From: Anaerosalibacter bizertensis
GTDB taxonomy: Bacteria; Bacillota; Clostridia; Tissierellales; Sporanaerobacteraceae
Assembly: GCF_009696605.1 (NCBI RefSeq)
Contig: NZ_VULR01000002.1
Coordinates: forward strand, 62,001 to 126,000
Direction: 5' to 3'
DNA length: 64,000 nt
Part shown: positions 1 through 64,000 of the stretch, one piece after another
Position numbering within the stretch: the stretch's first letter is position 1
Layout of the letters: every line of letters begins with the position of its first letter
Notes under the pieces: model-generated
Database searches by the model: none
What the model saw: only the letters and a program-made list of their open reading frames with translations
Told to the model about the DNA's origin: nothing
Made by a program: the position numbers and the translations under genes

Positions 1-726
1 GTAGAAACTCCAGAAGAAAATGTTAAAGAACCTGAAAAAACAAAACCTTCAAAGACTATAGTTCACACTATAGCAAGAGGAGATACACTATGGAAATTAA
101 GTAGGAAATATAATGTATCTGTTTCCCAAATAGTTGCGGCAAATAACAATATAAACGAAAACTCAATAATCTATGTGGGACAAAAATTAATTATACCTAG
201 TTCAGAAAATATAGTGGATACTCCAAATGAAGACACAGAAGTTAAAAAAGGTCAAACTGGAGAATATCTAGATTGGTTTAAAGAAGTGAATCAATTAGTT
301 CCAATAGGTACAACTTTTAAAGTAATAGACTATTATACTGGCAAATCATTTAATATGAAAAGGACTATAGGAGCTTATCACGCTGATGTAGAAGCTTTAA
401 CTATGGAAGATACTAAGATTATAAAGGAAATATGGGGAGGATTTAGCTGGACTAGGAGACCAATATTGGTCCAAACTGGCAATAGGCTTATTGCAGCTAG
501 TATGACAGCTATGCCTCATGCAGGTAATGACAAAGTAAAAGGTGGAGTATATACTAACTGGAGAAGCGGAGATTATGGCCCAGGAACAAACTTTGACTAT
601 ATAAAAGGAAACGGAATGGATGGCCATGTAGATATCCATTTTGCAGGTAGTAAAAGGCATAAAGACGGGAGAGTAGATGAAAAACATCAACAAAATGTTA
701 AAATTGCAGCTGGAATGATAAAGTGA
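1..726 (+). CDS. LysM-domain protein with uncharacterised C-terminal domain (5' partial)
   Basis: The reading frame is open from base 1, so the true start lies upstream of the window. Visible residues about 20-63 form a LysM peptidoglycan-binding repeat (HTIARGDTLWKLS ... VGQKLIIP). A linker is followed by about 150 residues that I cannot name. These hold conserved-looking polar motifs (GAYHADVEAL, GHVDIHFAGSKRHKDGRVD) rich in His and Asp, suggesting a metal-binding or hydrolytic wall domain. The LysM implies a location in the cell wall. A GTG at 175 is in frame but lies after the LysM, so it is not the start. A strong terminator follows the stop. LysM is certain; the function of the C-terminal half is unknown. 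Confidence 0.75.
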   Translation, partial: VETPEENVKEPEKTKPSKTIVHTIARGDTLWKLSRKYNVSVSQIVAANNNINENSIIYVGQKLIIPSSENIVDTPNEDTEVKKGQTGEYLDWFKEVNQLVPIGTTFKVIDYYTGKSFNMKRTIGAYHADVEALTMEDTKIIKEIWGGFSWTRRPILVQTGNRLIAASMTAMPHAGNDKVKGGVYTNWRSGDYGPGTNFDYIKGNGMDGHVDIHFAGSKRHKDGRVDEKHQQNVKIAAGMIK

Positions 727-734
727 TATTTTTA

Positions 735-775
735 CAAGGAGTTGTCTTATTTTAAGACAACTCCTTGTTTTATTA
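735..775 (+). terminator. Rho-independent terminator
   Basis: A perfect 15-bp stem (735-749 with 753-767) with a 3-nt loop is followed by a T-rich tail. It ends the LysM gene transcript. Confidence 0.9.
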
Positions 776-870
776 GTGATATAATAAATATAAATATCAA
801 ATAAAACTTTAATACATAGTATTAAGTATAGGGTATATATGTATTGATTGGTCAATATGGAGGTGGAGAA

Positions 871-3240
871 ATGAAAGAGAAATATGAGCTATCCTACAAT
901 ATGTTAAGAAAAGAATGTGATCCTAATATATTTGAATATGATACTACTGAAAATATTCCAGGTTCTAGGGAGCTTATAGGCCAAAAGAGGGCAATGGAAG
1001 CATTAAAATTTGGCTTATCGGTGAAAAGAAAAGGATATAATATATATGTATCAGGCATTACAGGAACTGGTAGAAATAGTTATTCATATCTTGTAGCTAA
1101 GGAATTTAGTCAAAACAAAAAAACACCTAAAGATTGGTGCTATGTTTTTAATTTTAAAAGAGCTAACTCTCCAAAGGCAATAAGTTTATCACCAGGAATG
1201 GGTAAAGTGTTTAAAAAAGATGTAGAAAAAGCTATTAATAACATAAAAATAGATATATCTAAAGTTTTTTTATCAAAAGACTATGAGGATAATAAAAATA
1301 TAATTTATTCTCAACAACAGGAAAAAGCTGAAGATGTAATAAAGGAACTAAATGAGTTGGCAAAGGGCTATGGTTTTGTGTTTAAGCAGACTGAGAAAGG
1401 AATACTCAGTATTCCTTTAGTAGAGGATAGAATTATGACTGATAAAGAGGTACAAGACTTATCTGAGGAAGAAGTAGAAAAACTGAGAGAATCTTCTAAT
1501 GAGTTAAGTAAAAAAGCTTTTGATTATGTTAAAAGGATACGGGAGATAGAAAACGATCTTCAAAATAGAATAACTAAACTGAAAGAAGAAAAGGTATTAG
1601 AAGTTTTAGTTTTACACCTTAACCCTTTAGAAGAAAAATTTAGAGAGAATAAAGAAGTTAAAGAATATTTTTCCAATATGAAAGACGATATAGTGAAAAA
1701 TTTTGAAATGTTTTTAGATGATGGAGAAGATAATGGAATTGAAAATATTTTACTTCCAGGAAATAAGAAGGAAGATTTTTTCAAAAGGTATGAAGTAAAT
1801 TTATTCATTGATAATAAGGATTTAGAAGGGGCTCCGGTTATAAGGGAAATGAATCCAAACTACTATAATCTTTTAGGTAAAATAGAATATGTTAATGAAC
1901 TAGGAGGTTTAAAGACAGATCATACTAAAATACGTCCAGGTTCTATGCATGAGGCCAATGGAGGGTATTTAATTGTACAGGCAAAAGATATTCTTCAAAG
2001 TAAGGCAGCGTGGGAAGGATTAAAAAGGGCTATTTCAACAGAAGAAATTGTGATTGAAAATATTACAGGATTAAATGTTATATCTGAGACTTTAAGGCCA
2101 GAACCTATTCCATTAGATATAAAAGTAATAATAATTGGAGACTATTTAACATACCATCTTCTTTACCAATATGATGAAGAATTTAAAAAAATATTTAAAA
2201 TAAGGGCAGATTTTGATATTGAAATGGAAAGAAATGAAGAAAATATTAAAAAAATTGCTTCTTTTGTAGCTTATCAGTGTAAATCAGAAGGATTGAAACC
2301 TTTTGATAGGACTGCTCTTGCGGCTATAATAGATTTAAGCAGTAGAATTTCTGAAAGTCAGAATAAACTTACGGCTAGATTTAATGAGTTAGTAGAAATA
2401 CTTTATGAAGCAGATGCATGGGCTACAAAGAGAAATAAAGATATAGTAACAAGGGAAGATGTTGATAGAGCAATATCAAATAAAATATATAGAAATAATA
2501 TATATGAAGAAAAAATATTAGAGTTGATAAAAGACGGGACTTTATTAGTAGATACAGAAGGATATAAGGTAGGAGAGATTAATGGATTAGCTGTTGTGAG
2601 TATAGGTCAATATGCATTTGGAAAACCTAGTAAAATAACTGTAAATACATTTTTAGGGAAAGAAGGAATAGTAAATATAGAAAGAGAAGTAGAACAGAGT
2701 GGTAATATATATGACAAAGGAGTATTGATTTTAAGTGGGTATTTAGGAGAAAAATTTGCTAAAGATACTCAACTTTCTATAACAGCAAGTATTGCTTTTG
2801 AACAATCCTATGATGGTGTAGATGGAGATAGTGCTTCTAGTACAGAATTATATGGACTTCTTTCTAGTCTAGGTGATATACCTATAAATCAAGGAATTGC
2901 AGTAACTGGCTCTGTAAATCAAAAAGGAGTTATTCAACCTATAGGAGGAGTAAATGAAAAAATAGAAGGATATTATAGGGTTTGTAATATAAAAGGATTT
3001 AAAGGGGGAGAAGGGGTTATAATCCCTCATAAAAATTTAGAGGATTTAATGTTAAATGATGAAGTAGTTAATGCAGTAAAGAATGGGAAATTTAAAATAT
3101 ATGCAGTAAAAAATATAGATGAAGGTATAGAAATATTAACAGGATTAAAAGCAGGTACAGTAGATGAAGAAGGAACAATTCACTACATGGTGAAAAGAAA
3201 ACTAGAAGAATATTCTGAATTAAGTAAAGATAGTGAATAA
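871..3240 (+). CDS. Lon-family (S16) ATP-dependent protease, LonB-like with AAA_32 domain
   Basis: The protein has 789 residues from the ATG at 871, which sits behind GGAGGTGG (859-866). An in-frame TTG at 844 has no such site. The C-terminal S16 protease domain carries the Ser-Lys dyad: Ser654 in DGDSAS and Lys697 in GGVNEKIEG, 43 residues apart as in Lon. The N-terminal part belongs to the degenerate AAA-type family that accompanies LonB/LonC-like proteases (PF13654-type). Its P-loop reads GITGTGRNS, with Arg in place of the usual Lys. A long charged helical stretch (about residues 130-270) is inserted, as in that family. It is probably a cytosolic quality-control protease. Substrates cannot be inferred. 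Confidence 0.85.
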   Translation: MKEKYELSYNMLRKECDPNIFEYDTTENIPGSRELIGQKRAMEALKFGLSVKRKGYNIYVSGITGTGRNSYSYLVAKEFSQNKKTPKDWCYVFNFKRANSPKAISLSPGMGKVFKKDVEKAINNIKIDISKVFLSKDYEDNKNIIYSQQQEKAEDVIKELNELAKGYGFVFKQTEKGILSIPLVEDRIMTDKEVQDLSEEEVEKLRESSNELSKKAFDYVKRIREIENDLQNRITKLKEEKVLEVLVLHLNPLEEKFRENKEVKEYFSNMKDDIVKNFEMFLDDGEDNGIENILLPGNKKEDFFKRYEVNLFIDNKDLEGAPVIREMNPNYYNLLGKIEYVNELGGLKTDHTKIRPGSMHEANGGYLIVQAKDILQSKAAWEGLKRAISTEEIVIENITGLNVISETLRPEPIPLDIKVIIIGDYLTYHLLYQYDEEFKKIFKIRADFDIEMERNEENIKKIASFVAYQCKSEGLKPFDRTALAAIIDLSSRISESQNKLTARFNELVEILYEADAWATKRNKDIVTREDVDRAISNKIYRNNIYEEKILELIKDGTLLVDTEGYKVGEINGLAVVSIGQYAFGKPSKITVNTFLGKEGIVNIEREVEQSGNIYDKGVLILSGYLGEKFAKDTQLSITASIAFEQSYDGVDGDSASSTELYGLLSSLGDIPINQGIAVTGSVNQKGVIQPIGGVNEKIEGYYRVCNIKGFKGGEGVIIPHKNLEDLMLNDEVVNAVKNGKFKIYAVKNIDEGIEILTGLKAGTVDEEGTIHYMVKRKLEEYSELSKDSE

Positions 3241-3256
3241 TATGGAGGGATAAAAA

Positions 3257-3970
3257 TTGGGCATACTTAACAGAAAAAAAGAGTTTTTTAAAGAACAATT
3301 TAGATTTATAAATCTAAAAGAAGATTTTTATAAGTATGATTTCCGTCCAAAATACTTTGATTTATCTAAGAAGTTTGCAGTAAAAAAACTTTTAAATTCC
3401 CTGCCCAAAAAGTCTATTGCCTATTTGGGATCAGGGGATTTCCATTATATTAGTTATTTTTTAATAGGTGATCTTCCCATTAAGCCTTTATTGATTTTAT
3501 TTGATAATCATTTTGATATGAATGAAGCTTGGGAAGGAATTTTAACCTGTGGCTCTTGGGTAAGAAGTTGTATTGAAGAGGATTTAATTAGAGGGGTATT
3601 GATAGTAGGTGCAAATAAAGAATATATAGACACAGGTGATGTGTTATATTCCTTTGTGGACTATATTGAAGATGGGAATAAAATTTTAGATTTGGATACT
3701 ATAAGAAAAATTAAGGGAATGCCTGTATATGTAAGTGTTGATAAAGATGTTTTAAAAGAAGAGATAGTTAAAACATCTTGGGATCAGGGAAATATGGAAC
3801 TTGATAGTCTTATAAATTGGCTTAAATTTATAAATGTCTATGGTAAAGTTTTAGGAGTAGATATTTGTGGAGAACCTGAATATAATCCTATTATGGATTT
3901 TGTCAATCCACAAATTAATATAGCAAATAAAAAAGTAAATAAAAAAATATGTAATATATTTTTAAATTAA
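3257..3970 (+). CDS. Divergent arginase/agmatinase-superfamily (ureohydrolase fold) protein
   Basis: The 237-residue protein starts at TTG 3257 behind GGAGGG (3244-3249) and follows the Lon gene by 16 bp, so they are probably cotranscribed. Ureohydrolase-like metal motifs occur in the right order: GSGDFHYISY (for GGDHS), FDNHFDM (for DAHxD), SVDKDVL (for SxDxD) and a late Glu in GVDICGEPEY. It is shorter than true arginases (about 300 residues) and the motifs are diverged. The substrate is therefore unknown. It could be an amidinohydrolase of an unusual guanidino compound or a non-catalytic relative. The assignment rests on motif order only. Confidence 0.6.
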   Translation: MGILNRKKEFFKEQFRFINLKEDFYKYDFRPKYFDLSKKFAVKKLLNSLPKKSIAYLGSGDFHYISYFLIGDLPIKPLLILFDNHFDMNEAWEGILTCGSWVRSCIEEDLIRGVLIVGANKEYIDTGDVLYSFVDYIEDGNKILDLDTIRKIKGMPVYVSVDKDVLKEEIVKTSWDQGNMELDSLINWLKFINVYGKVLGVDICGEPEYNPIMDFVNPQINIANKKVNKKICNIFLN

Positions 3971-4031
3971 CTTTAATATAAATAGAAAAAATGATAAAAT
4001 AATTGAAATAACACAAAAACATATACAGGGA

Positions 4032-5129
4032 GTGATAGAAATAGAGAAAAGAACAAACTATTTGAAGATGTTTTTCTTATTGATAATAGCATTTATCTTA
4101 TTTAGATTAGTAAGTAGTCAAGAATTTGCTATTACTTTAGAAAAAGTAGTAAGACCATTTATTTGGGCTATTTTTATATCTTTTTTTCTAAATTCATTGT
4201 TAGTATACTTAGAAAAAAGATATACACTAAAGAGATGGTTAAATATCCTTATTGTATATATAATATTTTTTGGAATAATAGTCTTACTCTTTGTGTTTAT
4301 AACACCAAAGGTTATTGAAAGTGTAAAAACATTGATAAGGCAATTGCCTGGCTATATTAATGCTACTCAAGAATGGTTTGAATCTATGCCTTCAAAACTT
4401 ACTATAATAGACAAATATGGAGTGGTAGATGAAATAAGAGAATCTTTAAGTGAAGCTCTTAACAAAGCTACTAGAAGTATGACACCGTTATTAAATAAGA
4501 CAGTAACTCAAGTTATAAATTTCACATCTAGTTTTCTAAACTTTATATTAGGTTCTATAATTTCCATATATATCTTAAAAGATAAAGAAGAACTTACTGA
4601 AGGATTTAGGAAATTAACTTATGCTGTGTTTTCAAAGCAAAGAGCTGAAGCATTGATTAATGTTCAACAAGAAATAAAGCAGGCATTTTCGAAGTTCTTT
4701 GTAGGCAAAATAATCGATTCTTTCATAATAGGTCTTCTATGCTTTATAGGTTGTTTAATTATGAAGGTACCTTATGCTCTTTTAATAAGTTTAATTGTAG
4801 GCGTAACAAATATGATTCCTTATTTTGGTCCGTTTATAGGTATGATACCGGCAGCAGTTATAACTTTATTTGAGAGTCCAATAAAAGCATTGTGGGTTAT
4901 TATATTTATATTTGCTTTACAACAATTTGATGGACTATACTTAGGGCCTAAAATACTTGGAATACAAGTAGGAATGAAACCTTTGTGGATAATTACAGCT
5001 ATTTTAATAGGAGGAGGATTTTTTGGAGTTTGGGGTATGCTTTTTGCAGTTCCAATTGCTGCAGTAATAAGATCCCTTTTAAGAAAATATATTAAAAGAC
5101 AATATGAAATAAAAGGTTTAAATGAATAA
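4032..5129 (+). CDS. AI-2E family transporter (PerM/YtvI-like permease)
   Basis: The 365-residue polytopic membrane protein has about eight hydrophobic segments. Two long ones are at residues about 12-75. A soluble stretch (about 95-150) follows, then the C-terminal core with GxTNMIPYFGPFIG and LGPKILGIQVG motifs typical of the AI-2E exporter/PerM family. Family members include quorum-signal exporters, sodium/proton antiporters and sporulation permeases, so the substrate is open. The start is odd: GTG at 4032 overlaps the only good Shine-Dalgarno (GGGAG, 4028-4032). An in-frame ATA at 4041 and a TTG at 4062 are the better-spaced alternatives. Confidence 0.8.
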   Translation: MIEIEKRTNYLKMFFLLIIAFILFRLVSSQEFAITLEKVVRPFIWAIFISFFLNSLLVYLEKRYTLKRWLNILIVYIIFFGIIVLLFVFITPKVIESVKTLIRQLPGYINATQEWFESMPSKLTIIDKYGVVDEIRESLSEALNKATRSMTPLLNKTVTQVINFTSSFLNFILGSIISIYILKDKEELTEGFRKLTYAVFSKQRAEALINVQQEIKQAFSKFFVGKIIDSFIIGLLCFIGCLIMKVPYALLISLIVGVTNMIPYFGPFIGMIPAAVITLFESPIKALWVIIFIFALQQFDGLYLGPKILGIQVGMKPLWIITAILIGGGFFGVWGMLFAVPIAAVIRSLLRKYIKRQYEIKGLNE

Positions 5130-5135
5130 TATGAA

Positions 5136-5166
5136 AAAACAGAGTAGCATTTTGCTACTCTGTTGC
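5136..5166. terminator. Intrinsic terminator between convergent genes
   Basis: A 12-bp stem (5138-5149 with 5153-5164) overlaps the stop of the minus-strand gene. The oligo-T run (seen as AAAAAA at 5133-5139) lies on the minus-strand side, so it acts best for the minus-strand gene. Confidence 0.75.
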
Positions 5167-6342
5167 ATAGTTATCAAAATATCCTTGAATATATACTATA
5201 GGAGTTCCTTTGTCTCCACTACCACTAGTTAAATCACACAGACTTCCAAGAAGATCTGTAATTTTTCTAGGGGTTGTACCTAAAGAAGCACCTTCTCCTA
5301 TTAAATTTTCACCTTTATTTCTTATTTTTTCTTTCATAACTTCTTCCATCTTTTCTTTATCAAGATCATTTAATTCAGTATCTGCGAGATATTTTAACTT
5401 TATTTCATTTGGAGTACCATGAAGTCCTTCAGTATATCCAGGAGAAACCACTGGATCTGCAAGTTCCCATATCTTACCTGCAGGGTCTTTAAAAGCTCCA
5501 TCTCCATATACCATAACCTCAACTTGTTTTCCAGTAAGTTCTTTCATCTTTTTTTGGATTGATTCCACATAATCTTGGGAATTCCTAGGAAATAGTTTAA
5601 GTTTAGTCTCTGTAGCCATATTAGAACCTAATAGACCATATTCCGGATTGTATCCACTTTTGCCTACAGGTTTATTTAAGATATCATCTAATCCTAATAT
5701 GTTTTTACCGCCAGATTTTTGTAAGAGCATTTTAGTTCTTTTTCTATCATGAATATTTGCAACTAATACATCCTTTGAAAATTGTAAGACAGTTGTAGGA
5801 TCATTTGAAAGATATATTTCAATATTGTCATTGATAGCCAAATCTTTATACATTTGTACATAATCTACTCCTGTAAAAGGATGGGCTACATTATTGCCAA
5901 ATAGTTTTCTGTATTCACTTTCACTTAATACATCAGTATACGGATTTATTTTTAAATCATACATTTTTTCTATATCCATGAGACAATTTCCAACTTCATC
6001 ACAAGGATAATTAAGTATAAGATATATTTTTTTACCTGTCATTGCTATTGCTTTTAGTATAATAGAAAATCTATTTCTACTAAGTATAGGAAAGACTAGT
6101 CCAATATCACCTTCAAAGCTATTGTTTATAGCTTCTGCAATTTGTTCTACTTCTGCATAATTGCCTTGAGCTCTTGCAATTAAAGATTCAGTTATTCCAA
6201 TAATATCTCTATCTTTAATAGTATAATTTTCAGCTTTAGAAGATTTAATGACAGAATCAACTACAATATTAACTATGTCATCCCCTTCTTTAACAATGGG
6301 AGCTCTTATGCCTCTCACTGTTGTACCTACAGTTCTTACCAT
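5155..6342 (-). CDS. Coenzyme F420-0:L-glutamate ligase family protein (CofE-like)
   Basis: The 395-residue protein begins [17 protein letters not shown] and continues [17 protein letters not shown], the N-terminal signature of the CofE/FbiB ligase fold (PF01996). CofE adds glutamates to coenzyme F420-0 in archaea and actinobacteria. Low-GC anaerobes generally lack F420, and long homologues of this type in Clostridia have no established role. An amide ligase acting on another acidic substrate is possible. The start ATG is preceded on the minus strand by AGGAGG (read from 6347-6357). Family assignment is firm; function is not known. Confidence 0.75.
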
Positions 6343-6415
6343 AAATATTCCTCCTAAAAATTAAATAAATTACCTTATATATTATATCACTATAATTAAG
6401 ATTTAATAGGATTAT

Positions 6416-7000
6416 TTAAATCTTTTTTGTTTTACAAGAAATAAATTGTTTTTCTGTTAAAATATAGTCTACAGGTAAATCATATTTACTTCTTGGAACG
6501 GAATCCACCAATTGAAAATCATAAGCTAGTCCAATGCTTATTGCTTTTTCATTTAGAGTTTTTAAAAATCTATCATAATATCCTCCGCCATATCCAACTC
6601 TATATCCATTTTTATCAAATACTGCACCAGGAACAACTACTAAATCTATTAAATTAGGAGGAGTTTCTCTTATATATTCTTTTTTAGGGGTTAGGATATT
6701 AAAGTGTCCTGGACTTAACTCAACATCATAGTCATTTATTTCGGAAACAATAAGTTTCTTTGTTTCAGGAACAGTTATAGGAACCCCTATTCTTTTTTGA
6801 ATATTTAAAGAATGTTTTATTAAGTTCTCAGTTTGTACTTCTTTTCTAAAGGCTACATAGGACATTATAAAGGAAGAGTTTTTGTATATGTCTAAATCAA
6901 ATAAATTATTTATAATATTATTACTTTTTTCTTCCACTTCTGATATGGGAAGATTGCTGCGTTTTTCCAAATATTGTTTTCTTAAAACTGCTTTATTCAT
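6416..7000 (-). CDS. 5-formyltetrahydrofolate cyclo-ligase
   Basis: The 194-residue cytosolic protein has the normal family length. The signature RVGYGGGYYDRFL (residues about 133-145) is the nucleotide/folate-binding loop of 5,10-methenyltetrahydrofolate synthetase, and the N-terminal basic KxxxRKQYLEKR helix also fits. The enzyme converts 5-formyl-THF to 5,10-methenyl-THF using ATP, rescuing stored folate for one-carbon metabolism. It lies 73 bp upstream of the CofE-like gene on the same strand, but the gap contains its own leader, so an operon is uncertain. Confidence 0.9.
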   Translation of the reverse strand: MNKAVLRKQYLEKRSNLPISEVEEKSNNIINNLFDLDIYKNSSFIMSYVAFRKEVQTENLIKHSLNIQKRIGVPITVPETKKLIVSEINDYDVELSPGHFNILTPKKEYIRETPPNLIDLVVVPGAVFDKNGYRVGYGGGYYDRFLKTLNEKAISIGLAYDFQLVDSVPRSKYDLPVDYILTEKQFISCKTKKI

Positions 7001-7222
7001 AAAATCACCTCTTGATATCTATTCAATTTATATTATAATATATTATAAATTTAGAAAACAGATTAATGGCAAAGAAAATAAAATGTTTTTCAAAATAAAG
7101 GATTTAATAAAAAATAGTAGAAGTTGTTCTTTAAAAGAAAATGTTATAGTATATTATATGTTATAATATATCATATTGTACAAAAGTTAAAACTTAAGAC
7201 TCATAGTAAAGGTGGTAGAAAA

Positions 7223-7909
7223 GTGATAGAGTTTATTAATGTGAGTAAAGTTTATAAAAATGGAACTAAAGCTTTAAGTAATATAAATATATCCATAGAT
7301 AAAGGTGAATTTGTATTTATTGTAGGACATAGTGGTGCAGGAAAATCTACATTGGTTAAGCTATTGCTTAAAGAAATAGAGCCTACATCTGGTAAAATAA
7401 TTTTAGATGGTATGGATATAACTAAAGTAAAAAATAGGAAAATACCTTATATAAGACGAAAGGTAGGAGTGGTTTTTCAAGATTTTAGATTGCTTCCAAA
7501 TAAAACTGTATATGAAAATGTAGCTTTTGCCATGGAAATAATAGGTGCTCATCCAGCTGAAATTAAGAGAAGGGTTCCGGAAGTTTTAAGAATGGTAGAA
7601 TTAGGTGATAAAGCAAATGACTATCCGGATCAATTATCTGGAGGTGAACATCAAAGGGTTGCAATAGCAAGAGCTATTGTAAATAATCCACCAGTACTTA
7701 TAGCTGATGAACCTACAGGAAATCTAGATCCAGATACAGCTTGGGAAATTATGAAGATTATGAAAAATATAAATAGACGAGGAACTACTGTTTTAATGGC
7801 TACACATGCTAAAGATATAGTAGACTGTATGAAACGAAGAGTAGTAGCTTTAGATGATGGAAAAATAGCAAGAGATGAAGAGAAGGGTGTGTATGAATAT
7901 GAGTTTTAG
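7223..7909 (+). CDS. ftsE: Cell division ATP-binding protein FtsE
   Basis: The 229-residue ABC ATPase starts at GTG 7223 behind AAAGGTGG (7208-7215). The longer frame from 7124 adds 33 residues with no homology-like content. It carries Walker A GHSGAGKST, signature LSGGEHQRVAIARA, Walker B VLIADEPTG and the switch His in MATHAKD. FtsE pairs with FtsX to convert ATP hydrolysis into activation of extracytoplasmic murein hydrolases at the septum or sidewall. The gene overlaps ftsX, and two M23 hydrolase/activator genes follow, which fits that role. Confidence 0.95.
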   Translation: MIEFINVSKVYKNGTKALSNINISIDKGEFVFIVGHSGAGKSTLVKLLLKEIEPTSGKIILDGMDITKVKNRKIPYIRRKVGVVFQDFRLLPNKTVYENVAFAMEIIGAHPAEIKRRVPEVLRMVELGDKANDYPDQLSGGEHQRVAIARAIVNNPPVLIADEPTGNLDPDTAWEIMKIMKNINRRGTTVLMATHAKDIVDCMKRRVVALDDGKIARDEEKGVYEYEF

Positions 7910-8795
7910 GATATTCAAAAATATTCTCAAACAAGGATTTCAAGGCATGTGGAGAAATAGAGGTATGGGTATAGCTTCAGTAGGCTCCATTACTGCCGTT
8001 TTAATTATATTGGGAATGGTATTGATCATGATACTTAGTATAAATAATATAGTAAGTGAAACACAAAATAAGTTTGATGAAATCCAGATATTCTTAGAAG
8101 ACGATATCAAAAAAGAAGAGATAGAGACAATAGGGAATAAAATCAAATCTTCTGATGGGGTTAAGAATGTAAAATTTTTAACTAAAGAAGAAGCAATGAA
8201 GGATATGAAAGAAGATTGGGGAGAAGAAGGCGATCTACTTGAAGGATTAGAAGAGAACCCTTTACCTAATTCTTATATTATCCAACTTGAAGATATAGAA
8301 TATGCAGATGCAGTTGTGGAAAACATAAAAGGAATGAAAGGAATTGAAGAAGTAAAATATTATAGAGATATAATTGAAAAATTACTTTCAACAGCTAATT
8401 ATATAAGAATTACAGGAATTATAATAATAGTTATATTAATGGCTGTTTCAGTATTTATTATTTCAAACACTATAAAAATCACAGTAACAGCAAGAAAAAG
8501 AGAAGTAAATATAATGAAGTATGTAGGAGCTACCAATGGTTATATTAGAGGACCTTTCATTATTGAAGGTATTCTTTTAGGTCTTATAGGTGCTTTACTA
8601 TCTATTCTTATAGTAAACTATGGATATGACTATTTATTCAAAGTTATAAATGAAAAACTATATGTACTATTTACAGTATATTTAGTTGCACCTCATACAC
8701 TATTAAAGGATATCAGCATTATGTTTATAGCTATTGGTGTAGGAATAGGAACATTAGGTAGTTTGGTATCTTTGAAAAGATTTTTAAATGCTTAA
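7899..8795 (+). CDS. ftsX: Cell division protein FtsX
   Basis: The protein has 298 residues from the ATG at 7899, about 9 bp behind AAGGGTG (7883-7889) and inside the end of ftsE. ATGs at 7875 and 7893 are less well placed. Topology is typical: one N-terminal membrane segment (about residues 17-42), a large extracellular domain (about 45-165), then three C-terminal membrane segments with the KREVNIMKYVGAT loop. It transmits FtsE ATPase cycles to a periplasmic/extracellular hydrolase partner, plausibly the coiled-coil M23 protein encoded 26 bp downstream. A decayed copy of its 3' end is found near 10084-10150. Confidence 0.93.
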   Translation: MSFRIFKNILKQGFQGMWRNRGMGIASVGSITAVLIILGMVLIMILSINNIVSETQNKFDEIQIFLEDDIKKEEIETIGNKIKSSDGVKNVKFLTKEEAMKDMKEDWGEEGDLLEGLEENPLPNSYIIQLEDIEYADAVVENIKGMKGIEEVKYYRDIIEKLLSTANYIRITGIIIIVILMAVSVFIISNTIKITVTARKREVNIMKYVGATNGYIRGPFIIEGILLGLIGALLSILIVNYGYDYLFKVINEKLYVLFTVYLVAPHTLLKDISIMFIAIGVGIGTLGSLVSLKRFLNA

Positions 8796-8821
8796 TCTCT
8801 GGAAGGAGGCTTAATTTTTTT

Positions 8822-9973
8822 ATGGGGCGCAGTAAAAAGATTATTGCATTGCTCATAGCAGTATTGGTTTTTAATTGTGTATCAGTATATGCAGTAGACA
8901 ATGCAAAAGGGTTAAAAAATGGTCAAAAGGGGGTGAATAGGCAGAAAGAAGAAAAAAGAAGTGAAATCAAAAAACTAGAAAAACAACAAAGAAACTTATC
9001 AACAGAGATTAATGAACTGGATAAAAAAGCAAGTGAAGCAGGTAATGAATTAAATAAGGTTGAAAAACAACTTGTAGATATAAATAACAATATAGAAAAA
9101 ACAACTGAAGAATTAAAAGAAGCTGAAGAAAAGCTGGGAGAAAAACAAGATACTTTTAACTCTAGATTGAGAGTAATGTATAAAAAGGGAAATATAGGGT
9201 ACATAGAAGTGTTGCTTTCAGCAGCAAATATAAAAGATTTTTTAACTAAAAAAGAGATGGTACAGGCAGTAGTAGATCATGATATAAAGTTACTTGATTA
9301 TATGAAAGAACAAAGAGAAATAATAGAAAACAAGGAAAAAGAATTGAAGACTCAAAAAATCACAGCAGAAGTTACTAGAAGAAAAATAGAATCAAAGAAA
9401 GATGAGTTAATGGTTGCTACAAGAAGTAAACAGAGTTTAATGAAAAAGGTAGAGAAAGATAAAGCGGTTTTAGAAAAACAATTAGATGAAATAGAAAGAG
9501 AGTCTAGACAAATTACTGCACAAGTATCAAAACAACAAGGTTCTACAGCAACAGTAGGAAGTAATAGTAGTACAGGAAATATATCTGTTGTTCCAAGTGG
9601 TGGTGCAATGGCTTGGCCATCTAATGGACCAGTAACTTCACCTTATGGACCAAGATGGGGAAGAATTCATACAGGAATTGATATAGGCATACCTATAGGA
9701 ACCCCTGTGGTTGCAGCTAAAGATGGTGTAGTTATTCTTGCAAAGACAGGTTATGGTGGTGGCTATGGTAATTATTTAGTTGTTGACCATGGTGGAGGAG
9801 TTTCAACTCTATATGCTCATAACTCTTCCTTATCTGTTGGAGTAGGTACAAGAGTAAGAAGAGGTCAACAAATAGCATTATCAGGAAATACAGGGCGTTC
9901 AACAGGTCCTCATTTACACTTTGAAGTTAGAATAAATGGAAGGCCTGTAAACCCTATACCTTACTTGAGATAA
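8822..9973 (+). CDS. Secreted coiled-coil M23 murein hydrolase/activator (copy 1, EnvC/PcsB-like partner of FtsEX)
   Basis: The 383-residue protein has a signal peptide (residues 1-24), a long coiled coil (about 25-235), a short Ser/Gly linker and a C-terminal LytM/M23 domain. The zinc motifs are HTGIDIG and HLHFEVR, the usual H-x3-D and HxH, so the domain looks catalytically intact. Coiled-coil M23 proteins next to ftsEX are the partners through which FtsX regulates peptidoglycan cleavage. It starts at ATG 8822 after GGAAGGAGG (8801-8809). The next gene is a tandem paralogue. Confidence 0.88.
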   Translation: MGRSKKIIALLIAVLVFNCVSVYAVDNAKGLKNGQKGVNRQKEEKRSEIKKLEKQQRNLSTEINELDKKASEAGNELNKVEKQLVDINNNIEKTTEELKEAEEKLGEKQDTFNSRLRVMYKKGNIGYIEVLLSAANIKDFLTKKEMVQAVVDHDIKLLDYMKEQREIIENKEKELKTQKITAEVTRRKIESKKDELMVATRSKQSLMKKVEKDKAVLEKQLDEIERESRQITAQVSKQQGSTATVGSNSSTGNISVVPSGGAMAWPSNGPVTSPYGPRWGRIHTGIDIGIPIGTPVVAAKDGVVILAKTGYGGGYGNYLVVDHGGGVSTLYAHNSSLSVGVGTRVRRGQQIALSGNTGRSTGPHLHFEVRINGRPVNPIPYLR

Positions 9974-10010
9974 AAAGGAGGAAAATTCCTCCTTTTTATT
10001 TTTTTCTTTG
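9974..10010 (+). terminator. Rho-independent terminator
   Basis: A GGAGGAA/TTCCTCC stem directly after the stop of the first M23 gene is followed by a long T run. A near-copy follows the second M23 gene. Confidence 0.85.
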
Positions 10011-10083
10011 AAAAGTAATTAATATAATGATATAATAACTAAGTAGATTTAATATAATATATATTATTTATTAAATCTATATT

Positions 10084-10150
10084 CATGGCTATCACTATAA
10101 TAGAACATTAGATAGCCTAGTATCCTTTAAAAGATTTTTCAATGTATCAT
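10084..10150 (+). pseudogene. Remnant of the 3' end of ftsX (duplication scar)
   Basis: The stretch matches the last ~65 bp of ftsX (8727-8795) with scattered substitutions: GAACATTAG(G/A)TAG and AAAAGATTTTT(A/C)AAT are shared, as is the following GGAAGGAGGCTTAA leader. The reading frame is broken and there is no upstream ftsX body. It shows that the tandem duplication of the M23 gene began inside ftsX. Confidence 0.75.
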
Positions 10151-10173
10151 CTAAGGAAGGAGGCTTAAAATTT

Positions 10174-11499
10174 ATGGGGCGCAGTAAAAAAATTGTTGCA
10201 TTACTTATAGCAGTATTAGTTTTTAATTGTGTATCAGTATATGCAGCAGACAATGTAAAAGATTTGAAGAACGAACAAAAGGGGGTGAATAGCCAGAAAG
10301 AAGAAAAAAGAAGTGAAATCAAAAAATTAGAAAAACAACAAAAAAACTTATCAACAGAAATTAATGCGTTGGATAAAAAAGTAAGTCAGACAGGCAATGA
10401 ATTAAATAAGGTTGAAAAACAACTTGTAGATATAAATAACAATATAGAAAAGACAACTAAAGAATTAAAAGAAGCTGAAGAAAAGCTGGGAGAAAAACAA
10501 GATACTTTTAACTCTAGACTAAGAGTAATGTATAAAAAAGGGAACATAGGATACATAGAAGTATTACTTTCAGCAGCAAATATAAAAGATTTTTTAGCTA
10601 AAAAAGATATGGTACAGGCGGTAGTAGATCATGATGTAGAGTTACTTGAATATATGAAAGAACAAAGAAAAATAATAGAAAGCAAGAAAAAAGAACTACA
10701 AACTCAAAGAGCTTCAGCAGAAGCTACTAGGAGAAAGATAGAGTCAAAGAAAGATGAGTTAATGGTTGCCACAAGAAGTAAACAGAGTTTAATGAAAAAG
10801 GTAGAAACAGATAAAGCAGGACTTGAAAAGCAATTAGATGAATTAGAAGGTCTATCTGCTGGGCTAGATTCTAGAATTGCAGAACTTCAAAGAAAAGCTG
10901 AAGCTCAAATGGCTGCAGCAAATGCGGCACCAGCACAAAATAGAGAAAGTTCACCAGCGCCAGCACAAAATAAAGAAAGTTCACCAGCGCCAGCACAAAA
11001 TGGAGGAAATTCATCAACACCATCAACAACAGCTCCATCTAAACCAACACAAAATGGTGGAAGCGCAGGAGATAACTCAGGTTCAGATAGCACTCCAACT
11101 TATTCAGGTGGTAGATTGGGATGGCCTGTTCCTGGACATACTAGAATTAGTTCCCCATTTGGATATAGAATCCATCCAATTTTTGGAACTAAGAAATATC
11201 ACTCAGGAATAGATATACCAGCACCTACAGGAACTCCAATAGTTGCAGCAGGTGATGGTATAGTTATAAGTGCAGGATGGATGGGTGGTTATGGAAATGC
11301 TGTAATTATAGCTCATCCTGGAGGTATGTCAACACTTTATGGACATAACTCATCACTTACTGTTAGCACAGGTCAAAGTGTAAAAAGAGGACAGACTATA
11401 GCAAGAGCAGGAAGTACAGGATATTCAACTGGACCACATTGTCACTTTGAAGTAAGAATAAATGGTAACCGTGTAAATCCAGTATCATATGTAAGATAA
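10174..11499 (+). CDS. Secreted coiled-coil M23 peptidase (copy 2) with Pro/Ala-rich linker
   Basis: The 441-residue tandem paralogue of the preceding gene has a near-identical signal peptide and coiled coil (residues 1-235). The rest has diverged. A low-complexity linker follows (about 255-315) with the repeated unit ESSPAPAQN. The C-terminal M23 domain keeps zinc ligands in HSGIDIP and HCHFEVR and contains a helical-turn insert ([13 protein letters not shown]) that copy 1 lacks. It is probably an exported peptidoglycan endopeptidase. It has its own leader with AAGGAGGC and lies between two terminators, so it can be expressed separately from ftsEX. Confidence 0.88.
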
Positions 11500-11532
11500 A
11501 AAAAGGAGGAATTTTCCTCCTTTTTTTATCTT
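11500..11532 (+). terminator. Rho-independent terminator
   Basis: A GGAGGAA/TTCCTCC hairpin and T run follow the second M23 gene. It is a duplicated copy of the terminator at 9974. Confidence 0.85.
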
Positions 11533-11622
11533 TCTTTGAAAAGTAATAAGTCTAATGGTATAATATTTAAGTAGATTTAATAAAATAAAGTACATAATGC
11601 TTATTAGATTGAGGTGAATGGA

Positions 11623-12849
11623 ATGTCAAAAAAGAAGGCTACAACTTTTACAATAATACTTGTTCTTGTAACTAATATAGCTACGTTTACTATTAGCAAT
11701 TTAGTACCTATCCCTCTCAATAAAAAAGTTATAATTCCTAAAAATGAGTATGAAGAATTGTCATCAGTATATAAAAAATATTCTAAAGTAATGACTATTG
11801 AAGAATCCATAAAGAAAAATTTCTTGAAGGATGTAAAAGATGAAAAATTGATGGATGGACAGCTAAAAGGTATGGTAGAATCCTTAGAAGATCCTTATTC
11901 CACATATATGACTAAGGCAGAGTTTGATGATTTTATGGAACATACAAAAGGTATATATGGTGGAATAGGAGTAATAGTAAGTCCAGGAGAAGATAATTTA
12001 ATCACTGTAGTATCACCTATAGAAGATACTCCTGGAGAGAAGGCAGGTCTAAAGACAGGAGATAAGATAATAAAGATAGATGGAAAAGAATTCACAGCTG
12101 ATAAAATGGATGCAGCTGTAAAATTAATGAAAGGAAAACCAGGAACAGATGTAGTTTTGACTATTTTGAGAAAAGACAAAGATAAAAAAGCAGAGAACTT
12201 AGAATTAAAAATAAAAAGGGAAGAAATTAGATTAAAAAGTGTCAAAGCACAGATGTTAGAAGATAAAATTGGATATATAAAAATTACTTCTTTTGATGAT
12301 TTAACATATAAAGATTTTAAAAAGGAATTTGAAACATTAGAAAAAGATGAAGCAAAAGGAATTATACTAGATCTAAGAAATAATCCAGGAGGATTATTAG
12401 ATGTTTGTGCAGACATAGCAGATGAGTTTTTAGGGGAAGGAACTATAGTATATACAGAAGATAAGAATGGAGAAAGAGAATATTTAAACTCAGATAAAGG
12501 AAAAACAGATTTACCTTTAGTAGTTCTTGTAAATGAAGGAAGTGCTAGTGCTTCGGAAATATTGGCAGGAGCAATAAAGGATACAGACAGGGGAGTCCTT
12601 GTAGGTACAAAAACTTTTGGCAAGGGTATAGTTCAAAGAATAATTAAACTTCCTGATGGCTCTGGATACAAGCTAACAGTATCAGAATACTTTACTCCAA
12701 ATGGTACCAATATCCATGGTATTGGCATAAAGCCAAATGTAGAAGTTAAACTACCAGAAGATATTGATATAATTGGACCAGAGAATTTAAGTGAAGATAT
12801 ACAACTTAAAAAGGCTATAGAAATAATGGAAGGTAAAATTGAAAAGTAA
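11623..12849 (+). CDS. Carboxyl-terminal processing protease (S41, CtpA/CtpB family)
   Basis: The 408-residue protein starts at ATG 11623 behind GAGGTGA; the in-frame GTG at 11614 lies inside that site. An N-terminal signal anchor (about residues 6-28) is followed by a PDZ domain (about 95-180) and the S41 catalytic domain. The Ser/Lys dyad is visible as Ser309 (GSASASE) and Lys334 (TKTFGKGIVQ), with GIILDLRNNPGG before it. Family members cleave unstructured C-termini of exported proteins or activate signalling and wall enzymes. Its place behind two M23 hydrolase genes suggests it may trim or control wall hydrolases, but that is inference. Confidence 0.92.
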   Translation: MSKKKATTFTIILVLVTNIATFTISNLVPIPLNKKVIIPKNEYEELSSVYKKYSKVMTIEESIKKNFLKDVKDEKLMDGQLKGMVESLEDPYSTYMTKAEFDDFMEHTKGIYGGIGVIVSPGEDNLITVVSPIEDTPGEKAGLKTGDKIIKIDGKEFTADKMDAAVKLMKGKPGTDVVLTILRKDKDKKAENLELKIKREEIRLKSVKAQMLEDKIGYIKITSFDDLTYKDFKKEFETLEKDEAKGIILDLRNNPGGLLDVCADIADEFLGEGTIVYTEDKNGEREYLNSDKGKTDLPLVVLVNEGSASASEILAGAIKDTDRGVLVGTKTFGKGIVQRIIKLPDGSGYKLTVSEYFTPNGTNIHGIGIKPNVEVKLPEDIDIIGPENLSEDIQLKKAIEIMEGKIEK

Positions 12850-12861
12850 AATTTGCATAAA

Positions 12862-12896
12862 AAAATAAGGGATTTTAAAACCCTTATTTTTTATTT
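12862..12896. terminator. Bidirectional intrinsic terminator
   Basis: The AATAAGGG/CCCTTATT stem has A and T runs on both sides. It sits between the convergent S41 protease and lipoprotein genes and overlaps the lipoprotein stop. Confidence 0.8.
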
Positions 12897-14470
12897 ATAT
12901 TTAATTTATTTAAATCAATAGAATATATAATATGTCTTTTTTCATTTTCTATAGGAGGAGATAAGCTTATGTAGCATTTATTTAAAGCTTCATCATAGAA
13001 TAAAACTTCTCCAGTTATTTCACCAATTGGTTTCGAAAACTTATTTTCTGTATTATATTTCATAATTGTATAATCTTTATTAGAAGAATTTTTTGCGATA
13101 ATTAGGAGGTTGTTTGGATCTAATTTTATATAGTCTTTAACATCTACTCCTGTTTCAGTTATTTTAGAATTATCTTCTAGACTGTATAGGGATAAAATAT
13201 TTGTATTTTCATTTTGTAGATTTTTTAAGTATATAATTGTGCTATCATTTAAAAAGCTTATTTTATATCCTTCATCAATTGTCACAAGATTTGAACCATC
13301 TCTTGTAATATAAATGTTTTGATTCAACTTTTTTTCGTCGTATTCAGTAAATACAATTAAATCATTTTTAAAGTCGAAATCTGATATAACTTTTCCAACT
13401 GAAAAAACTTCTTCAGATTTTTTTTCAGTTGTACTATATTTAAGTAGAGTAGATTTATTTTCAGAATCATTGTTAATAAAGTATAGATTATTTTCATCTT
13501 TCCATTTCATGTTCCAAGTGTGGTTATAGTCTACAGGAGTAATTTTATTTGTAGTTTTTTCATCTGTATTGATTAAGAAAATATTTGATATACTTTCATC
13601 ATTTTCTATAAAAGCTATGTTTTTATTGTCAGGAGAAAAAGTAGCAGAGTATATAAGGTCATTAGTTTCATATAATTTTTCTTTTTTCTTATTTTGAAGA
13701 TTATATAGCCATAATATATTAGTACTTTCTTCTCCATCTATTTCCTCTTGTTTATATAATAGATATTTTCCAGGTATATAATCTAAAATCAAACCATTAT
13801 CAATATACTCAGAGATCACTTCTTTATCTGATAGAACAACTTCTCCTGTATTGGCATCGGCTTTTACATTTAAATTTATTAATGGAGATTTCCAATCATC
13901 TGTTTCAGAAATATTACTAAAATCTATATTCCAAATAAAACTTTCTTTAGTTCGTACAAGATCTACTATAGGTGTAGTGTTTGGAGATATCTTAAATTGG
14001 GAATATATCTTATTGAGTATTTGAGATTTTCCAAACTTTAATTCTATGGGATCGTAGTTTTGATTTATAATATTGAATTTAATATCATCTAAATTATCTT
14101 TATCAGAAATCTTTAGGTTAATAATAGCTTGGGGAATTGCAAGTTGTGTTTTATCATCTTCTAGTAACCTATTAGTATATATATTTACTTCTTCATTGTT
14201 TTCTGTTATTCTATCTATTTTTATACCTGAAGATTCAACTAGACCTAGCGAAACTAATATTTTAACATCTTCATTTTTTTCAAGAATTTCTATATTTGGT
14301 TCCAAAGATTGATATCCTTTAGAAAGGACAATCTTTTCTATTTCGTATTCAATAGGTTTTTCTTTTAAACCATTGTCAGCAGGCTTGGTGTCAGAGTTTT
14401 GAATAGTATTACAACTAGTTAAAACTACCGATAAAAATACTAGAAAAACAAGTGAAATTATTTTTTTCAT
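12884..14470 (-). CDS. Predicted lipoprotein with WD40/TolB-like beta-propeller repeats
   Basis: The 528-residue protein has a lipoprotein signal, with lipobox LTSC giving acylated Cys20. An N-terminal domain (about 40-210) resembles GerMN/sporulation-type beta-alpha modules. A C-terminal half (about 215-525) holds repeated blades such as SATFSPDNKNIAFIEN and KWKDENNLYFINN, typical of TolB/WD40-like propellers. It would be anchored outside the membrane. I do not recognise a named family. The propeller suggests a binding or scaffold role. It is transcribed away from uvrB, with GGAGG upstream of the start on the minus strand. Confidence 0.7.
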   Translation of the reverse strand: MKKIISLVFLVFLSVVLTSCNTIQNSDTKPADNGLKEKPIEYEIEKIVLSKGYQSLEPNIEILEKNEDVKILVSLGLVESSGIKIDRITENNEEVNIYTNRLLEDDKTQLAIPQAIINLKISDKDNLDDIKFNIINQNYDPIELKFGKSQILNKIYSQFKISPNTTPIVDLVRTKESFIWNIDFSNISETDDWKSPLINLNVKADANTGEVVLSDKEVISEYIDNGLILDYIPGKYLLYKQEEIDGEESTNILWLYNLQNKKKEKLYETNDLIYSATFSPDNKNIAFIENDESISNIFLINTDEKTTNKITPVDYNHTWNMKWKDENNLYFINNDSENKSTLLKYSTTEKKSEEVFSVGKVISDFDFKNDLIVFTEYDEKKLNQNIYITRDGSNLVTIDEGYKISFLNDSTIIYLKNLQNENTNILSLYSLEDNSKITETGVDVKDYIKLDPNNLLIIAKNSSNKDYTIMKYNTENKFSKPIGEITGEVLFYDEALNKCYISLSPPIENEKRHIIYSIDLNKLNINKK

Positions 14471-14548
14471 ATTTGGCCTCCTCCTTCTATATTAGTTTAT
14501 ACTATTCAATAAATAAGTTCAATCTTATTTTTTATAATTGAAAACCAT

Positions 14549-14601
14549 TGATTATTTTAATATATATATTATAATTAAATAGTAAGAACGAACAGGCGTT
14601 C
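14549..14601 (+). promoter_or_regulatory. uvrBA promoter with LexA (SOS) operator
   Basis: A -35 TTGATT (14549-14554) and -10 TATAAT (14571-14576) lie 16 bp apart. The box CGAACAGGCGTTC (14589-14601) follows immediately. It contains GAAC-N4-GTTC, the Gram-positive LexA/DinR consensus, placed around the expected transcription start where a repressor would block initiation. Confidence 0.85.
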
Positions 14602-14618
14602 AAAACGAGGTGAATAAA

Positions 14619-16583
14619 TTGAGTAAGTTTAAAATAGTATCAGATTTTAAGCCTACTGGTGATCAACCAGAGGCTATAGAGAAGCTTTCAAATGGCATAA
14701 TAAATGGATTAAAGTATCAAACACTACTTGGAGTTACAGGATCGGGAAAGACTTTTACTATGGCAAATATTATAGAAAAAGTTCAAAAGCCAACTTTGGT
14801 TATAGCACATAACAAAACTTTAGCTTATCAATTAGCCAGTGAATTTAAGGAGTTTTTTCCAGATAATGCAGTAGAATATTTTGTAAGTTATTATGATTAT
14901 TACCAACCAGAAGCTTATGTTCCACAAACAGATACTTATATAGAAAAAGATGCATCAATTAATGATGAAATAGATAAATTAAGACATTCAGCTACAGCTA
15001 GTTTATTTGAAAGAAGAGATGTAATAATAGTAGCTAGTGTATCTTGTATCTATGGCTTAGGAGACCCTATAGATTATGAAAACTTAGTAATTTCTCTAAG
15101 GCCAGGAATTATAAAAGATAGGGATGAAATTATAAAGAAGCTAGTAGATATTCAATATGTACGAAATGATATAAATTTTATTAGAGGAACATTTAGGGTA
15201 AGAGGGGACACTTTGGAAATATTTCCAGCATCATCTAGTGAAAATACTATAAGGGTGGAATTTTTCGGTGATGAAATTGATAGGATTGTAGAGATAAATC
15301 ATCTTACAGGTGAGATTATAGGTCTTAGAAATCATGTCTCTATATTTCCAGCTTCCCACTTTGCTACATCCTATGAAAAAATTGAAGGAGCAATAGTTAG
15401 AATAGAAAAAGAGCTAGAAGATAGATTAAAAGAACTTAGGAGCCAAGATAAACTTTTAGAAGCTCAAAGATTAGAACAAAGAACTAGATATGATATTGAG
15501 ATGCTTAGAGAAATGGGGTATTGTCAGGGCATAGAAAATTATTCCAGACATTTAAGTGGAAGAGAAAAAGGAAGCAAGCCCTATACCCTTATAGATTATT
15601 TTCCAGAAGATTTTCTCATTATTGTAGATGAATCCCATGTGACTATTCCCCAAATAAGGGGTATGTATAATGGGGATAGGTCTAGAAAGACTACCCTTGT
15701 AGAACATGGTTTTAGACTTCCATCTGCACTAGATAATCGTCCTCTTAAATTTAATGAATTTGAGGACCATATAAACCAAATACTATTTTTAAGTGCAACT
15801 CCTGGACCTTATGAATTGGAACATTCAGAAAAAGTAGTAGAACAGATTATACGTCCTACAGGACTTTTAGATCCGGAGATAGAGGTAAGACCTACTGAGA
15901 ACCAAATAGATGATTTAGTGAAAGAAATAAGGATTAGGGAAAAGAAAAAAGAGAGAGTATTGATAACTACATTGACTAAGAAAATGGCAGAGGATTTAAC
16001 AGATTATTTTAAAGAAATAGGTATAAAGGTGACCTATCTTCATTCCGATATTGATACAATAGAGAGGATGGAGATTATTAGAGATTTAAGACTTGGAAAG
16101 TATGATGTATTAGTAGGAATAAACCTTTTAAGAGAAGGATTAGATTTACCTGAAGTATCATTGGTAACCATATTGGATGCAGATAAAGAAGGATTTTTAA
16201 GATCAGAAACATCTATGGTACAGACTATTGGTAGAGCAGCAAGAAATGCTTCAGGAAAAGTAATAATGTATGCAGATACTATTACAAAGTCTATGAAAAA
16301 GGCTATAGATGAAACCAATAGGAGAAGGAAAATTCAAAGTGAATATAATGAAGAACACAATATAATTCCAAAGACTATTGTAAAAGGTATAAGAGATGTA
16401 ATTGAGGCTACAAAAGTTATTGAAGATGAAGAAGAATATGTAGCTAATAAAATGTCAAAAGATGAAATGATAGAAATCATTAAAGGTTTAGAAAGTGAAA
16501 TGCTTAAAGAAGCAGAATCATTAAACTTTGAAAAAGCTGCTGAATTAAGAGATAAAGCAAATGAATTAAAAAAGATGCTCTAG
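14619..16583 (+). CDS. uvrB: Excinuclease ABC subunit B
   Basis: The 654-residue protein starts at TTG 14619 ([17 protein letters not shown]), five bases behind GAGGTGA; GTG 14610 is part of that site. It has the helicase P-loop GVTGSGKT, the damage-probing beta-hairpin [12 protein letters not shown], Walker B-type VDESH, the C-terminal helicase motifs (QTIGRAARN) and a final UVR domain ([11 protein letters not shown]) that recruits UvrC. It verifies lesions in nucleotide excision repair after loading by UvrA. An SOS box precedes it and uvrA follows by 15 bp. Confidence 0.97.
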
Positions 16584-16598
16584 TTAAGAGGTGGTTTA

Positions 16599-19424
16599 GT
16601 GTCAAAAGATAAAATTATTATTAAAGGAGCTAGGGAGCACAATCTTAAAAATGTAGATTTAAAGCTTCCTAGGAATAAATTTATAGTGTTTACGGGTATC
16701 AGTGGTTCAGGTAAATCTTCATTAGCCTTTGATACTATATATGCAGAAGGCCAAAGAAGGTATGTAGAAAGTCTTTCAGCTTATGCAAGACAATTTTTAG
16801 GCCAAATGGAAAAGCCAGATTTAGATTATATTGAAGGACTTTCTCCAGCCATATCTATAGATCAAAAGACTACTAGTAAAAATCCTAGATCTACAGTAGG
16901 TACAGTAACAGAAATATACGATTATTTAAGGCTACTATTTGCTAGAATAGGAACTCCTTATTGTTACAAATGTGGTAAGGAAATAGCTAGCCAAACTGTA
17001 GATCAAATGGTTGACAAAATACTGGAATTAGAAGATAGAACAAAACTTCAAATATTGGCTCCTATAATAAGAGGAAAAAAGGGAGAACATAAAAAGGTAT
17101 TGGAAAATATAAGAAAAGAAGGTTTTATAAGAATAGTAGTAGATGGAGAAAAGTACGAAGTTACAGATGAAATAAAATTAGATAAAAACAAAAAACATAA
17201 TATTGAAGTAGTAGTAGACAGGATTATTGTTAAAGAAGGAATAGAAGGAAGGGTGGCAGATTCTATCGAAACTGCATTGAAGCTTTCAGATGGATTGGTA
17301 ATAGCCGATATTATAGATGGAGAACAAATATTATTTAGTCAAAAACTATCTTGTCCAGACTGTGGAGTAGTTATAGAAGAACTTTCACCAAGAATGTTTT
17401 CTTTCAACAGTCCATTTGGAATGTGTAATACTTGTAACGGAATAGGCCATTATAAAGAGATAGATCCAGAATTAGTTATTCCAAATCCTTCCCTAAGCAT
17501 TAAAGAAGGAGGAATTGCACCCTTTAGTACTTCAGCAGAAGATACCTATTATTATCAAGTGTTTAAAGCTATAGCAGAAAAAAATGATTTTGATATTGAT
17601 GAACCTTTAGAAAATGCACCTAAAGAGTTTTTAGATGAACTATTATATGGAACAAAGGGCAGTATAAGATTTAAGTTTAAAAGTCGTTATAGTGGAAATA
17701 GAACCTACAGTGGAACATTTGAAGGAGTTATACCTAATTTAGAAAGAAGATATAGGGAGACCAATTCAGATTATATGAGAGATAAAATAGATAAATATAT
17801 GGCTGAAAATCCTTGTCCTAGTTGTCATGGAAAAAGGCTTAAGGATGAAGTGTTAGCTGTTAGAATAAATGGTCTTAATATAGCAGAAGTTACAGACCTT
17901 TCTATAAAGGATTCTCTAAGTTTTTTTGAGAACTTGAAATTAACAGAAAGACAAAGACTTATAGGTAATCAAGTATTAAAAGAAGTGAAAGAAAGACTTC
18001 AATTTTTACAAGATGTTGGTTTAGAATATCTTACACTTTCTAGATCTGCTAGTACTCTTTCAGGAGGAGAATCTCAAAGGATAAGATTGGCTACTCAAAT
18101 AGGTTCAAGTCTTGTTGGAGTAGTATATGTTTTAGATGAACCTAGTATAGGACTACATCAAAGAGATAATGAACGATTGCTTAAAACCTTGAGAAATCTT
18201 ACAGATTTAGGCAATACCCTTATAGTTGTAGAACATGATGAAGATACTATGTACAATGCTGATTATATTGTAGATATAGGCCCAGGAGCAGGAAGACATG
18301 GAGGATACATTGTAGCAGAAGGTACACTTGAAGATATAGAAAAAAATAAAAAATCTATAACTGGTCAATACCTTTCAGGAATGAAAAAGATTGAAATACC
18401 TGAAAGTAGAAGGAAGCCTAATGGAAAATGGGTAGAGATTAAGGGAGCAAAGGAAAATAATCTTAAAGATATTGATGTAAAATTGCCACTAGGAGTATTT
18501 ACTTGCATAACAGGGGTTTCAGGTTCTGGAAAGAGTACTTTGGTTAATGAAATACTTTATAAATCTCTTGCTCAGAAATTAAACAATGCAAAGATTAAAC
18601 CTGGAAAGCATAAGAAAATTTTAGGACTTGAAAATTTAGATAAAGTTATAGAAATAGATCAATCTCCTATAGGAAGAACACCAAGATCAAATCCAGCTAC
18701 CTATACTGGGGTTTTTGATCATATTAGAGATGTCTTTGCTATGACTCCTGAAGCAAAGATGAGAGGATATAAAAAAGGAAGATTTAGTTTCAATGTTAAA
18801 GGTGGCAGATGTGAAGCTTGTAATGGGGATGGAATCATAAAAATAGAGATGCATTTCTTGCCAGATGTATATGTTCCTTGTGAAGTATGTAAAGGTAAAA
18901 GGTACAATAGGGAAACATTACAAGTAAAATATAAGGGAAAGACAATATCTGATGTATTAGATATGACTGTAGAAGAAGCTTTAGAGTTTTTTGAAAATAT
19001 ACCTAGAATCAGTAGAAAACTTCAAACATTATATGATGTTGGATTGGGATATATAAAACTTGGTCAGCCTTCAACCCAATTATCTGGAGGCGAAGCTCAG
19101 AGAATTAAATTGGCAACAGAATTAAGTAAAAGAAGTACAGGAAAAACATTATATATATTAGATGAACCTACAACAGGTCTCCATGTAGCAGATATTCACA
19201 AGTTAATCAAAGTATTGGATAAATTAGTAGAAGGCGGAAATACAGTAGTGGTTATTGAACATAATTTAGATGTTATAAAGACTGCAGATTATATTATAGA
19301 TTTAGGACCTGAAGGTGGAGATGGTGGAGGAACTATAGTAGCTAAAGGTACTCCAGAAGAAATATCAAAAGTAGATAGTTCATATACAGGACAGTTTTTA
19401 AAAGATACTTTAAATAATGCATAG
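16599..19424 (+). CDS. uvrA: Excinuclease ABC subunit A
   Basis: The 941-residue protein has the full UvrA length and starts at GTG behind GAGGTGG. It holds two ABC ATPase modules: Walker [10 protein letters not shown] and GVSGSGKST, signatures LSGGESQRI and LSGGEAQRI. Zinc-binding Cys pairs appear at CYKCGKE (region unique to the insertion), CPDC/CNTC and CEAC/CEVC. It is the DNA damage sensor of nucleotide excision repair. It is cotranscribed with uvrB under the same SOS-regulated promoter. Confidence 0.97.
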
Positions 19425-19474
19425 GTTTTAAAATCTTCTTTCTTGTCTATACTCTTTTTAAAGGAGGGATTTAG

Positions 19475-20023
19475 ATGGGAAAGAAGATTTTTATTTTAAT
19501 AGTATTATTTTGTTTAATATTTTCATTATATACTATAGTTTTTTCTCAAGGAGATTTTAAAAAAGCTGATGTGGTATTTAAAAATATTAGTTTAAAAGGT
19601 GATGAAGGCAGTATAAATTTAAAAGAAGAAGCATTTTATTATAATAATAAGATATATGCTCCTATTTCAAAAGTAATAGATGTTATGGGAGGACAAGGAT
19701 TTTGGAATGAAGAAAAGACTGAAATTATTATAAAACCTTATAATGATTTTATCCAATGTGAAAGTAATAAGGGAGAAGTATTTGCCTATGGAATTATAAT
19801 GAGTATTAATTATGAAAATAGAGAAATAGGAATAGAGCAGTATTTAGATGAAACTACTAAAAAAATACCATCTAAATTAAAAATAAGAGAAGATGCAGTT
19901 ATAGTACTTGAAAGAAATGATAAGAAAATGAATATAGATTTTACAGACTTAAGGGCAGGAGAAGATATTGGGTTGATTTTAGATAAGGATAAAAATGTAC
20001 GGGCAATAATATTAGTTAAATAA
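19475..20023 (+). CDS. Small exported stalk-domain protein (copper-amine-oxidase N-terminal-like)
   Basis: The 182-residue protein has an N-terminal signal/anchor (residues about 5-24). A stretch YYNNKIYAPISKVIDVMGG and WNEEKTEIIIK resembles the stalk domain often called copper amine oxidase N-terminal, which is common in clostridial surface proteins. The rest (about 95-182) looks like a small beta-rich domain with no recognisable active site. It has a good RBS (AAAGGAGGG) and a strong terminator after it. It is probably extracellular and membrane-tethered; the role is unknown. Confidence 0.6.
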   Translation: MGKKIFILIVLFCLIFSLYTIVFSQGDFKKADVVFKNISLKGDEGSINLKEEAFYYNNKIYAPISKVIDVMGGQGFWNEEKTEIIIKPYNDFIQCESNKGEVFAYGIIMSINYENREIGIEQYLDETTKKIPSKLKIREDAVIVLERNDKKMNIDFTDLRAGEDIGLILDKDKNVRAIILVK

Positions 20024-20070
20024 AAAAATAGCTTGAGAATGGTACGTACCATTCTCAAGCTATTTTTTTA
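20024..20070 (+). terminator. Rho-independent terminator
   Basis: A perfect palindrome of about 23 bp per arm (TAGCTTGAGAATGGTAC and its complement) has A run and T run flanks, so it can stop transcription from both directions. Confidence 0.92.
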
Positions 20071-20107
20071 TTTAATATATGACTAAAAGACTATTTTGTA
20101 ATAGAAG

Positions 20108-20146
20108 ACAATAAAATAGGATAGCGTTTGCCATCCTATTTTATAT
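20108..20146 (-). terminator. Intrinsic terminator of the Gate-domain membrane protein gene
   Basis: The AAAATAGGAT/ATCCTATTTT stem lies just past the stop of the minus-strand gene. Confidence 0.75.
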
Positions 20147-20151
20147 AAAGA

Positions 20152-21315
20152 TTAGCAGAATATTATATACATATAATTTGCTAAAATTCCTGCAATTAAG
20201 CCACCTATAAAATGTACAAGCATAGATTTACCAATAAGTTTGCGAGCACCAATAGCATCCATTTGTCCAACTTGTACGCTTAGAAAACCAGCCCAGCATA
20301 TTCCCATTGCAGAAAATACAGCAATATCATGAGCATTCATAAGACCTTTTTCTAATAAACCTTTTGCCATACCCATAGCTGCTCCTACTGCTCCCAAAGA
20401 TGTAATTGGAAGAGCTAGTGCTTCAGTGCTTTTGAAACCAAACATTGGATCAAGAATGAAAGAAATTTTTTCTCCTAATTTGGGAAGAAGCCCTATACCT
20501 TCTCCAGCAACACCTTCATATACAGGGACACCATTTACAACATCACTTGGACCAAAAGTTAAAATCATAACTATGGTGCAAACAATAACAACTCCTGGGA
20601 TAATGCTTAAACCAAGTTCAACTCCATTTTTTCCGCCTTCAAGCAAGGAATCTAGAACACGTTGACCAACACTACCTTCACGAACTTTTCTATATTCAAA
20701 TGCGTCTGAATCTGCTGGTTTAACATTTTTTTCATATTCTTTATATTCTTTTTTTGCAATATGAAGAATTGCCCTTATACTAAAAATACCTCCAAGTATA
20801 GCAGCTATATTTCCTATAATTATGGCTGGAATATATTCATCACCTAGTCCGAGGCAATAACTAGTAACTATTAATCCCATTCCAAAAGTATTGGCAAGAT
20901 TTATAAGAGCGACACTTTCAGCTTTTGTAAAGTACTTTATAAATTCCTTATCTCTAATAAGTGATAAAATAGCAGGGTTATCAGAGAGATAAGTTGTTAC
21001 AGCACCAAGCGATGCGGCACCAGGTAGACCAAATAAAGGTCTCATAATTGGAGATATAATTTTATTAATAAGAGCTATAACGCCAAACTCTGACATTAGC
21101 CCAGCTGCACCTCCAGCCAAAACTGCAACTGCCATTATATATAGGGTTGTGTTAAGAACTAAATCATGAGCTGTTTTCATCATAACACTAAACATAATGC
21201 CTACACCCATTTTATTTGCTAAATAAATGAGAATAGCAAGACTAATACCTATAAAAACAAAAGTTTCAGTTGAGATAGCTTTTTTTAGATTTTTTTTGTT
21301 TTTTACGTTTTCCAT
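20152..21315 (-). CDS. Nucleoside-recognition (Gate) domain membrane protein, YjiH-like
   Basis: The 387-residue protein has about eight to ten hydrophobic segments. Two Gate-type motifs are visible: around GGAAGLMSEFGVIALINKIISPIMRPLFGLP split across residues 68-98, and the later ALPITSLGAVGAAMG. Such proteins occur in nucleoside transporters and SpoVM-like (SpmA/B) proteins, and many have no known substrate. It is divergently transcribed from the trans-3-hydroxyproline operon across a 618-bp gap, so a role in uptake or export of an imino acid or peptide is possible but unproven. RBS GGAGGTG lies 10 bp before the start. Confidence 0.65.
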   Translation of the reverse strand: MENVKNKKNLKKAISTETFVFIGISLAILIYLANKMGVGIMFSVMMKTAHDLVLNTTLYIMAVAVLAGGAAGLMSEFGVIALINKIISPIMRPLFGLPGAASLGAVTTYLSDNPAILSLIRDKEFIKYFTKAESVALINLANTFGMGLIVTSYCLGLGDEYIPAIIIGNIAAILGGIFSIRAILHIAKKEYKEYEKNVKPADSDAFEYRKVREGSVGQRVLDSLLEGGKNGVELGLSIIPGVVIVCTIVMILTFGPSDVVNGVPVYEGVAGEGIGLLPKLGEKISFILDPMFGFKSTEALALPITSLGAVGAAMGMAKGLLEKGLMNAHDIAVFSAMGICWAGFLSVQVGQMDAIGARKLIGKSMLVHFIGGLIAGILANYMYIIFC

Positions 21316-21634
21316 TTCTCAAAAAACACCTCCAGAGAATACTTTTTAATTATTTTTATATTGCATAAATAGAATATAAGGTAAAAAAATATGTATTAGA
21401 TATTTATCAATCCTCCTTAATTTAAATATAAAATATTATAAGAGAACAGGTGTTAGTTAAATATCAAACAAATATAGATAAAAAAACATAAAAATATAGG
21501 AAAAGGTTTTTCTAATATTTAAAAAAACAATAAAGAATCTTTCAAAACTATTATATAATTTATAATCATGAAAATCAATTCATTTTAGAAAAAAATAAAA
21601 AACATTTATTTTCATAAAAAAACATTCTTTTATA

Positions 21635-21663
21635 TGGACAAAAAAATAAAATCTTAGTATAAT
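21635..21663 (+). promoter_or_regulatory. Promoter of the trans-3-hydroxyproline operon (predicted)
   Basis: TGGACA and TATAAT are separated by 17 bp. The same -35, -10 and spacing recur at 24094-24122, ahead of the regulator/hypE/hypD genes. Confidence 0.55.
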
Positions 21664-21783
21664 GAAATTAAACCAATGGGCAAAACAGTAAATTACACCT
21701 AATTAGTATAATAATAAAAATATAACTATTCTTCATATAAAGAAAAAACATTTCATATATATAATGTAACTGAGTTAAACACA

Positions 21784-21799
21784 TTTCATATATATGAAA
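21784..21799. promoter_or_regulatory. Candidate operator TTTCATATATATGAAA
   Basis: This is a perfect 16-bp palindrome with core TTCAT-N4-ATGAA. The same core with the same spacing recurs at 24002-24015. It may bind the local XRE-cupin regulator. Confidence 0.45.
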
Positions 21800-21933
21800 C
21801 AGAACTTTAATATTAAGAAAAGGTGAAATCATGACTACATATATAGAAGTTTAAATTAGATGGTTTATAAATGATAAAAAAATAACATTAAAAAATAAAA
21901 ATTAATATAAAAATTAAAAAAAGGGGTGTTAAG

Positions 21934-22902
21934 ATGTTATATCTAAACGAAAAAGATATAAATAAATGTATAACTTTAAATGAAATTATGGATGAAATAG
22001 AAAAAACTTTTATTTTATATGAAAAAAATAAGTTTTACATGCCTGACAGAATCCATGTAGATTACAAAAACAAGACTATATTATATATGCCTTGTTTTTT
22101 AGAAAATATTTTTGGAACAAAGTTTCTCACAGTTTTTCCAGAGAATAGGAAGAAAAGTAGACCAGTAATAGATGGTCTTATGTTGCTAAATGATTATGAT
22201 ACAGGTGAAACTATTTCCATACTAGATGGGAAAACGCTAACAGCCCTTAGAACAGGAGCTGTAGGAGGTACAGGTATACGTCATATAACACCTAAAGATG
22301 TAAAAACTGTAGGTCTTGTAGGAGCAGGAGTACAGGGATTTAATCAATTAAGATTCGCTTGTGAGGCAAGAGATATAGAAAAAATAATAGTATTTGATTT
22401 ATTTAAAGAAAAGCTTCCAGACTTTATTCAAAAAGTTAAGGAGCAAATTTCTGGAGTTGAAGTAGTATCTGTAGAGAATACAGAAGAGCTTTTAAAAGAA
22501 TCAGATATAGTAATAACAACAACTACTTCTAATGAGCCTGTATTTCCTAATAAAAAAGAGCTTTTTAAAGGCAAAAATTTTATAGGAATCGGTTCATATA
22601 AGCCTAATATGAGAGAATACCCGGATGCACTTATTTCTGTTTTAAACAAAGTATATATAGATACTGAATTTGCAAAAGAAGAAACAGGAGATCTTTCTAA
22701 TCCTTTAGAGAGAGGACTATTAAAAGATAATCAGATCGAAACTCTTGGAAATTATATTTTATATGAAAAAAATAAAGAAGAAATAATAAAAGGAACAACT
22801 TGGTTTAAATCTGTAGGTATGGCGTTATTTGATATAGTTGTAGCTCACCTTATATATAATAAGGCAAAAGAAAAAGGTATTGGTCAAGAAATTGAATTGT
22901 AA
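21934..22902 (+). CDS. OCD/mu-crystallin family protein, probable delta1-pyrroline-2-carboxylate reductase
   Basis: The 322-residue cytosolic protein belongs to the ornithine cyclodeaminase/mu-crystallin family. It has GTKFLTVFPEN near the substrate site, LTALRTGAVGG, and the Rossmann dinucleotide motif GLVGAGVQGFNQL (about 125-137). Family members include ornithine cyclodeaminase and NAD(P)H reductases of cyclic imines such as delta1-pyrroline-2-carboxylate. The downstream gene encodes a trans-3-hydroxyproline dehydratase, which makes exactly that imine. I therefore infer that this enzyme reduces it to L-proline. Ornithine cyclodeaminase remains possible. It starts at ATG 21934 after GGGGTG. 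Confidence 0.75.
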   Translation: MLYLNEKDINKCITLNEIMDEIEKTFILYEKNKFYMPDRIHVDYKNKTILYMPCFLENIFGTKFLTVFPENRKKSRPVIDGLMLLNDYDTGETISILDGKTLTALRTGAVGGTGIRHITPKDVKTVGLVGAGVQGFNQLRFACEARDIEKIIVFDLFKEKLPDFIQKVKEQISGVEVVSVENTEELLKESDIVITTTTSNEPVFPNKKELFKGKNFIGIGSYKPNMREYPDALISVLNKVYIDTEFAKEETGDLSNPLERGLLKDNQIETLGNYILYEKNKEEIIKGTTWFKSVGMALFDIVVAHLIYNKAKEKGIGQEIEL

Positions 22903-22951
22903 TAAATGTGTTCAAAATTCAATTTAAATATATAAGAAGGAGATGATATAT

Positions 22952-23971
22952 ATGATGCATTTTAAGCATTATATAAATTGCATTGATGCTCATACTTGTG
23001 GAGAACCTCTTAGAATTATAACATCAGGTCTTCCACCAATTGAAGGAGATACTATTCTTGAAAAAAGGGAATTTGTACTTAAACATTATGATTATCTAAG
23101 AAAAATGATGATGTTGGAGCCAAGAGGACATAGTGGCATGTATGGTTGTATTATAGTTCCTCCTGTAACGGAAGATGGAGATTTTGGAGTGCTTTTCACA
23201 CATAATGAAGGCTTAAGTTCCATGTGTGGACATGGCATAATTGCAGTGACTAAAGTAGCTATTGAGACAGGAATGATTCCTGCAGAAAATGGTGTTAAAG
23301 TTGTAAAGATTGATTCTCCTGCTGGAAGAATAACTGCCTATGCAGATCTAAAAGATGGTAAAGTAGAACAAGTAAGGTTTCAAAATGTTCCATGTTTTGT
23401 GTATGAGAAAAATGTAAAAGTATATGTAGATGGTATAGGAGAAGTAACTGGAGAAGTAGTGTATTGTGGGGCTTTTTATGTATATCTTGATGTAAACCAA
23501 GTAGGTTTAAAGGTAAATCCTAAAAATGCAGAAGAACTTGTTAGAATAGGTATGGAAATAAAGAATAAAGTAACGGCAAAAATGGAATTTAAACATCCTA
23601 CTTCAGGAGTAAACTGGTTATATGGAACTATATTTTATGAGCCATTGATAAGAAACGGTAAGAAACTTTATACAAAGAATATATGTATATTTGCAGAAGG
23701 ACAAATAGATAGATCACCTACAGGAACAGGAACAGGTGGTAGAGTAGCGTTACACTACAGTAAAGGTGAAATGAATAAGGAAGACATACTTATAAATAAC
23801 AGTGTTATAGATACTACTATGAAAGCAAAAATTATTGAAGATACAAAAGTTGGAGAATATGATGCTGTAATAACAGAAGTTTCTGGAACAGCATATATAT
23901 CAGGATTTAATCAATTAGTATTAGATCCAGAGGATCCTCTACCAGAAGGATTTAGAATTTCAGGAAGTTAA
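22952..23971 (+). CDS. Trans-3-hydroxy-L-proline dehydratase (proline racemase superfamily)
   Basis: The protein has 339 residues from the ATG at 22952, nine bases after AAGGAG. An ATG at 22943 lies against that site and is less likely. It has the proline-racemase fold with the first catalytic Cys in SSMCGHG (Cys92). At the second catalytic position SPTGTGT replaces the SPCGTGT of racemases and 4-hydroxyproline epimerases, so the residue is Thr257. The Cys/Thr pair is the known hallmark of trans-3-hydroxy-L-proline dehydratases, which eliminate water to give delta1-pyrroline-2-carboxylate. The upstream OCD-family reductase (49-bp gap) completes conversion to L-proline. Automatic annotation as proline racemase would probably be wrong. 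Confidence 0.85.
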   Translation: MMHFKHYINCIDAHTCGEPLRIITSGLPPIEGDTILEKREFVLKHYDYLRKMMMLEPRGHSGMYGCIIVPPVTEDGDFGVLFTHNEGLSSMCGHGIIAVTKVAIETGMIPAENGVKVVKIDSPAGRITAYADLKDGKVEQVRFQNVPCFVYEKNVKVYVDGIGEVTGEVVYCGAFYVYLDVNQVGLKVNPKNAEELVRIGMEIKNKVTAKMEFKHPTSGVNWLYGTIFYEPLIRNGKKLYTKNICIFAEGQIDRSPTGTGTGGRVALHYSKGEMNKEDILINNSVIDTTMKAKIIEDTKVGEYDAVITEVSGTAYISGFNQLVLDPEDPLPEGFRISGS

Positions 23972-24270
23972 AATATAAGATAAAAAACAAATGCCGTATA
24001 TTTCATATAAATGAACTATAGACATATAATATGAGGATTTACAAAATAATTTTTCATAAGCATAAAAAAAGTTTAGCAATACTTAAAAAATACTGGACAT
24101 TTTTTAAATTATGAAGTATAATTAAGTTAAAAACATATCAAAGTAATACCGTTTTGCTTAGATATAGTTTTTTATACCACAAATCCTAAAAAGTATAATT
24201 AAATCGTATATAATAATGATAAAAGTATTTTAATAGATAAAAATTTAAAAGGAAGGGAAAGGAAAACGGT
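23972..24270 (+). other. Regulatory intergenic region upstream of the XRE-cupin gene
   Basis: No gene is seen. It contains a candidate operator TTCAT-N4-ATGAA (24002-24015), a promoter (TGGACA 24094-24099, TATAAT 24117-24122), a second TATAAT (24194-24199) and a 10-bp inverted repeat. One arm of that repeat (24146-24155) can pair with the start-codon region (24263-24272). Confidence 0.5.
24094..24122 (+). promoter_or_regulatory. Promoter of the regulator-hypE-hypD operon (predicted)
   Basis: TGGACA-17-TATAAT is the same core and spacing as the promoter at 21635-21663. Confidence 0.55.
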
Positions 24271-24828
24271 ATGAATAATATAGGAAAAAAAATAAAGGAT
24301 CTGAGAACAGGAAACAATATGACTTTAAAAGAATTAAGTGAGAAGACAGATTTGTCCATTGGTTTTTTATCTCAGCTTGAGAGAGGATTAACAACTATAG
24401 CAATAGATTCTTTAGAGAAAATAGCACAAGAACTTGGTGTAGATTTAACATATTTTTTAGCACCACCTAGAGAACAGAAAAAAACAGTATTGCGTAGTTA
24501 CGAACAAGAAGTATATCAAGTGGTAAATAACCATATAATTTACAATCTTATAAATGATGTTAATGAAAGAGAATTACTTCCAAGGCTTATACACATTCTT
24601 CCTATGGAAAAGATTGAAAGCATAAAAACGTATAAGCATAAGGGAGAAGAGTTTGTCTATGTTCTTGAAGGAATATTAACTTTAGTAGTAGATGATGAAG
24701 AATATAGTTTATATCCAGGTGATAGTGCTCATTATAGTTCCATGCATGTTCATAACTGGGCTAACTATACAAATAAGGTTGTGAAATTTATAGCAGTGAA
24801 TATTCCTAATACTCTTAAAGAGGAATAA
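24271..24828 (+). CDS. XRE-family regulator with C-terminal cupin domain
   Basis: The 185-residue protein has a helix-turn-helix in residues about 6-62 (TLKELSEKTDLSIGFLSQLERG) and a small cupin in about 105-175 (HKGEEFVYVLEG, LYPGDSAHY, HVHNWAN). Regulators of this build usually control a neighbouring amino-acid or polyamine pathway, with the cupin sensing a small molecule. It is the first gene of the hypE-hypD operon (15 bp to hypE), so it probably senses hydroxyproline or a product and controls both arms. The start codon is followed by a sequence complementary to 24146-24155. Confidence 0.85.
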   Translation: MNNIGKKIKDLRTGNNMTLKELSEKTDLSIGFLSQLERGLTTIAIDSLEKIAQELGVDLTYFLAPPREQKKTVLRSYEQEVYQVVNNHIIYNLINDVNERELLPRLIHILPMEKIESIKTYKHKGEEFVYVLEGILTLVVDDEEYSLYPGDSAHYSSMHVHNWANYTNKVVKFIAVNIPNTLKEE

Positions 24829-24843
24829 AAAGAGGTGTTATAT

Positions 24844-25746
24844 ATGGAAGGAACAATTGTAAATATACAAAAGTATTCTATACATGATGGCCCTGGAATA
24901 AGAACTACAGTATTTTTAAAAGGTTGTCCTTTAAGTTGCTGGTGGTGTCACAATCCTGAAAGTCAAAGTACTAAAAATGAAATAATGTTTTTTGAACAGA
25001 AATGTACTGGATGTGGAATATGTGTAAAAAGATGTCCAGAGGAAGCTATTACTATGAGGGAAATGAAGCCTACAATAGATAAGACTAAATGTATTTTATG
25101 TGGAAATTGTACAGATTTTTGCTATAACGAAGCAAGAGAATATGTAGGTCAAAAGATAGGAGCTATAGAATTATTTAAAGAAATTCAAAAAGATGAGATT
25201 TTTTATGAGGAATCAGGAGGAGGAGTTACATTTTCAGGAGGAGAACCTCTTTTGCAAGTCGATTTTTTAAGTGAGGTTTTAGATATATGCAATAAGAAGA
25301 ATATCCATACAACATTAGATACTTCTGGATATACAAAGTGGGAAAATATAGAGAAAATAGTTAATAAAGTTGACTTGTTTTTATATGACTTAAAGCTTAT
25401 AGATGATGAAAAGCATAAAAAGTATATAGGAGTTTCCAATAAGTTAATTTTGGAAAATCTTAAAAAGTTATCATCATTAGGGAAAAGAATATTTGTAAGA
25501 ATGCCTATAATAGCTGGGATCAATGATGATAATGACCATATTGATGAGAGTATAAAGTTTATAAAAACTTTAAATAACATAGAGCAGGTTAATCTAATTC
25601 CTTATCATAGTATGGGAATGGATAAATATAAAAGATTAAATATGGATTATAAGCTTTCAGGTATGGAGAAACCTGCTGATGAAAAAATGGAAGAATTAAA
25701 AGAAAAATTTGAGAAGGAAGGAATAAAAGTAAAGATAGGGGGCTAA
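24844..25746 (+). CDS. hypE: Glycyl radical enzyme activase for 4-hydroxyproline dehydratase
   Basis: The protein has 300 residues from the ATG at 24844 (AGAGGTG precedes it). The radical SAM cluster motif is CX3CX2C (Cys28, Cys32, Cys35 in GCPLSCWWCHNPES). A ferredoxin-type insert follows with two CX2CX2CX3C sets (CTGCGICVKRC and CILCGNCTDFC), typical of GRE activases other than that of PFL. The SAM-binding GGGVTFSGGEP is present. It would install the glycyl radical on the HypD partner encoded four bases downstream. Cytosolic, oxygen-sensitive. Confidence 0.92.
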   Translation: MEGTIVNIQKYSIHDGPGIRTTVFLKGCPLSCWWCHNPESQSTKNEIMFFEQKCTGCGICVKRCPEEAITMREMKPTIDKTKCILCGNCTDFCYNEAREYVGQKIGAIELFKEIQKDEIFYEESGGGVTFSGGEPLLQVDFLSEVLDICNKKNIHTTLDTSGYTKWENIEKIVNKVDLFLYDLKLIDDEKHKKYIGVSNKLILENLKKLSSLGKRIFVRMPIIAGINDDNDHIDESIKFIKTLNNIEQVNLIPYHSMGMDKYKRLNMDYKLSGMEKPADEKMEELKEKFEKEGIKVKIGG

Positions 25747-25750
25747 AAAA

Positions 25751-28111
25751 ATGATGACAGAAAGGGTTAAAAAATTAAGAGAACAAAGTCTTAATGCAGT
25801 TCCTTATATTTCAATGGAAAGGGCAGAAGCAGTTGATAGGGTTTATAAAAAGTATGAAGGTGCAGTTTCAACACCAGTACTAAGAGCTCTTGTACTTAAA
25901 GAGATAATGTCAACTAAAAAACTTTGTATCAATGATGGAGAACTTATAGTTGGAGAAAGAGGAGAAGCACCTGCAGCAACTCCAACATACCCTGAACTAT
26001 GCTGCCATACAATAGAAGATTTTGAAATAATGGATAAACGTGAAAAAATATCTTTTAAAGTCAATGAAGAAGCTAAAAAGATTCAAAAAGAGGAAATAAT
26101 TCCTTACTGGGAAAAAAGATCTATGAGATATCATATACTTGAAAATATGACTGATGAATGGAAAGAATGTTATGCAGCAGGAATATTTACTGAATTTATG
26201 GAACAAAGAGGTCCTGGTCATACAGTAGCAGATGGAAAGATATATAAGAAAGGATTCTTAGATTTTAAAAAAGATATAGAAAAAGCTATAGAAGAACTTG
26301 ACTTTTTAAATGACCATGAAGCTCTTGATAAGAAGAATCAATTAGAAGCTATGAGTATAGCATGTGATGCTATAATGATATTAGGAAAACGCTATGCAGA
26401 ATATGCTAAAGAACTTGCAGAAAAAGAGGAAAATCCTGAAAGAAAGAAAGAGCTTCTTGAGATATCAGAAGTTTGTAGCTGGGTACCTGCGCATGCTCCA
26501 AGAACTTTTAGAGAAGCACTTCAAATGTACTGGTTTGTTCATCTTTGTGTAATTACAGAGCTGAATCCATGGGATTCATTTAACCCAGGTAGACTTGATC
26601 AACATTTATATCCATATTACAAAAAAGAAACAGAAGCAGGAACATTAACAGAAGAAAAAGCTAAAGAATATCTTCAATGCTTCTGGGTTAAATTTAATAA
26701 CCAACCAGCACCTCCAAAGGTAGGGGTTACACTTAAAGAAAGCGGAACATATACGGATTTTGCTAATATAAATAGTGGTGGTTTGAAGTCAGATGGTTCT
26801 GATGGAGTAAACGATGTAAGCTATCTTGTACTTGATGTTATAGATGAAATGAAATTGTTACAACCAAGTTCAAATGTGCAAATAAGTAAAAAAACACCTC
26901 AAAAATTCTTAAAAAGAGCACTTAAAATTGTAAGAAAAGGCTGGGGCCAACCTTCATTATTTAATACAGATGCAGTAATTCAAGAAATGCTTAGAGCAGG
27001 AAAAACTGTTGAAGATGCAAGGGATGGAGGAACTAGTGGTTGCGTTGAAACCGGAGCTTTTGGTAAGGAAGCTTATATACTAACAGGATATTTCAACCTT
27101 CCAAAAATTCTTGAAATCACACTAAATAATGGTATAGATCCTGAAACGGGTAAAAAATTAGGAATAGAAACAGGAGATCCAACTGAGTTTAAAACCTATG
27201 AAGAATTATTTGAAGCGTATAAGAAACAATTAAAACATTTTATAGATATAAAAGTTAGGGGAAATAGGGTTATAGAAAGACTATATGCTACAAAGATGCC
27301 TGTACCTTTCCTATCTGTAATAATAGATGATTGTATATCAAAAGGTAAAGATTATAATGCTGGAGGAGCAAGATATAACACTAGTTATATTCAAGGGGTT
27401 GGAATAGGAAATATTACAGATGCTTTAACAGCTATAAAATACAATGTATTTGACAATAAGAAAATAACAATGGAAGAATTGTTAAATGCAGTTAAAGACA
27501 ATTTTGAAGGTCATGAAGATATACTCCATCTTGTTAAAAACAAAACTCCTAAATATGGAAATGATGACGATTATGCAGATGAAATAATGACCGAAGTATT
27601 CCATGCATATTACAATGAAGTTACAGGACGCCCTAATGGTAAAGGTGGAGTCCATAGAATAAATATGCTTCCAACTACATGCCATGTTTACTTTGGTTCT
27701 GTAATTGGAGCTACTCCAGATGGCAGATTGGCTAATACACCACTAGCAGATGGTATCTCTCCATCAAAAGGAGCGGATAAAAATGGACCAACAGGAGTAA
27801 TAAAATCAGCTTCTAAGATGGATCATATAATAACAGGCGGAACCTTATTAAATCAAAAGTTTACACCTTCTGTCGTTCAAGGGGAAGAAGGATTGGACAA
27901 TTTAGCACATCTTGTTCGTTCATATTTTAAGATGGATGGACATCATATACAATTTAATGTAATAAGTAAAGAAACCCTTATTGAAGCCCAAAACAAACCA
28001 GAAGAATATAAAAATTTAATAGTTAGGGTTGCTGGATATAGTGATTATTTTGGAAATCTTGATAAGGCTCTTCAAGATGAAATAATAGAGAGAACGGAAC
28101 AAAGCTTCTAG
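25751..28111 (+). CDS. hypD: Trans-4-hydroxy-L-proline dehydratase (glycyl radical enzyme)
   Basis: The 786-residue glycyl radical enzyme has the active-site CxE Cys431/Glu433 (GTSGCVETG) and radical Gly762 in RVAGYSDYF. From memory, the C. difficile HypD active site uses Cys434, Glu436, Gly765, Asp278, His160, Phe152, Asp339, Phe340 and Tyr450. All appear here at a constant offset of three (Asp275, His157, Phe149, Asp336, Phe337, Tyr447). That separates it from glycerol or choline-lyase relatives. It dehydrates trans-4-hydroxy-L-proline to delta1-pyrroline-5-carboxylate, which ProC encoded downstream reduces to proline. Collagen-derived hydroxyproline is the likely source. Confidence 0.93.
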   Translation: MMTERVKKLREQSLNAVPYISMERAEAVDRVYKKYEGAVSTPVLRALVLKEIMSTKKLCINDGELIVGERGEAPAATPTYPELCCHTIEDFEIMDKREKISFKVNEEAKKIQKEEIIPYWEKRSMRYHILENMTDEWKECYAAGIFTEFMEQRGPGHTVADGKIYKKGFLDFKKDIEKAIEELDFLNDHEALDKKNQLEAMSIACDAIMILGKRYAEYAKELAEKEENPERKKELLEISEVCSWVPAHAPRTFREALQMYWFVHLCVITELNPWDSFNPGRLDQHLYPYYKKETEAGTLTEEKAKEYLQCFWVKFNNQPAPPKVGVTLKESGTYTDFANINSGGLKSDGSDGVNDVSYLVLDVIDEMKLLQPSSNVQISKKTPQKFLKRALKIVRKGWGQPSLFNTDAVIQEMLRAGKTVEDARDGGTSGCVETGAFGKEAYILTGYFNLPKILEITLNNGIDPETGKKLGIETGDPTEFKTYEELFEAYKKQLKHFIDIKVRGNRVIERLYATKMPVPFLSVIIDDCISKGKDYNAGGARYNTSYIQGVGIGNITDALTAIKYNVFDNKKITMEELLNAVKDNFEGHEDILHLVKNKTPKYGNDDDYADEIMTEVFHAYYNEVTGRPNGKGGVHRINMLPTTCHVYFGSVIGATPDGRLANTPLADGISPSKGADKNGPTGVIKSASKMDHIITGGTLLNQKFTPSVVQGEEGLDNLAHLVRSYFKMDGHHIQFNVISKETLIEAQNKPEEYKNLIVRVAGYSDYFGNLDKALQDEIIERTEQSF

Positions 28112-28120
28112 TAGATACTT

Positions 28121-28162
28121 ATAGAGAAGAATAAAATAATAATTTTATTCTTCTCTATTTCA
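28121..28162 (+). terminator. Probable terminator hairpin after hypD
   Basis: A perfect 17-bp AT-rich stem (28121-28137 with 28142-28158) lies directly after hypD. The T tail is short, so termination may be partial and proC partly cotranscribed. Confidence 0.6.
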
Positions 28163-28196
28163 TAAAAATATAAAATAATTTACAGGAGGAATATAT

Positions 28197-29003
28197 ATGA
28201 ATAAAATGCTAGGATTTATAGGAAATGGAAATATGGGTAGAGCAATGATGGGCGGTATAATAAAAGCTGGACTTTTCAAACCAGAAAATATTATAGTTTC
28301 AGATATTAATGAAAAGAGCCTTAAAGAAGTAAAAGAAGAACATGGTGTAAAAACTACAGTAGATAATAAAGATGTTGCCAAGGAAGCAGATATTATTATA
28401 CTTTCAGTAAAACCAAATCTTTATCCTCTTATAATATCGGGAATAAAAGATAGTGTGAAAGAAGATGTAATAATAATAACTATTGCAGCTGGAAAATGTA
28501 TAGAAGATACAGAAAAACAATTTGGTAGAGATATAAAAGTGGTTAGAGTTATGCCTAATACTCCAGCTCTTGTTGGGGAAGGTATGTCTGCTCTATGTCC
28601 AAGCAAATCAGTTACAGAAGAAGAGTTAAAGTTAATAGTAGATATGTTTGAAAGTTTTGGGGAAGCTGAAATTGTAGATGAATATCTTATGGATGCAGTA
28701 ACTTCTGTAAGCGGTTCTTCACCTGCATATGTTTACATATTTATTGAAGCTATGGCTGACGCAGCAGTATTAGATGGATTGCCAAGAGATAAGGCTTATA
28801 AAATGGCAGCACAAGCAGTATTAGGTTCAGCTAAAATGGTATTAGAAACAGGAATGCATCCTGGAGCCTTAAAAGATATGGTATCTTCTCCAGGAGGAAC
28901 AACTATTGAAGCAGTTGCAACCCTTGAAGAAAAAGGATTTAGAGATGCTGTTATTTCAGCTATGAAAGCTTGCACTAAAAAGTCAAAAGAAATGTCAAAA
29001 TAA
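28197..29003 (+). CDS. proC: Pyrroline-5-carboxylate reductase
   Basis: The 268-residue protein starts at ATG behind CAGGAGGA. It has the N-terminal NAD(P) motif GFIGNGNMGRAM, the VRVMPNTPALVGEG stretch and the C-terminal P5CR signature (HPGALKDMVSSPGGTTIEA). It reduces delta1-pyrroline-5-carboxylate to L-proline. Genes of this kind commonly accompany hypD, so here it probably serves 4-hydroxyproline breakdown as well as proline synthesis. Proline could then serve as an electron acceptor if proline reductase exists elsewhere. Confidence 0.95.
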   Translation: MNKMLGFIGNGNMGRAMMGGIIKAGLFKPENIIVSDINEKSLKEVKEEHGVKTTVDNKDVAKEADIIILSVKPNLYPLIISGIKDSVKEDVIIITIAAGKCIEDTEKQFGRDIKVVRVMPNTPALVGEGMSALCPSKSVTEEELKLIVDMFESFGEAEIVDEYLMDAVTSVSGSSPAYVYIFIEAMADAAVLDGLPRDKAYKMAAQAVLGSAKMVLETGMHPGALKDMVSSPGGTTIEAVATLEEKGFRDAVISAMKACTKKSKEMSK

Positions 29004-29135
29004 ATGAAGACACAAAACAATATAGGTATAGGGCTAGCTTGCCATATACCTATACTTATATACCTATACGTTATAATTTTAACATAAATCTAATATTATA
29101 TTATGTACATATAAAACAAAAAAAGGGGGATAAAA

Positions 29136-30536
29136 GTGAAAAATATTTATTTAATAGTGATATTAGGTTATATATTGGGAATTGCAGTATATGGATGGTA
29201 TTTAAACAGAAAGCATATTGAAACTAGTGATGATTTTGTTACAGGTGGTAGAAGAATACCTCTTCCAATATTAATTGGTACCTTACTAGCCACTTGGATG
29301 GGTAGTGGAATGGTTACTGGCACAGCAAACTTTATTTATACATATGGTCCTATTGCAGGATTGATTCATCTTATAGGAGAACCTTTAGGTTTATTACTTG
29401 TAGCATTATTTTTAGCTAAGCGTGCAAGAGAAAAAACATCTTACACCATTCCTGAATTAATTGAAATAAAATATGGACCAGTAGCAAGAGTAATATTAGC
29501 TATATGTATAATCCTTTCTTATGTTGGGATAGTATCATATCAGTTTCAAGCAGGAGGATATATATTAAATATTACAACTGGAATAAACGTAGAAATAGGA
29601 ACATTAATTAGTGCTATAATTATTATATTTCTATCAGTAGTAGGCGGTCTGGTTTCTGTTGCTTATACAGATGCTGTAGGAACATTGATAATATTTATTG
29701 CAATGATAATTGGACTTCCAATTGCTGTAAAACAGGCAGGAGGACTATCTGGAATGATCTCAGCAATTCCAGCAGAACAGCTTTCGGTTACAGGAAAATT
29801 AAGTGGGGTTCAATTATTGGGATATACACTTCCTACTATATTTTTAGTTTTGGGAGAACAAAACTTATATCAACGTTTTGGTTCAGCTAAAGATGTTGAA
29901 GAATCCAGAAAATCAGGTATTGGATTATTTTGGCTTGGACTTTTATTGGATATATTGATATTGGGATTAGTAACTCCAGGCATAGTACTTTATCCTAATT
30001 TGGAAAATCCTGATACCGCATTTTTTCAAGTAGCCATGGGACTTCCTGAAATAATAGGAGCTTTTATGCTTGCTAGTTCAGTTGCATTGTTTATAACTAC
30101 AGCAGATTCATATTTATTATCAGCAGGAACAAATGTAACTTATGATTTCTGGGCAAGATTTATAAATAAGGATGCCTCTGATAAGGAAAAACTTATTGTT
30201 ACTAGAGTTTCAATAGTTGTATTAGGAATAATAGCTTTGGTAGTAGGAAAATTTTTCCCTTCAATATTAAGTATGCAGATGTATGCTTATTCAATATATG
30301 GTGCTGCAGTAACTCCGGCTTTTTTAGCTTGTTTATTTTGGGATAAAGCAACTAAGGCAGGAGGTCTCACTTCAATTATAGTAGGTGGGCTTACAGTACT
30401 TATTTGGGAGATAGTATTGAAAAATCCAATGGGATTAAATAGTATTGTAATTGCAGGGCCATTATCAATAATATGTCTTATTATTGTTAGCTTAATGACA
30501 CAAAGTTCTTTAAAGAAAAGTCAAGTTAATGAATAA
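29136..30536 (+). CDS. Sodium:solute symporter (SSS family), probable proline/hydroxyproline uptake
   Basis: The 466-residue protein has about 13 transmembrane segments. SSS-family landmarks include GGRRIPLPILIGTLLATWMG, the LGEQNLYQRFGSAKD loop and ASSVALFITTADSYLLSAGTN carrying the sodium-site Ser/Thr cluster. It starts at GTG 29136 behind AGGGGGA. The position after proC suggests imino-acid import, like PutP, but SSS members carry many substrates (sugars, acetate, pantothenate), so the substrate is inferred from context alone. Confidence 0.75.
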   Translation: MKNIYLIVILGYILGIAVYGWYLNRKHIETSDDFVTGGRRIPLPILIGTLLATWMGSGMVTGTANFIYTYGPIAGLIHLIGEPLGLLLVALFLAKRAREKTSYTIPELIEIKYGPVARVILAICIILSYVGIVSYQFQAGGYILNITTGINVEIGTLISAIIIIFLSVVGGLVSVAYTDAVGTLIIFIAMIIGLPIAVKQAGGLSGMISAIPAEQLSVTGKLSGVQLLGYTLPTIFLVLGEQNLYQRFGSAKDVEESRKSGIGLFWLGLLLDILILGLVTPGIVLYPNLENPDTAFFQVAMGLPEIIGAFMLASSVALFITTADSYLLSAGTNVTYDFWARFINKDASDKEKLIVTRVSIVVLGIIALVVGKFFPSILSMQMYAYSIYGAAVTPAFLACLFWDKATKAGGLTSIIVGGLTVLIWEIVLKNPMGLNSIVIAGPLSIICLIIVSLMTQSSLKKSQVNE

Positions 30537-30598
30537 CATAGACTTTTATAGTCGTGTTATAATGGTTTTAAGTATTTAAATATGGGAAGGTGAATAAC

Positions 30599-32377
30599 GT
30601 GAATGTAAATGAAAAACTTTCAAGTTTAAGAAAACTTATGAATGAAAAGGGAATAGACGCTTATATTATACCTACATATGATCCACATCAGAGTGAATAT
30701 GTAGGTGAACATTGGCAAGCTAGAGTGTGGATATCAGGATTTACAGGTTCTGCTGGAACTGTAGTCGTAACTAAAGATGAAGCAGGACTATGGACAGATG
30801 GAAGATATTTTATTCAAGCTGAAAATCAGCTAAAGGGTAGTGAAATAAAATTATTTAAGATGGGTATACCTGGCTATCCAACCTATATGGAATGGATTAG
30901 AGACACTCTAAAAGAAGGAGAAACTGTAGGATTTGATGGAAAGCTATTTCCACAATCAGATGTACTGGAGATGCAAAAGAAGCTTGAAAATAAGAAGATA
31001 AAAATTGTTGAAGAATATGATCTAATAAGTAGTATATGGACAGATAGACCTGAGCTACCAATGGATGAAATATTTATTCATGATGTAAAATATGCAGGTA
31101 AAACTCCAAAGGAAAAATTAGAAGATGTAAGAAAAGAAATGGAAAAATTAGAAGTAGAATATTATATATTAGGAAGTCTTGATGATATAGCTTGGGTTTA
31201 TAATATCAGAGGAAAAGATGTAGAGTATAATCCTGTAGTTACCTCTTATGCTCTTATTTCCATGGATAAAGCTTATTTATTTGTCCATAAGGTAAAAGTT
31301 CCAAAAGAAGTAGAAAACTTTTTAAATAAAAATGGTATAGAGATTAGAGAATATAATGAAGTAAGAGATTATGTTGAAAAAATAAAGGATGGAAGTAGGG
31401 TATTTATAGATCCAAGTAGGGTAAATAGATGGTTATATAATGGAATACCAAAAGGATGTAAAATAGTTGAGGAAACCAACATAACAACTAATCTTAAAGC
31501 AATAAAAAACTCTGTAGAAATAGAAAACTTGAAAAGATGCTATATAAAAGATGGGGTTGCGTTAGTTAAGTTCTTGTATTGGATAGATAAAAACTTAGGG
31601 AAAACTCCAATGTCTGAGATCTCTGTATCAGATAAATTAGAAGAGTTTAGAAGAGAGCAAGAAGATTTTGTGGAACCTAGTTTTGGTACTATAGCTGCAT
31701 ATAAAGACCATGCACCTATGATGCACTATAGTGCTACTGAAGAGTCAGACTACACATTAAAAAATGAAGGTATGCTTTTAGTTGATTCAGGAGGACAGTA
31801 CTTAGATGGAACTACAGATATAACTAGAACTATAGTATTGGGACCTATAACAGAAGAAGAAAAGAGAGACTTTACTTTAACCTTAAAAGGGCATATTAAT
31901 CTTATAAAAGCTAGATTTTTATATGGAGCTACAGGCTCAAACTTAGATGTTTTAGCTAGATTTCCACTATGGCAGGAAGGCATTGATTATAAATGTGGAA
32001 CAGGTCATGGAGTAGGGTTTTTCTTAAATGTTCATGAAGGTCCACATAGATTTGCACCAATCCCTAATAAAGTGAAATTAGAAGAGGGAATGGTAGTGAC
32101 CATAGAGCCAGGAGTATATAAAGAAGGGAAACATGGTATAAGGATAGAAAATGATATAGTAGTAAGAAAAGACATAGTAACTGAGTCAGGTCAATTTATG
32201 AAATTTGAAACTATATCCTATTGTCCAATAGATTTAGAAGGAGTAGATGTAGATCTATTGGATGAAAGTGAAAGACAGTGGTTAAATAACTATCACACTG
32301 AAGTATATGAAAAATTATCTCCATATTTAAATAAAGATGAAAAAGAATGGTTGAAAAACGAAACTAGAAGTATATAA
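30599..32377 (+). CDS. Xaa-Pro aminopeptidase (M24B, long form)
   Basis: The protein has 592 residues from GTG 30599; the GTG at 30590 lies within the GGAAGGTGA ribosome site. Two creatinase-N-like domains (residues about 1-300) precede the pita-bread M24 domain. Metal ligands are Asp in VDSGGQYLDGTTDITRT, His in GTGHGVG and Glu in TIEPGVY and RIENDIV. It removes the N-terminal residue from peptides whose second residue is proline or hydroxyproline. It sits next to hydroxyproline genes, so it could feed them from collagen peptides. Cytosolic, dimeric in the family. Confidence 0.92.
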   Translation: MNVNEKLSSLRKLMNEKGIDAYIIPTYDPHQSEYVGEHWQARVWISGFTGSAGTVVVTKDEAGLWTDGRYFIQAENQLKGSEIKLFKMGIPGYPTYMEWIRDTLKEGETVGFDGKLFPQSDVLEMQKKLENKKIKIVEEYDLISSIWTDRPELPMDEIFIHDVKYAGKTPKEKLEDVRKEMEKLEVEYYILGSLDDIAWVYNIRGKDVEYNPVVTSYALISMDKAYLFVHKVKVPKEVENFLNKNGIEIREYNEVRDYVEKIKDGSRVFIDPSRVNRWLYNGIPKGCKIVEETNITTNLKAIKNSVEIENLKRCYIKDGVALVKFLYWIDKNLGKTPMSEISVSDKLEEFRREQEDFVEPSFGTIAAYKDHAPMMHYSATEESDYTLKNEGMLLVDSGGQYLDGTTDITRTIVLGPITEEEKRDFTLTLKGHINLIKARFLYGATGSNLDVLARFPLWQEGIDYKCGTGHGVGFFLNVHEGPHRFAPIPNKVKLEEGMVVTIEPGVYKEGKHGIRIENDIVVRKDIVTESGQFMKFETISYCPIDLEGVDVDLLDESERQWLNNYHTEVYEKLSPYLNKDEKEWLKNETRSI

Positions 32378-32385
32378 ATGATAAA

Positions 32386-32431
32386 ATAAATGAGAGAATA
32401 CTTGCCAAGTATTCTCTCATTTATTTTTTAT
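32386..32431 (+). terminator. Rho-independent terminator, insertion site of the outer group II intron
   Basis: A 17-bp stem built on GAGAGAATACTTG with a one-base loop and a T run lies immediately 5' of the intron. Class C group II introns typically insert just after such terminators. Confidence 0.9.
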
Positions 32432-32742
32432 GTTTGACGGGCATGTCATATATTTAAGGTGAAAGTCCTAAGGGGCGTAGTTACCAAAGAACTTAATAGC
32501 AACTTGTAAGTTTCACACCGTGAGGTCTCATGAACGATACAGTAGTAACAACGAATCATGAGAAGTCAGCAGAGGTCATAGTAATTAAATTTTTTTTAGT
32601 GAAGGACTGAACAATTAAAGAACATAATATAAAATGGGTGTAGTTTAGATAATATGATTGATACAGGTGAAAACGTAAAAGGAACCCAAGGTCGCTAAAT
32701 TAAGATATTTCTAAACTAGCAAAAAGGAGTAGGATTCACATT

Positions 32743-33136
32743 ATGACAAATTTATTAGACAAAATTTTTGACATACAAAATATGTATCAAGCCTTTAGAA
32801 GAGTATGTTCGAACAAAGGAACAAGTGGAGTTGATGGGATAACTGTTGACGAAATCGACAGATATATTAGAGAAAACTGGCAAAGAATAAAAGTCGAAAT
32901 AAAAGAAAGACGTTACAAACCACAACCAGTCTTAAGAGTAGAAATTCCAAAACCTAATGGTGGCACCAGAAAATTGGGCATACCTACAGTCATGGATAGA
33001 GGTGAATTTCAACCATCAAAAACAGGTACACCATAAGGAGGAAATTTATCCCCTCTTTTAAGTAACATAATGCTAAATGAGCTTGATAAAGAGTTAGAAA
33101 GTCGTGAACTTAATTTTGTCCGTTATGCAGATGATT
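32743..33136 (+). pseudogene. Group II intron reverse transcriptase/maturase, 5' fragment of outer intron
   Basis: The N-terminal RT starts MTNLLDKIFDIQNMYQ and runs through KPNGGTRKLGIPTVMDR. It then jumps to GEFQPSKTGTP, missing about 100 codons (RT motifs 3-4, including the first catalytic Asp). In GTPQGG the CAA is changed to TAA at 33034. The frame then continues GGNLSPLLSNIM to RYADD, where the inner intron is inserted. The 3' part resumes at 34621. Confidence 0.85.
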
Positions 33137-34620
33137 GTGTGCCACGAATGTGCGTCTAAGTAGCGTAGCTACTTGAATACAGCTATACTGTACAGATGAT
33201 GGCGGCGGGCCCGCCGAAATCGCCATACAGGTGGAGATTTCAAATTACCTTAAGGTGCTGTGGTCAAAAGCCATGGTATTGAGCGTTAAGGAAAAGGCAG
33301 TATCTAAACTGTCAAGTGTGTGTTAAGGAGATGAACGAACAAGTGAACCACTTACGAAAGTGTCGAAAGCGTAGAGATTCCATCAAAACCAGGGGGTAGT
33401 CGTTAATCTGGGATAAGTCTAGGGGAAACCTGTTTACTGCCTAGATGGTGGACGGCACAAAGGTGGCATGAACTTAATACAGGCGTCTGTGATGAACAAT
33501 CCATTGAAGATTTTGAGAAAAACTTAAACAACAATCTATACAAAATCTGGAATAGAATGTCATCAGGAAGTTACTTTCCCAAACCTGTAAAAGCAGTAGC
33601 AATACCTAAGAAGAATGGTGGTACTAGAATACTAGGCATACCCACTGTTGAAGATAGGATTGCACAAATGGTAGCTAAAATATACTTTGAGCCAAAGGTA
33701 GAGTCCATATTTTACGAAGACTCATATGGATATAGACCAAATAAATCAGCAATACAAGCAATAGAAAAGACAAGAATAAGATGTTGGAGGAAGGATTGGG
33801 TGCTAGAATTCGATATCAAGGGATTATTTGATAATATCAGGCATGATTATCTAATGGAATTAGTAAAAAGACATACTGAAGAGAAATGGATAATCCTATA
33901 CATTGAAAGATGGTTAACAGCACCATTTCAAATGGAAGATGGAGAATTAATACTAAGAACAGCAGGAACACCTCAAGGAGGTGTCATAAGCCCAGTACTT
34001 GCAAACTTGTTTTTACACTATACATTTGATGATTTTATGGTAAAACAGTTTCCAACAATACCGTGGGAGAGATATGCTGATGATGGAGTAACACATTGTA
34101 CATCATTAAAGCAAGCGAAATACCTACAAAGAAGGTTAGAAGAAAGGTTTAAACAATGTGGAGTGGAACTAAATCTAGAGAAAACGAAGATAGTGTACTG
34201 TAAAGATGATGACCTTAAAGGAAATTATGAAAATATATCTTTTGACTTTCTAGGATATGTATTTAGACCAAGACATTCAAGCAGTAAATATGGAAAATTT
34301 TTCACAAATTTCCTTCCAGCAATATCTGAAAAGGTAAAGAAAGCAATTTGTAAGGAAGTAAGAAGCTGGAAGCTACAATTAAAAGTTGATAAAGACATAT
34401 GGGATATATCAAAGATGTTTAACAAGAAAATACAAGAAATGAAAACATAGATGAAAATCAGAATATTGGTTAGGTAACATTGCCAAAAGAGATGTGAAAT
34501 TATTTGTACACTGGAAATTTGGAGTATTACCAACGGCTGGATAATGGGAGCCGTATGAGCTGAGAGGTTTACATACGGTTCTGAGAGAGACTTAAGGGGA
34601 GGTTCCTTAGGTCTACTCAC
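33137..34620 (+). mobile_element. Nested group II intron (inner), degenerate
   Basis: It is inserted in the YADD catalytic codons of the outer RT. It begins with the GUGUG-type 5' end GTGTGCCACG, carries intron RNA structure to about 33480, a damaged RT gene, domain V (34548-34582, GAGCCGTATG ... CATACGGTTC) and a domain VI hairpin ending CTCAC near 34620. The 5' and 3' boundaries are uncertain by one or two bases because TGT is shared. Confidence 0.8.
33483..34450 (+). pseudogene. Group II intron reverse transcriptase of inner intron (truncated at both ends)
   Basis: An open frame from about 33483 (GVCDEQSIEDFEKNL) has no start codon until ATG 33557, so the N-terminus is lost. It keeps RT motifs: GIPTVEDRIAQMV, EFDIKGLFDNI (catalytic Asp), GTPQGGVISPVLANL and RYADDGV. 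It then stops after KMFNKKIQEMKT. The end of the maturase region survives out of frame at about 34455-34545 (NIAKRDVKLFVHWKFGVLPTAG), so the X domain is deleted. It is probably inactive. Confidence 0.8.
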
Positions 34621-34851
34621 TGTATTATAACAGTAAAAAGTAAAGTAGCAGCAAAGAGACAGTGGGGTTTACAAAAAGTTAGGAATTAATAAAGACTTAG
34701 CAAGATTAACCTCATATTGTGGGATAGGTACTACTTTGTAGCAACAAAAACCTGTGTATCAAGAGCAATTTCAAAGGATATATTAACCCGAAGAGGGTTA
34801 ATAAGTCCATTAGATTATTATGAACACAGGCGTAATGTAAGATTTAATTGA
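34621..34851 (+). pseudogene. 3' remnant of outer intron reverse transcriptase
   Basis: It resumes with IITVKSKVAAKR after the inner intron. After a further large deletion it reads LGINKDLARLTSYCG, loses one G, and continues in another frame as RYYFVATKTCVSRAISKDILTRRGLISPLDYYEH to a stop before domain V. Confidence 0.75.
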
Positions 34852-35475
34852 ACCGCCGTATACGGAACCGTACGTACGGTGGTGTGAGAGGGAAAATTTA
34901 TTTTTCCATACTCGATTCGACAAATATTATGCAATACATATTAGATTAGTGAGAAATTTTTAAGTTATATAAAAATATGTCAAAATTCCTTGCATGCTTT
35001 TTCTTGAAATAGAACAACTTATCATTTATAATCTTATGCAAGATTATAAGTCAGAATAGTGTGAATTATAACGCTATTCATTGAAAGGTGTTTTATATTT
35101 TTTAGGTTGTTATAGTATTCAAGTGATCTGAAAAAATCAGAATGTATGTTGATAATAGCTAACTAAATGGTTATTTAATAAAGTTAACCTTAATATAGAT
35201 AAAGATAGAGAATTTATTACAATATGATTAAGAAAGGAGCATTTTTCATAATAAGTCTATAGTTTTTAATAATGACATTAGAAATTTCTAGAATTTGTTT
35301 AAAAATATTAAGATTACAGTCTTTAAAATACTAATGGATAAAGATTAAAAATTTTTACCTTTTGAATAATATACTTTTGATAGATATTTAACAGTTGAAT
35401 ATTATATAATTTTTTCGTATAGATAAATAAGAAGTATAATTTATCTAAGAGTTTTAGCCTCTAATGTGGTATATT

Positions 35476-35507
35476 ATGGATTCTATCTATACAATAATTA
35501 TTTCATA
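35476..35507 (+). repeat. Imperfect direct repeat, copy 1
   Basis: It is 27/32 identical to 35684-35715, and weaker similarity extends to both sides. It reads MDSIYTIIIS then stop. Confidence 0.6.
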
Positions 35508-35683
35508 ATATAAATAAATAGAAAACACTTAACTTATAAAACCTAATGTTTAGAACCTCTCTACTCTATTGATATAAGTCTATGTATATTCGGTAATTAG
35601 GTAATGTTCTCCTAATTAGAATATGGTGTAAAGAAGAGGTGCAATCTTTTATTAGGAAGAACTGGAATTCAAAGAGGTGGACT

Positions 35684-35715
35684 ATGGTCTCTATCTGTAC
35701 AATTATTATTTCACA
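35684..35715 (+). repeat. Imperfect direct repeat, copy 2, with a 13-codon ORF behind a good RBS
   Basis: ATG 35684 follows AGAGGTGG at 35674-35681 with short spacing and encodes MVSICTIIISQDK then stop (35725), 22 bp ahead of the radical SAM gene. It may be a leader peptide or a decayed precursor. Confidence 0.45.
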
Positions 35716-35746
35716 AGATAAGTGAAATAGGAAAGAAAAAAAGAAA

Positions 35747-37063
35747 ATGGGATTAAGATTTATGTTAAGAAAAGAAAATTTTGGTGCAATATTATATGAT
35801 AGAGAAAATTTTGAATTTTATTTTATTGATAAGTTTGGATTTGAAATAATTTTAAATATTAATAAATTTGGTATCCAAAGAACAATAGAGTTTTATGATT
35901 ATGACGAAAGAGATAGTGTTACTTTTTATATAAAAGAATTAAATGAACTTGGATTAGTTAAAGGTAATAAAATTGATGCTGATATTATAATAAATAAACC
36001 AACTGAAAAATCATTATCGGCACCAGTAAAAGCATATTTAACTATTACTGATTTTTGTAATTTAAAATGTGATCATTGTTTTGGAGATTTTGGAAAGGGT
36101 AATGAAATGAATATGAAAAATATAAGAGAAATATTGAAGCAATTAAATGACTTAGGAGTTCCTCAGATAAGTATTACAGGTGGAGAACCTTTATGTCATC
36201 CAAGAATATATGATATAGTTGAATTAATAATACAAGAAGGTTTTACTATACAAATGACAACTAATGGTTTACTTATAAATGATGAATTTATAAATACATT
36301 TTCTAAATATAGTGATCAATGTTTTAGAATTTCAGTCTCATTAGATGGAATAAAAGAAGCACATGATAAAGTTAGGGGTGAAGGAAATTTTTCAAAAGTA
36401 ATGGATAGGATTAAGTTTTTACAGAAGAATCATTTTAAGTTTGGTATTAATACAGTAATTAGTAATTATAACATAGATACTATAGACGAATATTTGGATA
36501 TGTTATTGGAAAATGAAATTACAGATGTTTCTTTCTCTTTAATAATGCCAACAGGCAGAGCAGCTGATAGTGAAATTAATCTAATAAATTTGAATAGTAG
36601 TCTTTGGAAACATAAAATTAAAAAAGCTAAAGAAAGTATACAACAATTTGCAATTAAATCATCATCTTCACAATATGTGTTCGGTGATGTTGTTACTTCA
36701 GAGGGCAAATTTATTTTAGAAAAAGATGAAATTCGAAAAGAATTAGGATTGGAGAGGTGTGGAGCTGGTTCTTATATTATAACTATATCTTCAAATGGTG
36801 ACTTAATTCCTTGTGTACATTTGAAAGATTTTTTTAATAAAAGAAAGGTTTATTCCGAGTCTGTTTTTGAGAAACCATTGAAGGACATATGGGATAGCAA
36901 TGCTCAATTTTTATTTATGAGAAATCTTAAAACTGGAAATAGTTGTTTACTTTGTGATTCTTATATTGATGGAACATGTGTAGGAGGTTGTCCAGCTATT
37001 TCTGATGCATTTTATAGCAGTATTTTGGATAAAGATCCCTATTGTCCTAAATGGGAAGTATAG
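35747..37063 (+). CDS. Radical SAM/SPASM peptide maturase-like protein
   Basis: The 438-residue protein starts at ATG 35747 (ATG 35762 is an alternative). An N-terminal segment (about 1-75) resembles a PqqD/RiPP-recognition-like winged domain. Radical SAM cluster Cys are in CNLKCDHCFGDF (CX3CX2C) and SAM-binding SITGGEPL follows. The C-terminal SPASM domain has CX12GX4C (CGAGSYIITISSNGDLIPC), then CLLC, CVGGC and a last Cys in DPYCP, so two auxiliary clusters are expected. Such enzymes install thioether or other crosslinks in ribosomal peptides. An ABC exporter follows directly, but no precursor peptide is recognised, so the substrate is unknown. Confidence 0.8.
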   Translation: MGLRFMLRKENFGAILYDRENFEFYFIDKFGFEIILNINKFGIQRTIEFYDYDERDSVTFYIKELNELGLVKGNKIDADIIINKPTEKSLSAPVKAYLTITDFCNLKCDHCFGDFGKGNEMNMKNIREILKQLNDLGVPQISITGGEPLCHPRIYDIVELIIQEGFTIQMTTNGLLINDEFINTFSKYSDQCFRISVSLDGIKEAHDKVRGEGNFSKVMDRIKFLQKNHFKFGINTVISNYNIDTIDEYLDMLLENEITDVSFSLIMPTGRAADSEINLINLNSSLWKHKIKKAKESIQQFAIKSSSSQYVFGDVVTSEGKFILEKDEIRKELGLERCGAGSYIITISSNGDLIPCVHLKDFFNKRKVYSESVFEKPLKDIWDSNAQFLFMRNLKTGNSCLLCDSYIDGTCVGGCPAISDAFYSSILDKDPYCPKWEV

Positions 37064-37084
37064 CCAAAATATTGGAGGATAATT

Positions 37085-38083
37085 ATGATAGAAGTAGATA
37101 ATATAAAAAAGAGTTTTGTAATTCCTGTGAAGAAAGATGGGAGATTTTTAAAGAACCTTATGAGACGAGAATATATAAGAAAAGAAGCTGTTAAGGGCAT
37201 TAGTTTCTCTATAGATAAAGGTGAGTTGATTGGATATATTGGCCTTAATGGTGCTGGAAAATCCACAACAATAAAGATGTTGTGTGGTATACTTAAGCCA
37301 GATTCAGGAAGTATTAAAGTAAATGGTTTAGATCCATTTGAAAATAGAAGAGAAAATAATATGAATATGGGAGTATTATTTGGGCAACGAGGACAACTAT
37401 GGACGGATTTGCCAGTACAAGATTCATTTTTATTGCTAAAGAAGATTTATAATGTTTCTAATGAGGATTATAAAAAGAGGATAGAATTTTTAGATAATGA
37501 ACTTAATATAGGAGAGATTATGAAAATCCCAGTAAGAAAACTTAGCTTAGGGCAAAGAATGAGATGTGAGTTTGCTGGAAGTCTTATCCACTGGCCAAGT
37601 ATAATTTATTTAGATGAACCTACCATAGGGTTAGATATATTAACTAAGAAAAAAGCTTTGTCATTAATAAAGAAATTAAATGAAAAATGTGGAAAAACCA
37701 TCATATTTACAACTCATAATATGCAGGATATTGAGGATTTATGTGACAGAGTGGTTTTAATTGATAATGGAAAAATAATCTATGATGGGAAAACTCAAAA
37801 ATTAAAGGCTTCTTATACTAATCAAAAAATATTATCTATTACTTTTGATTATATTGGAAATAATGATAAAGAAAACTTGATAAAAGTATTAAAAAAATCT
37901 GGGAAGATATTAAACACTTGCAACAATAGTTTACAATTACTTATTAATGATGGAAAAATTCACAATATGAAGAATATTTTAAATGAAATAAATAAAGTTT
38001 GCGAAATAACTGATTATGATATATCTTCTATTAAATTTGAAAACATAATAGAAAATATTTATACAATAGAAGCTAAATCATAG
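37085..38083 (+). CDS. ABC transporter ATPase (ABC-2/DUF990-associated type)
   Basis: The 332-residue protein has Walker A GLNGAGKST, a Q-loop region FGQRGQLWTDLPVQDSF, signature LSLGQRMRCEFAG and Walker B IIYLDEPTIGLD. The N-terminal PVKKDGRFLKNLMRREY insertion and the QRGQLWTDLP segment are typical of ATPases that pair with DUF990-type permeases. It lies 21 bp after the radical SAM gene with GGAGG before ATG, and 2 bp before the first permease. It is expected to power export of the maturase product or of a toxic compound. Confidence 0.88.
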   Translation: MIEVDNIKKSFVIPVKKDGRFLKNLMRREYIRKEAVKGISFSIDKGELIGYIGLNGAGKSTTIKMLCGILKPDSGSIKVNGLDPFENRRENNMNMGVLFGQRGQLWTDLPVQDSFLLLKKIYNVSNEDYKKRIEFLDNELNIGEIMKIPVRKLSLGQRMRCEFAGSLIHWPSIIYLDEPTIGLDILTKKKALSLIKKLNEKCGKTIIFTTHNMQDIEDLCDRVVLIDNGKIIYDGKTQKLKASYTNQKILSITFDYIGNNDKENLIKVLKKSGKILNTCNNSLQLLINDGKIHNMKNILNEINKVCEITDYDISSIKFENIIENIYTIEAKS

Positions 38084-38085
38084 GG

Positions 38086-38895
38086 GTGAACCACATGAAG
38101 AGATTAAAAATATCTAAATATTTTGAGTGGTTAAAAATGGGAGCAAAAATACAGTTATTTGATCGTGGGATTCTTTTAGAGAATATATTTAATTTTATAT
38201 TTCAGATATTCTTATCTTATTTTTTATGGAAAGGAATATATGGTAGTAATAAAATATTAAATGGACGGAATTTTCAACAAATGATAAATTATATAATTCT
38301 TAGTGTAGGAATATCTAATATTTTTGTATATCCCAATATTTATTTTATGTCAATGGATATAAAATCAGGAAATATCGCCTACACATTGCTTAAACCTATA
38401 GATTATCAAATGCAATTTATATTTAAAAATATAGGAATTGTACTTCCTATACTGGTAATATCAATTTTTTCAGTATTAGTATTTCAAATATTTATATTTA
38501 GTATAGACATGCCTGTTAATTTTATTTATTTTGTTATAAGTGTATTTTTGTCATTGTTGACTGTAATAACCTTTGATTTTATTTTAGGTATGGTTTGTTT
38601 TTGGACTGAGAATAGTTGGGGAGTATCTACTTTAGAATTTGCCATAGTATCTTTTTTTTCAGGCAGATTAATTCCTCTTGATTTTTTTCCTAAAAACTTT
38701 AGATATCTATTTATAGAAATACTCCCTTTCTCTGGAATAATTTATACTCCTATAGACATCTACCAGAATTATTGGAGTGCTAATGATTTTTTGATGTATT
38801 TGATTCAACAGAGTGGGTGGATTATTATATTATTATTAATAGGTAGATATATATTTAATATTGCAAGGAATCATGTATTTATAAATGGAGGTTAA
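38086..38895 (+). CDS. ABC-2 family permease (DUF990-like), subunit 1
   Basis: The 269-residue protein has six predicted membrane helices and the SGNIAYTLLKPIDYQMQF stretch characteristic of ABC-2 permeases paired with long YbhF/viologen-exporter-type ATPases. An alternative start at ATG 38095 fits the GGGGTGAA site (38083-38090) better than 38086. It is followed within 6 bp by a second permease, which suggests a heterodimeric transmembrane domain. Confidence 0.8.
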   Translation: MNHMKRLKISKYFEWLKMGAKIQLFDRGILLENIFNFIFQIFLSYFLWKGIYGSNKILNGRNFQQMINYIILSVGISNIFVYPNIYFMSMDIKSGNIAYTLLKPIDYQMQFIFKNIGIVLPILVISIFSVLVFQIFIFSIDMPVNFIYFVISVFLSLLTVITFDFILGMVCFWTENSWGVSTLEFAIVSFFSGRLIPLDFFPKNFRYLFIEILPFSGIIYTPIDIYQNYWSANDFLMYLIQQSGWIIILLLIGRYIFNIARNHVFINGG

Positions 38896-38901
38896 AAAAA
38901 C

Positions 38902-39702
38902 ATGGGGAATTTTAGATATTATATATCTATTATAATTACTTTTATAAAGTTTAATATAAAGAAGCTTTCAGAATATAGGGTGGATTTTTATTTAGGAGTA
39001 TTTTTATTATTAATTATACAATTTTTGAATTTGAGTTTTTTTTATTTAATATTTGATGCAGTACCTGAAATAGATGGTTGGAATTTGCATGAGATTTTAC
39101 TAGTATATGGATTTTATACTCTTAACTGTGGATTTTTTATATTTTTATTTGGGAAATTGAGAAGTCTTAAAGCGTATTTGTACTCAGGTGAATTTGAGAT
39201 AATGTTAACAAGACCAATACCACCAATTTTACACATTCTTATATCAGGATTTAATGAAGAATCTATATTTGAAATAATATTAGGATTCATTATTATATTT
39301 TATGCTATGAATAATTTAGGTATTTCGTTTAATTTTATAAATACAATAATTATTATTTTATTTATGATATTAGGAAGTCTAATTTTTGGAGCTATAGCAA
39401 TTATTGCTGAATCTATTTTATTTTATACAAGATATAGTTTTACACCTATTGATAGTATTTTTTCCCTTGCTGAGTTTACTAAATATCCAATCTCAATATT
39501 TGGAATTGTATTTCAGAAAATTTTAACCTTTATTATACCTTTAGGATTTCTAAGCTACTATCCTGCAAATTATTTTTTAAATAAGGAAACTATAAAAGTA
39601 AATATTTTTTTTGCAGAAGGAGTTATTTTATGTATTCTAATTATTGTATCAAAAATATTTTTTAATAAAGGCCTTAAAAAATATGAAGGTAATGGAAATT
39701 AG
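38902..39702 (+). CDS. ABC-2 family permease (DUF990-like), subunit 2
   Basis: The 266-residue protein has six predicted membrane helices and the motif GEFEIMLTRPIPPILHIL, the counterpart of the LLKPIDYQ motif of subunit 1. RBS GGAGG overlaps the end of the previous gene. It completes a four-gene unit with radical SAM enzyme, ATPase and permease 1, and a terminator follows. The substrate is unknown. Confidence 0.82.
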   Translation: MGNFRYYISIIITFIKFNIKKLSEYRVDFYLGVFLLLIIQFLNLSFFYLIFDAVPEIDGWNLHEILLVYGFYTLNCGFFIFLFGKLRSLKAYLYSGEFEIMLTRPIPPILHILISGFNEESIFEIILGFIIIFYAMNNLGISFNFINTIIIILFMILGSLIFGAIAIIAESILFYTRYSFTPIDSIFSLAEFTKYPISIFGIVFQKILTFIIPLGFLSYYPANYFLNKETIKVNIFFAEGVILCILIIVSKIFFNKGLKKYEGNGN

Positions 39703-39715
39703 TGTATATTTAAGT

Positions 39716-39768
39716 TAAAAAAATGCTCTTTTCTGTCTTATTCATGCAGGAAAGAGCATTTTTTCATA
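39716..39768 (+). terminator. Rho-independent terminator
   Basis: The AAATGCTCTTT/AAAGAGCATTT stem and T run end the radical SAM/ABC operon. Confidence 0.88.
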
Positions 39769-39784
39769 TTGGTAGTTTATTCAT

Positions 39785-40021
39785 TTAAATAGATGCTTCT
39801 TCTTTTTTATCTACTACATCGTAAAATAATTCGCTACTATATTTTATCATTCCGTATTTTTGCCCTTGCATTTCAGCAAGTATTTTTAACTCTTTGCCTG
39901 AGATTTCAACAGGTTCTTCCACTTCCTTTTTTTTCTTGTTTCTTACTTTACAGCTGTAAATAGCATCGTCTTCTAGTTTCTCAACTTCTATCCCTAAATG
40001 TCTTAATTTTTTAGAAAACAA
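39785..40021 (-). CDS. Small conserved-looking protein of unknown function
   Basis: The 78-residue cytosolic protein starts at TTG behind GGGGGTGA (minus strand), which supports real translation. It is highly charged, with a lysine cluster NKKKKEVEE in the middle. No membrane segment or known motif is seen. It follows recX on the same strand by about 110 bp. I do not recognise it. Confidence 0.55.
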   Translation of the reverse strand: MFSKKLRHLGIEVEKLEDDAIYSCKVRNKKKKEVEEPVEISGKELKILAEMQGQKYGMIKYSSELFYDVVDKKEEASI

Positions 40022-40120
40022 TACTTTTCACCCCCTGTTTTATATTTACCCCATTGAATATATAATACCATATTATAGAATTATTTTAAGTTATTATTCA
40101 TAATTTTAAGAAAAATACTA

Positions 40121-40152
40121 AAATAAAAAAAGAGCTATTTTACTAGCTCTCT
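40121..40152 (-). terminator. Intrinsic terminator of recX
   Basis: The AGAGCT/AGCTCT stem overlaps the recX stop and is followed, on the minus strand, by a T run. Confidence 0.75.
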
Positions 40153-40749
40153 TAAAACTTTAGAAACACATTCAAAAGAATACCCTCTTCTTTGAAGATA
40201 TCCACCTAATTTCCTATAGATAGCATTTTTATCATCATTTTTGTAAGATTTAATTTTTTTTGTTGCTAATTCCATAGCTCTTTCATATTCGTTGTCAGAA
40301 TATTTTTCTACTATTTCACTTGCTATGCTTTCATCTACACCTTTATTTTGTAATTCATGTTTTATTCTATAACTTCCTAGTTTTTTCAATCTAACTTTTT
40401 CTTCAGTGTAAATTTCAGCAAATCTTCTATCGTCTATAAAGTTATACTTTTTCAAATAAGCTAGGGTTTCATTAATTACTTCTTCATCGAAACCTTTTTT
40501 GATCATTTTATCCACAATTTCCTTTTCTGTTCTCCATCTGTTGGATAAAAACTTTAATGCATAATCATTGGCCCTATTTTGCTCTTCAGATTTTAGCACG
40601 TTTTCGATATAAGATTCATCTATTTCCATATTTTCTTTTAAATTATATTTATATGCTATTTCCAAACTCAGACCAAAGGCAAATTCGCCATCTAAGTATA
40701 TATTTACTCTATCTTTATTGTTTTGAGATTTTATTTTTGTTATTTTCAT
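40135..40749 (-). CDS. recX: Regulatory protein RecX
   Basis: The 204-residue protein has the tandem three-helix RecX repeats: ALKFLSNRWRTEKEIVDKMIKKGF, NFIDDRRFAEIYTEEK and the KLGSYRIKHELQNKGV segment. RecX limits RecA filament growth and recombinase activity. An AAAGGA site lies before the ATG. recA is not in the window. Confidence 0.9.
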   Translation of the reverse strand: MKITKIKSQNNKDRVNIYLDGEFAFGLSLEIAYKYNLKENMEIDESYIENVLKSEEQNRANDYALKFLSNRWRTEKEIVDKMIKKGFDEEVINETLAYLKKYNFIDDRRFAEIYTEEKVRLKKLGSYRIKHELQNKGVDESIASEIVEKYSDNEYERAMELATKKIKSYKNDDKNAIYRKLGGYLQRRGYSFECVSKVLRELVK

Positions 40750-40908
40750 AAAAAAATCCTTTCATGTGATGATATTTTAAGTAAAGTATATTAGAATATA
40801 ATATATAGTCTATATTATCATAAAATTAAATTAGAGTCTAAAATCTTTATTGTTAAACGATTATTAGGGTATAAAGGTAAATAGTAGGAAATTAAGGAGA
40901 CCGATGAA

Positions 40909-41610
40909 ATGAAAAAAGATAAGATTATATTTTTTGTTATTAGCACTATATTAGGTGTTTTAATTGGATTTCAGTTTAATACTGTAGATAGTGTAAAAGA
41001 AGCTAGTATGGCTCCTGGAAAGGAAGGAGAAAAAATAGCTTTAAAAATCGAGAAATTGAGTCAAGAAAAAGAAAGTTTAGAAGAAGAGATAAAAGAACGT
41101 GGTAAGTTATTGAAAAAATATGAAAAAAGTATAATGGATGAAAAAACAAAAGGTTTGATAAAAGAAACAGAGAAATATAAAATGATATCTGGATACGAAG
41201 AAATAGAAGGACCGGGAATTATAATTGAAATTAATGATTTATATGATGATTATTTATATTATTCTGATGATCAGGTATTGGTAGAGAAAAAGGAATTATT
41301 GACTTTTATTGTTAATATTTTAAGAATGGCAAATGCAGAAGCTATTTCAATTAATGATCTTCGTATTACAGGATATACAGAAATAGAAGTAGCAGGAAGA
41401 CATTTTGAAATAAATGGAGTATCTACAAATACACCATTTTCAATAAAAGTAATTGGAAATTCAAGCGATTTATATAAAATAATAGAGCATTTAGTTGATG
41501 ATGAATATTTTGATATAAAAATAACAAAAAGTAACAATATAACCATACCAAAATTCAATAAACAAATTGAATTCAAAAATGCAGAACCTATAATTGAAGG
41601 GAGTAAATAA
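40909..41610 (+). CDS. DUF881 family membrane-anchored protein
   Basis: The 233-residue protein has an N-terminal membrane anchor (about residues 6-24), a coiled coil (about 45-90) and the DUF881 domain (about 100-225). Landmarks are GYEEIEGPGIIIEINDL, LLTFIVNILRMANAEAISINDLRI and GYTEIEVAGRHFEINGV. DUF881 proteins are common in Firmicutes near division genes but have no established activity. It is divergent from recX and ends 100 bp upstream of the first cobalamin riboswitch. Confidence 0.85.
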   Translation: MKKDKIIFFVISTILGVLIGFQFNTVDSVKEASMAPGKEGEKIALKIEKLSQEKESLEEEIKERGKLLKKYEKSIMDEKTKGLIKETEKYKMISGYEEIEGPGIIIEINDLYDDYLYYSDDQVLVEKKELLTFIVNILRMANAEAISINDLRITGYTEIEVAGRHFEINGVSTNTPFSIKVIGNSSDLYKIIEHLVDDEYFDIKITKSNNITIPKFNKQIEFKNAEPIIEGSK

Positions 41611-41712
41611 AAGCAACAAAACTTATAATTTGACATAAAATGAGGAGATTATGTATAAATTAACAATTTGACAATAAAAATTTTATATAGTAATATATAC
41701 CTATAATTAAAT

Positions 41713-41996
41713 AGATTCTATGGTTGCTTATGCAATAATAGGGAATAAGGTGAGAGACCTTAACAGCCCCCGCTACTGTAAAAGCTACTAATACTCTGAT
41801 AATATCACTGAATATAATTTTGGGAAGATAAGGGTATTGGGTTAGAAGCTTTAAGTCAGGAGACCTGCCATAGATATAACGGAAAGCTAATTTCGGTGGG
41901 AAATTAAGCGTACGATTATATATTTTTGAAAATTTGTTTTTCATTTATTTAAATGTCTTATGCTAAAAATCCTACTGTGTAGGATTTTTTTATTTT
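41713..41996 (+). ncRNA. Cobalamin riboswitch 1 (consensus type) with terminator
   Basis: The core GGGAATAAGGTGAGAGACC ... ACAGCCCCCGCTACTGT (41741-41780) and AAGTCAGGAGACCTGCC (41852-41869) match the cobalamin aptamer consensus closely. The expression platform ends in a terminator (41965-41996, AATCCTAC/GTAGGATT plus T run). It precedes the cytosolic LRR gene by about 95 bp. Corrinoid binding would be expected to switch that gene off. Confidence 0.93.
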
Positions 41997-42089
41997 CTAA
42001 GAAAATATATAGATAGGATTCAATACAATGGATATAAAATTATGAATATTCAAACGATATAACAATGCAACTGAAAGGGGAAAAAGTAG

Positions 42090-42935
42090 ATGGCAAAGAG
42101 TAGGATACGGGTTTGGAATTCTGAAAATATTATTTTTACACTAGATAAGAATAGAGCAAAGCAATATAAGGAAGAAATTGTTGATATAAATGAAAAATAT
42201 GTAAGGATTTCAAACAATGCTTTTGAAAGAAATTTAAAAATAAAAGAAGTTGTTTTGCCAGATACCCTTGTCCTAATTGGTAAGAATGCATTTAAGGAAT
42301 GCAAATCTTTAAAAAAAATACATATACCAGAGTCTGTAAAAACTATTGAGGAAGGAGCTTTTAGAGATTGTGTAAGTTTGAAAATCGTTAAACTTCCAGA
42401 TGGAATGGACAAGCTAAATAAAAATATATTTAAAGGTTGTAATAATTTAAAAAAAGTGTTTATTTCCACAGAAAGTGAAATAAACACTATAGATTCAGAT
42501 GTTTTTAATAACTGTGAGAAACTGGAATATATCCAATTGCCAAAGGCTGTAAAAAGGATTGAATTCCGCTCTTTTTATAGAACAAAATCATTAAAGAAAA
42601 TTGCATTACCAGAAGATTTAGAGTACATAGGTAAAGAAGCTTTTTATTTATCAGGAATAGAAAATATTGAGATACCAGATAAGGTCAAAGAAATAGATGA
42701 TTCTGCTTTTAAAAATTGCAAATATATTGTAGGTGTTAGAATACCTGAAAATGTAAAAAGGATTGGCAAAGATGCATTTAGCGGGTGTAGAAGATTGAAA
42801 ACTATAGAAATACCTCATGATTTAGAAGACATTGGGGATAAAATTGTGAACCTACATACAACTGTAAGGTGTAGAGAAGGATCAAATGTAGATAATTATT
42901 GTGAAAAGTTCGGTATCAAAACCGAATACATTTAA
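42090..42935 (+). CDS. Leucine-rich-repeat protein (BspA-type, LRR_5), no signal peptide
   Basis: The 281-residue protein consists almost wholly of about eight BspA-type repeats of roughly 23 residues, of the form IPxxVKxIxxxAFxxCxxLKxI. No signal peptide or membrane segment is present, unlike most BspA-type proteins, so it should be cytosolic unless exported unconventionally. It lies behind a canonical cobalamin riboswitch and ahead of wall-anchored proteins with the same repeat type, suggesting a role tied to corrinoid supply. The function is unknown. RBS AAAGGGG is 9 bp before ATG. Confidence 0.82.
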   Translation: MAKSRIRVWNSENIIFTLDKNRAKQYKEEIVDINEKYVRISNNAFERNLKIKEVVLPDTLVLIGKNAFKECKSLKKIHIPESVKTIEEGAFRDCVSLKIVKLPDGMDKLNKNIFKGCNNLKKVFISTESEINTIDSDVFNNCEKLEYIQLPKAVKRIEFRSFYRTKSLKKIALPEDLEYIGKEAFYLSGIENIEIPDKVKEIDDSAFKNCKYIVGVRIPENVKRIGKDAFSGCRRLKTIEIPHDLEDIGDKIVNLHTTVRCREGSNVDNYCEKFGIKTEYI

Positions 42936-42949
42936 CAATTTAACTTTAA

Positions 42950-43197
42950 ATCAAAGAAAGCCAAAAATTTATTTATAAGGCAGGATAGTATATATTATCC
43001 TATTAAATCAGGTGAGAATCCTGAACAGATGCGCTACCGTGATAACCTTATTGAAAATAAAGGTTTAGTCGGAAATAGTTTCTTTGATAACAGAAAATGA
43101 ATCTAAATATTAATTAGATTTGTTTTGAGGAAAGTTCTACAGCATAAATAGAGCTTCTGTTTTAAGGGATTAACTACTTAGAACAGAAGCCTTTTTA
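42950..43197 (+). ncRNA. Cobalamin riboswitch 2 (variant core) with terminator
   Basis: ATCAGGTGAGAATCCTGA then ACAGATGCGCTACCGTGA (43008-43042) mirrors the aptamer core but with ATGCGC in place of the usual CCCCGC. AGTCGGAAATAG stands for the 3' conserved block. The terminator (43153-43197, GCTTCTGTTTTAAG stem, T run) overlaps an alternative hairpin AAGTTCTA/TAGAGCTT (about 43132-43157), as expected for an antiterminator. It controls the LRR-DUF4430 gene. Confidence 0.8.
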
Positions 43198-43222
43198 TTA
43201 TAAAATTAAGGAGGGTTTTATA

Positions 43223-46200
43223 TTGAAAAATAAGAGTATAAGAAAATGTTTATCTTTCTTGATGGCATTTACAATGATCTTTTCAACAATAAGTTTTTCA
43301 TTTGCAGAAGGACTAGAAGTAGACAAAGACACAGTAAAAGAAGCAAAACCAAATATATTTGAATTTGATAAAGAAACAGGCACTATCATAAAATATATTG
43401 GTTCCAGCAAAACTGTAACTATACCAGAAGAAATTGATGGAGTTAAAGTTGAAAAAATTGGTGATGGAGCTTTTGCAAGTAAAGAATTAGAATCTATAAC
43501 TATTGCAAATGGTGTAAAGAAAATAGGAGAGCGTGCTTTTTTAGGGAATAAATTGAAGTCAGTTGAAATCCCGAATAGTGTCACATGTATTGATAATTTA
43601 GCTTTTGCAGACAGTGAATTGACTAATGTTAAGTTTTCAAAGAATTTAACAAATATAGGAGTTGAAGCTTTTAAGGATAATAAGTTGGAAGAAGTTGAAA
43701 TCCCTAATAGTGTAAAAAATATTGATAGAAGTGCATTTCAAAACAATAAATTAACAAAAGCTAATATTCCAGATAATTTAGAAGACATAGGTTACCATGC
43801 ATTTGCAAATAATCAACTAGAGAAAGTGACTATACCAGGAAGTCTTAAAAAAGTTGATAATCATGCGTTTGCAGATAATCAAATAAAAGAACTTGTTATT
43901 CAAGATGGTGTAGAGATCTTGTATTGGAGTGCTTTTGCTAATAATCAATTAACAGAAGTTAATATTCCAAGTAGTGTTGTAACTATTGCAAATGGTGCTT
44001 TTAATAATAATCAATTAAGCAAAATTAATATTCCAAGTAGTGTTGAAACTATTGAAGAAGGAGCTTTTAGCAATAATAGAATTTTACAAGGAAATGCCCT
44101 TATAGATAAGCATGAAAAAGATATAGATATAGAAGAAGGAGCATTTTATAACAATGGTACTGATGGAAAAACAGAAATCACACCAATATTTTTAAAAGAT
44201 ACAAAGATTAAGATAATTACTAATTTAGAAGATGAACAATGGGTTACTGATCCAAACTTTTCTTTTAATGCTATAGCAAAAGTAGACGATGAAAAAGTAA
44301 AATTAGAAGTTGAACATCATGGCAAATATATACAGGGAGATGATAAAGGTAATTATTCACTTAACTTTACTGAAGAAGGAAGACAATATATTAATTTAAT
44401 AGCTATTCATGGTGAGGATATAGTACAAGAAACATATACAATTTATTATAAAGAATTGCCAGGTGAAGGGGATGGGGCTGACAACGAGCGTTTTAAGCCT
44501 ACTGTAAAGACCAACCTAAAAGATGGAATTACTATTAAATCATCAATTCACAATATATGGATAATAGCTAAGGATTATAAAGGAAATAATATAGATGCAA
44601 GTAATATTATAGTATATTGCAATGGGAAACCAGTGTCTATTAATTGGACTGACGGAGATCAAACCAGTTATGATCTTCCAATAAGAAATGGCGCTAATAG
44701 AGTTGATATTATTGTACGGGATTCTGAAGGAAATAGAATCAAATTAACATTTGAGAAAATTAAAGGTATTGTAAAAGATCAAGTTGTAGATGAAATTCCA
44801 ACTATTGAAACTACTTTAAAAAGTATGACTACAAAAGCAGACAAGATTACTTTTGATTTATGGGCAAAAGATCCTAGTGGGAATAAAATAAGTACTTCAA
44901 ATGTTAAAGTTACAAACAATGGAAAACCAGTCGGTATTAATTGGGATGATAAGGAAAAAACTAGTTATACTTTAAATCTAGAAATAGGAACAAACAATGT
45001 TGAGATTAAAGTTAATTATAATGGAAAAGATTATGTAGAAAATTATACTTTAATTCGTGAAGAAGCAGAAGATGGGGAAGTAATAGGTACATTTACTTTT
45101 AGTATGGAGGCTTCTACGGTAGGCTTAGGATATTTAATAGAACCTATTCAAGTTAATATTCATAAAGGAAGGAATGCGGCTCAAGAATTAGATGAAATAA
45201 TAAGAACACATGGATATAAATATGAAAAAACAGGGAGTCTTGAAAGTAGCTTTTATTTAGCAACTCTTTTAGATGGTGAAAATAAAATTTATAAAGTTAA
45301 ACCTAGAATTCCAGATGAATTAAAAAGAAAGTTAGAAGAAAACAGTGTTCCATATGACGAGGAAGATTATAATCCAGAATGGGGATTAGGCGAATTTGAC
45401 TTTAATTTTATGTCAGGATGGATGTATGCAGTAAACAATGTATTTCCAAATGTCGGATTTGCAGATAAATATCTTCAAGACGGAGACGTAATGCGTGTAC
45501 AATTTACATTAGCTTATGGCAATGATATTGGTGGCGCGGATGCCATGGGTGGAGGATATGAGAACAATATGTTCCCTAAAGTTAATAAAGATGAATTGAC
45601 TAAAAAAGTAGCAGAAATAAATAGTAATAGTAGAAAAGAAGAATATTTAAAAGTAAAACGAGTTAAGGATGCTTATGATGAATCTATTAGAGTTCTACAA
45701 GCATTTGGAGTTTCTCAAGAAGAAATTGATAAAACTTTAGAAAATTTAGAAACAGCTATAAACAATGTATCACAAGTAGTATCAGTAAAAGAAATAGAAG
45801 AAATAGAAGTAAACTATGGAACAAGTAAAGAAGAAGTAATAGAAAAATTACCAACAAAAGTTACATTAAACTTAAGCAATGGAACTAAAGAAGAAGTAGA
45901 TGTAACTTGGACAAGTGAAGAATATGCTGAAAACAAAGCAGGAGATTATACATTTGTAGGAAGCTATGAATTGCCAGAAGGAGTAACAGGAAAGAAACCA
46001 GAAGTAAATGTAAAAGTAACAGTAAAAGAAGAAGTAATAACAATAAAAGAAATATCTCAAATAGAAGAAATAGAAGTAAACTATGGAACAAGCAAAGAAG
46101 AAGTAATAGAAAAATTACCAACAAAAATTACATTAAACTTAAGCAATGGAACTAAAGAAGAAGTAGATGTAACTTGGACAAGTGAAGAGTATGATGAGAA

Positions 46201-47236
46201 TAAAGTAGGAGAATATACATTTATAGGAAGTTATGATTTACCAGAAGGAGTAACAGGAGAAAAACTAGAAGTAAGTGTTAAAATAATAGTAAAAGAAGAA
46301 CCAGTACCAGAAGTAGATAAGGCAAAACTAGAAGAAATAATAAATCTGGCTGAAAAGATAGATACAGATGGAAAGGCAGAAGAAGATATAAAAGCTTTAG
46401 AAGAAGCAATATTAGCAGGAAAAGAGATTCTTGCTAAAGAAGAAGTAACACAAGAAGAAGTAGATAATGCAGTAAAGGCGATAAAAACAGCAATATCTAA
46501 TTTGGAAGATAAAGAAGAACCAGTACCAGAAGTAGACAAATCAAAACTAGAAGAAATACTAAACTCAGCTGAAAGTCTAGAGATAGAAGATAAGACAGAA
46601 AAGAGTGTGAAAGCTCTAGAAGAAGCAATAGCAATAGGAAAAGAAATCTTTGTTAAAGAAGAAGTAACACAAGAAGAAGTAGACAGTGCAGTAGAGGCAA
46701 TAAAAACAGCAATATCTAACTTAGAAGATAAAGAAGAACCAAAACCAGAAGTAGATAAAACAAGATTAGAAGAAATACTAAATTCAGCTGAAAAGATAAA
46801 TATAGAAGGGAAAACAGAAGAAAGCATAAAAGCTTTGAATAAAGCAATATTAGCAGGAAAAGAGGTTCTTAATAAAGAAGGAGTAACACAGGAAGAGATA
46901 GATAGTGCAGTAGAAGCAATTAAATATGCAATAAATAGTTTGAAAGATAAAGAAGAACCTATTAAACCAACTGAGCCAACTGAACCACAAAAACCAAATG
47001 ACAATGACTCAGAAAAACCAATTAAACCGACTAAGCCACAAAAACCAAATAAACCAGGAACAATAGATAAAGTAGATAATAAACCAACTAAACCAAATGT
47101 AGAAGATAAACCAGCTAAAACATCACTTCCTAAAACAGGACAATCCTCTATGCTGTGGCTAAGTATTTTAGGAATAATCCTATTAGTAGTTGGAGCTAAA
47201 CTATGGATAGATAAAAGAAAAGAAAAAGAAGCATAA
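43223..47236 (+). CDS. LPXTG wall-anchored LRR + DUF4430 (transcobalamin-like beta domain) protein
   Basis: The 1337-residue protein starts at TTG after AAGGAGGG. Order: signal peptide (1-28); BspA LRRs (about 45-315); several beta-sandwich repeats (about 325-610); DUF4430 (about 618-775, STVGLGYLIEP ... SGWMYAVNNVFPNVG ... LQDGDVMRVQF), which resembles the C-terminal beta domain of transcobalamin/intrinsic factor; two Ig-like Big_4 domains (about 853-1025); three FIVAR repeats (about 1030-1240); Pro-rich spacer; LPKTG at 1302-1306 with hydrophobic helix and basic tail for sortase. It is riboswitch-controlled. I infer a surface corrinoid-binding protein. DNA from 46084 to the end is identical to the next gene. 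Confidence 0.85.
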   Translation: MKNKSIRKCLSFLMAFTMIFSTISFSFAEGLEVDKDTVKEAKPNIFEFDKETGTIIKYIGSSKTVTIPEEIDGVKVEKIGDGAFASKELESITIANGVKKIGERAFLGNKLKSVEIPNSVTCIDNLAFADSELTNVKFSKNLTNIGVEAFKDNKLEEVEIPNSVKNIDRSAFQNNKLTKANIPDNLEDIGYHAFANNQLEKVTIPGSLKKVDNHAFADNQIKELVIQDGVEILYWSAFANNQLTEVNIPSSVVTIANGAFNNNQLSKINIPSSVETIEEGAFSNNRILQGNALIDKHEKDIDIEEGAFYNNGTDGKTEITPIFLKDTKIKIITNLEDEQWVTDPNFSFNAIAKVDDEKVKLEVEHHGKYIQGDDKGNYSLNFTEEGRQYINLIAIHGEDIVQETYTIYYKELPGEGDGADNERFKPTVKTNLKDGITIKSSIHNIWIIAKDYKGNNIDASNIIVYCNGKPVSINWTDGDQTSYDLPIRNGANRVDIIVRDSEGNRIKLTFEKIKGIVKDQVVDEIPTIETTLKSMTTKADKITFDLWAKDPSGNKISTSNVKVTNNGKPVGINWDDKEKTSYTLNLEIGTNNVEIKVNYNGKDYVENYTLIREEAEDGEVIGTFTFSMEASTVGLGYLIEPIQVNIHKGRNAAQELDEIIRTHGYKYEKTGSLESSFYLATLLDGENKIYKVKPRIPDELKRKLEENSVPYDEEDYNPEWGLGEFDFNFMSGWMYAVNNVFPNVGFADKYLQDGDVMRVQFTLAYGNDIGGADAMGGGYENNMFPKVNKDELTKKVAEINSNSRKEEYLKVKRVKDAYDESIRVLQAFGVSQEEIDKTLENLETAINNVSQVVSVKEIEEIEVNYGTSKEEVIEKLPTKVTLNLSNGTKEEVDVTWTSEEYAENKAGDYTFVGSYELPEGVTGKKPEVNVKVTVKEEVITIKEISQIEEIEVNYGTSKEEVIEKLPTKITLNLSNGTKEEVDVTWTSEEYDENKVGEYTFIGSYDLPEGVTGEKLEVSVKIIVKEEPVPEVDKAKLEEIINLAEKIDTDGKAEEDIKALEEAILAGKEILAKEEVTQEEVDNAVKAIKTAISNLEDKEEPVPEVDKSKLEEILNSAESLEIEDKTEKSVKALEEAIAIGKEIFVKEEVTQEEVDSAVEAIKTAISNLEDKEEPKPEVDKTRLEEILNSAEKINIEGKTEESIKALNKAILAGKEVLNKEGVTQEEIDSAVEAIKYAINSLKDKEEPIKPTEPTEPQKPNDNDSEKPIKPTKPQKPNKPGTIDKVDNKPTKPNVEDKPAKTSLPKTGQSSMLWLSILGIILLVVGAKLWIDKRKEKEA

Positions 47237-47243
47237 AGTTATT

Positions 47244-47281
47244 AAGGATAAGAGCTTTTAAGAGTTCTTATCCTTTTTATA
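47244..47281 (+). terminator. Rho-independent terminator
   Basis: The AAGGATAAGAGCT/AGTTCTTATCCTT stem with T run follows the LRR-DUF4430 gene. An identical copy lies at 51896-51933. Confidence 0.88.
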
Positions 47282-47317
47282 TTGTTGAAAATAGCTATAT
47301 AGAAAATTAAAATTAGT

Positions 47318-47346
47318 TTGCCTTGAAAAATAAAATATGCTATACT
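47318..47346 (+). promoter_or_regulatory. Promoter upstream of riboswitch 3 (predicted)
   Basis: TTGCCT (47318-47323), a 17-bp spacer and TATACT (47341-47346) with an extended TG. An identical copy lies at 51970-51998 ahead of riboswitch 4. Confidence 0.65.
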
Positions 47347-47384
47347 TTAATAAGAATACATTGTTATAGTATTTTTTACAATTT

Positions 47385-47622
47385 AACTTTATATCAAGGA
47401 AGTCTCAATTTATTCTAAATTGAGAAGGATATGTAGATTATCCTCAGGGAATCAGGTGAAAATCCTGAACAGATGCGCTACCGTGAAATTCAGTCGGGAA
47501 CCTGCTCTTTGATGATAGAAAACAAGCCTCGCAAATAGGTTTTGTTTTGAGTAAAGTTCTACAGCATATATAGAGCTTCTGTCGTGAGTAAATTATTTAC
47601 TTGTGACAGAAGCTTTTTATTA
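47385..47622 (+). ncRNA. Cobalamin riboswitch 3 (variant core) with terminator
   Basis: GGGAATCAGGTGAAAATCC and ACAGATGCGCTACCGTGA (47447-47487) and CAGTCGGGAACCTGC (47491-47505) form a cobalamin-type core of the variant kind. The terminator at 47574-47622 has a perfect stem starting GCTTCTGTCGTGAGTAAA. It controls the alpha-barrel wall protein. Confidence 0.85.
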
Positions 47623-47649
47623 TAAAAAATTAGGACAAGGAGGAGAAAA

Positions 47650-50600
47650 ATGAAAAATTCTAATAAAAAGCTTACTGCTAGAATAATGTCTTTTGTTCTT
47701 ATATTTGCATTAGTTGTAAATATATTTCCGCAAATAGCTTCTGCAGAAGCTTATAATCCCAAAACAGATTATGAAAATATGGAGCTAAGATTTTGGGAAG
47801 ACAAAGAGCCAGATATTGGATTTTATATTAATGCAGCATCAAGATATATAATAGAAACAGTCCCTGAACCTAAAATGGGTTCTACCTTTGGAGAATGGTC
47901 TGTTATGGATTTGCTGCGAGGAATGTATACAGGTTATGACTATATAAACCATATTCCCAATAATTATTTTGAAGACTATTTAAAACGAATCGAAGAATAT
48001 GTTAGAGATAAAAAAGGTAATCTGGATCGTTCTAAATCCACTGAGTGGTCTCGTCTTATACTTACTCTTACATCATTAGGCTATGATATTACAGATGTAG
48101 CAAGTTATGATTTTATTGAAAGATTGTCTAAATCACATAGCTTTTCTCTTAGACAAGGAATCAATGGACCAATCTGGGAAATAATAGCTATGAATACAGG
48201 AGGATACAAATTTTATGAGCAACCTGATAATAAGGATGTAAATACTTTTGGAAAAATGATTAATTTTATATTGGAAAAAGAGATTACCCAAGAAAATGGA
48301 AAAGTTGGAGGATGGTCTCTCTTTGGCAAATTCCCAGATGTTGATATTACAGGTATGGCTTTACAAGCATTAGCCCCTTATTACTTAGATGAAAATAAAT
48401 ATAATGAGGTTCGTGAAGAAGATTCACCATCCTATGAAGAATTTGCAAAAGCAGTGGAAAGAGGTATTTATACCCTTTCAGAATTGCAAATAGATAATGG
48501 TGGATATAATGCTTGGGGAAATGTTAACGCTGAAAGTACTGTACAAGTTATTGTTGCGCTTACAGCTCTTAATATAGACCCACTATCAGAAGAAGTAAAT
48601 TTACCTCATATAGGTAAAAAATGTGGTTTTATTAAATCAGGATCTGTAAGAGATGGAGTATATACTGATAATATGATAGATGCTTTACTAACTTTCTGGG
48701 CTAAGGGAAGTGGTTCATCACCAGAAGTAGGAGGATTTAAACATGTAACAACAGGATATGATGGTGGCGGTGGCTCAGGTACAGGCGTTAATGCTATGGC
48801 AACAGACCAAGCTCTTTATGGACTAATTGCTTATGATCGTTATAAAAAAGGTGAAAAACCCTTATATGACATGACAGATATGAAAAATGGTGAATATAGA
48901 CATATGCTTTCTGATGAATATAGAGAATCCAAAGCTTATAATATAAACTATGTACTAGAGGAAGAAACTAGAACAGAAAAAATGTCTCCATATGCAGCAA
49001 TAGAGCTTCCGGAAGGAACTTCTACTGAAGAAAAGATATTTAAAAATTGGAACACAAAGGCTGATGGAAGCGGAACTACCTATAAGGCGGGAGAACTTTT
49101 ATCAATGCCTGAACACGAAATTACTTTATATGCTCAATATAGAAATAAAGGAGAATTTCCAGCAATAAAAGAGATTAAACCAGTAAATGATATATTAGTA
49201 GACATAGGTACAACAGAGGAAGAAGCAAAAGAACAACTGTCAAAAGCAACAAAGATTATAGATTTTGAAAATGAAGAACATGAGGTAGGATTAACATGGA
49301 ATATAGAAAATTATAATGGGAACGAAATAGGAAATTATATAGCTATTGGAACTTTTGAACTTCCACAAGGGGTGAAACAAACAGACCCACCTACAGAATT
49401 AAAAGTTGAAACTATAGTTAAGGTATCAAAACAAATTCCAGAATCTGAACTAGAATTTGATAAGGACACCAATACAATAACAGGATATAAAGGAAAAGAT
49501 AGGGACGTGGTTATACCAAAAGAAATTGATGGTGTGCCTGTTTGGACAATAGGAGAAGGGGCTTTTAAGGAGAAAAACTTAAATACTATTTATATTCCAA
49601 ATAGTGTAATGGCTATAGGAAGAGAAGCTTTTGCAGGAAATGAATTAGTTGAAGTAAACATTCCAAATAGTACTATGTATATAAAAAGCGGTGCCTTTAG
49701 AGATAATAAATTAAGTAAAATAAATATTTCAAAAAATGTATTAAAGATAGAAAGTAACGCTTTTAGAAATAATAAATTAATAGAAGTAAATATTCCTACA
49801 GGAATAGTGAATATTGGCCATAGTGCTTTTAGAGAGAATCAATTGTCTAAAGTGAATATTCCAGATAGTGTATTAGAATTAGGAGATTATGTTTTTAGTC
49901 AAAATAAATTAATTGAAGCAAATATTCCTAAAGGTATAAATAAAGTAGGAAGTGGTTTGTTTTATGAAAATCAGTTAGCGACTATTGATATCCCTAATGG
50001 TATAATAGATGTTGGAGCCAGTGCTTTTGCTGAAAATCACTTAACTGAAGTAGATATTCCAGATAGTGTAGTATCTATTGGGAATGATGCTTTTTCATCA
50101 AATGAATTAAAAACATTAAAGATATCAGAAAAAGCTACAGATATCGGAGAGAATGCTTTTAAAGATAATAAATTAAGTGAAGTATATATTCCAAATAGTG
50201 TGAAAAACATTAAGGACAATGCATTTGCTAACAATAATATTTTAAAAGGAAATGCAAGAATTAATAACAATAAAGTAAATGTAAATATAAAAGAAAATGC
50301 CTTTGATTATAATGGAGAAGATGGAAAGACAAAAATTACTCCAGTATTTTTAAGAGATGAAGTGGAAAATCTAGCTATTAATAAAGTAGAAATTTTAAAA
50401 GGAAATAGTATAATAGCTGAAGGAGAAATAAATGGAAATGAGATTATAATACAATTACCAAAAGGATTCCCGGAAAGCGAAGTTGAAAAGATAGACCTTG
50501 GATCTTATACTTTAAAAATTCTTGCTACAGAAGAAGCAAATATAAAACAAGAAAATGGTGCTAGTGGTGATTGGTCAACTGGAAAAATTAATACAGTAGG

Positions 50601-51888
50601 AATAGATAGCCCGACAAGATTTACTATTGAAAAATATGGCTTAGAGAAAGAATATATATTAACAATAAAAGCACCAGAAGTAGAAATTGTTACAATAACA
50701 GGTGTTGAGCAAATAGAAGATGTGGAAGTAAATTTTGGAACAAGCAAAGAAGAAGTAATAGAAAAATTACCAACAAAAATTACATTAAACTTAAGCAATG
50801 GAACTAAAGAAGAAGTAGATGTAACTTGGACAAGTGAAGAGTATGATGAGAATAAAGTAGGAGAATATACATTTATAGGAAGTTATGATTTACCAGAAGG
50901 AGTAACAGGAGAAAAACTAGAAGTAAGTGTTAAAATAATAGTAAAAGAAGAACCAGTACCAGAAGTAGATAAGGCAAAACTAGAAGAAATAATAAATCTG
51001 GCTGAAAAGATAGATACAGATGGAAAGGCAGAAGAAGATATAAAAGCTTTAGAAGAAGCAATATTAGCAGGAAAAGAGATTCTTGCTAAAGAAGAAGTAA
51101 CACAAGAAGAAGTAGATAATGCAGTAAAGGCGATAAAAACAGCAATATCTAATTTGGAAGATAAAGAAGAACCAGTACCAGAAGTAGACAAATCAAAACT
51201 AGAAGAAATACTAAACTCAGCTGAAAGTCTAGAGATAGAAGATAAGACAGAAAAGAGTGTGAAAGCTCTAGAAGAAGCAATAGCAATAGGAAAAGAAATC
51301 TTTGTTAAAGAAGAAGTAACACAAGAAGAAGTAGACAGTGCAGTAGAGGCAATAAAAACAGCAATATCTAACTTAGAAGATAAAGAAGAACCAAAACCAG
51401 AAGTAGATAAAACAAGATTAGAAGAAATACTAAATTCAGCTGAAAAGATAAATATAGAAGGGAAAACAGAAGAAAGCATAAAAGCTTTGAATAAAGCAAT
51501 ATTAGCAGGAAAAGAGGTTCTTAATAAAGAAGGAGTAACACAGGAAGAGATAGATAGTGCAGTAGAAGCAATTAAATATGCAATAAATAGTTTGAAAGAT
51601 AAAGAAGAACCTATTAAACCAACTGAGCCAACTGAACCACAAAAACCAAATGACAATGACTCAGAAAAACCAATTAAACCGACTAAGCCACAAAAACCAA
51701 ATAAACCAGGAACAATAGATAAAGTAGATAATAAACCAACTAAACCAAATGTAGAAGATAAACCAGCTAAAACATCACTTCCTAAAACAGGACAATCCTC
51801 TATGCTGTGGCTAAGTATTTTAGGAATAATCCTATTAGTAGTTGGAGCTAAACTATGGATAGATAAAAGAAAAGAAAAAGAAGCATAA
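47650..51888 (+). CDS. LPXTG wall-anchored alpha/alpha-barrel (intrinsic-factor alpha-like) + LRR protein
   Basis: The 1412-residue protein starts at ATG behind AAGGAGGAG. Order: signal peptide (1-33); terpenoid-cyclase/prenyltransferase-like alpha/alpha toroid (about 40-410; repeats such as DVDITGMALQALAPYY, LSELQIDNGGYNAWG, NAESTVQVIVALTAL); InlB/Flg_new-type repeat (about 430-500); Big_4 (505-595); BspA LRRs (600-895); Big_4 (about 1020-1100); three FIVAR repeats; LPKTG at 1377-1381. The toroid is the fold of the N-terminal domain of intrinsic factor and transcobalamin; enzyme members carry DxDD or metal motifs that are not evident here. It probably partners the preceding DUF4430 protein in corrinoid capture. 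Confidence 0.85.
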   Translation: MKNSNKKLTARIMSFVLIFALVVNIFPQIASAEAYNPKTDYENMELRFWEDKEPDIGFYINAASRYIIETVPEPKMGSTFGEWSVMDLLRGMYTGYDYINHIPNNYFEDYLKRIEEYVRDKKGNLDRSKSTEWSRLILTLTSLGYDITDVASYDFIERLSKSHSFSLRQGINGPIWEIIAMNTGGYKFYEQPDNKDVNTFGKMINFILEKEITQENGKVGGWSLFGKFPDVDITGMALQALAPYYLDENKYNEVREEDSPSYEEFAKAVERGIYTLSELQIDNGGYNAWGNVNAESTVQVIVALTALNIDPLSEEVNLPHIGKKCGFIKSGSVRDGVYTDNMIDALLTFWAKGSGSSPEVGGFKHVTTGYDGGGGSGTGVNAMATDQALYGLIAYDRYKKGEKPLYDMTDMKNGEYRHMLSDEYRESKAYNINYVLEEETRTEKMSPYAAIELPEGTSTEEKIFKNWNTKADGSGTTYKAGELLSMPEHEITLYAQYRNKGEFPAIKEIKPVNDILVDIGTTEEEAKEQLSKATKIIDFENEEHEVGLTWNIENYNGNEIGNYIAIGTFELPQGVKQTDPPTELKVETIVKVSKQIPESELEFDKDTNTITGYKGKDRDVVIPKEIDGVPVWTIGEGAFKEKNLNTIYIPNSVMAIGREAFAGNELVEVNIPNSTMYIKSGAFRDNKLSKINISKNVLKIESNAFRNNKLIEVNIPTGIVNIGHSAFRENQLSKVNIPDSVLELGDYVFSQNKLIEANIPKGINKVGSGLFYENQLATIDIPNGIIDVGASAFAENHLTEVDIPDSVVSIGNDAFSSNELKTLKISEKATDIGENAFKDNKLSEVYIPNSVKNIKDNAFANNNILKGNARINNNKVNVNIKENAFDYNGEDGKTKITPVFLRDEVENLAINKVEILKGNSIIAEGEINGNEIIIQLPKGFPESEVEKIDLGSYTLKILATEEANIKQENGASGDWSTGKINTVGIDSPTRFTIEKYGLEKEYILTIKAPEVEIVTITGVEQIEDVEVNFGTSKEEVIEKLPTKITLNLSNGTKEEVDVTWTSEEYDENKVGEYTFIGSYDLPEGVTGEKLEVSVKIIVKEEPVPEVDKAKLEEIINLAEKIDTDGKAEEDIKALEEAILAGKEILAKEEVTQEEVDNAVKAIKTAISNLEDKEEPVPEVDKSKLEEILNSAESLEIEDKTEKSVKALEEAIAIGKEIFVKEEVTQEEVDSAVEAIKTAISNLEDKEEPKPEVDKTRLEEILNSAEKINIEGKTEESIKALNKAILAGKEVLNKEGVTQEEIDSAVEAIKYAINSLKDKEEPIKPTEPTEPQKPNDNDSEKPIKPTKPQKPNKPGTIDKVDNKPTKPNVEDKPAKTSLPKTGQSSMLWLSILGIILLVVGAKLWIDKRKEKEA

Positions 51889-51895
51889 AGTTATT

Positions 51896-51933
51896 AAGGA
51901 TAAGAGCTTTTAAGAGTTCTTATCCTTTTTATA
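51896..51933 (+). terminator. Rho-independent terminator (repeat copy)
   Basis: The same hairpin as 47244-47281. It ends the alpha-barrel wall protein gene. Confidence 0.88.
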
Positions 51934-51969
51934 TTGTTGAAAATAGCTATATAGAAAATTAAAATTAGT

Positions 51970-51998
51970 TTGCCTTGAAAAATAAAATATGCTATACT
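51970..51998 (+). promoter_or_regulatory. Promoter upstream of riboswitch 4 (predicted)
   Basis: TTGCCT-17-TATACT, identical to 47318-47346. It would drive the membrane-level B12 operon. Confidence 0.65.
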
Positions 51999-52036
51999 TT
52001 AATAAGAATACATTGTTATAGTATTTTTTACAATTT

Positions 52037-52286
52037 AACTTTATATCAAGGAAGTCTCAATTTATTCTAAATTGAGAAGGATATGTAGATTATCCTCAGG
52101 GAATCAGGTGAAAATCCTGAACAGATGCGCTACCGTGAAATTCAGTCGGGAACCTGCTCTTTGATGATAGAAAACAAGCCTCGCAAATAGGTTTTGTTTT
52201 GAGTAAAGTTCTACAGCATATATAGAGCTTCTATCTTAGGTTTTTGGAATAAAAACCTCTAGGATAGAAGCTCTTTTATTTTTGTT
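52037..52286 (+). ncRNA. Cobalamin riboswitch 4 (variant core) with terminator
   Basis: The aptamer is identical to riboswitch 3. The terminator differs (52227-52286; GAGCTTCTATC arm with its complement and a T run), so the expression platform has evolved separately. It controls the operon from 52324 through the ECF importer. Confidence 0.85.
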
Positions 52287-52323
52287 ATTTAAATTATATT
52301 AAAATAAGGCAGGGGTTTGATTC

Positions 52324-54336
52324 ATGAAAAATATTTATGAAAAATTTAAAAAAATAATATCTGATAAACCAAAACTTTTTAGATATTTTACTTCACTAAT
52401 TCTAATAATCTTCTCTATAAGCTATATGGGGAATGTTTTGAACAATCAAGATGTGTTAGACCCTGAAAATCCTATTAAAGGATTTGCAGAAAATAACTCT
52501 CAAGTTGCATTAGCAAGCCAAGACGAGCCTTTAGTAGAAATAGAGGAAATTAACGATGAAAATGCAGAAAAGGAAACAGAAGATAAAAATACTCAAGATA
52601 ATAAAAAAGGTGCTGAAAATAATGAAAACGAAGGTGATAATGAAGAGGGTGATGGTGAAAGCGATGAAAACAACCCAGAGTCTTCAAATGTTGAAATATT
52701 AAATCCTGAAGATGCTAATAAAAATAATGATAAATCCAAGATAAATGAATATTTTACAACTAGCATTATACATAATGAAATAGTTACTGAAAAAGAGTAT
52801 TCTTTTATAATTAAGCAGAAAAACCCTAATCTTAAAGTTAAAAAGACAGAGATCTTCTTAAATGATATCTTAGTTCCAGAATTTAAAGGAACTGTTATTT
52901 TAGATGAGGGCAAAAACTCAATTAAGGTTAAAGTAACATATGAAGATGTTGATGGTAAAATTTTCTCAGTGTCTAAAACTTATTCAGTCCATCTTAATAC
53001 AGAAGATATTATTATATATTCTAGTCTAAACGAAGAAATGAAAGTTACAAAAGACAAATTATCTTTTACAGCATGGGCTAAAAAGGGAGAAAAGACTCTA
53101 CCTATAGATGTTAAATTAAATGAACAGAAAGTAAAAGGTGAGAATGGAAATCGCTATAATGTAACTCTAAATGAAGGGGAAAATAAAGTTATTGTATCTG
53201 CTTCAGATGATTCCGGAAATACTGAAGAGAAAAGTTTTTTTATAATTTATGAAAAAAAAGATACTAAGCTTAGAATAATTACAAACCTAAAAGAACAACA
53301 TGTTACAACTGATGAGATTAAGTTTAATGCAATAGCAAAATTTGGCGAAGACAAAGCTAAATTAACTGTTAAAATCAATGGCACTCCCATATTTGGTGAT
53401 GATAAAGGGAATTACACAGCTGATTTAATAGAAGGGGGAAATTATATACTTTTAGTGGCTGAATATGGCGATGAGACCCTTATTGAAGAATATCGTATCC
53501 AATATGAAGTATTGCCACCAGGTGGAGAAGATGATGATTGGGAAGATCCTAATAATCCTAAAATAGAGACTAACTTAAAAGATGGAATCACTGTTAAATC
53601 ATCAATATACGATATATATGTAATAGCTAGGGATCATAAAGGTAATAGGATAAATCCAAGTCAAATGCGGGTTATGTGTAATGGTGAACAAGTAGGTATC
53701 CATTGGGAAGATGGAGTTCAGACTAGTTATAAACTGCCTATAAGAAATGGTGGAAATACAATTATGATAAGCGCATATGACTCTGAAGGGAAAATAACTA
53801 TAGAGGAGTTCCATATTAAAGGTATTGTAAAAGATAAAGGGGAAGTAACTGGTCACGCCACAATTAGTATTGAAGCTACAACTATAGGTTTAGGATACAT
53901 TGTACCGCCAACTAAGGTTGAAATACGTGAAGGAAAACCTGCTTCTACTGTAATTGATAAGTTATTAAAAGAAAAAGGATTTGAATATGAAAGCCAAGGG
54001 AAAATAGATAATGCTTTTTATTTAGCTCATCTTATTAAACCTGGGTTGGTATCTAATCCTGTGATTCCAGAAGATTTAGCTGAGCTTGTAGAAGCGGAAG
54101 CAGATCGTTTTAACCCTGATGATTATAATCAGGACAGTTTAGGAGAGTTTGATTTCTCAAATGGTTCTGGTTGGATGTACAGTGTTAATGGTCACTATCC
54201 AAATTATGGTTTTTCAGATTGTTATTTATTAGATGGAGATGTAATGAGGATAAGATTTACACTATTCTATGGAAGAGATATTGGAGGCTCTGGAGGTTTA
54301 GGAGGTAGTGGAAGCAACTGGCATAAAGAATGGTAA
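52324..54336 (+). CDS. Membrane-anchored DUF4430 protein with beta-sandwich repeats
   Basis: The 670-residue protein has an N-terminal signal anchor (about residues 20-38), an acidic low-complexity spacer (about 65-130), three to four beta-sandwich repeats (about 140-500) and a C-terminal DUF4430 (about 510-655; TTIGLGYIVPP, SGWMYSVNGHYPNYG, LLDGDVMRIRF), ending in a Gly-rich tail. Its repeats and DUF4430 are close paralogues of those in the 43223 protein but lack LRR and LPXTG, so it should stay at the membrane. It is the first gene of the riboswitch-4 operon and is proposed to be a beta-type corrinoid-binding subunit. Confidence 0.83.
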   Translation: MKNIYEKFKKIISDKPKLFRYFTSLILIIFSISYMGNVLNNQDVLDPENPIKGFAENNSQVALASQDEPLVEIEEINDENAEKETEDKNTQDNKKGAENNENEGDNEEGDGESDENNPESSNVEILNPEDANKNNDKSKINEYFTTSIIHNEIVTEKEYSFIIKQKNPNLKVKKTEIFLNDILVPEFKGTVILDEGKNSIKVKVTYEDVDGKIFSVSKTYSVHLNTEDIIIYSSLNEEMKVTKDKLSFTAWAKKGEKTLPIDVKLNEQKVKGENGNRYNVTLNEGENKVIVSASDDSGNTEEKSFFIIYEKKDTKLRIITNLKEQHVTTDEIKFNAIAKFGEDKAKLTVKINGTPIFGDDKGNYTADLIEGGNYILLVAEYGDETLIEEYRIQYEVLPPGGEDDDWEDPNNPKIETNLKDGITVKSSIYDIYVIARDHKGNRINPSQMRVMCNGEQVGIHWEDGVQTSYKLPIRNGGNTIMISAYDSEGKITIEEFHIKGIVKDKGEVTGHATISIEATTIGLGYIVPPTKVEIREGKPASTVIDKLLKEKGFEYESQGKIDNAFYLAHLIKPGLVSNPVIPEDLAELVEAEADRFNPDDYNQDSLGEFDFSNGSGWMYSVNGHYPNYGFSDCYLLDGDVMRIRFTLFYGRDIGGSGGLGGSGSNWHKEW

Positions 54337-54361
54337 TTGAAAGATAGAGAGGTAGCTGAAT

Positions 54362-56320
54362 ATGGAAAAGAATGTGTTGAAGATGAAATATAAAATTATA
54401 TCTGTTCTATTATCAATAGTAATATTGATGACTGGATTTTCACATATATCCTATGGAGAATCGATTCATAAGAATTATAGTGAAGAAGAGATATTGGAAA
54501 TAATTGAAGGGATTATAAACTGGAAAAAATCATCTACAGGTGTAACTAAAGAAGGTTCGCTATTAAATAACAAATTTTTAGAAGATGCAGGGGATACCAT
54601 AGGAGATTGGTATCCTATTGGCATTGGACGAATAGGATATATAGATGATTATGAAGCTTATTTAGCTGTAATTGAAGACAAAGTTAGTCAGCGTTATTTA
54701 GAGGAAGATAAGCTAAGTGGGAATAAATCTACTGAATGGCATAGGATATCCTTAGCTATCCTATCCATGGGTGGGGATCCCACAAATATAGGGAAAGATG
54801 CAAAAGGAAAGCCTATAAATCTTATTGCAGATGGTACTTATAATAGAGAAAAATCTTTAGGGGCCCAAGGTATTAATGGATGGACCTGGGGATTAATAGC
54901 CCTTGATAGCATGAGATATATTACTCCAGAAGATGCCTCTTATACTAGGGATGATATAATTACAGAAATTATGAAATTGCAATTAGCCGATGGAGGTTTT
55001 TCTCTTCAAGATGAGGAAGCTGATCCAGATATAACAGCTATGGTATTACAGGCTTTTGCACCTTATTATAATAGTGAACAAAAATATACTTATACTCAGA
55101 AAAAAACAAATAAAAAGGTAACTAAAACAGTACGTCAAGTAGTAGATGAGGCATTAGAGACTTTATCAAGTCTTCAATTAGATGATGGAGATTTTGAAAG
55201 TTGGGGTGCGGAAAATTCTGAAAGTACAGCCCAAGTATTGGTGGCTCTTTGTGCTCTTGGAAAAGATCCTATTAATGATGCAAGATTTATAAAGAATGGT
55301 AATACATTATTAGATGGATTAATGAAATATAGGATGGAAGATGGAGGATTTATACATTCAAAAGTTTATGATTCAGAAAATCCTACATCTAAACCAGATG
55401 AATCCAATTCTATGGCCAGTGAGCAGGCACTATATTCCCTTGTAGCTTTATCCAGATATAAGGGCGGTTATAGAAGTCTTTATGATTTTCGTCCTGAAAT
55501 GGATGAAAATATAAAATCACAAATTAATTCTGTGCAAGAATCTATCGATAGTATTCCAGCTTCAGTGTCATCTAAAGATGCAAGCAAGGTAAAACATATT
55601 TTTTCTGAATATTTAAAGATACCTATTTCTGAAAGATCTTATGTTTATAATTATTATAAATTATCAGATGCTATGGAATCTCTTAAGATAGACAATACTT
55701 CTGAACCAATAGCTGCTAATATAGGAGTAAATGAGAAGGGAAATGGTGCAATTACCCCTATATTTGATGGAAGTGAAGCTCTTTCTTCTGGCGTTTTATT
55801 TACAGAAGAAGATGTTAATAAAGTTAAGAATTTGCCCGAAAAGTTGACTACAGAGCATTATGTAGAAGTAGTAAAATTAATTAAAAAATTAGAGAGAGCA
55901 AAAAATAAGGATGAATATATCAATCTATTAGATGATTTGAATGTAAAAAAGAAAGAAATTGAAAAAATAAAAGAGGAAATAGAATTATTAAACAATGAAA
56001 TATTGGACAAGTTATATCCTTTTGACAAGCTTTCCATAAAAGATAAGAAAAATGTAGATGAAATAGTATCTAGATTTAATAAGCTTAGTAACTATGATCA
56101 AAAAAAGGTTCTTCGTTATGAGGATGTAATAAAGTCTAAGACTCAAGTAGATAATTTAATTCGTGCTCGAATTATAACTATAGTTATAGTTATTATAATT
56201 TGTATTGGTATGTTTTTCATTGTACGTAGAATGAAAAAACGTAAAAGAGAAAAAATGAAACAAAAAATGTTATTAATAGATGATGAGGAATTTGAAGAAT
56301 TTAGTGATGAGGAGGAGTAG
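54362..56320 (+). CDS. Membrane-anchored alpha/alpha-toroid protein (intrinsic-factor alpha-like)
   Basis: The 652-residue protein has a signal peptide (about 1-30). A terpenoid-cyclase-like alpha/alpha toroid follows (about 35-375; repeats DPDITAMVLQAFAPYY, LSSLQLDDGDFESWG, NSESTAQVLVALCAL), parallel to the 47650 protein. A helical/coiled region (about 480-600) leads to a C-terminal membrane helix (about 603-622) with a short basic-acidic cytosolic tail. It is thus a type I membrane version of the wall-anchored alpha protein. It lies between two DUF4430 genes in the riboswitch-4 operon. Proposed role: corrinoid handling at the membrane. Confidence 0.85.
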   Translation: MEKNVLKMKYKIISVLLSIVILMTGFSHISYGESIHKNYSEEEILEIIEGIINWKKSSTGVTKEGSLLNNKFLEDAGDTIGDWYPIGIGRIGYIDDYEAYLAVIEDKVSQRYLEEDKLSGNKSTEWHRISLAILSMGGDPTNIGKDAKGKPINLIADGTYNREKSLGAQGINGWTWGLIALDSMRYITPEDASYTRDDIITEIMKLQLADGGFSLQDEEADPDITAMVLQAFAPYYNSEQKYTYTQKKTNKKVTKTVRQVVDEALETLSSLQLDDGDFESWGAENSESTAQVLVALCALGKDPINDARFIKNGNTLLDGLMKYRMEDGGFIHSKVYDSENPTSKPDESNSMASEQALYSLVALSRYKGGYRSLYDFRPEMDENIKSQINSVQESIDSIPASVSSKDASKVKHIFSEYLKIPISERSYVYNYYKLSDAMESLKIDNTSEPIAANIGVNEKGNGAITPIFDGSEALSSGVLFTEEDVNKVKNLPEKLTTEHYVEVVKLIKKLERAKNKDEYINLLDDLNVKKKEIEKIKEEIELLNNEILDKLYPFDKLSIKDKKNVDEIVSRFNKLSNYDQKKVLRYEDVIKSKTQVDNLIRARIITIVIVIIICIGMFFIVRRMKKRKREKMKQKMLLIDDEEFEEFSDEEE

Positions 56321-56323
56321 AAC

Positions 56324-56863
56324 TTGAAAAAAGATTTATTAGTTTTAGCTTTTATAATCCTACTCATAGCTATAGTAGCTTCAGGTACGAAGATTCAATC
56401 TGTTGATGAATATTATTTGACCCATATAGATGAAATAACTGAAGACTCAGAAACGGTTACCATAAGTATTCGTTGTGATACTATTTTAGACAATTGGGAC
56501 AAGTTATCTCCTCAATTAAGATCTGAAAAGTATGTTCCAAAAGATGGAGTTATATTAGAAGAAACAGAATATGTATTGCGTCCAGGAGATACTGTATTTG
56601 ATATTTTAGATAGGGCTGTTCGTCACAATAGAATACATATGGAATTCCAAGGTGCAGACAAGAATTCTTACAACAGTGTTTATATACAGGGAATAAATTT
56701 TTTATATGAATTTTCTTGTGGACCATTAAGTGGATGGATGTATTCTGTAAATGGTAAATTTCCTGATTATGGGGTTAGTAAATATGTTTTAAAAGATGGA
56801 GATGTTATTGAATTTAACTATACTTGTGATTTAGGACGAGATTTAGGCTACGAATTCAAGTAA
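56324..56863 (+). CDS. Short DUF4430 protein with N-terminal anchor
   Basis: The 179-residue protein starts at TTG 56324, with its RBS GGAGGAG inside the end of the previous gene. A signal anchor (about 5-22) is followed by one DUF4430 (about 45-175): LRPGDTVFDILDRAV, SGWMYSVNGKFPDYG, LKDGDVIEFNYTCDLG. This is the minimal beta-domain form. It lies directly between the alpha-toroid gene and ecfT, so it is a candidate for the last extracellular carrier before the importer. Confidence 0.85.
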   Translation: MKKDLLVLAFIILLIAIVASGTKIQSVDEYYLTHIDEITEDSETVTISIRCDTILDNWDKLSPQLRSEKYVPKDGVILEETEYVLRPGDTVFDILDRAVRHNRIHMEFQGADKNSYNSVYIQGINFLYEFSCGPLSGWMYSVNGKFPDYGVSKYVLKDGDVIEFNYTCDLGRDLGYEFK

Positions 56864-56891
56864 AAATTAAAAATAAGATAAGGTGATAAAA

Positions 56892-57773
56892 ATGAAAAGT
56901 TTTTCTTCGTTCCATCCAACTGTTTTATTTTTATATTATTTATCGGTTATATTTATCAGCATGTTTACAATGAATCCAGTGATTTTAGGATGTTCATTAA
57001 TTGGGAGTATACTTTTTTTCTCAATGATGAATTCCCCTAAAGTAGTGTTGAAGGATATAGGATATTATTTATTAGTTTTTATTCTTATAGCTATTACAAA
57101 TCCTATATTTAGCCATAATGGTGAAACAATACTTTTTTTTCTTAATGATAATCCAGTAACCTTAGAAGCGATTATTTATGGAATAGCTATTGCTACTATG
57201 CTAGTTGCAGTTATATTTTGGAGTAAATCCTATAGTGAAATAATGACCTCAGATAAATTTGTATATCTATTTGGTAGGACAATTCCTAAATTATCTTTAG
57301 TTCTTTCTATGGCTTTACGCTTTATACCTATGCTTAAACTGCAAATAAAAAAGGTAAATCAAGTTCAAAAAACCCTTGGATTATACACTACAGATAGTAT
57401 AACAGATAGGATTTTAAGTGGAATAAGAGTTTTAAATAGTGTATTGACTTGGTCCTTAGAGAATGCTATAAATCGAGGAGATTCAATGAGGGCTAGGGGT
57501 TATGGTTTGAAAGGAAGAACAAACTTTTCACTATTTAAATTTTATAAAAGAGATGGCATGTTATTAATTGCTATTATTTTAATTTTAGTAACTGCAATTT
57601 TAGGTTTTGTCTTCAATATATTTGATTTCTATTATTATCCAGCAGTTTCATCATTAGAAATAACTGGGGTTGGAATTTTAGAATATATGTTTGTTTTTAT
57701 ACTAATGATTATACCTTTTATTATTGAAGTAAAGGAGAATATACAATGGAAATTATTAAGGTCAAAGATCTAG
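56892..57773 (+). CDS. ECF transporter T component (EcfT/CbiQ family)
   Basis: The protein has 293 residues from ATG 56892; the GTG at 56883 lies in the AAGGTGA site. It has five to six membrane helices and the coupling-helix motifs typical of EcfT: SLVLSMALRFIPML and the two Ala-Arg-Gly type motifs, here INRGDSMRARGYG. EcfT links substrate-binding S component to the ATPases. It overlaps the ATPase gene by 28 bp. Its dedicated clustering with riboswitch-controlled genes marks this as a group I-like vitamin importer, most likely for cobalamin. Confidence 0.88.
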   Translation: MKSFSSFHPTVLFLYYLSVIFISMFTMNPVILGCSLIGSILFFSMMNSPKVVLKDIGYYLLVFILIAITNPIFSHNGETILFFLNDNPVTLEAIIYGIAIATMLVAVIFWSKSYSEIMTSDKFVYLFGRTIPKLSLVLSMALRFIPMLKLQIKKVNQVQKTLGLYTTDSITDRILSGIRVLNSVLTWSLENAINRGDSMRARGYGLKGRTNFSLFKFYKRDGMLLIAIILILVTAILGFVFNIFDFYYYPAVSSLEITGVGILEYMFVFILMIIPFIIEVKENIQWKLLRSKI

Positions 57774-59440
57774 ATTTTACATATCCTGAGCAAAAGACAA
57801 GAGCTTTAAAGGACGTATCATTTTCCATTGAACCAGGTGAGTTTATAGTGATTTGCGGAGAGTCGGGTTCTGGGAAAACAACTCTTTTAAAATTACTAAA
57901 AAGAGAGCTTGCACCACATGGAAATAAGACTGGTAGCATTTTTTACAAAGGAACAGAGCTAGAAGAGCTGGATGATAGAACGGCAGCAAGTGAAATTGGA
58001 TATGTGATGCAAAATCCAGAAAATCAAATAGTAACAGATAAAGTTTGGCATGAATTAGCATTTGGGTTAGAAAACATGGGAGTTCCTACCCCTGTTATTC
58101 GCAGAAGGGTTGGTGAAATGGCTAACTTTTTTGGTATCCATCAGTGGTTTAGAAAAAAAACTACAGAACTTTCAGGTGGTCAGAAACAACTTTTAAATTT
58201 AGCTTCGATTATGGCAATGCAACCAGAACTTCTTATTTTGGATGAACCTACTTCACAATTAGATCCTATAGCGGCTTCTGATTTTATTACTACTTTGCAA
58301 AAATTGAATAGGGATTTAGGACTAACCATTATATTAGTAGAGCATCGTCTAGAAGAAGTTATACCTATTGCAGATAAAGTAATGATAATGGAAAATGGAA
58401 GTATGATCCTATATGATAAGCCTGAATACATAGGGCAAAAGCTGAAGGAAATCGACAAAAATCATAAAATGCTATTAGCTCTACCTAGCGCTGTTAGAAT
58501 TTTTAATGGGTTAGATTCTGAAGGGAAAAGTCCATTAACTGTTCGTGATGGTAGAGAATTTTTATCTAATAATTATAAAAATCATATAAATGTTTTGGAA
58601 AGACCTTTAAAAGAAGATGAGAATAGGGATGAAAATATATTGGAATTAAAGAATATCTGGTTTCGATATGAAAGGGATTTACCAGATATATTAACTGGCG
58701 TTAATTTCCAGGCAAAAAAAGGAGAAATTATTAGTATTTTAGGTGGAAATGGTTCTGGAAAGACTACATTGTTAAGTGTCATGGCTGGGCAGCACAGACC
58801 TTATAGAGGCAAAATTTCAATTAGGGGCAAAAGAATAAGGGACTATAAAGGTAAAGATTTATATAGGCATAATATAGCATTGTTGCCCCAGGATCCACAG
58901 ACTGTTTTTTTGAAATCTAATGTTCGAGAAGATTACAAAGAAATAGGAAAAGTAATGGGGTATACGAAAGAAGAAATTAAAAACAATACAGAAGAGATTG
59001 CAGAAATGTTGTCTATTCAAAAATTATTAGATAAACATCCTTATGACTTAAGCGGAGGAGAACAACAGAAAGTAGCACTAGGAAAAATACTTTTGCTAGA
59101 ACCAAAGATTCTTCTATTAGATGAACCAACAAAAGGTATAGATGCATTTTCTAAAAGTGTTTTACACGACATTTTAATAAATTTAAAAAGACAAGGGGTA
59201 ACTATTATAATGGTTACTCATGATGTAGAATTTGCGGCTATAGTTTCTGATAGTTGTGGATTATTTTTTGATGGAGAAATTATTTCTATGGGGACACCAG
59301 TTGACTTTTTTTCTGATAATAATTTCTATACAACAGCTGCTAATCGTATATCTAGACATATGTACAATAATGCTATAACTTGTGAAGATGTTATTGAGAT
59401 ATGCAAATTAAATGGAGTGAAAGAAATTCATGCGAAATAA
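57746..59440 (+). CDS. ECF transporter double ATPase (EcfA-EcfA' fusion)
   Basis: The 564-residue protein contains two complete ABC ATPase domains in one chain: Walker A GESGSGKTT and GGNGSGKTT, signatures LSGGQKQLLNLA and LSGGEQQKVALG, Walker B LLILDEPTSQ and ILLLDEPTKG. Fused ATPases are frequent in ECF importers that have a dedicated module. It overlaps ecfT at the 5' end and the S-component gene by 11 bp at the 3' end, so the three are translationally coupled. Confidence 0.93.
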   Translation: MEIIKVKDLDFTYPEQKTRALKDVSFSIEPGEFIVICGESGSGKTTLLKLLKRELAPHGNKTGSIFYKGTELEELDDRTAASEIGYVMQNPENQIVTDKVWHELAFGLENMGVPTPVIRRRVGEMANFFGIHQWFRKKTTELSGGQKQLLNLASIMAMQPELLILDEPTSQLDPIAASDFITTLQKLNRDLGLTIILVEHRLEEVIPIADKVMIMENGSMILYDKPEYIGQKLKEIDKNHKMLLALPSAVRIFNGLDSEGKSPLTVRDGREFLSNNYKNHINVLERPLKEDENRDENILELKNIWFRYERDLPDILTGVNFQAKKGEIISILGGNGSGKTTLLSVMAGQHRPYRGKISIRGKRIRDYKGKDLYRHNIALLPQDPQTVFLKSNVREDYKEIGKVMGYTKEEIKNNTEEIAEMLSIQKLLDKHPYDLSGGEQQKVALGKILLLEPKILLLDEPTKGIDAFSKSVLHDILINLKRQGVTIIMVTHDVEFAAIVSDSCGLFFDGEIISMGTPVDFFSDNNFYTTAANRISRHMYNNAITCEDVIEICKLNGVKEIHAK

Positions 59441-60113
59441 AAAAATAAACTATTTTATTATAATGATACTAATTCCACTATCAATTGCCTTAGGAGTAAT
59501 TTTATTTAAAGATAGAAAGTATAATCTTATTTCTATTATAATAGCTTTTTTATCATGTTTACCTATTTTCTTTTCCTTTGAAAAAGGGAAAACAAGCACA
59601 AGAAAAATGACGATTTTATCAGTGATGGTAGCAATTTCTGTAGCAGGTCGTTTTGTTTTTGCAGCCATTCCAGGGTTTAAACCTGTTACAGCAATTGTAG
59701 TTATTACTGCTATTTACTTTGGCTCTGAGGCAGGATTTTTAACTGGTTCACTATCTGCAATTATTTCAAATATATACTTTGGACAAGGACCTTGGACCCC
59801 TTTCCAAATGTTCTCGTGGGGAATGCTTGGACTCATAGCCGGGTTACCATTCATGCGAAAATTGCTGTTGAAAAATAAAATTATATTAGCTATTTATGGG
59901 GTTTTTGCAGGTGTAATATATTCTTTAATGATGGATGTATGGACTGTACTTGCCATGGATGGTGTTTTTAATGCAAGACGTTATCTTGCAGCAGTAACTA
60001 CTGCTCTTCCTGTTATGGCTATTTATGCAGTATCCAATGTGGTTTTCCTAATGCTTGCAATAAAGCCCTTTGGTGAGAAGCTAGAGAGAATAAAAACTAA
60101 GTATGGAATTTAA
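59430..60113 (+). CDS. ECF transporter S component, predicted cobalamin-specific (CblT/CbrT-like)
   Basis: The 227-residue protein has six predicted membrane helices. The segment VVITAIYFGSEAGFLTGSL and FGQGPWTPFQMFSWGMLGLIAG is typical of ECF S components of the family predicted to carry cobalamin or related large vitamins. It overlaps the ATPase gene. The cobalamin riboswitch at the head of this operon supplies the main argument for specificity. A corrinoid precursor such as cobinamide is an alternative substrate. Confidence 0.82.
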   Translation: MRNKKINYFIIMILIPLSIALGVILFKDRKYNLISIIIAFLSCLPIFFSFEKGKTSTRKMTILSVMVAISVAGRFVFAAIPGFKPVTAIVVITAIYFGSEAGFLTGSLSAIISNIYFGQGPWTPFQMFSWGMLGLIAGLPFMRKLLLKNKIILAIYGVFAGVIYSLMMDVWTVLAMDGVFNARRYLAAVTTALPVMAIYAVSNVVFLMLAIKPFGEKLERIKTKYGI

Positions 60114-60163
60114 AACAAAATAATGAATACATGTTTATTTTATAGAAAGGGAGGAAATATGCA

Positions 60164-61111
60164 ATGCTAAATAAATCTCAAGAGGTTATAGAAGAAGTAA
60201 AAAAGGTAATTGTAGGTAAAGATGAAATTGTAAAGAAGGTATTTATGGCTATATTGGCAAAGGGACATATTTTGCTTGAAGATATACCGGGAGTAGGCAA
60301 AACAACTTTAGCACTTGCTTTTAGTCAGGTTATGGGACTAGATTTTAACAGGATCCAATTTACTCCAGATGTTGTAGCTTCAGATATTGTAGGATTTACA
60401 ATATATGATAAAGAAAAAGAAAAATTTGTATATAAACCAGGGGCAGTTATGTGTAATTTACTTTTAGGAGATGAAATCAATCGTACTTCTAGTAGGACAC
60501 AGGCTGCACTATTAGAAGTTATGGAGGAAGGAACTGTAACTGTAGATGGTGTTACTTATGATGTTCCCAATCCTTTTATAGTTATTGCCACTCAAAACCC
60601 TATTGGTTCATATGGAACTCAAGTTTTACCACAGTCTCAATTAGACCGTTTTATGTTGAAGCTAAGTATTGGATATCCTGATTTTGAAAGCCAAGTAGAG
60701 ATTTTAAGAGAGCGTCAGTCTGAACAACCTTTGGACAATGTTAAACAAGTTATTACAAAAGAAGAATTATTGAAAATGCAAGAAGAAGTTAATAATATTT
60801 ATGTATCAGATCCTATTTTAGAATATATTACTTATTTAACTGAGGCGACTAGGAATCATCCTCTTATACTACAAGGTATTAGTCCAAGAGGTGCTTTAAC
60901 TGTGAGTAGAATAGCAAAAGCTAATGCTTTCGTTTCAGGTAGAGACTATGTAGTACCGGAAGATATAATAGACGTTTTTATAGATACTTGTAGCCATAGA
61001 ATTATATTAGAACATAAATCTAAAATAGCAAACAATACTGCTAAAGATATATTGAAAGAAATTTTAGAAAAAATAGAGACACCAGATATTCAAAAGAAGG
61101 CAAGGGCTTAG
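60164..61111 (+). CDS. MoxR-type AAA+ ATPase
   Basis: The 315-residue protein has Walker A EDIPGVGKTTLA, Walker B LLGDEINRTSSRTQ, sensor 1 ATQNPIGSYGT and the C-terminal lid SPRGALTVSRIAKA. MoxR ATPases act as chaperones for partner proteins, commonly a DUF58 protein and a transglutaminase-like protein encoded beside them, as here. It starts 50 bp after the ECF S component with no terminator between, so it may be read from the B12 operon. Confidence 0.92.
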   Translation: MLNKSQEVIEEVKKVIVGKDEIVKKVFMAILAKGHILLEDIPGVGKTTLALAFSQVMGLDFNRIQFTPDVVASDIVGFTIYDKEKEKFVYKPGAVMCNLLLGDEINRTSSRTQAALLEVMEEGTVTVDGVTYDVPNPFIVIATQNPIGSYGTQVLPQSQLDRFMLKLSIGYPDFESQVEILRERQSEQPLDNVKQVITKEELLKMQEEVNNIYVSDPILEYITYLTEATRNHPLILQGISPRGALTVSRIAKANAFVSGRDYVVPEDIIDVFIDTCSHRIILEHKSKIANNTAKDILKEILEKIETPDIQKKARA

Positions 61112-61137
61112 CAAATTATTATATATAGGAGGCAAGT

Positions 61138-62310
61138 ATGTTAAAATCAAGAATTGAAGGTTTAATTTGGTTTATCCTAATATCTTTTGCATATATATAC
61201 TCTGATTCTTATTTTGCCTTATTTTTGTTTATTATGTCTGTAGTTATACTTTTGTTTTTAGGTATTAGTACAAAAATTGTAAAGAATAAGGTGGAAATAT
61301 CTTTAAAAGTACCTGATACAATTAATAAAGATACTTTAGGAGATTGTTATTTAGAAGCAAAAAATACTAGTTTTTTACCAATATCAAAAGTAAAATGTAG
61401 ACTATCTTTTAAGAATTTAATGACTGGAGAAGAAGGCAAAGAAGAAGTGTATTTTTCAATAAATGGAAAGGCTAATGAAAATATTCACTGGCATATAAGA
61501 AGTGAATTTTGTGGGGATATAGAAGTAAAAGTAGAAGAAGTAGTATATTATGATTATCTTGGAGTTTTTTCCACATCAAATAATATATTATCTCATAATA
61601 ATATAATTGTACTGCCAGATATGTTTTATATTAATATAGAACTTTTAGAAAGTACAGTTGAAAACTCAGAAAGTATTTTTTACTCAATATCCCAAAAAGG
61701 TACTGACAGTAGTGAAATCTTTGGTATAAAAGAATATACACCAGAAGATAATTTAAAAAATATTCACTGGAAGTTAACCAGTAAATTTGATGAATTAATT
61801 GTAAAAGAGTTAAGCACACCAATTGATAATTCTATTTTAGTATTACTGGAGACTTCTACACCTGTTGGTAAAGGTAGAGAACTACCAAAAACTTTAGATG
61901 CAATGATAGAGACTTTTGTTTCCTTATCAAAATCTTTATTAGAAAATGATCGTATCCATTCAGTAGGATGGTTTGATCCTGAAGTAGAAGGACTTTTAAT
62001 AGCTGAAATCTATACAGTTGATGATTTATCTAATCTGTTGAGAGGTTTATTAAAGATAGAAAGAAAAGAAAATCAATATTCTTGTATGGATTACTATATT
62101 AATATGGAAAAAGATAGTGTGTTTTCACATATTGTTTATATTACATCAGAGTACTCTGAAGGGGTTGTAAAAGAGTTGGCAAATGAATCTCAATTAACTG
62201 TTTTACAATGTGAAGATACACAAAAGAGAGAAAAAGTTACGGAAGATACTTCTGTATTTACTTTTACTCCAGAAAGTATGGAAGAAGATTTACGCCAACT
62301 TATGATATAA
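61138..62310 (+). CDS. DUF58 family membrane protein
   Basis: The 390-residue protein has two N-terminal membrane helices (about 8-45). The DUF58 core follows with YTPEDNLKNIHWKLTSKFDELIVKE split around residues 200-225, then a von Willebrand-A-like tail that lacks a complete MIDAS motif. It is the usual partner of MoxR ATPases. RBS AGGAGG precedes ATG. Its function is unknown in the family beyond MoxR association. Confidence 0.88.
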   Translation: MLKSRIEGLIWFILISFAYIYSDSYFALFLFIMSVVILLFLGISTKIVKNKVEISLKVPDTINKDTLGDCYLEAKNTSFLPISKVKCRLSFKNLMTGEEGKEEVYFSINGKANENIHWHIRSEFCGDIEVKVEEVVYYDYLGVFSTSNNILSHNNIIVLPDMFYINIELLESTVENSESIFYSISQKGTDSSEIFGIKEYTPEDNLKNIHWKLTSKFDELIVKELSTPIDNSILVLLETSTPVGKGRELPKTLDAMIETFVSLSKSLLENDRIHSVGWFDPEVEGLLIAEIYTVDDLSNLLRGLLKIERKENQYSCMDYYINMEKDSVFSHIVYITSEYSEGVVKELANESQLTVLQCEDTQKREKVTEDTSVFTFTPESMEEDLRQLMI

Positions 62311-62323
62311 GAGGTGTTTAATA

Positions 62324-64000
62324 ATGGATAATAATATTCGAGATCTATCAATAGAAAATAAAATACAAGTTTCATTTAAGAAAACAGAGAATAGTAGGAA
62401 AGAAAAAACATTACAAACTTTAGGAGATATTTTTGTTTCAGGTCTTTTACATCTTGCTTTTATTTTTACTTTGATATCCATGTTTAAAATACAAGGATTG
62501 TCTGCAATGACTATATTTTTAGGTTCAATACTTATTTTTGCACTAAGCTGTTTTTTTGATAATATCAAAGGAATTTGGAAGATATTAATTATTATTGCAC
62601 TGTTCATAATGATAATTTCAGGTAATGTATATATAAAAAATGGATTACTTCTAACAATAAATCAGGCTATAAGTGTTATAGGAAAAAACACAGGTCTTTT
62701 TATAAAAGAATATAAGATAACAATAGGACCTGAAATGTACAAAATTTCTATTAATTATTTTTGGAGCATGTTTTCTTTGATTATAGCTTTTGTTTGTTTC
62801 ATGACTGTGAGAAATAGGAGTAATTTATTTTTATGGATTTTTGTTACTCCTATATTTTTATTAGAAACCTGGTCGGGAATAACCCCGGGATTTTTTCACA
62901 ATTTAATATTATTTTTAGCTAGTATTTTATTAGTAAACAATTCCTTTATAAAAGGTTCTAATGAGAATAAATTATTTGGTAGAAGCAAAGATAGCATTAT
63001 TCTATATACGGCTTTCATAATTTTATCGTTATTTATAGTATTTTCTTTTGGATTAAATAAATTTAAGCCAGCTTCGAGCTATTCAAAGAACTCTATTGCA
63101 AAAGATATAAAAAACACTGTAGCAGATAAAATAGAGGATTTTCGATATGAAAAAAAGAAAACCAATACCTTTACTCAAGGAAACTTTAGAAAACTAGAAA
63201 AGTTAGAGCTATTGGATATTCCAGCTTTAAAAATTACTATGGACAAGCCAACTTCTCTTTATTTAAGAGGATATGTTGGTTCTAAATATACTAGTGAAAG
63301 CTGGACAGACTTAGATGATAATATATATTACGATTCTTATGGACTTTTTTATTGGCTCAACAAATCTGAATTTAGTGGATTTAGTCAGCTAAGCACAGTA
63401 AATAATTTGGTAAAAGGTTCAAAAAATAAAGATGAAAAGACTAATATTACAATTAATAATATAAATGCAAATAGTAAATATTTGTATATACCTTATGAAT
63501 CGGATATAGAATTAGATAGTTTTAAAAATATAAAAACATTTGCTGATAGCAAAGTAATGTCTACATCTTTTTGGGGAAACAGGTTTTATAAGTATAAGGC
63601 AAATACAAATTTAGTAAAAAAATATCCTGAAATAGCAAGTAATCTATATGACTTGAAGAACAAACCAGAAGTAAAAGAATATCTTAAACATGAAAGCCAT
63701 TATAATGAATTTATTTATGAAAACTATACAAAAATTCCAAGGGATATAGAATCTTTAATGGAGAATCAGCTAGGTGAAGTCTCAGAAACAGAAGATACTC
63801 ATATGCCATATGAAAAAGCAATAGAAATTGTAAAGTCTTATTTAGATGAAAATATAGTTTATACAGTAGAACCAAAATCAGCACCAAAAGGAAAAGATTT
63901 TTTGAGATATTTTTTAGAAGAAAGTAGGGAAGGATATGCGACACATTATGCAACAGCTGCAACTGCAATGTTTAGATATTTAGGCATTCCTTCACGATAT
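62324..64000 (+). CDS. TgpA-like membrane transglutaminase-fold protein (3' partial)
   Basis: The open frame from ATG 62324 (GAGGTG before it) runs off the window after 559 codons. About six to seven N-terminal membrane helices (residues about 35-250) precede an extracellular region and the start of a transglutaminase-like domain. The motif normally reading GYCxxYA is here GYATHYATAAT, so the expected catalytic Cys is Ala. The His and Asp of the triad would lie beyond the window. This forms the standard trio with MoxR and DUF58. It is probably a non-catalytic or altered version. Confidence 0.83.
   Translation, partial: MDNNIRDLSIENKIQVSFKKTENSRKEKTLQTLGDIFVSGLLHLAFIFTLISMFKIQGLSAMTIFLGSILIFALSCFFDNIKGIWKILIIIALFIMIISGNVYIKNGLLLTINQAISVIGKNTGLFIKEYKITIGPEMYKISINYFWSMFSLIIAFVCFMTVRNRSNLFLWIFVTPIFLLETWSGITPGFFHNLILFLASILLVNNSFIKGSNENKLFGRSKDSIILYTAFIILSLFIVFSFGLNKFKPASSYSKNSIAKDIKNTVADKIEDFRYEKKKTNTFTQGNFRKLEKLELLDIPALKITMDKPTSLYLRGYVGSKYTSESWTDLDDNIYYDSYGLFYWLNKSEFSGFSQLSTVNNLVKGSKNKDEKTNITINNINANSKYLYIPYESDIELDSFKNIKTFADSKVMSTSFWGNRFYKYKANTNLVKKYPEIASNLYDLKNKPEVKEYLKHESHYNEFIYENYTKIPRDIESLMENQLGEVSETEDTHMPYEKAIEIVKSYLDENIVYTVEPKSAPKGKDFLRYFLEESREGYATHYATAATAMFRYLGIPSRY

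Follow-up and report, generated by a model that had tools for sequence, protein, structure and literature searches.

Predicted corrinoid capture by intrinsic-factor-like surface domains beside a CbrT-type ECF importer in Anaerosalibacter bizertensis

Analysis of a 64,000-nt window (the whole stretch of DNA considered here) of Anaerosalibacter bizertensis contig NZ_VULR01000002.1 uncovered genes for intrinsic-factor-like surface proteins beside an ECF importer at positions 41713-60113. The locus very probably encodes cobalamin-riboswitch-controlled corrinoid scavenging, in which toroid and DUF4430 domains capture the ligand outside the cell and deliver it to a CbrT-type importer. Computation identified the parts, the leaders, the homology to CbrT, the fold of both domains, and a conserved gene order. 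Features are given in window coordinates, and genes are named below by their first position.

41704..41886, + strand: leader 1, full-length cobalamin riboswitch aptamer (RF00174, 116.7 bits)
41965-41989: terminator-like hairpin of leader 1 (z -5.2)
42090..42935, + strand: BspA-type leucine-rich repeat (LRR) protein, 281 aa, between leaders 1 and 2 (PF13306, 216 bits)
42942..43098, + strand: leader 2, compact, diverged, cobalamin-riboswitch-like (custom covariance model, 113.1 bits, E 1.2e-20)
~43152-43194: terminator-like hairpin of leader 2 (z -5.5)
43223..47236, + strand: LPXTG wall-anchored protein, 1337 aa, with BspA LRR repeats, DUF4430, Ig-like, three FIVAR, LPXTG
46084..47580, + strand: exact 1497-bp repeat, copy 1 (LPXTG protein C-terminus and next leader)
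47383..47523, + strand: leader 3, compact cobalamin riboswitch (RF00174, 38.1 bits)
47572-47616: terminator-like hairpin of leader 3 (20-pair stem, z -5.5)
47650..51888, + strand: LPXTG wall-anchored protein, 1412 aa, with alpha/alpha toroid, LRR repeats, Ig-like, three FIVAR, LPXTG
50736..52232, + strand: exact 1497-bp repeat, copy 2
52035..52175, + strand: leader 4, compact cobalamin riboswitch of the transport operon (RF00174, 38.1 bits)
before 52324: terminator-like hairpin of leader 4 (z -5.1)
52324..54336, + strand: secreted protein, 670 aa, with beta-sandwich repeats followed by a DUF4430 at the C-terminus (PF14478, 28.1 bits)
54362..56320, + strand: toroid protein, 652 aa, with signal peptide, alpha/alpha toroid, helical stalk, C-terminal transmembrane helix
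56324..56863, + strand: predicted membrane-anchored DUF4430 (transcobalamin beta-domain-like) protein, 179 aa (PF14478, 69.7 bits)
56883..57773, + strand: EcfT (CbrV-like, CbiQ family) transmembrane component (PF02361, 36.1 bits)
57746..59440, + strand: EcfAA (CbrU-like), two fused ATPase domains (two PF00005 domains; TIGR04520)
59430..60113, + strand: CbrT-family S component, predicted cobalamin/cobinamide (family profile to PDB 6FNP chain A)

All of the parts that an earlier note had read from the sequence were recovered. LPXTG anchors are present on 43223 and 47650, the importer comprises EcfT (56883), a double ATPase (57746), and an S component (59430), and all three DUF4430 proteins (43223, 52324, and 56324) score above the Pfam cut-off, with the PF14478 match at residues 722-761 of 43223 (29 bits) and residues 608-646 of 52324. 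The two alpha/alpha toroids score poorly against sequence profiles (17-21 bits, below the cut-off; PF00432 20.8 bits for 54362); that of 54362 (residues ~41-375) is clear by fold, and that of 47650 (residues ~31-420) is recognized by alignment with the 54362 toroid family. The trio that had been called membrane-anchored holds for 54362 (C-terminal helix) and 56324 (N-terminal helix), while anchoring of 52324 is uncertain, its hydropathy indicating a hydrophobic N-terminus only and no clear transmembrane helix. The genome also encodes CbiA, CbiB, CbiD, CbiT, CbiL, CobT, CobU, and CobS and has a match to cobyric acid synthase; with these genes present, scavenging is not clearly essential.

Four cobalamin-riboswitch-like leaders had been proposed, and three of these exceed the RF00174 gathering score of 31.5 bits (116.7, 38.1, and 38.1 bits), as opposed to the scores far below threshold for all four that the earlier note named as evidence against its reading. 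Leader 2 was not reported by the Rfam RF00174 search, but is homologous to the compact RF00174 leaders according to a custom covariance model (E 1.2e-20) trained on seven relatives with leader 2 excluded; a count of only three leaders in the window was dropped when this model revealed the fourth at 42942-43098. Compact leaders 2, 3, and 4 all have a strong terminator-like hairpin just 5′ of the start codon (z approximately -5). The gene behind leader 1 encodes the BspA-type LRR protein 42090, not a DUF4430 protein, and two further leaders lie past the window (C12:127643 and C12:130753; window-equivalent ~65643 and ~68753). Across 73 related loci, the leader-model matches fall on the operon strand in 56/56 cases, and a leader is found upstream of EcfT in 40 of the 42 loci having a match at E<=0.01. 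The evidence favours, but does not prove, that the 1497-bp repeat is real and not an assembly artefact, since the contig of a near-identical relative stops within the repeat's leader and A. massiliensis carries two similar compact leaders at matching places.

The cassette is very widespread among Gram-positive bacteria. In a genome survey for co-occurrence of the kind suggested earlier, CbrT and DUF4430 were found together in 114 of 398 phylum genomes, with CbrT only in 3, DUF4430 only in 12, and neither in 269 (Fisher p 3e-81). Loci centred on CbrT (n=40) contain DUF4430 in 38 cases, EcfT in 34, and a toroid in 30, and the 80 loci centred on DUF4430 contain EcfT in 75, a toroid in 71, and CbrT in 68. 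The gene order toroid-DUF4430-EcfT-EcfAA-CbrT is conserved. A few genera carry the DUF4430-CbrT pair with no detectable riboswitch or toroid. As predicted from the protein sequences, extracellular tethering is conserved among relatives and the means of anchoring varies: among 76 operon toroids, approximately 40 have a C-terminal transmembrane anchor, 24 an SLH anchor, and 9 a lipobox (toroids with more than one of these count under each).

Nearly as probable as not, the wall-anchored proteins 43223 and 47650 are adhesins, or independent storage or decoy binders in a shared regulon, and import proceeds by the membrane operon alone. Their BspA LRR, Ig-like, and FIVAR regions are typical of surface adhesion, and LPXTG versions are absent from many related loci (5 of 126 of the larger DUF4430/toroid proteins), but the two proteins split between them the same two domains, have separate cobalamin leaders, and adjoin the importer, and in other loci large secreted proteins with DUF4430 or a toroid, anchored by SLH or transmembrane segments, recur upstream of the operon. 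A two-tier relay is a more tentative proposal, in which split intrinsic-factor halves on the wall, each tier having its own cobalamin leader, would pass corrinoid to membrane halves that close over and load CbrT.

The S component 59430 is closer to CbrT, an experimentally proven transporter of cobalamin and cobinamide (PMC5997447), than to other S components. Searched against the PDB, its family profile finds CbrT (6FNP) at E 1e-24, with the next best matches (FolT and others) at 0.02, which assigns 59430 on homology to the CbrT family; EcfT and two ATPase domains are both encoded at the locus. Animal carriers sharing the fold of the capture domains bind whole cobalamin, which argues against the ligand being another corrinoid (cobinamide or another cobamide) or a lower-ligand precursor taken up for salvage of intermediates, while the sequence itself separates no ligands. 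Such salvage is unlikely, though it would accord with the transport of cobinamide besides cobalamin by CbrT (PMC5997447) and with the B12-synthesis genes that the genome already holds. It is very improbable that riboflavin or folate is the substrate of the S component and that the B12 link is incidental: 59430 matches PF07155 (ECF-ribofla_trS, 43.6 bits) and reaches 28 bits against the TIGR04518 folate family, under the cut-off of 60, but the profile places CbrT far ahead of FolT, and a cobalamin leader lies upstream at the A. bizertensis locus and in most relatives.

The toroid region of 54362 was modelled by AF2 with pLDDT mostly >90, and fold comparison returns toroid folds with Z up to 22; the toroid of relative L142 is an alpha/alpha toroid by fold too. 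DUF4430 has the transcobalamin beta-domain fold (5no0/5np4, TMt 0.70-0.75, E 9e-5 to 4e-3; TMt 0.71 for the 56324 model), which bears out the relationship to the small beta domain of animal carriers on which the earlier note relied. Searched against the PDB, sequence profiles of DUF4430 and the toroid missed transcobalamin and intrinsic factor; fold comparison alone found them. Natural fusions also exist, with the operon toroid joined to DUF4430 via two transmembrane helices in L135 and compact toroid-DUF4430 modules within L142, L128, L136, and L153. Joint alignments for folding (A6, A8) were coverage-checked beforehand. For the L142 single-chain module, modelled by AF2 (pLDDT 90.5, pTM 0.71), each of the top 15 PDB matches is a transcobalamin, intrinsic factor, or haptocorrin and spans both domains (E 6e-12 to 1e-9). 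Its domains are placed unlike those of transcobalamin (rmsd ~23 Å over both), and the sandwich geometry is therefore not predicted. In a read-through model of the window's own pair (pTM 0.52), terpene cyclases and GH105 enzymes outrank transcobalamin because the toroid dominates. There is very little chance that the toroid proteins act as secreted terpene cyclases, prenyltransferases, or glycosidases instead of binding a ligand. The top Z values (22-23) do come from squalene-hopene cyclase and drimenyl diphosphate synthase toroids, but the DxDD(T) acid motif of class II terpene cyclases reads D-x-D-hydrophobic-T in almost every relative in which the motif was located, and the toroids are extracellular, stand in a B12 context, and occur fused to DUF4430. 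The presence of terpene cyclases and sugar epimerases at the top of the fold list was rejected as evidence of enzyme activity, as the toroid simply fills the list.

Together, corrinoid capture and import would proceed as follows. At low intracellular cobalamin, the leaders would let transcription pass the terminators, a predicted termination-type control. Toroid and DUF4430 (beta-grasp) domains, on the wall or membrane, would then bind B12 or related corrinoids, with the corrinoid presumably held between the two as in transcobalamin and intrinsic factor. The membrane-anchored toroid of 54362 and DUF4430 of 56324 may pass the bound corrinoid on to the CbrT-type S component, with uptake probably powered by EcfT and the double ATPase EcfAA.

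The central interpretation of the earlier note, riboswitch-controlled corrinoid capture and import built of intrinsic-factor-like domains, is well supported; its view that nothing of the kind had been described was wrong. Burroughs et al. 2007 (PMC1796856) described surface proteins that carry transcobalamin-like SLBB domains and Gram-positive anchors and proposed them as B12 scavengers; they reported paralogous copies, fusions to toroid, FIVAR, and Ig domains, and operons shared with CbiO/CbiQ, and suggested such bacterial surface proteins as the source of the animal carriers. The A. bizertensis proteins are alike in being secreted or wall-anchored DUF4430/SLBB proteins with fused or paired toroids, FIVAR and Ig regions, paralogous copies, and operons for CbiO-like ATPases and CbiQ-like permeases. 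Riboswitches and an S component are unmentioned there, whereas each A. bizertensis unit has a cobalamin leader and the importer a CbrT-like S component; in addition, bacteria with such proteins were usually without B12 synthesis (PMC1796856), unlike the A. bizertensis genome with its many synthesis genes. The new elements are riboswitch control of each unit, including a compact variant of the leader, the assignment of the S component to CbrT, how widely the system occurs, and its presence alongside B12-synthesis genes. Our literature search, with most subscription journals and preprints outside its reach, returned no experimental work on bacterial DUF4430 proteins in the uptake of B12.

ECF-CbrT of Lactobacillus delbrueckii (PMC5997447; PDB 6FNP) has the same S-component family and vitamin-import ECF mechanism, but uses a shared ECF module, while A. 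bizertensis encodes EcfT and a fused double ATPase beside the S component and adds extracellular toroid and DUF4430 partners. BtuG/BtuB of Bacteroides (PMC6143338) is analogous in that high-affinity surface capture feeds a B12 importer, an arrangement predicted here from genes; BtuG is a beta-propeller lipoprotein of the outer membrane acting with a TonB-dependent channel, whereas the A. bizertensis system is non-homologous and has no outer membrane. The two folds are common to animal intrinsic factor, transcobalamin, and haptocorrin, and some relatives have the same one-chain order, but the bacterial domains, known here by computation, are mostly on separate tethered proteins and the sandwich is absent from the model.

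ECF S components are not known to need extracellular binding partners, a view that the system, if true, would revise; the two-tier relay would in turn give the ECF importer a two-part binding head outside the cell. The system would also connect a bacterial ECF importer with the ancestral form of the human B12 carriers, a link that the natural single-chain modules make directly testable. With approximately 30% of 398 sampled phylum genomes carrying the CbrT-DUF4430 pair, and gut genera such as Ruminococcus and Flavonifractor among those with the system, it may be a major Gram-positive means of competing for B12.

The window (C12, the contig, 62001-126000; genome 2.46-Mb) encodes an intrinsic-factor-like domain pair, DUF4430 (transcobalamin beta-domain-like) and an alpha/alpha toroid, together with an ECF importer. 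The genes of interest run from 41704 to 60113 on the plus strand throughout, and the genome's nearest named relatives, a coal MAG (98% identity for the DUF4430 protein) and Anaerosalibacter massiliensis (90%), suggest an Anaerosalibacter-like Tissierellales bacterium.

41704, +: full cobalamin riboswitch, the cluster's only full-length one
42090-42935, +: BspA LRR gene directly behind it, no obvious B12 role
42942, +: compact leader
43223, +: LPXTG protein with DUF4430
47383, +: compact riboswitch
47650, +: LPXTG protein with toroid
52035, +: compact riboswitch
52324, +: DUF4430 protein, first operon gene
54362, +: toroid protein, operon
56324, +: second operon DUF4430 protein
56883, +: EcfT, operon
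57746, +: EcfAA, operon
59430, +: S component, operon
L009:6647-16486 (window-equivalent about 65647-75486): cluster continuation
Past window end: compact leader, then LPXTG/FIVAR protein (858 aa)
Past window end: compact leader, then two-gene unit (266-aa DUF4430-like protein and 1581-aa protein)

Beyond the window end there are two more compact leaders, and the 1581-aa protein contains DUF4430, an LPXTG-like end, and a region that resembles a toroid through weak sequence matches only. An exact 1497-bp direct repeat (46084-47580 and 50736-52232) spans the C-terminal coding end of an LPXTG protein together with the riboswitch that follows it; in a near-identical relative, a contig end falls within the leader matching that in the repeat. 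Group II intron pieces at 32535-34921 (two D1D4 and two domain V-type matches) suggest two introns, or one nested inside another.

Rfam accepted three leaders in the window. The fourth, claimed in the earlier note, proved real, scoring 113 bits (E 1.2e-20) with a custom covariance model of seven compact leaders from this genome and two relatives, from which the disputed leader was excluded. In RF00174 alignments, compact leaders lack most of the consensus peripheral P8-P12 part. Each is followed, just 5′ of the start codon, by a stem-loop and T-run (z around -5), and because the stems differ in sequence from leader to leader yet remain paired, control by termination is suggested. Six of the nine cobalamin leaders known genome-wide lie within the 27-kb stretch holding the cluster, while the remainder lie upstream of genes for cobalt uptake and cobalamin synthesis.

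The Pfam and NCBIfam matches of the window S component are low-scoring and point to a riboflavin- or folate-like protein, whereas a profile of 24 relatives reaches L. delbrueckii CbrT (6FNP) at 1e-24, with no other S component better than 0.02. In SEED annotations, CbrV corresponds to EcfT, CbrU to a duplicated ATPase, and CbrT to the S component. A paper on a Lactobacillus plasmid (PMC6722938) uses these names for an ECF transporter, and cobalamin and cobinamide import by ECF-CbrT was shown experimentally (PMC5997447). At eight loci (L043, L044, L070, L075, L077-L080), the ECF architecture is unusual in that CbrT is joined to the EcfAA C-terminus, for a total of about 880-920 aa.

Locus L135 encodes the operon toroid and DUF4430 as a single chain with two transmembrane helices in between, while in L142, L128, L136, and L153 the toroid is followed by a short linker and DUF4430. 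In a Foldseek comparison of the L142 module (AF2, pLDDT 90.5) with the PDB, transcobalamin, intrinsic factor, and haptocorrin take the first 15 places (E 6e-12 to 1e-9), and terpene cyclases come after them at 1e-4; the match with these carriers covers both domains, although their mutual placement is unlike transcobalamin-type carriers (rmsd about 23 A). Folded as one read-through chain, the window toroid and DUF4430 are each confident but the whole chain is not (pTM 0.52); its DUF4430 part resembles the transcobalamin beta domain (TMt 0.71). The window toroid itself best matches terpene cyclases and GH105 enzymes, transcobalamin following at 4e-4. The class II cyclase motif DxDDT reads D-x-D-hydrophobic-T in nearly all toroids in which it was found, which makes an enzymatic toroid unlikely. 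By simple pattern rules, toroids are nearly always tethered, with the anchor (C-terminal helix, SLH, or lipobox) varying by lineage.

S-component relatives occur in 49/249 genomes of the order, and 40 CbrT-centred loci contain DUF4430 in 38, EcfT in 34, and toroid in 30 cases. Searching a single genome for each species gave at least 588 encoded relatives of DUF4430. Among the 80 best loci, all from Bacillota according to their titles, EcfT is present in 75, toroid in 71, and CbrT in 68; these counts are not an independent estimate since the set was picked by operon-type DUF4430, and components are missing due in part to contig ends. Among 398 evenly drawn phylum genomes, 114 encode CbrT and DUF4430, 3 CbrT only, 12 DUF4430 only, and 269 neither, in a cross-table combined by hand from two lists assumed to cover the same genomes, as identical handles and counts support. 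With 18 riboswitches as its basis, a second leader model found 56 matches across 73 loci, every one of them on the operon strand; at E<=0.01, a match was present in 42 loci and lay upstream of EcfT in 40 of these. Peptoniphilaceae-like genomes (L056-L060) carry a minimal pair, a small lipoprotein-like DUF4430 protein and a short CbrT-like S component, with no riboswitch, toroid, or adjacent EcfT detectable there.

The earlier note knew of no description of the two-tier relay that it proposes, but Burroughs et al. 2007 (PMC1796856) reported surface proteins with transcobalamin-like SLBB domains, anchored in Gram-positive fashion, fused to toroid, FIVAR, or Ig domains, present as paralogues, and encoded beside CbiO and CbiQ in operons, and proposed that they scavenge B12; the core of the note's interpretation is therefore a published prediction. 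The riboswitches and S component present here are absent from that paper, and, unlike the bacteria it describes, which usually lack B12 synthesis genes, this genome contains many. With its putative corrinoid binding and candidate relay between wall and membrane tiers, the system is of a kind predicted earlier, is real and widespread, and probably serves B12 scavenging.
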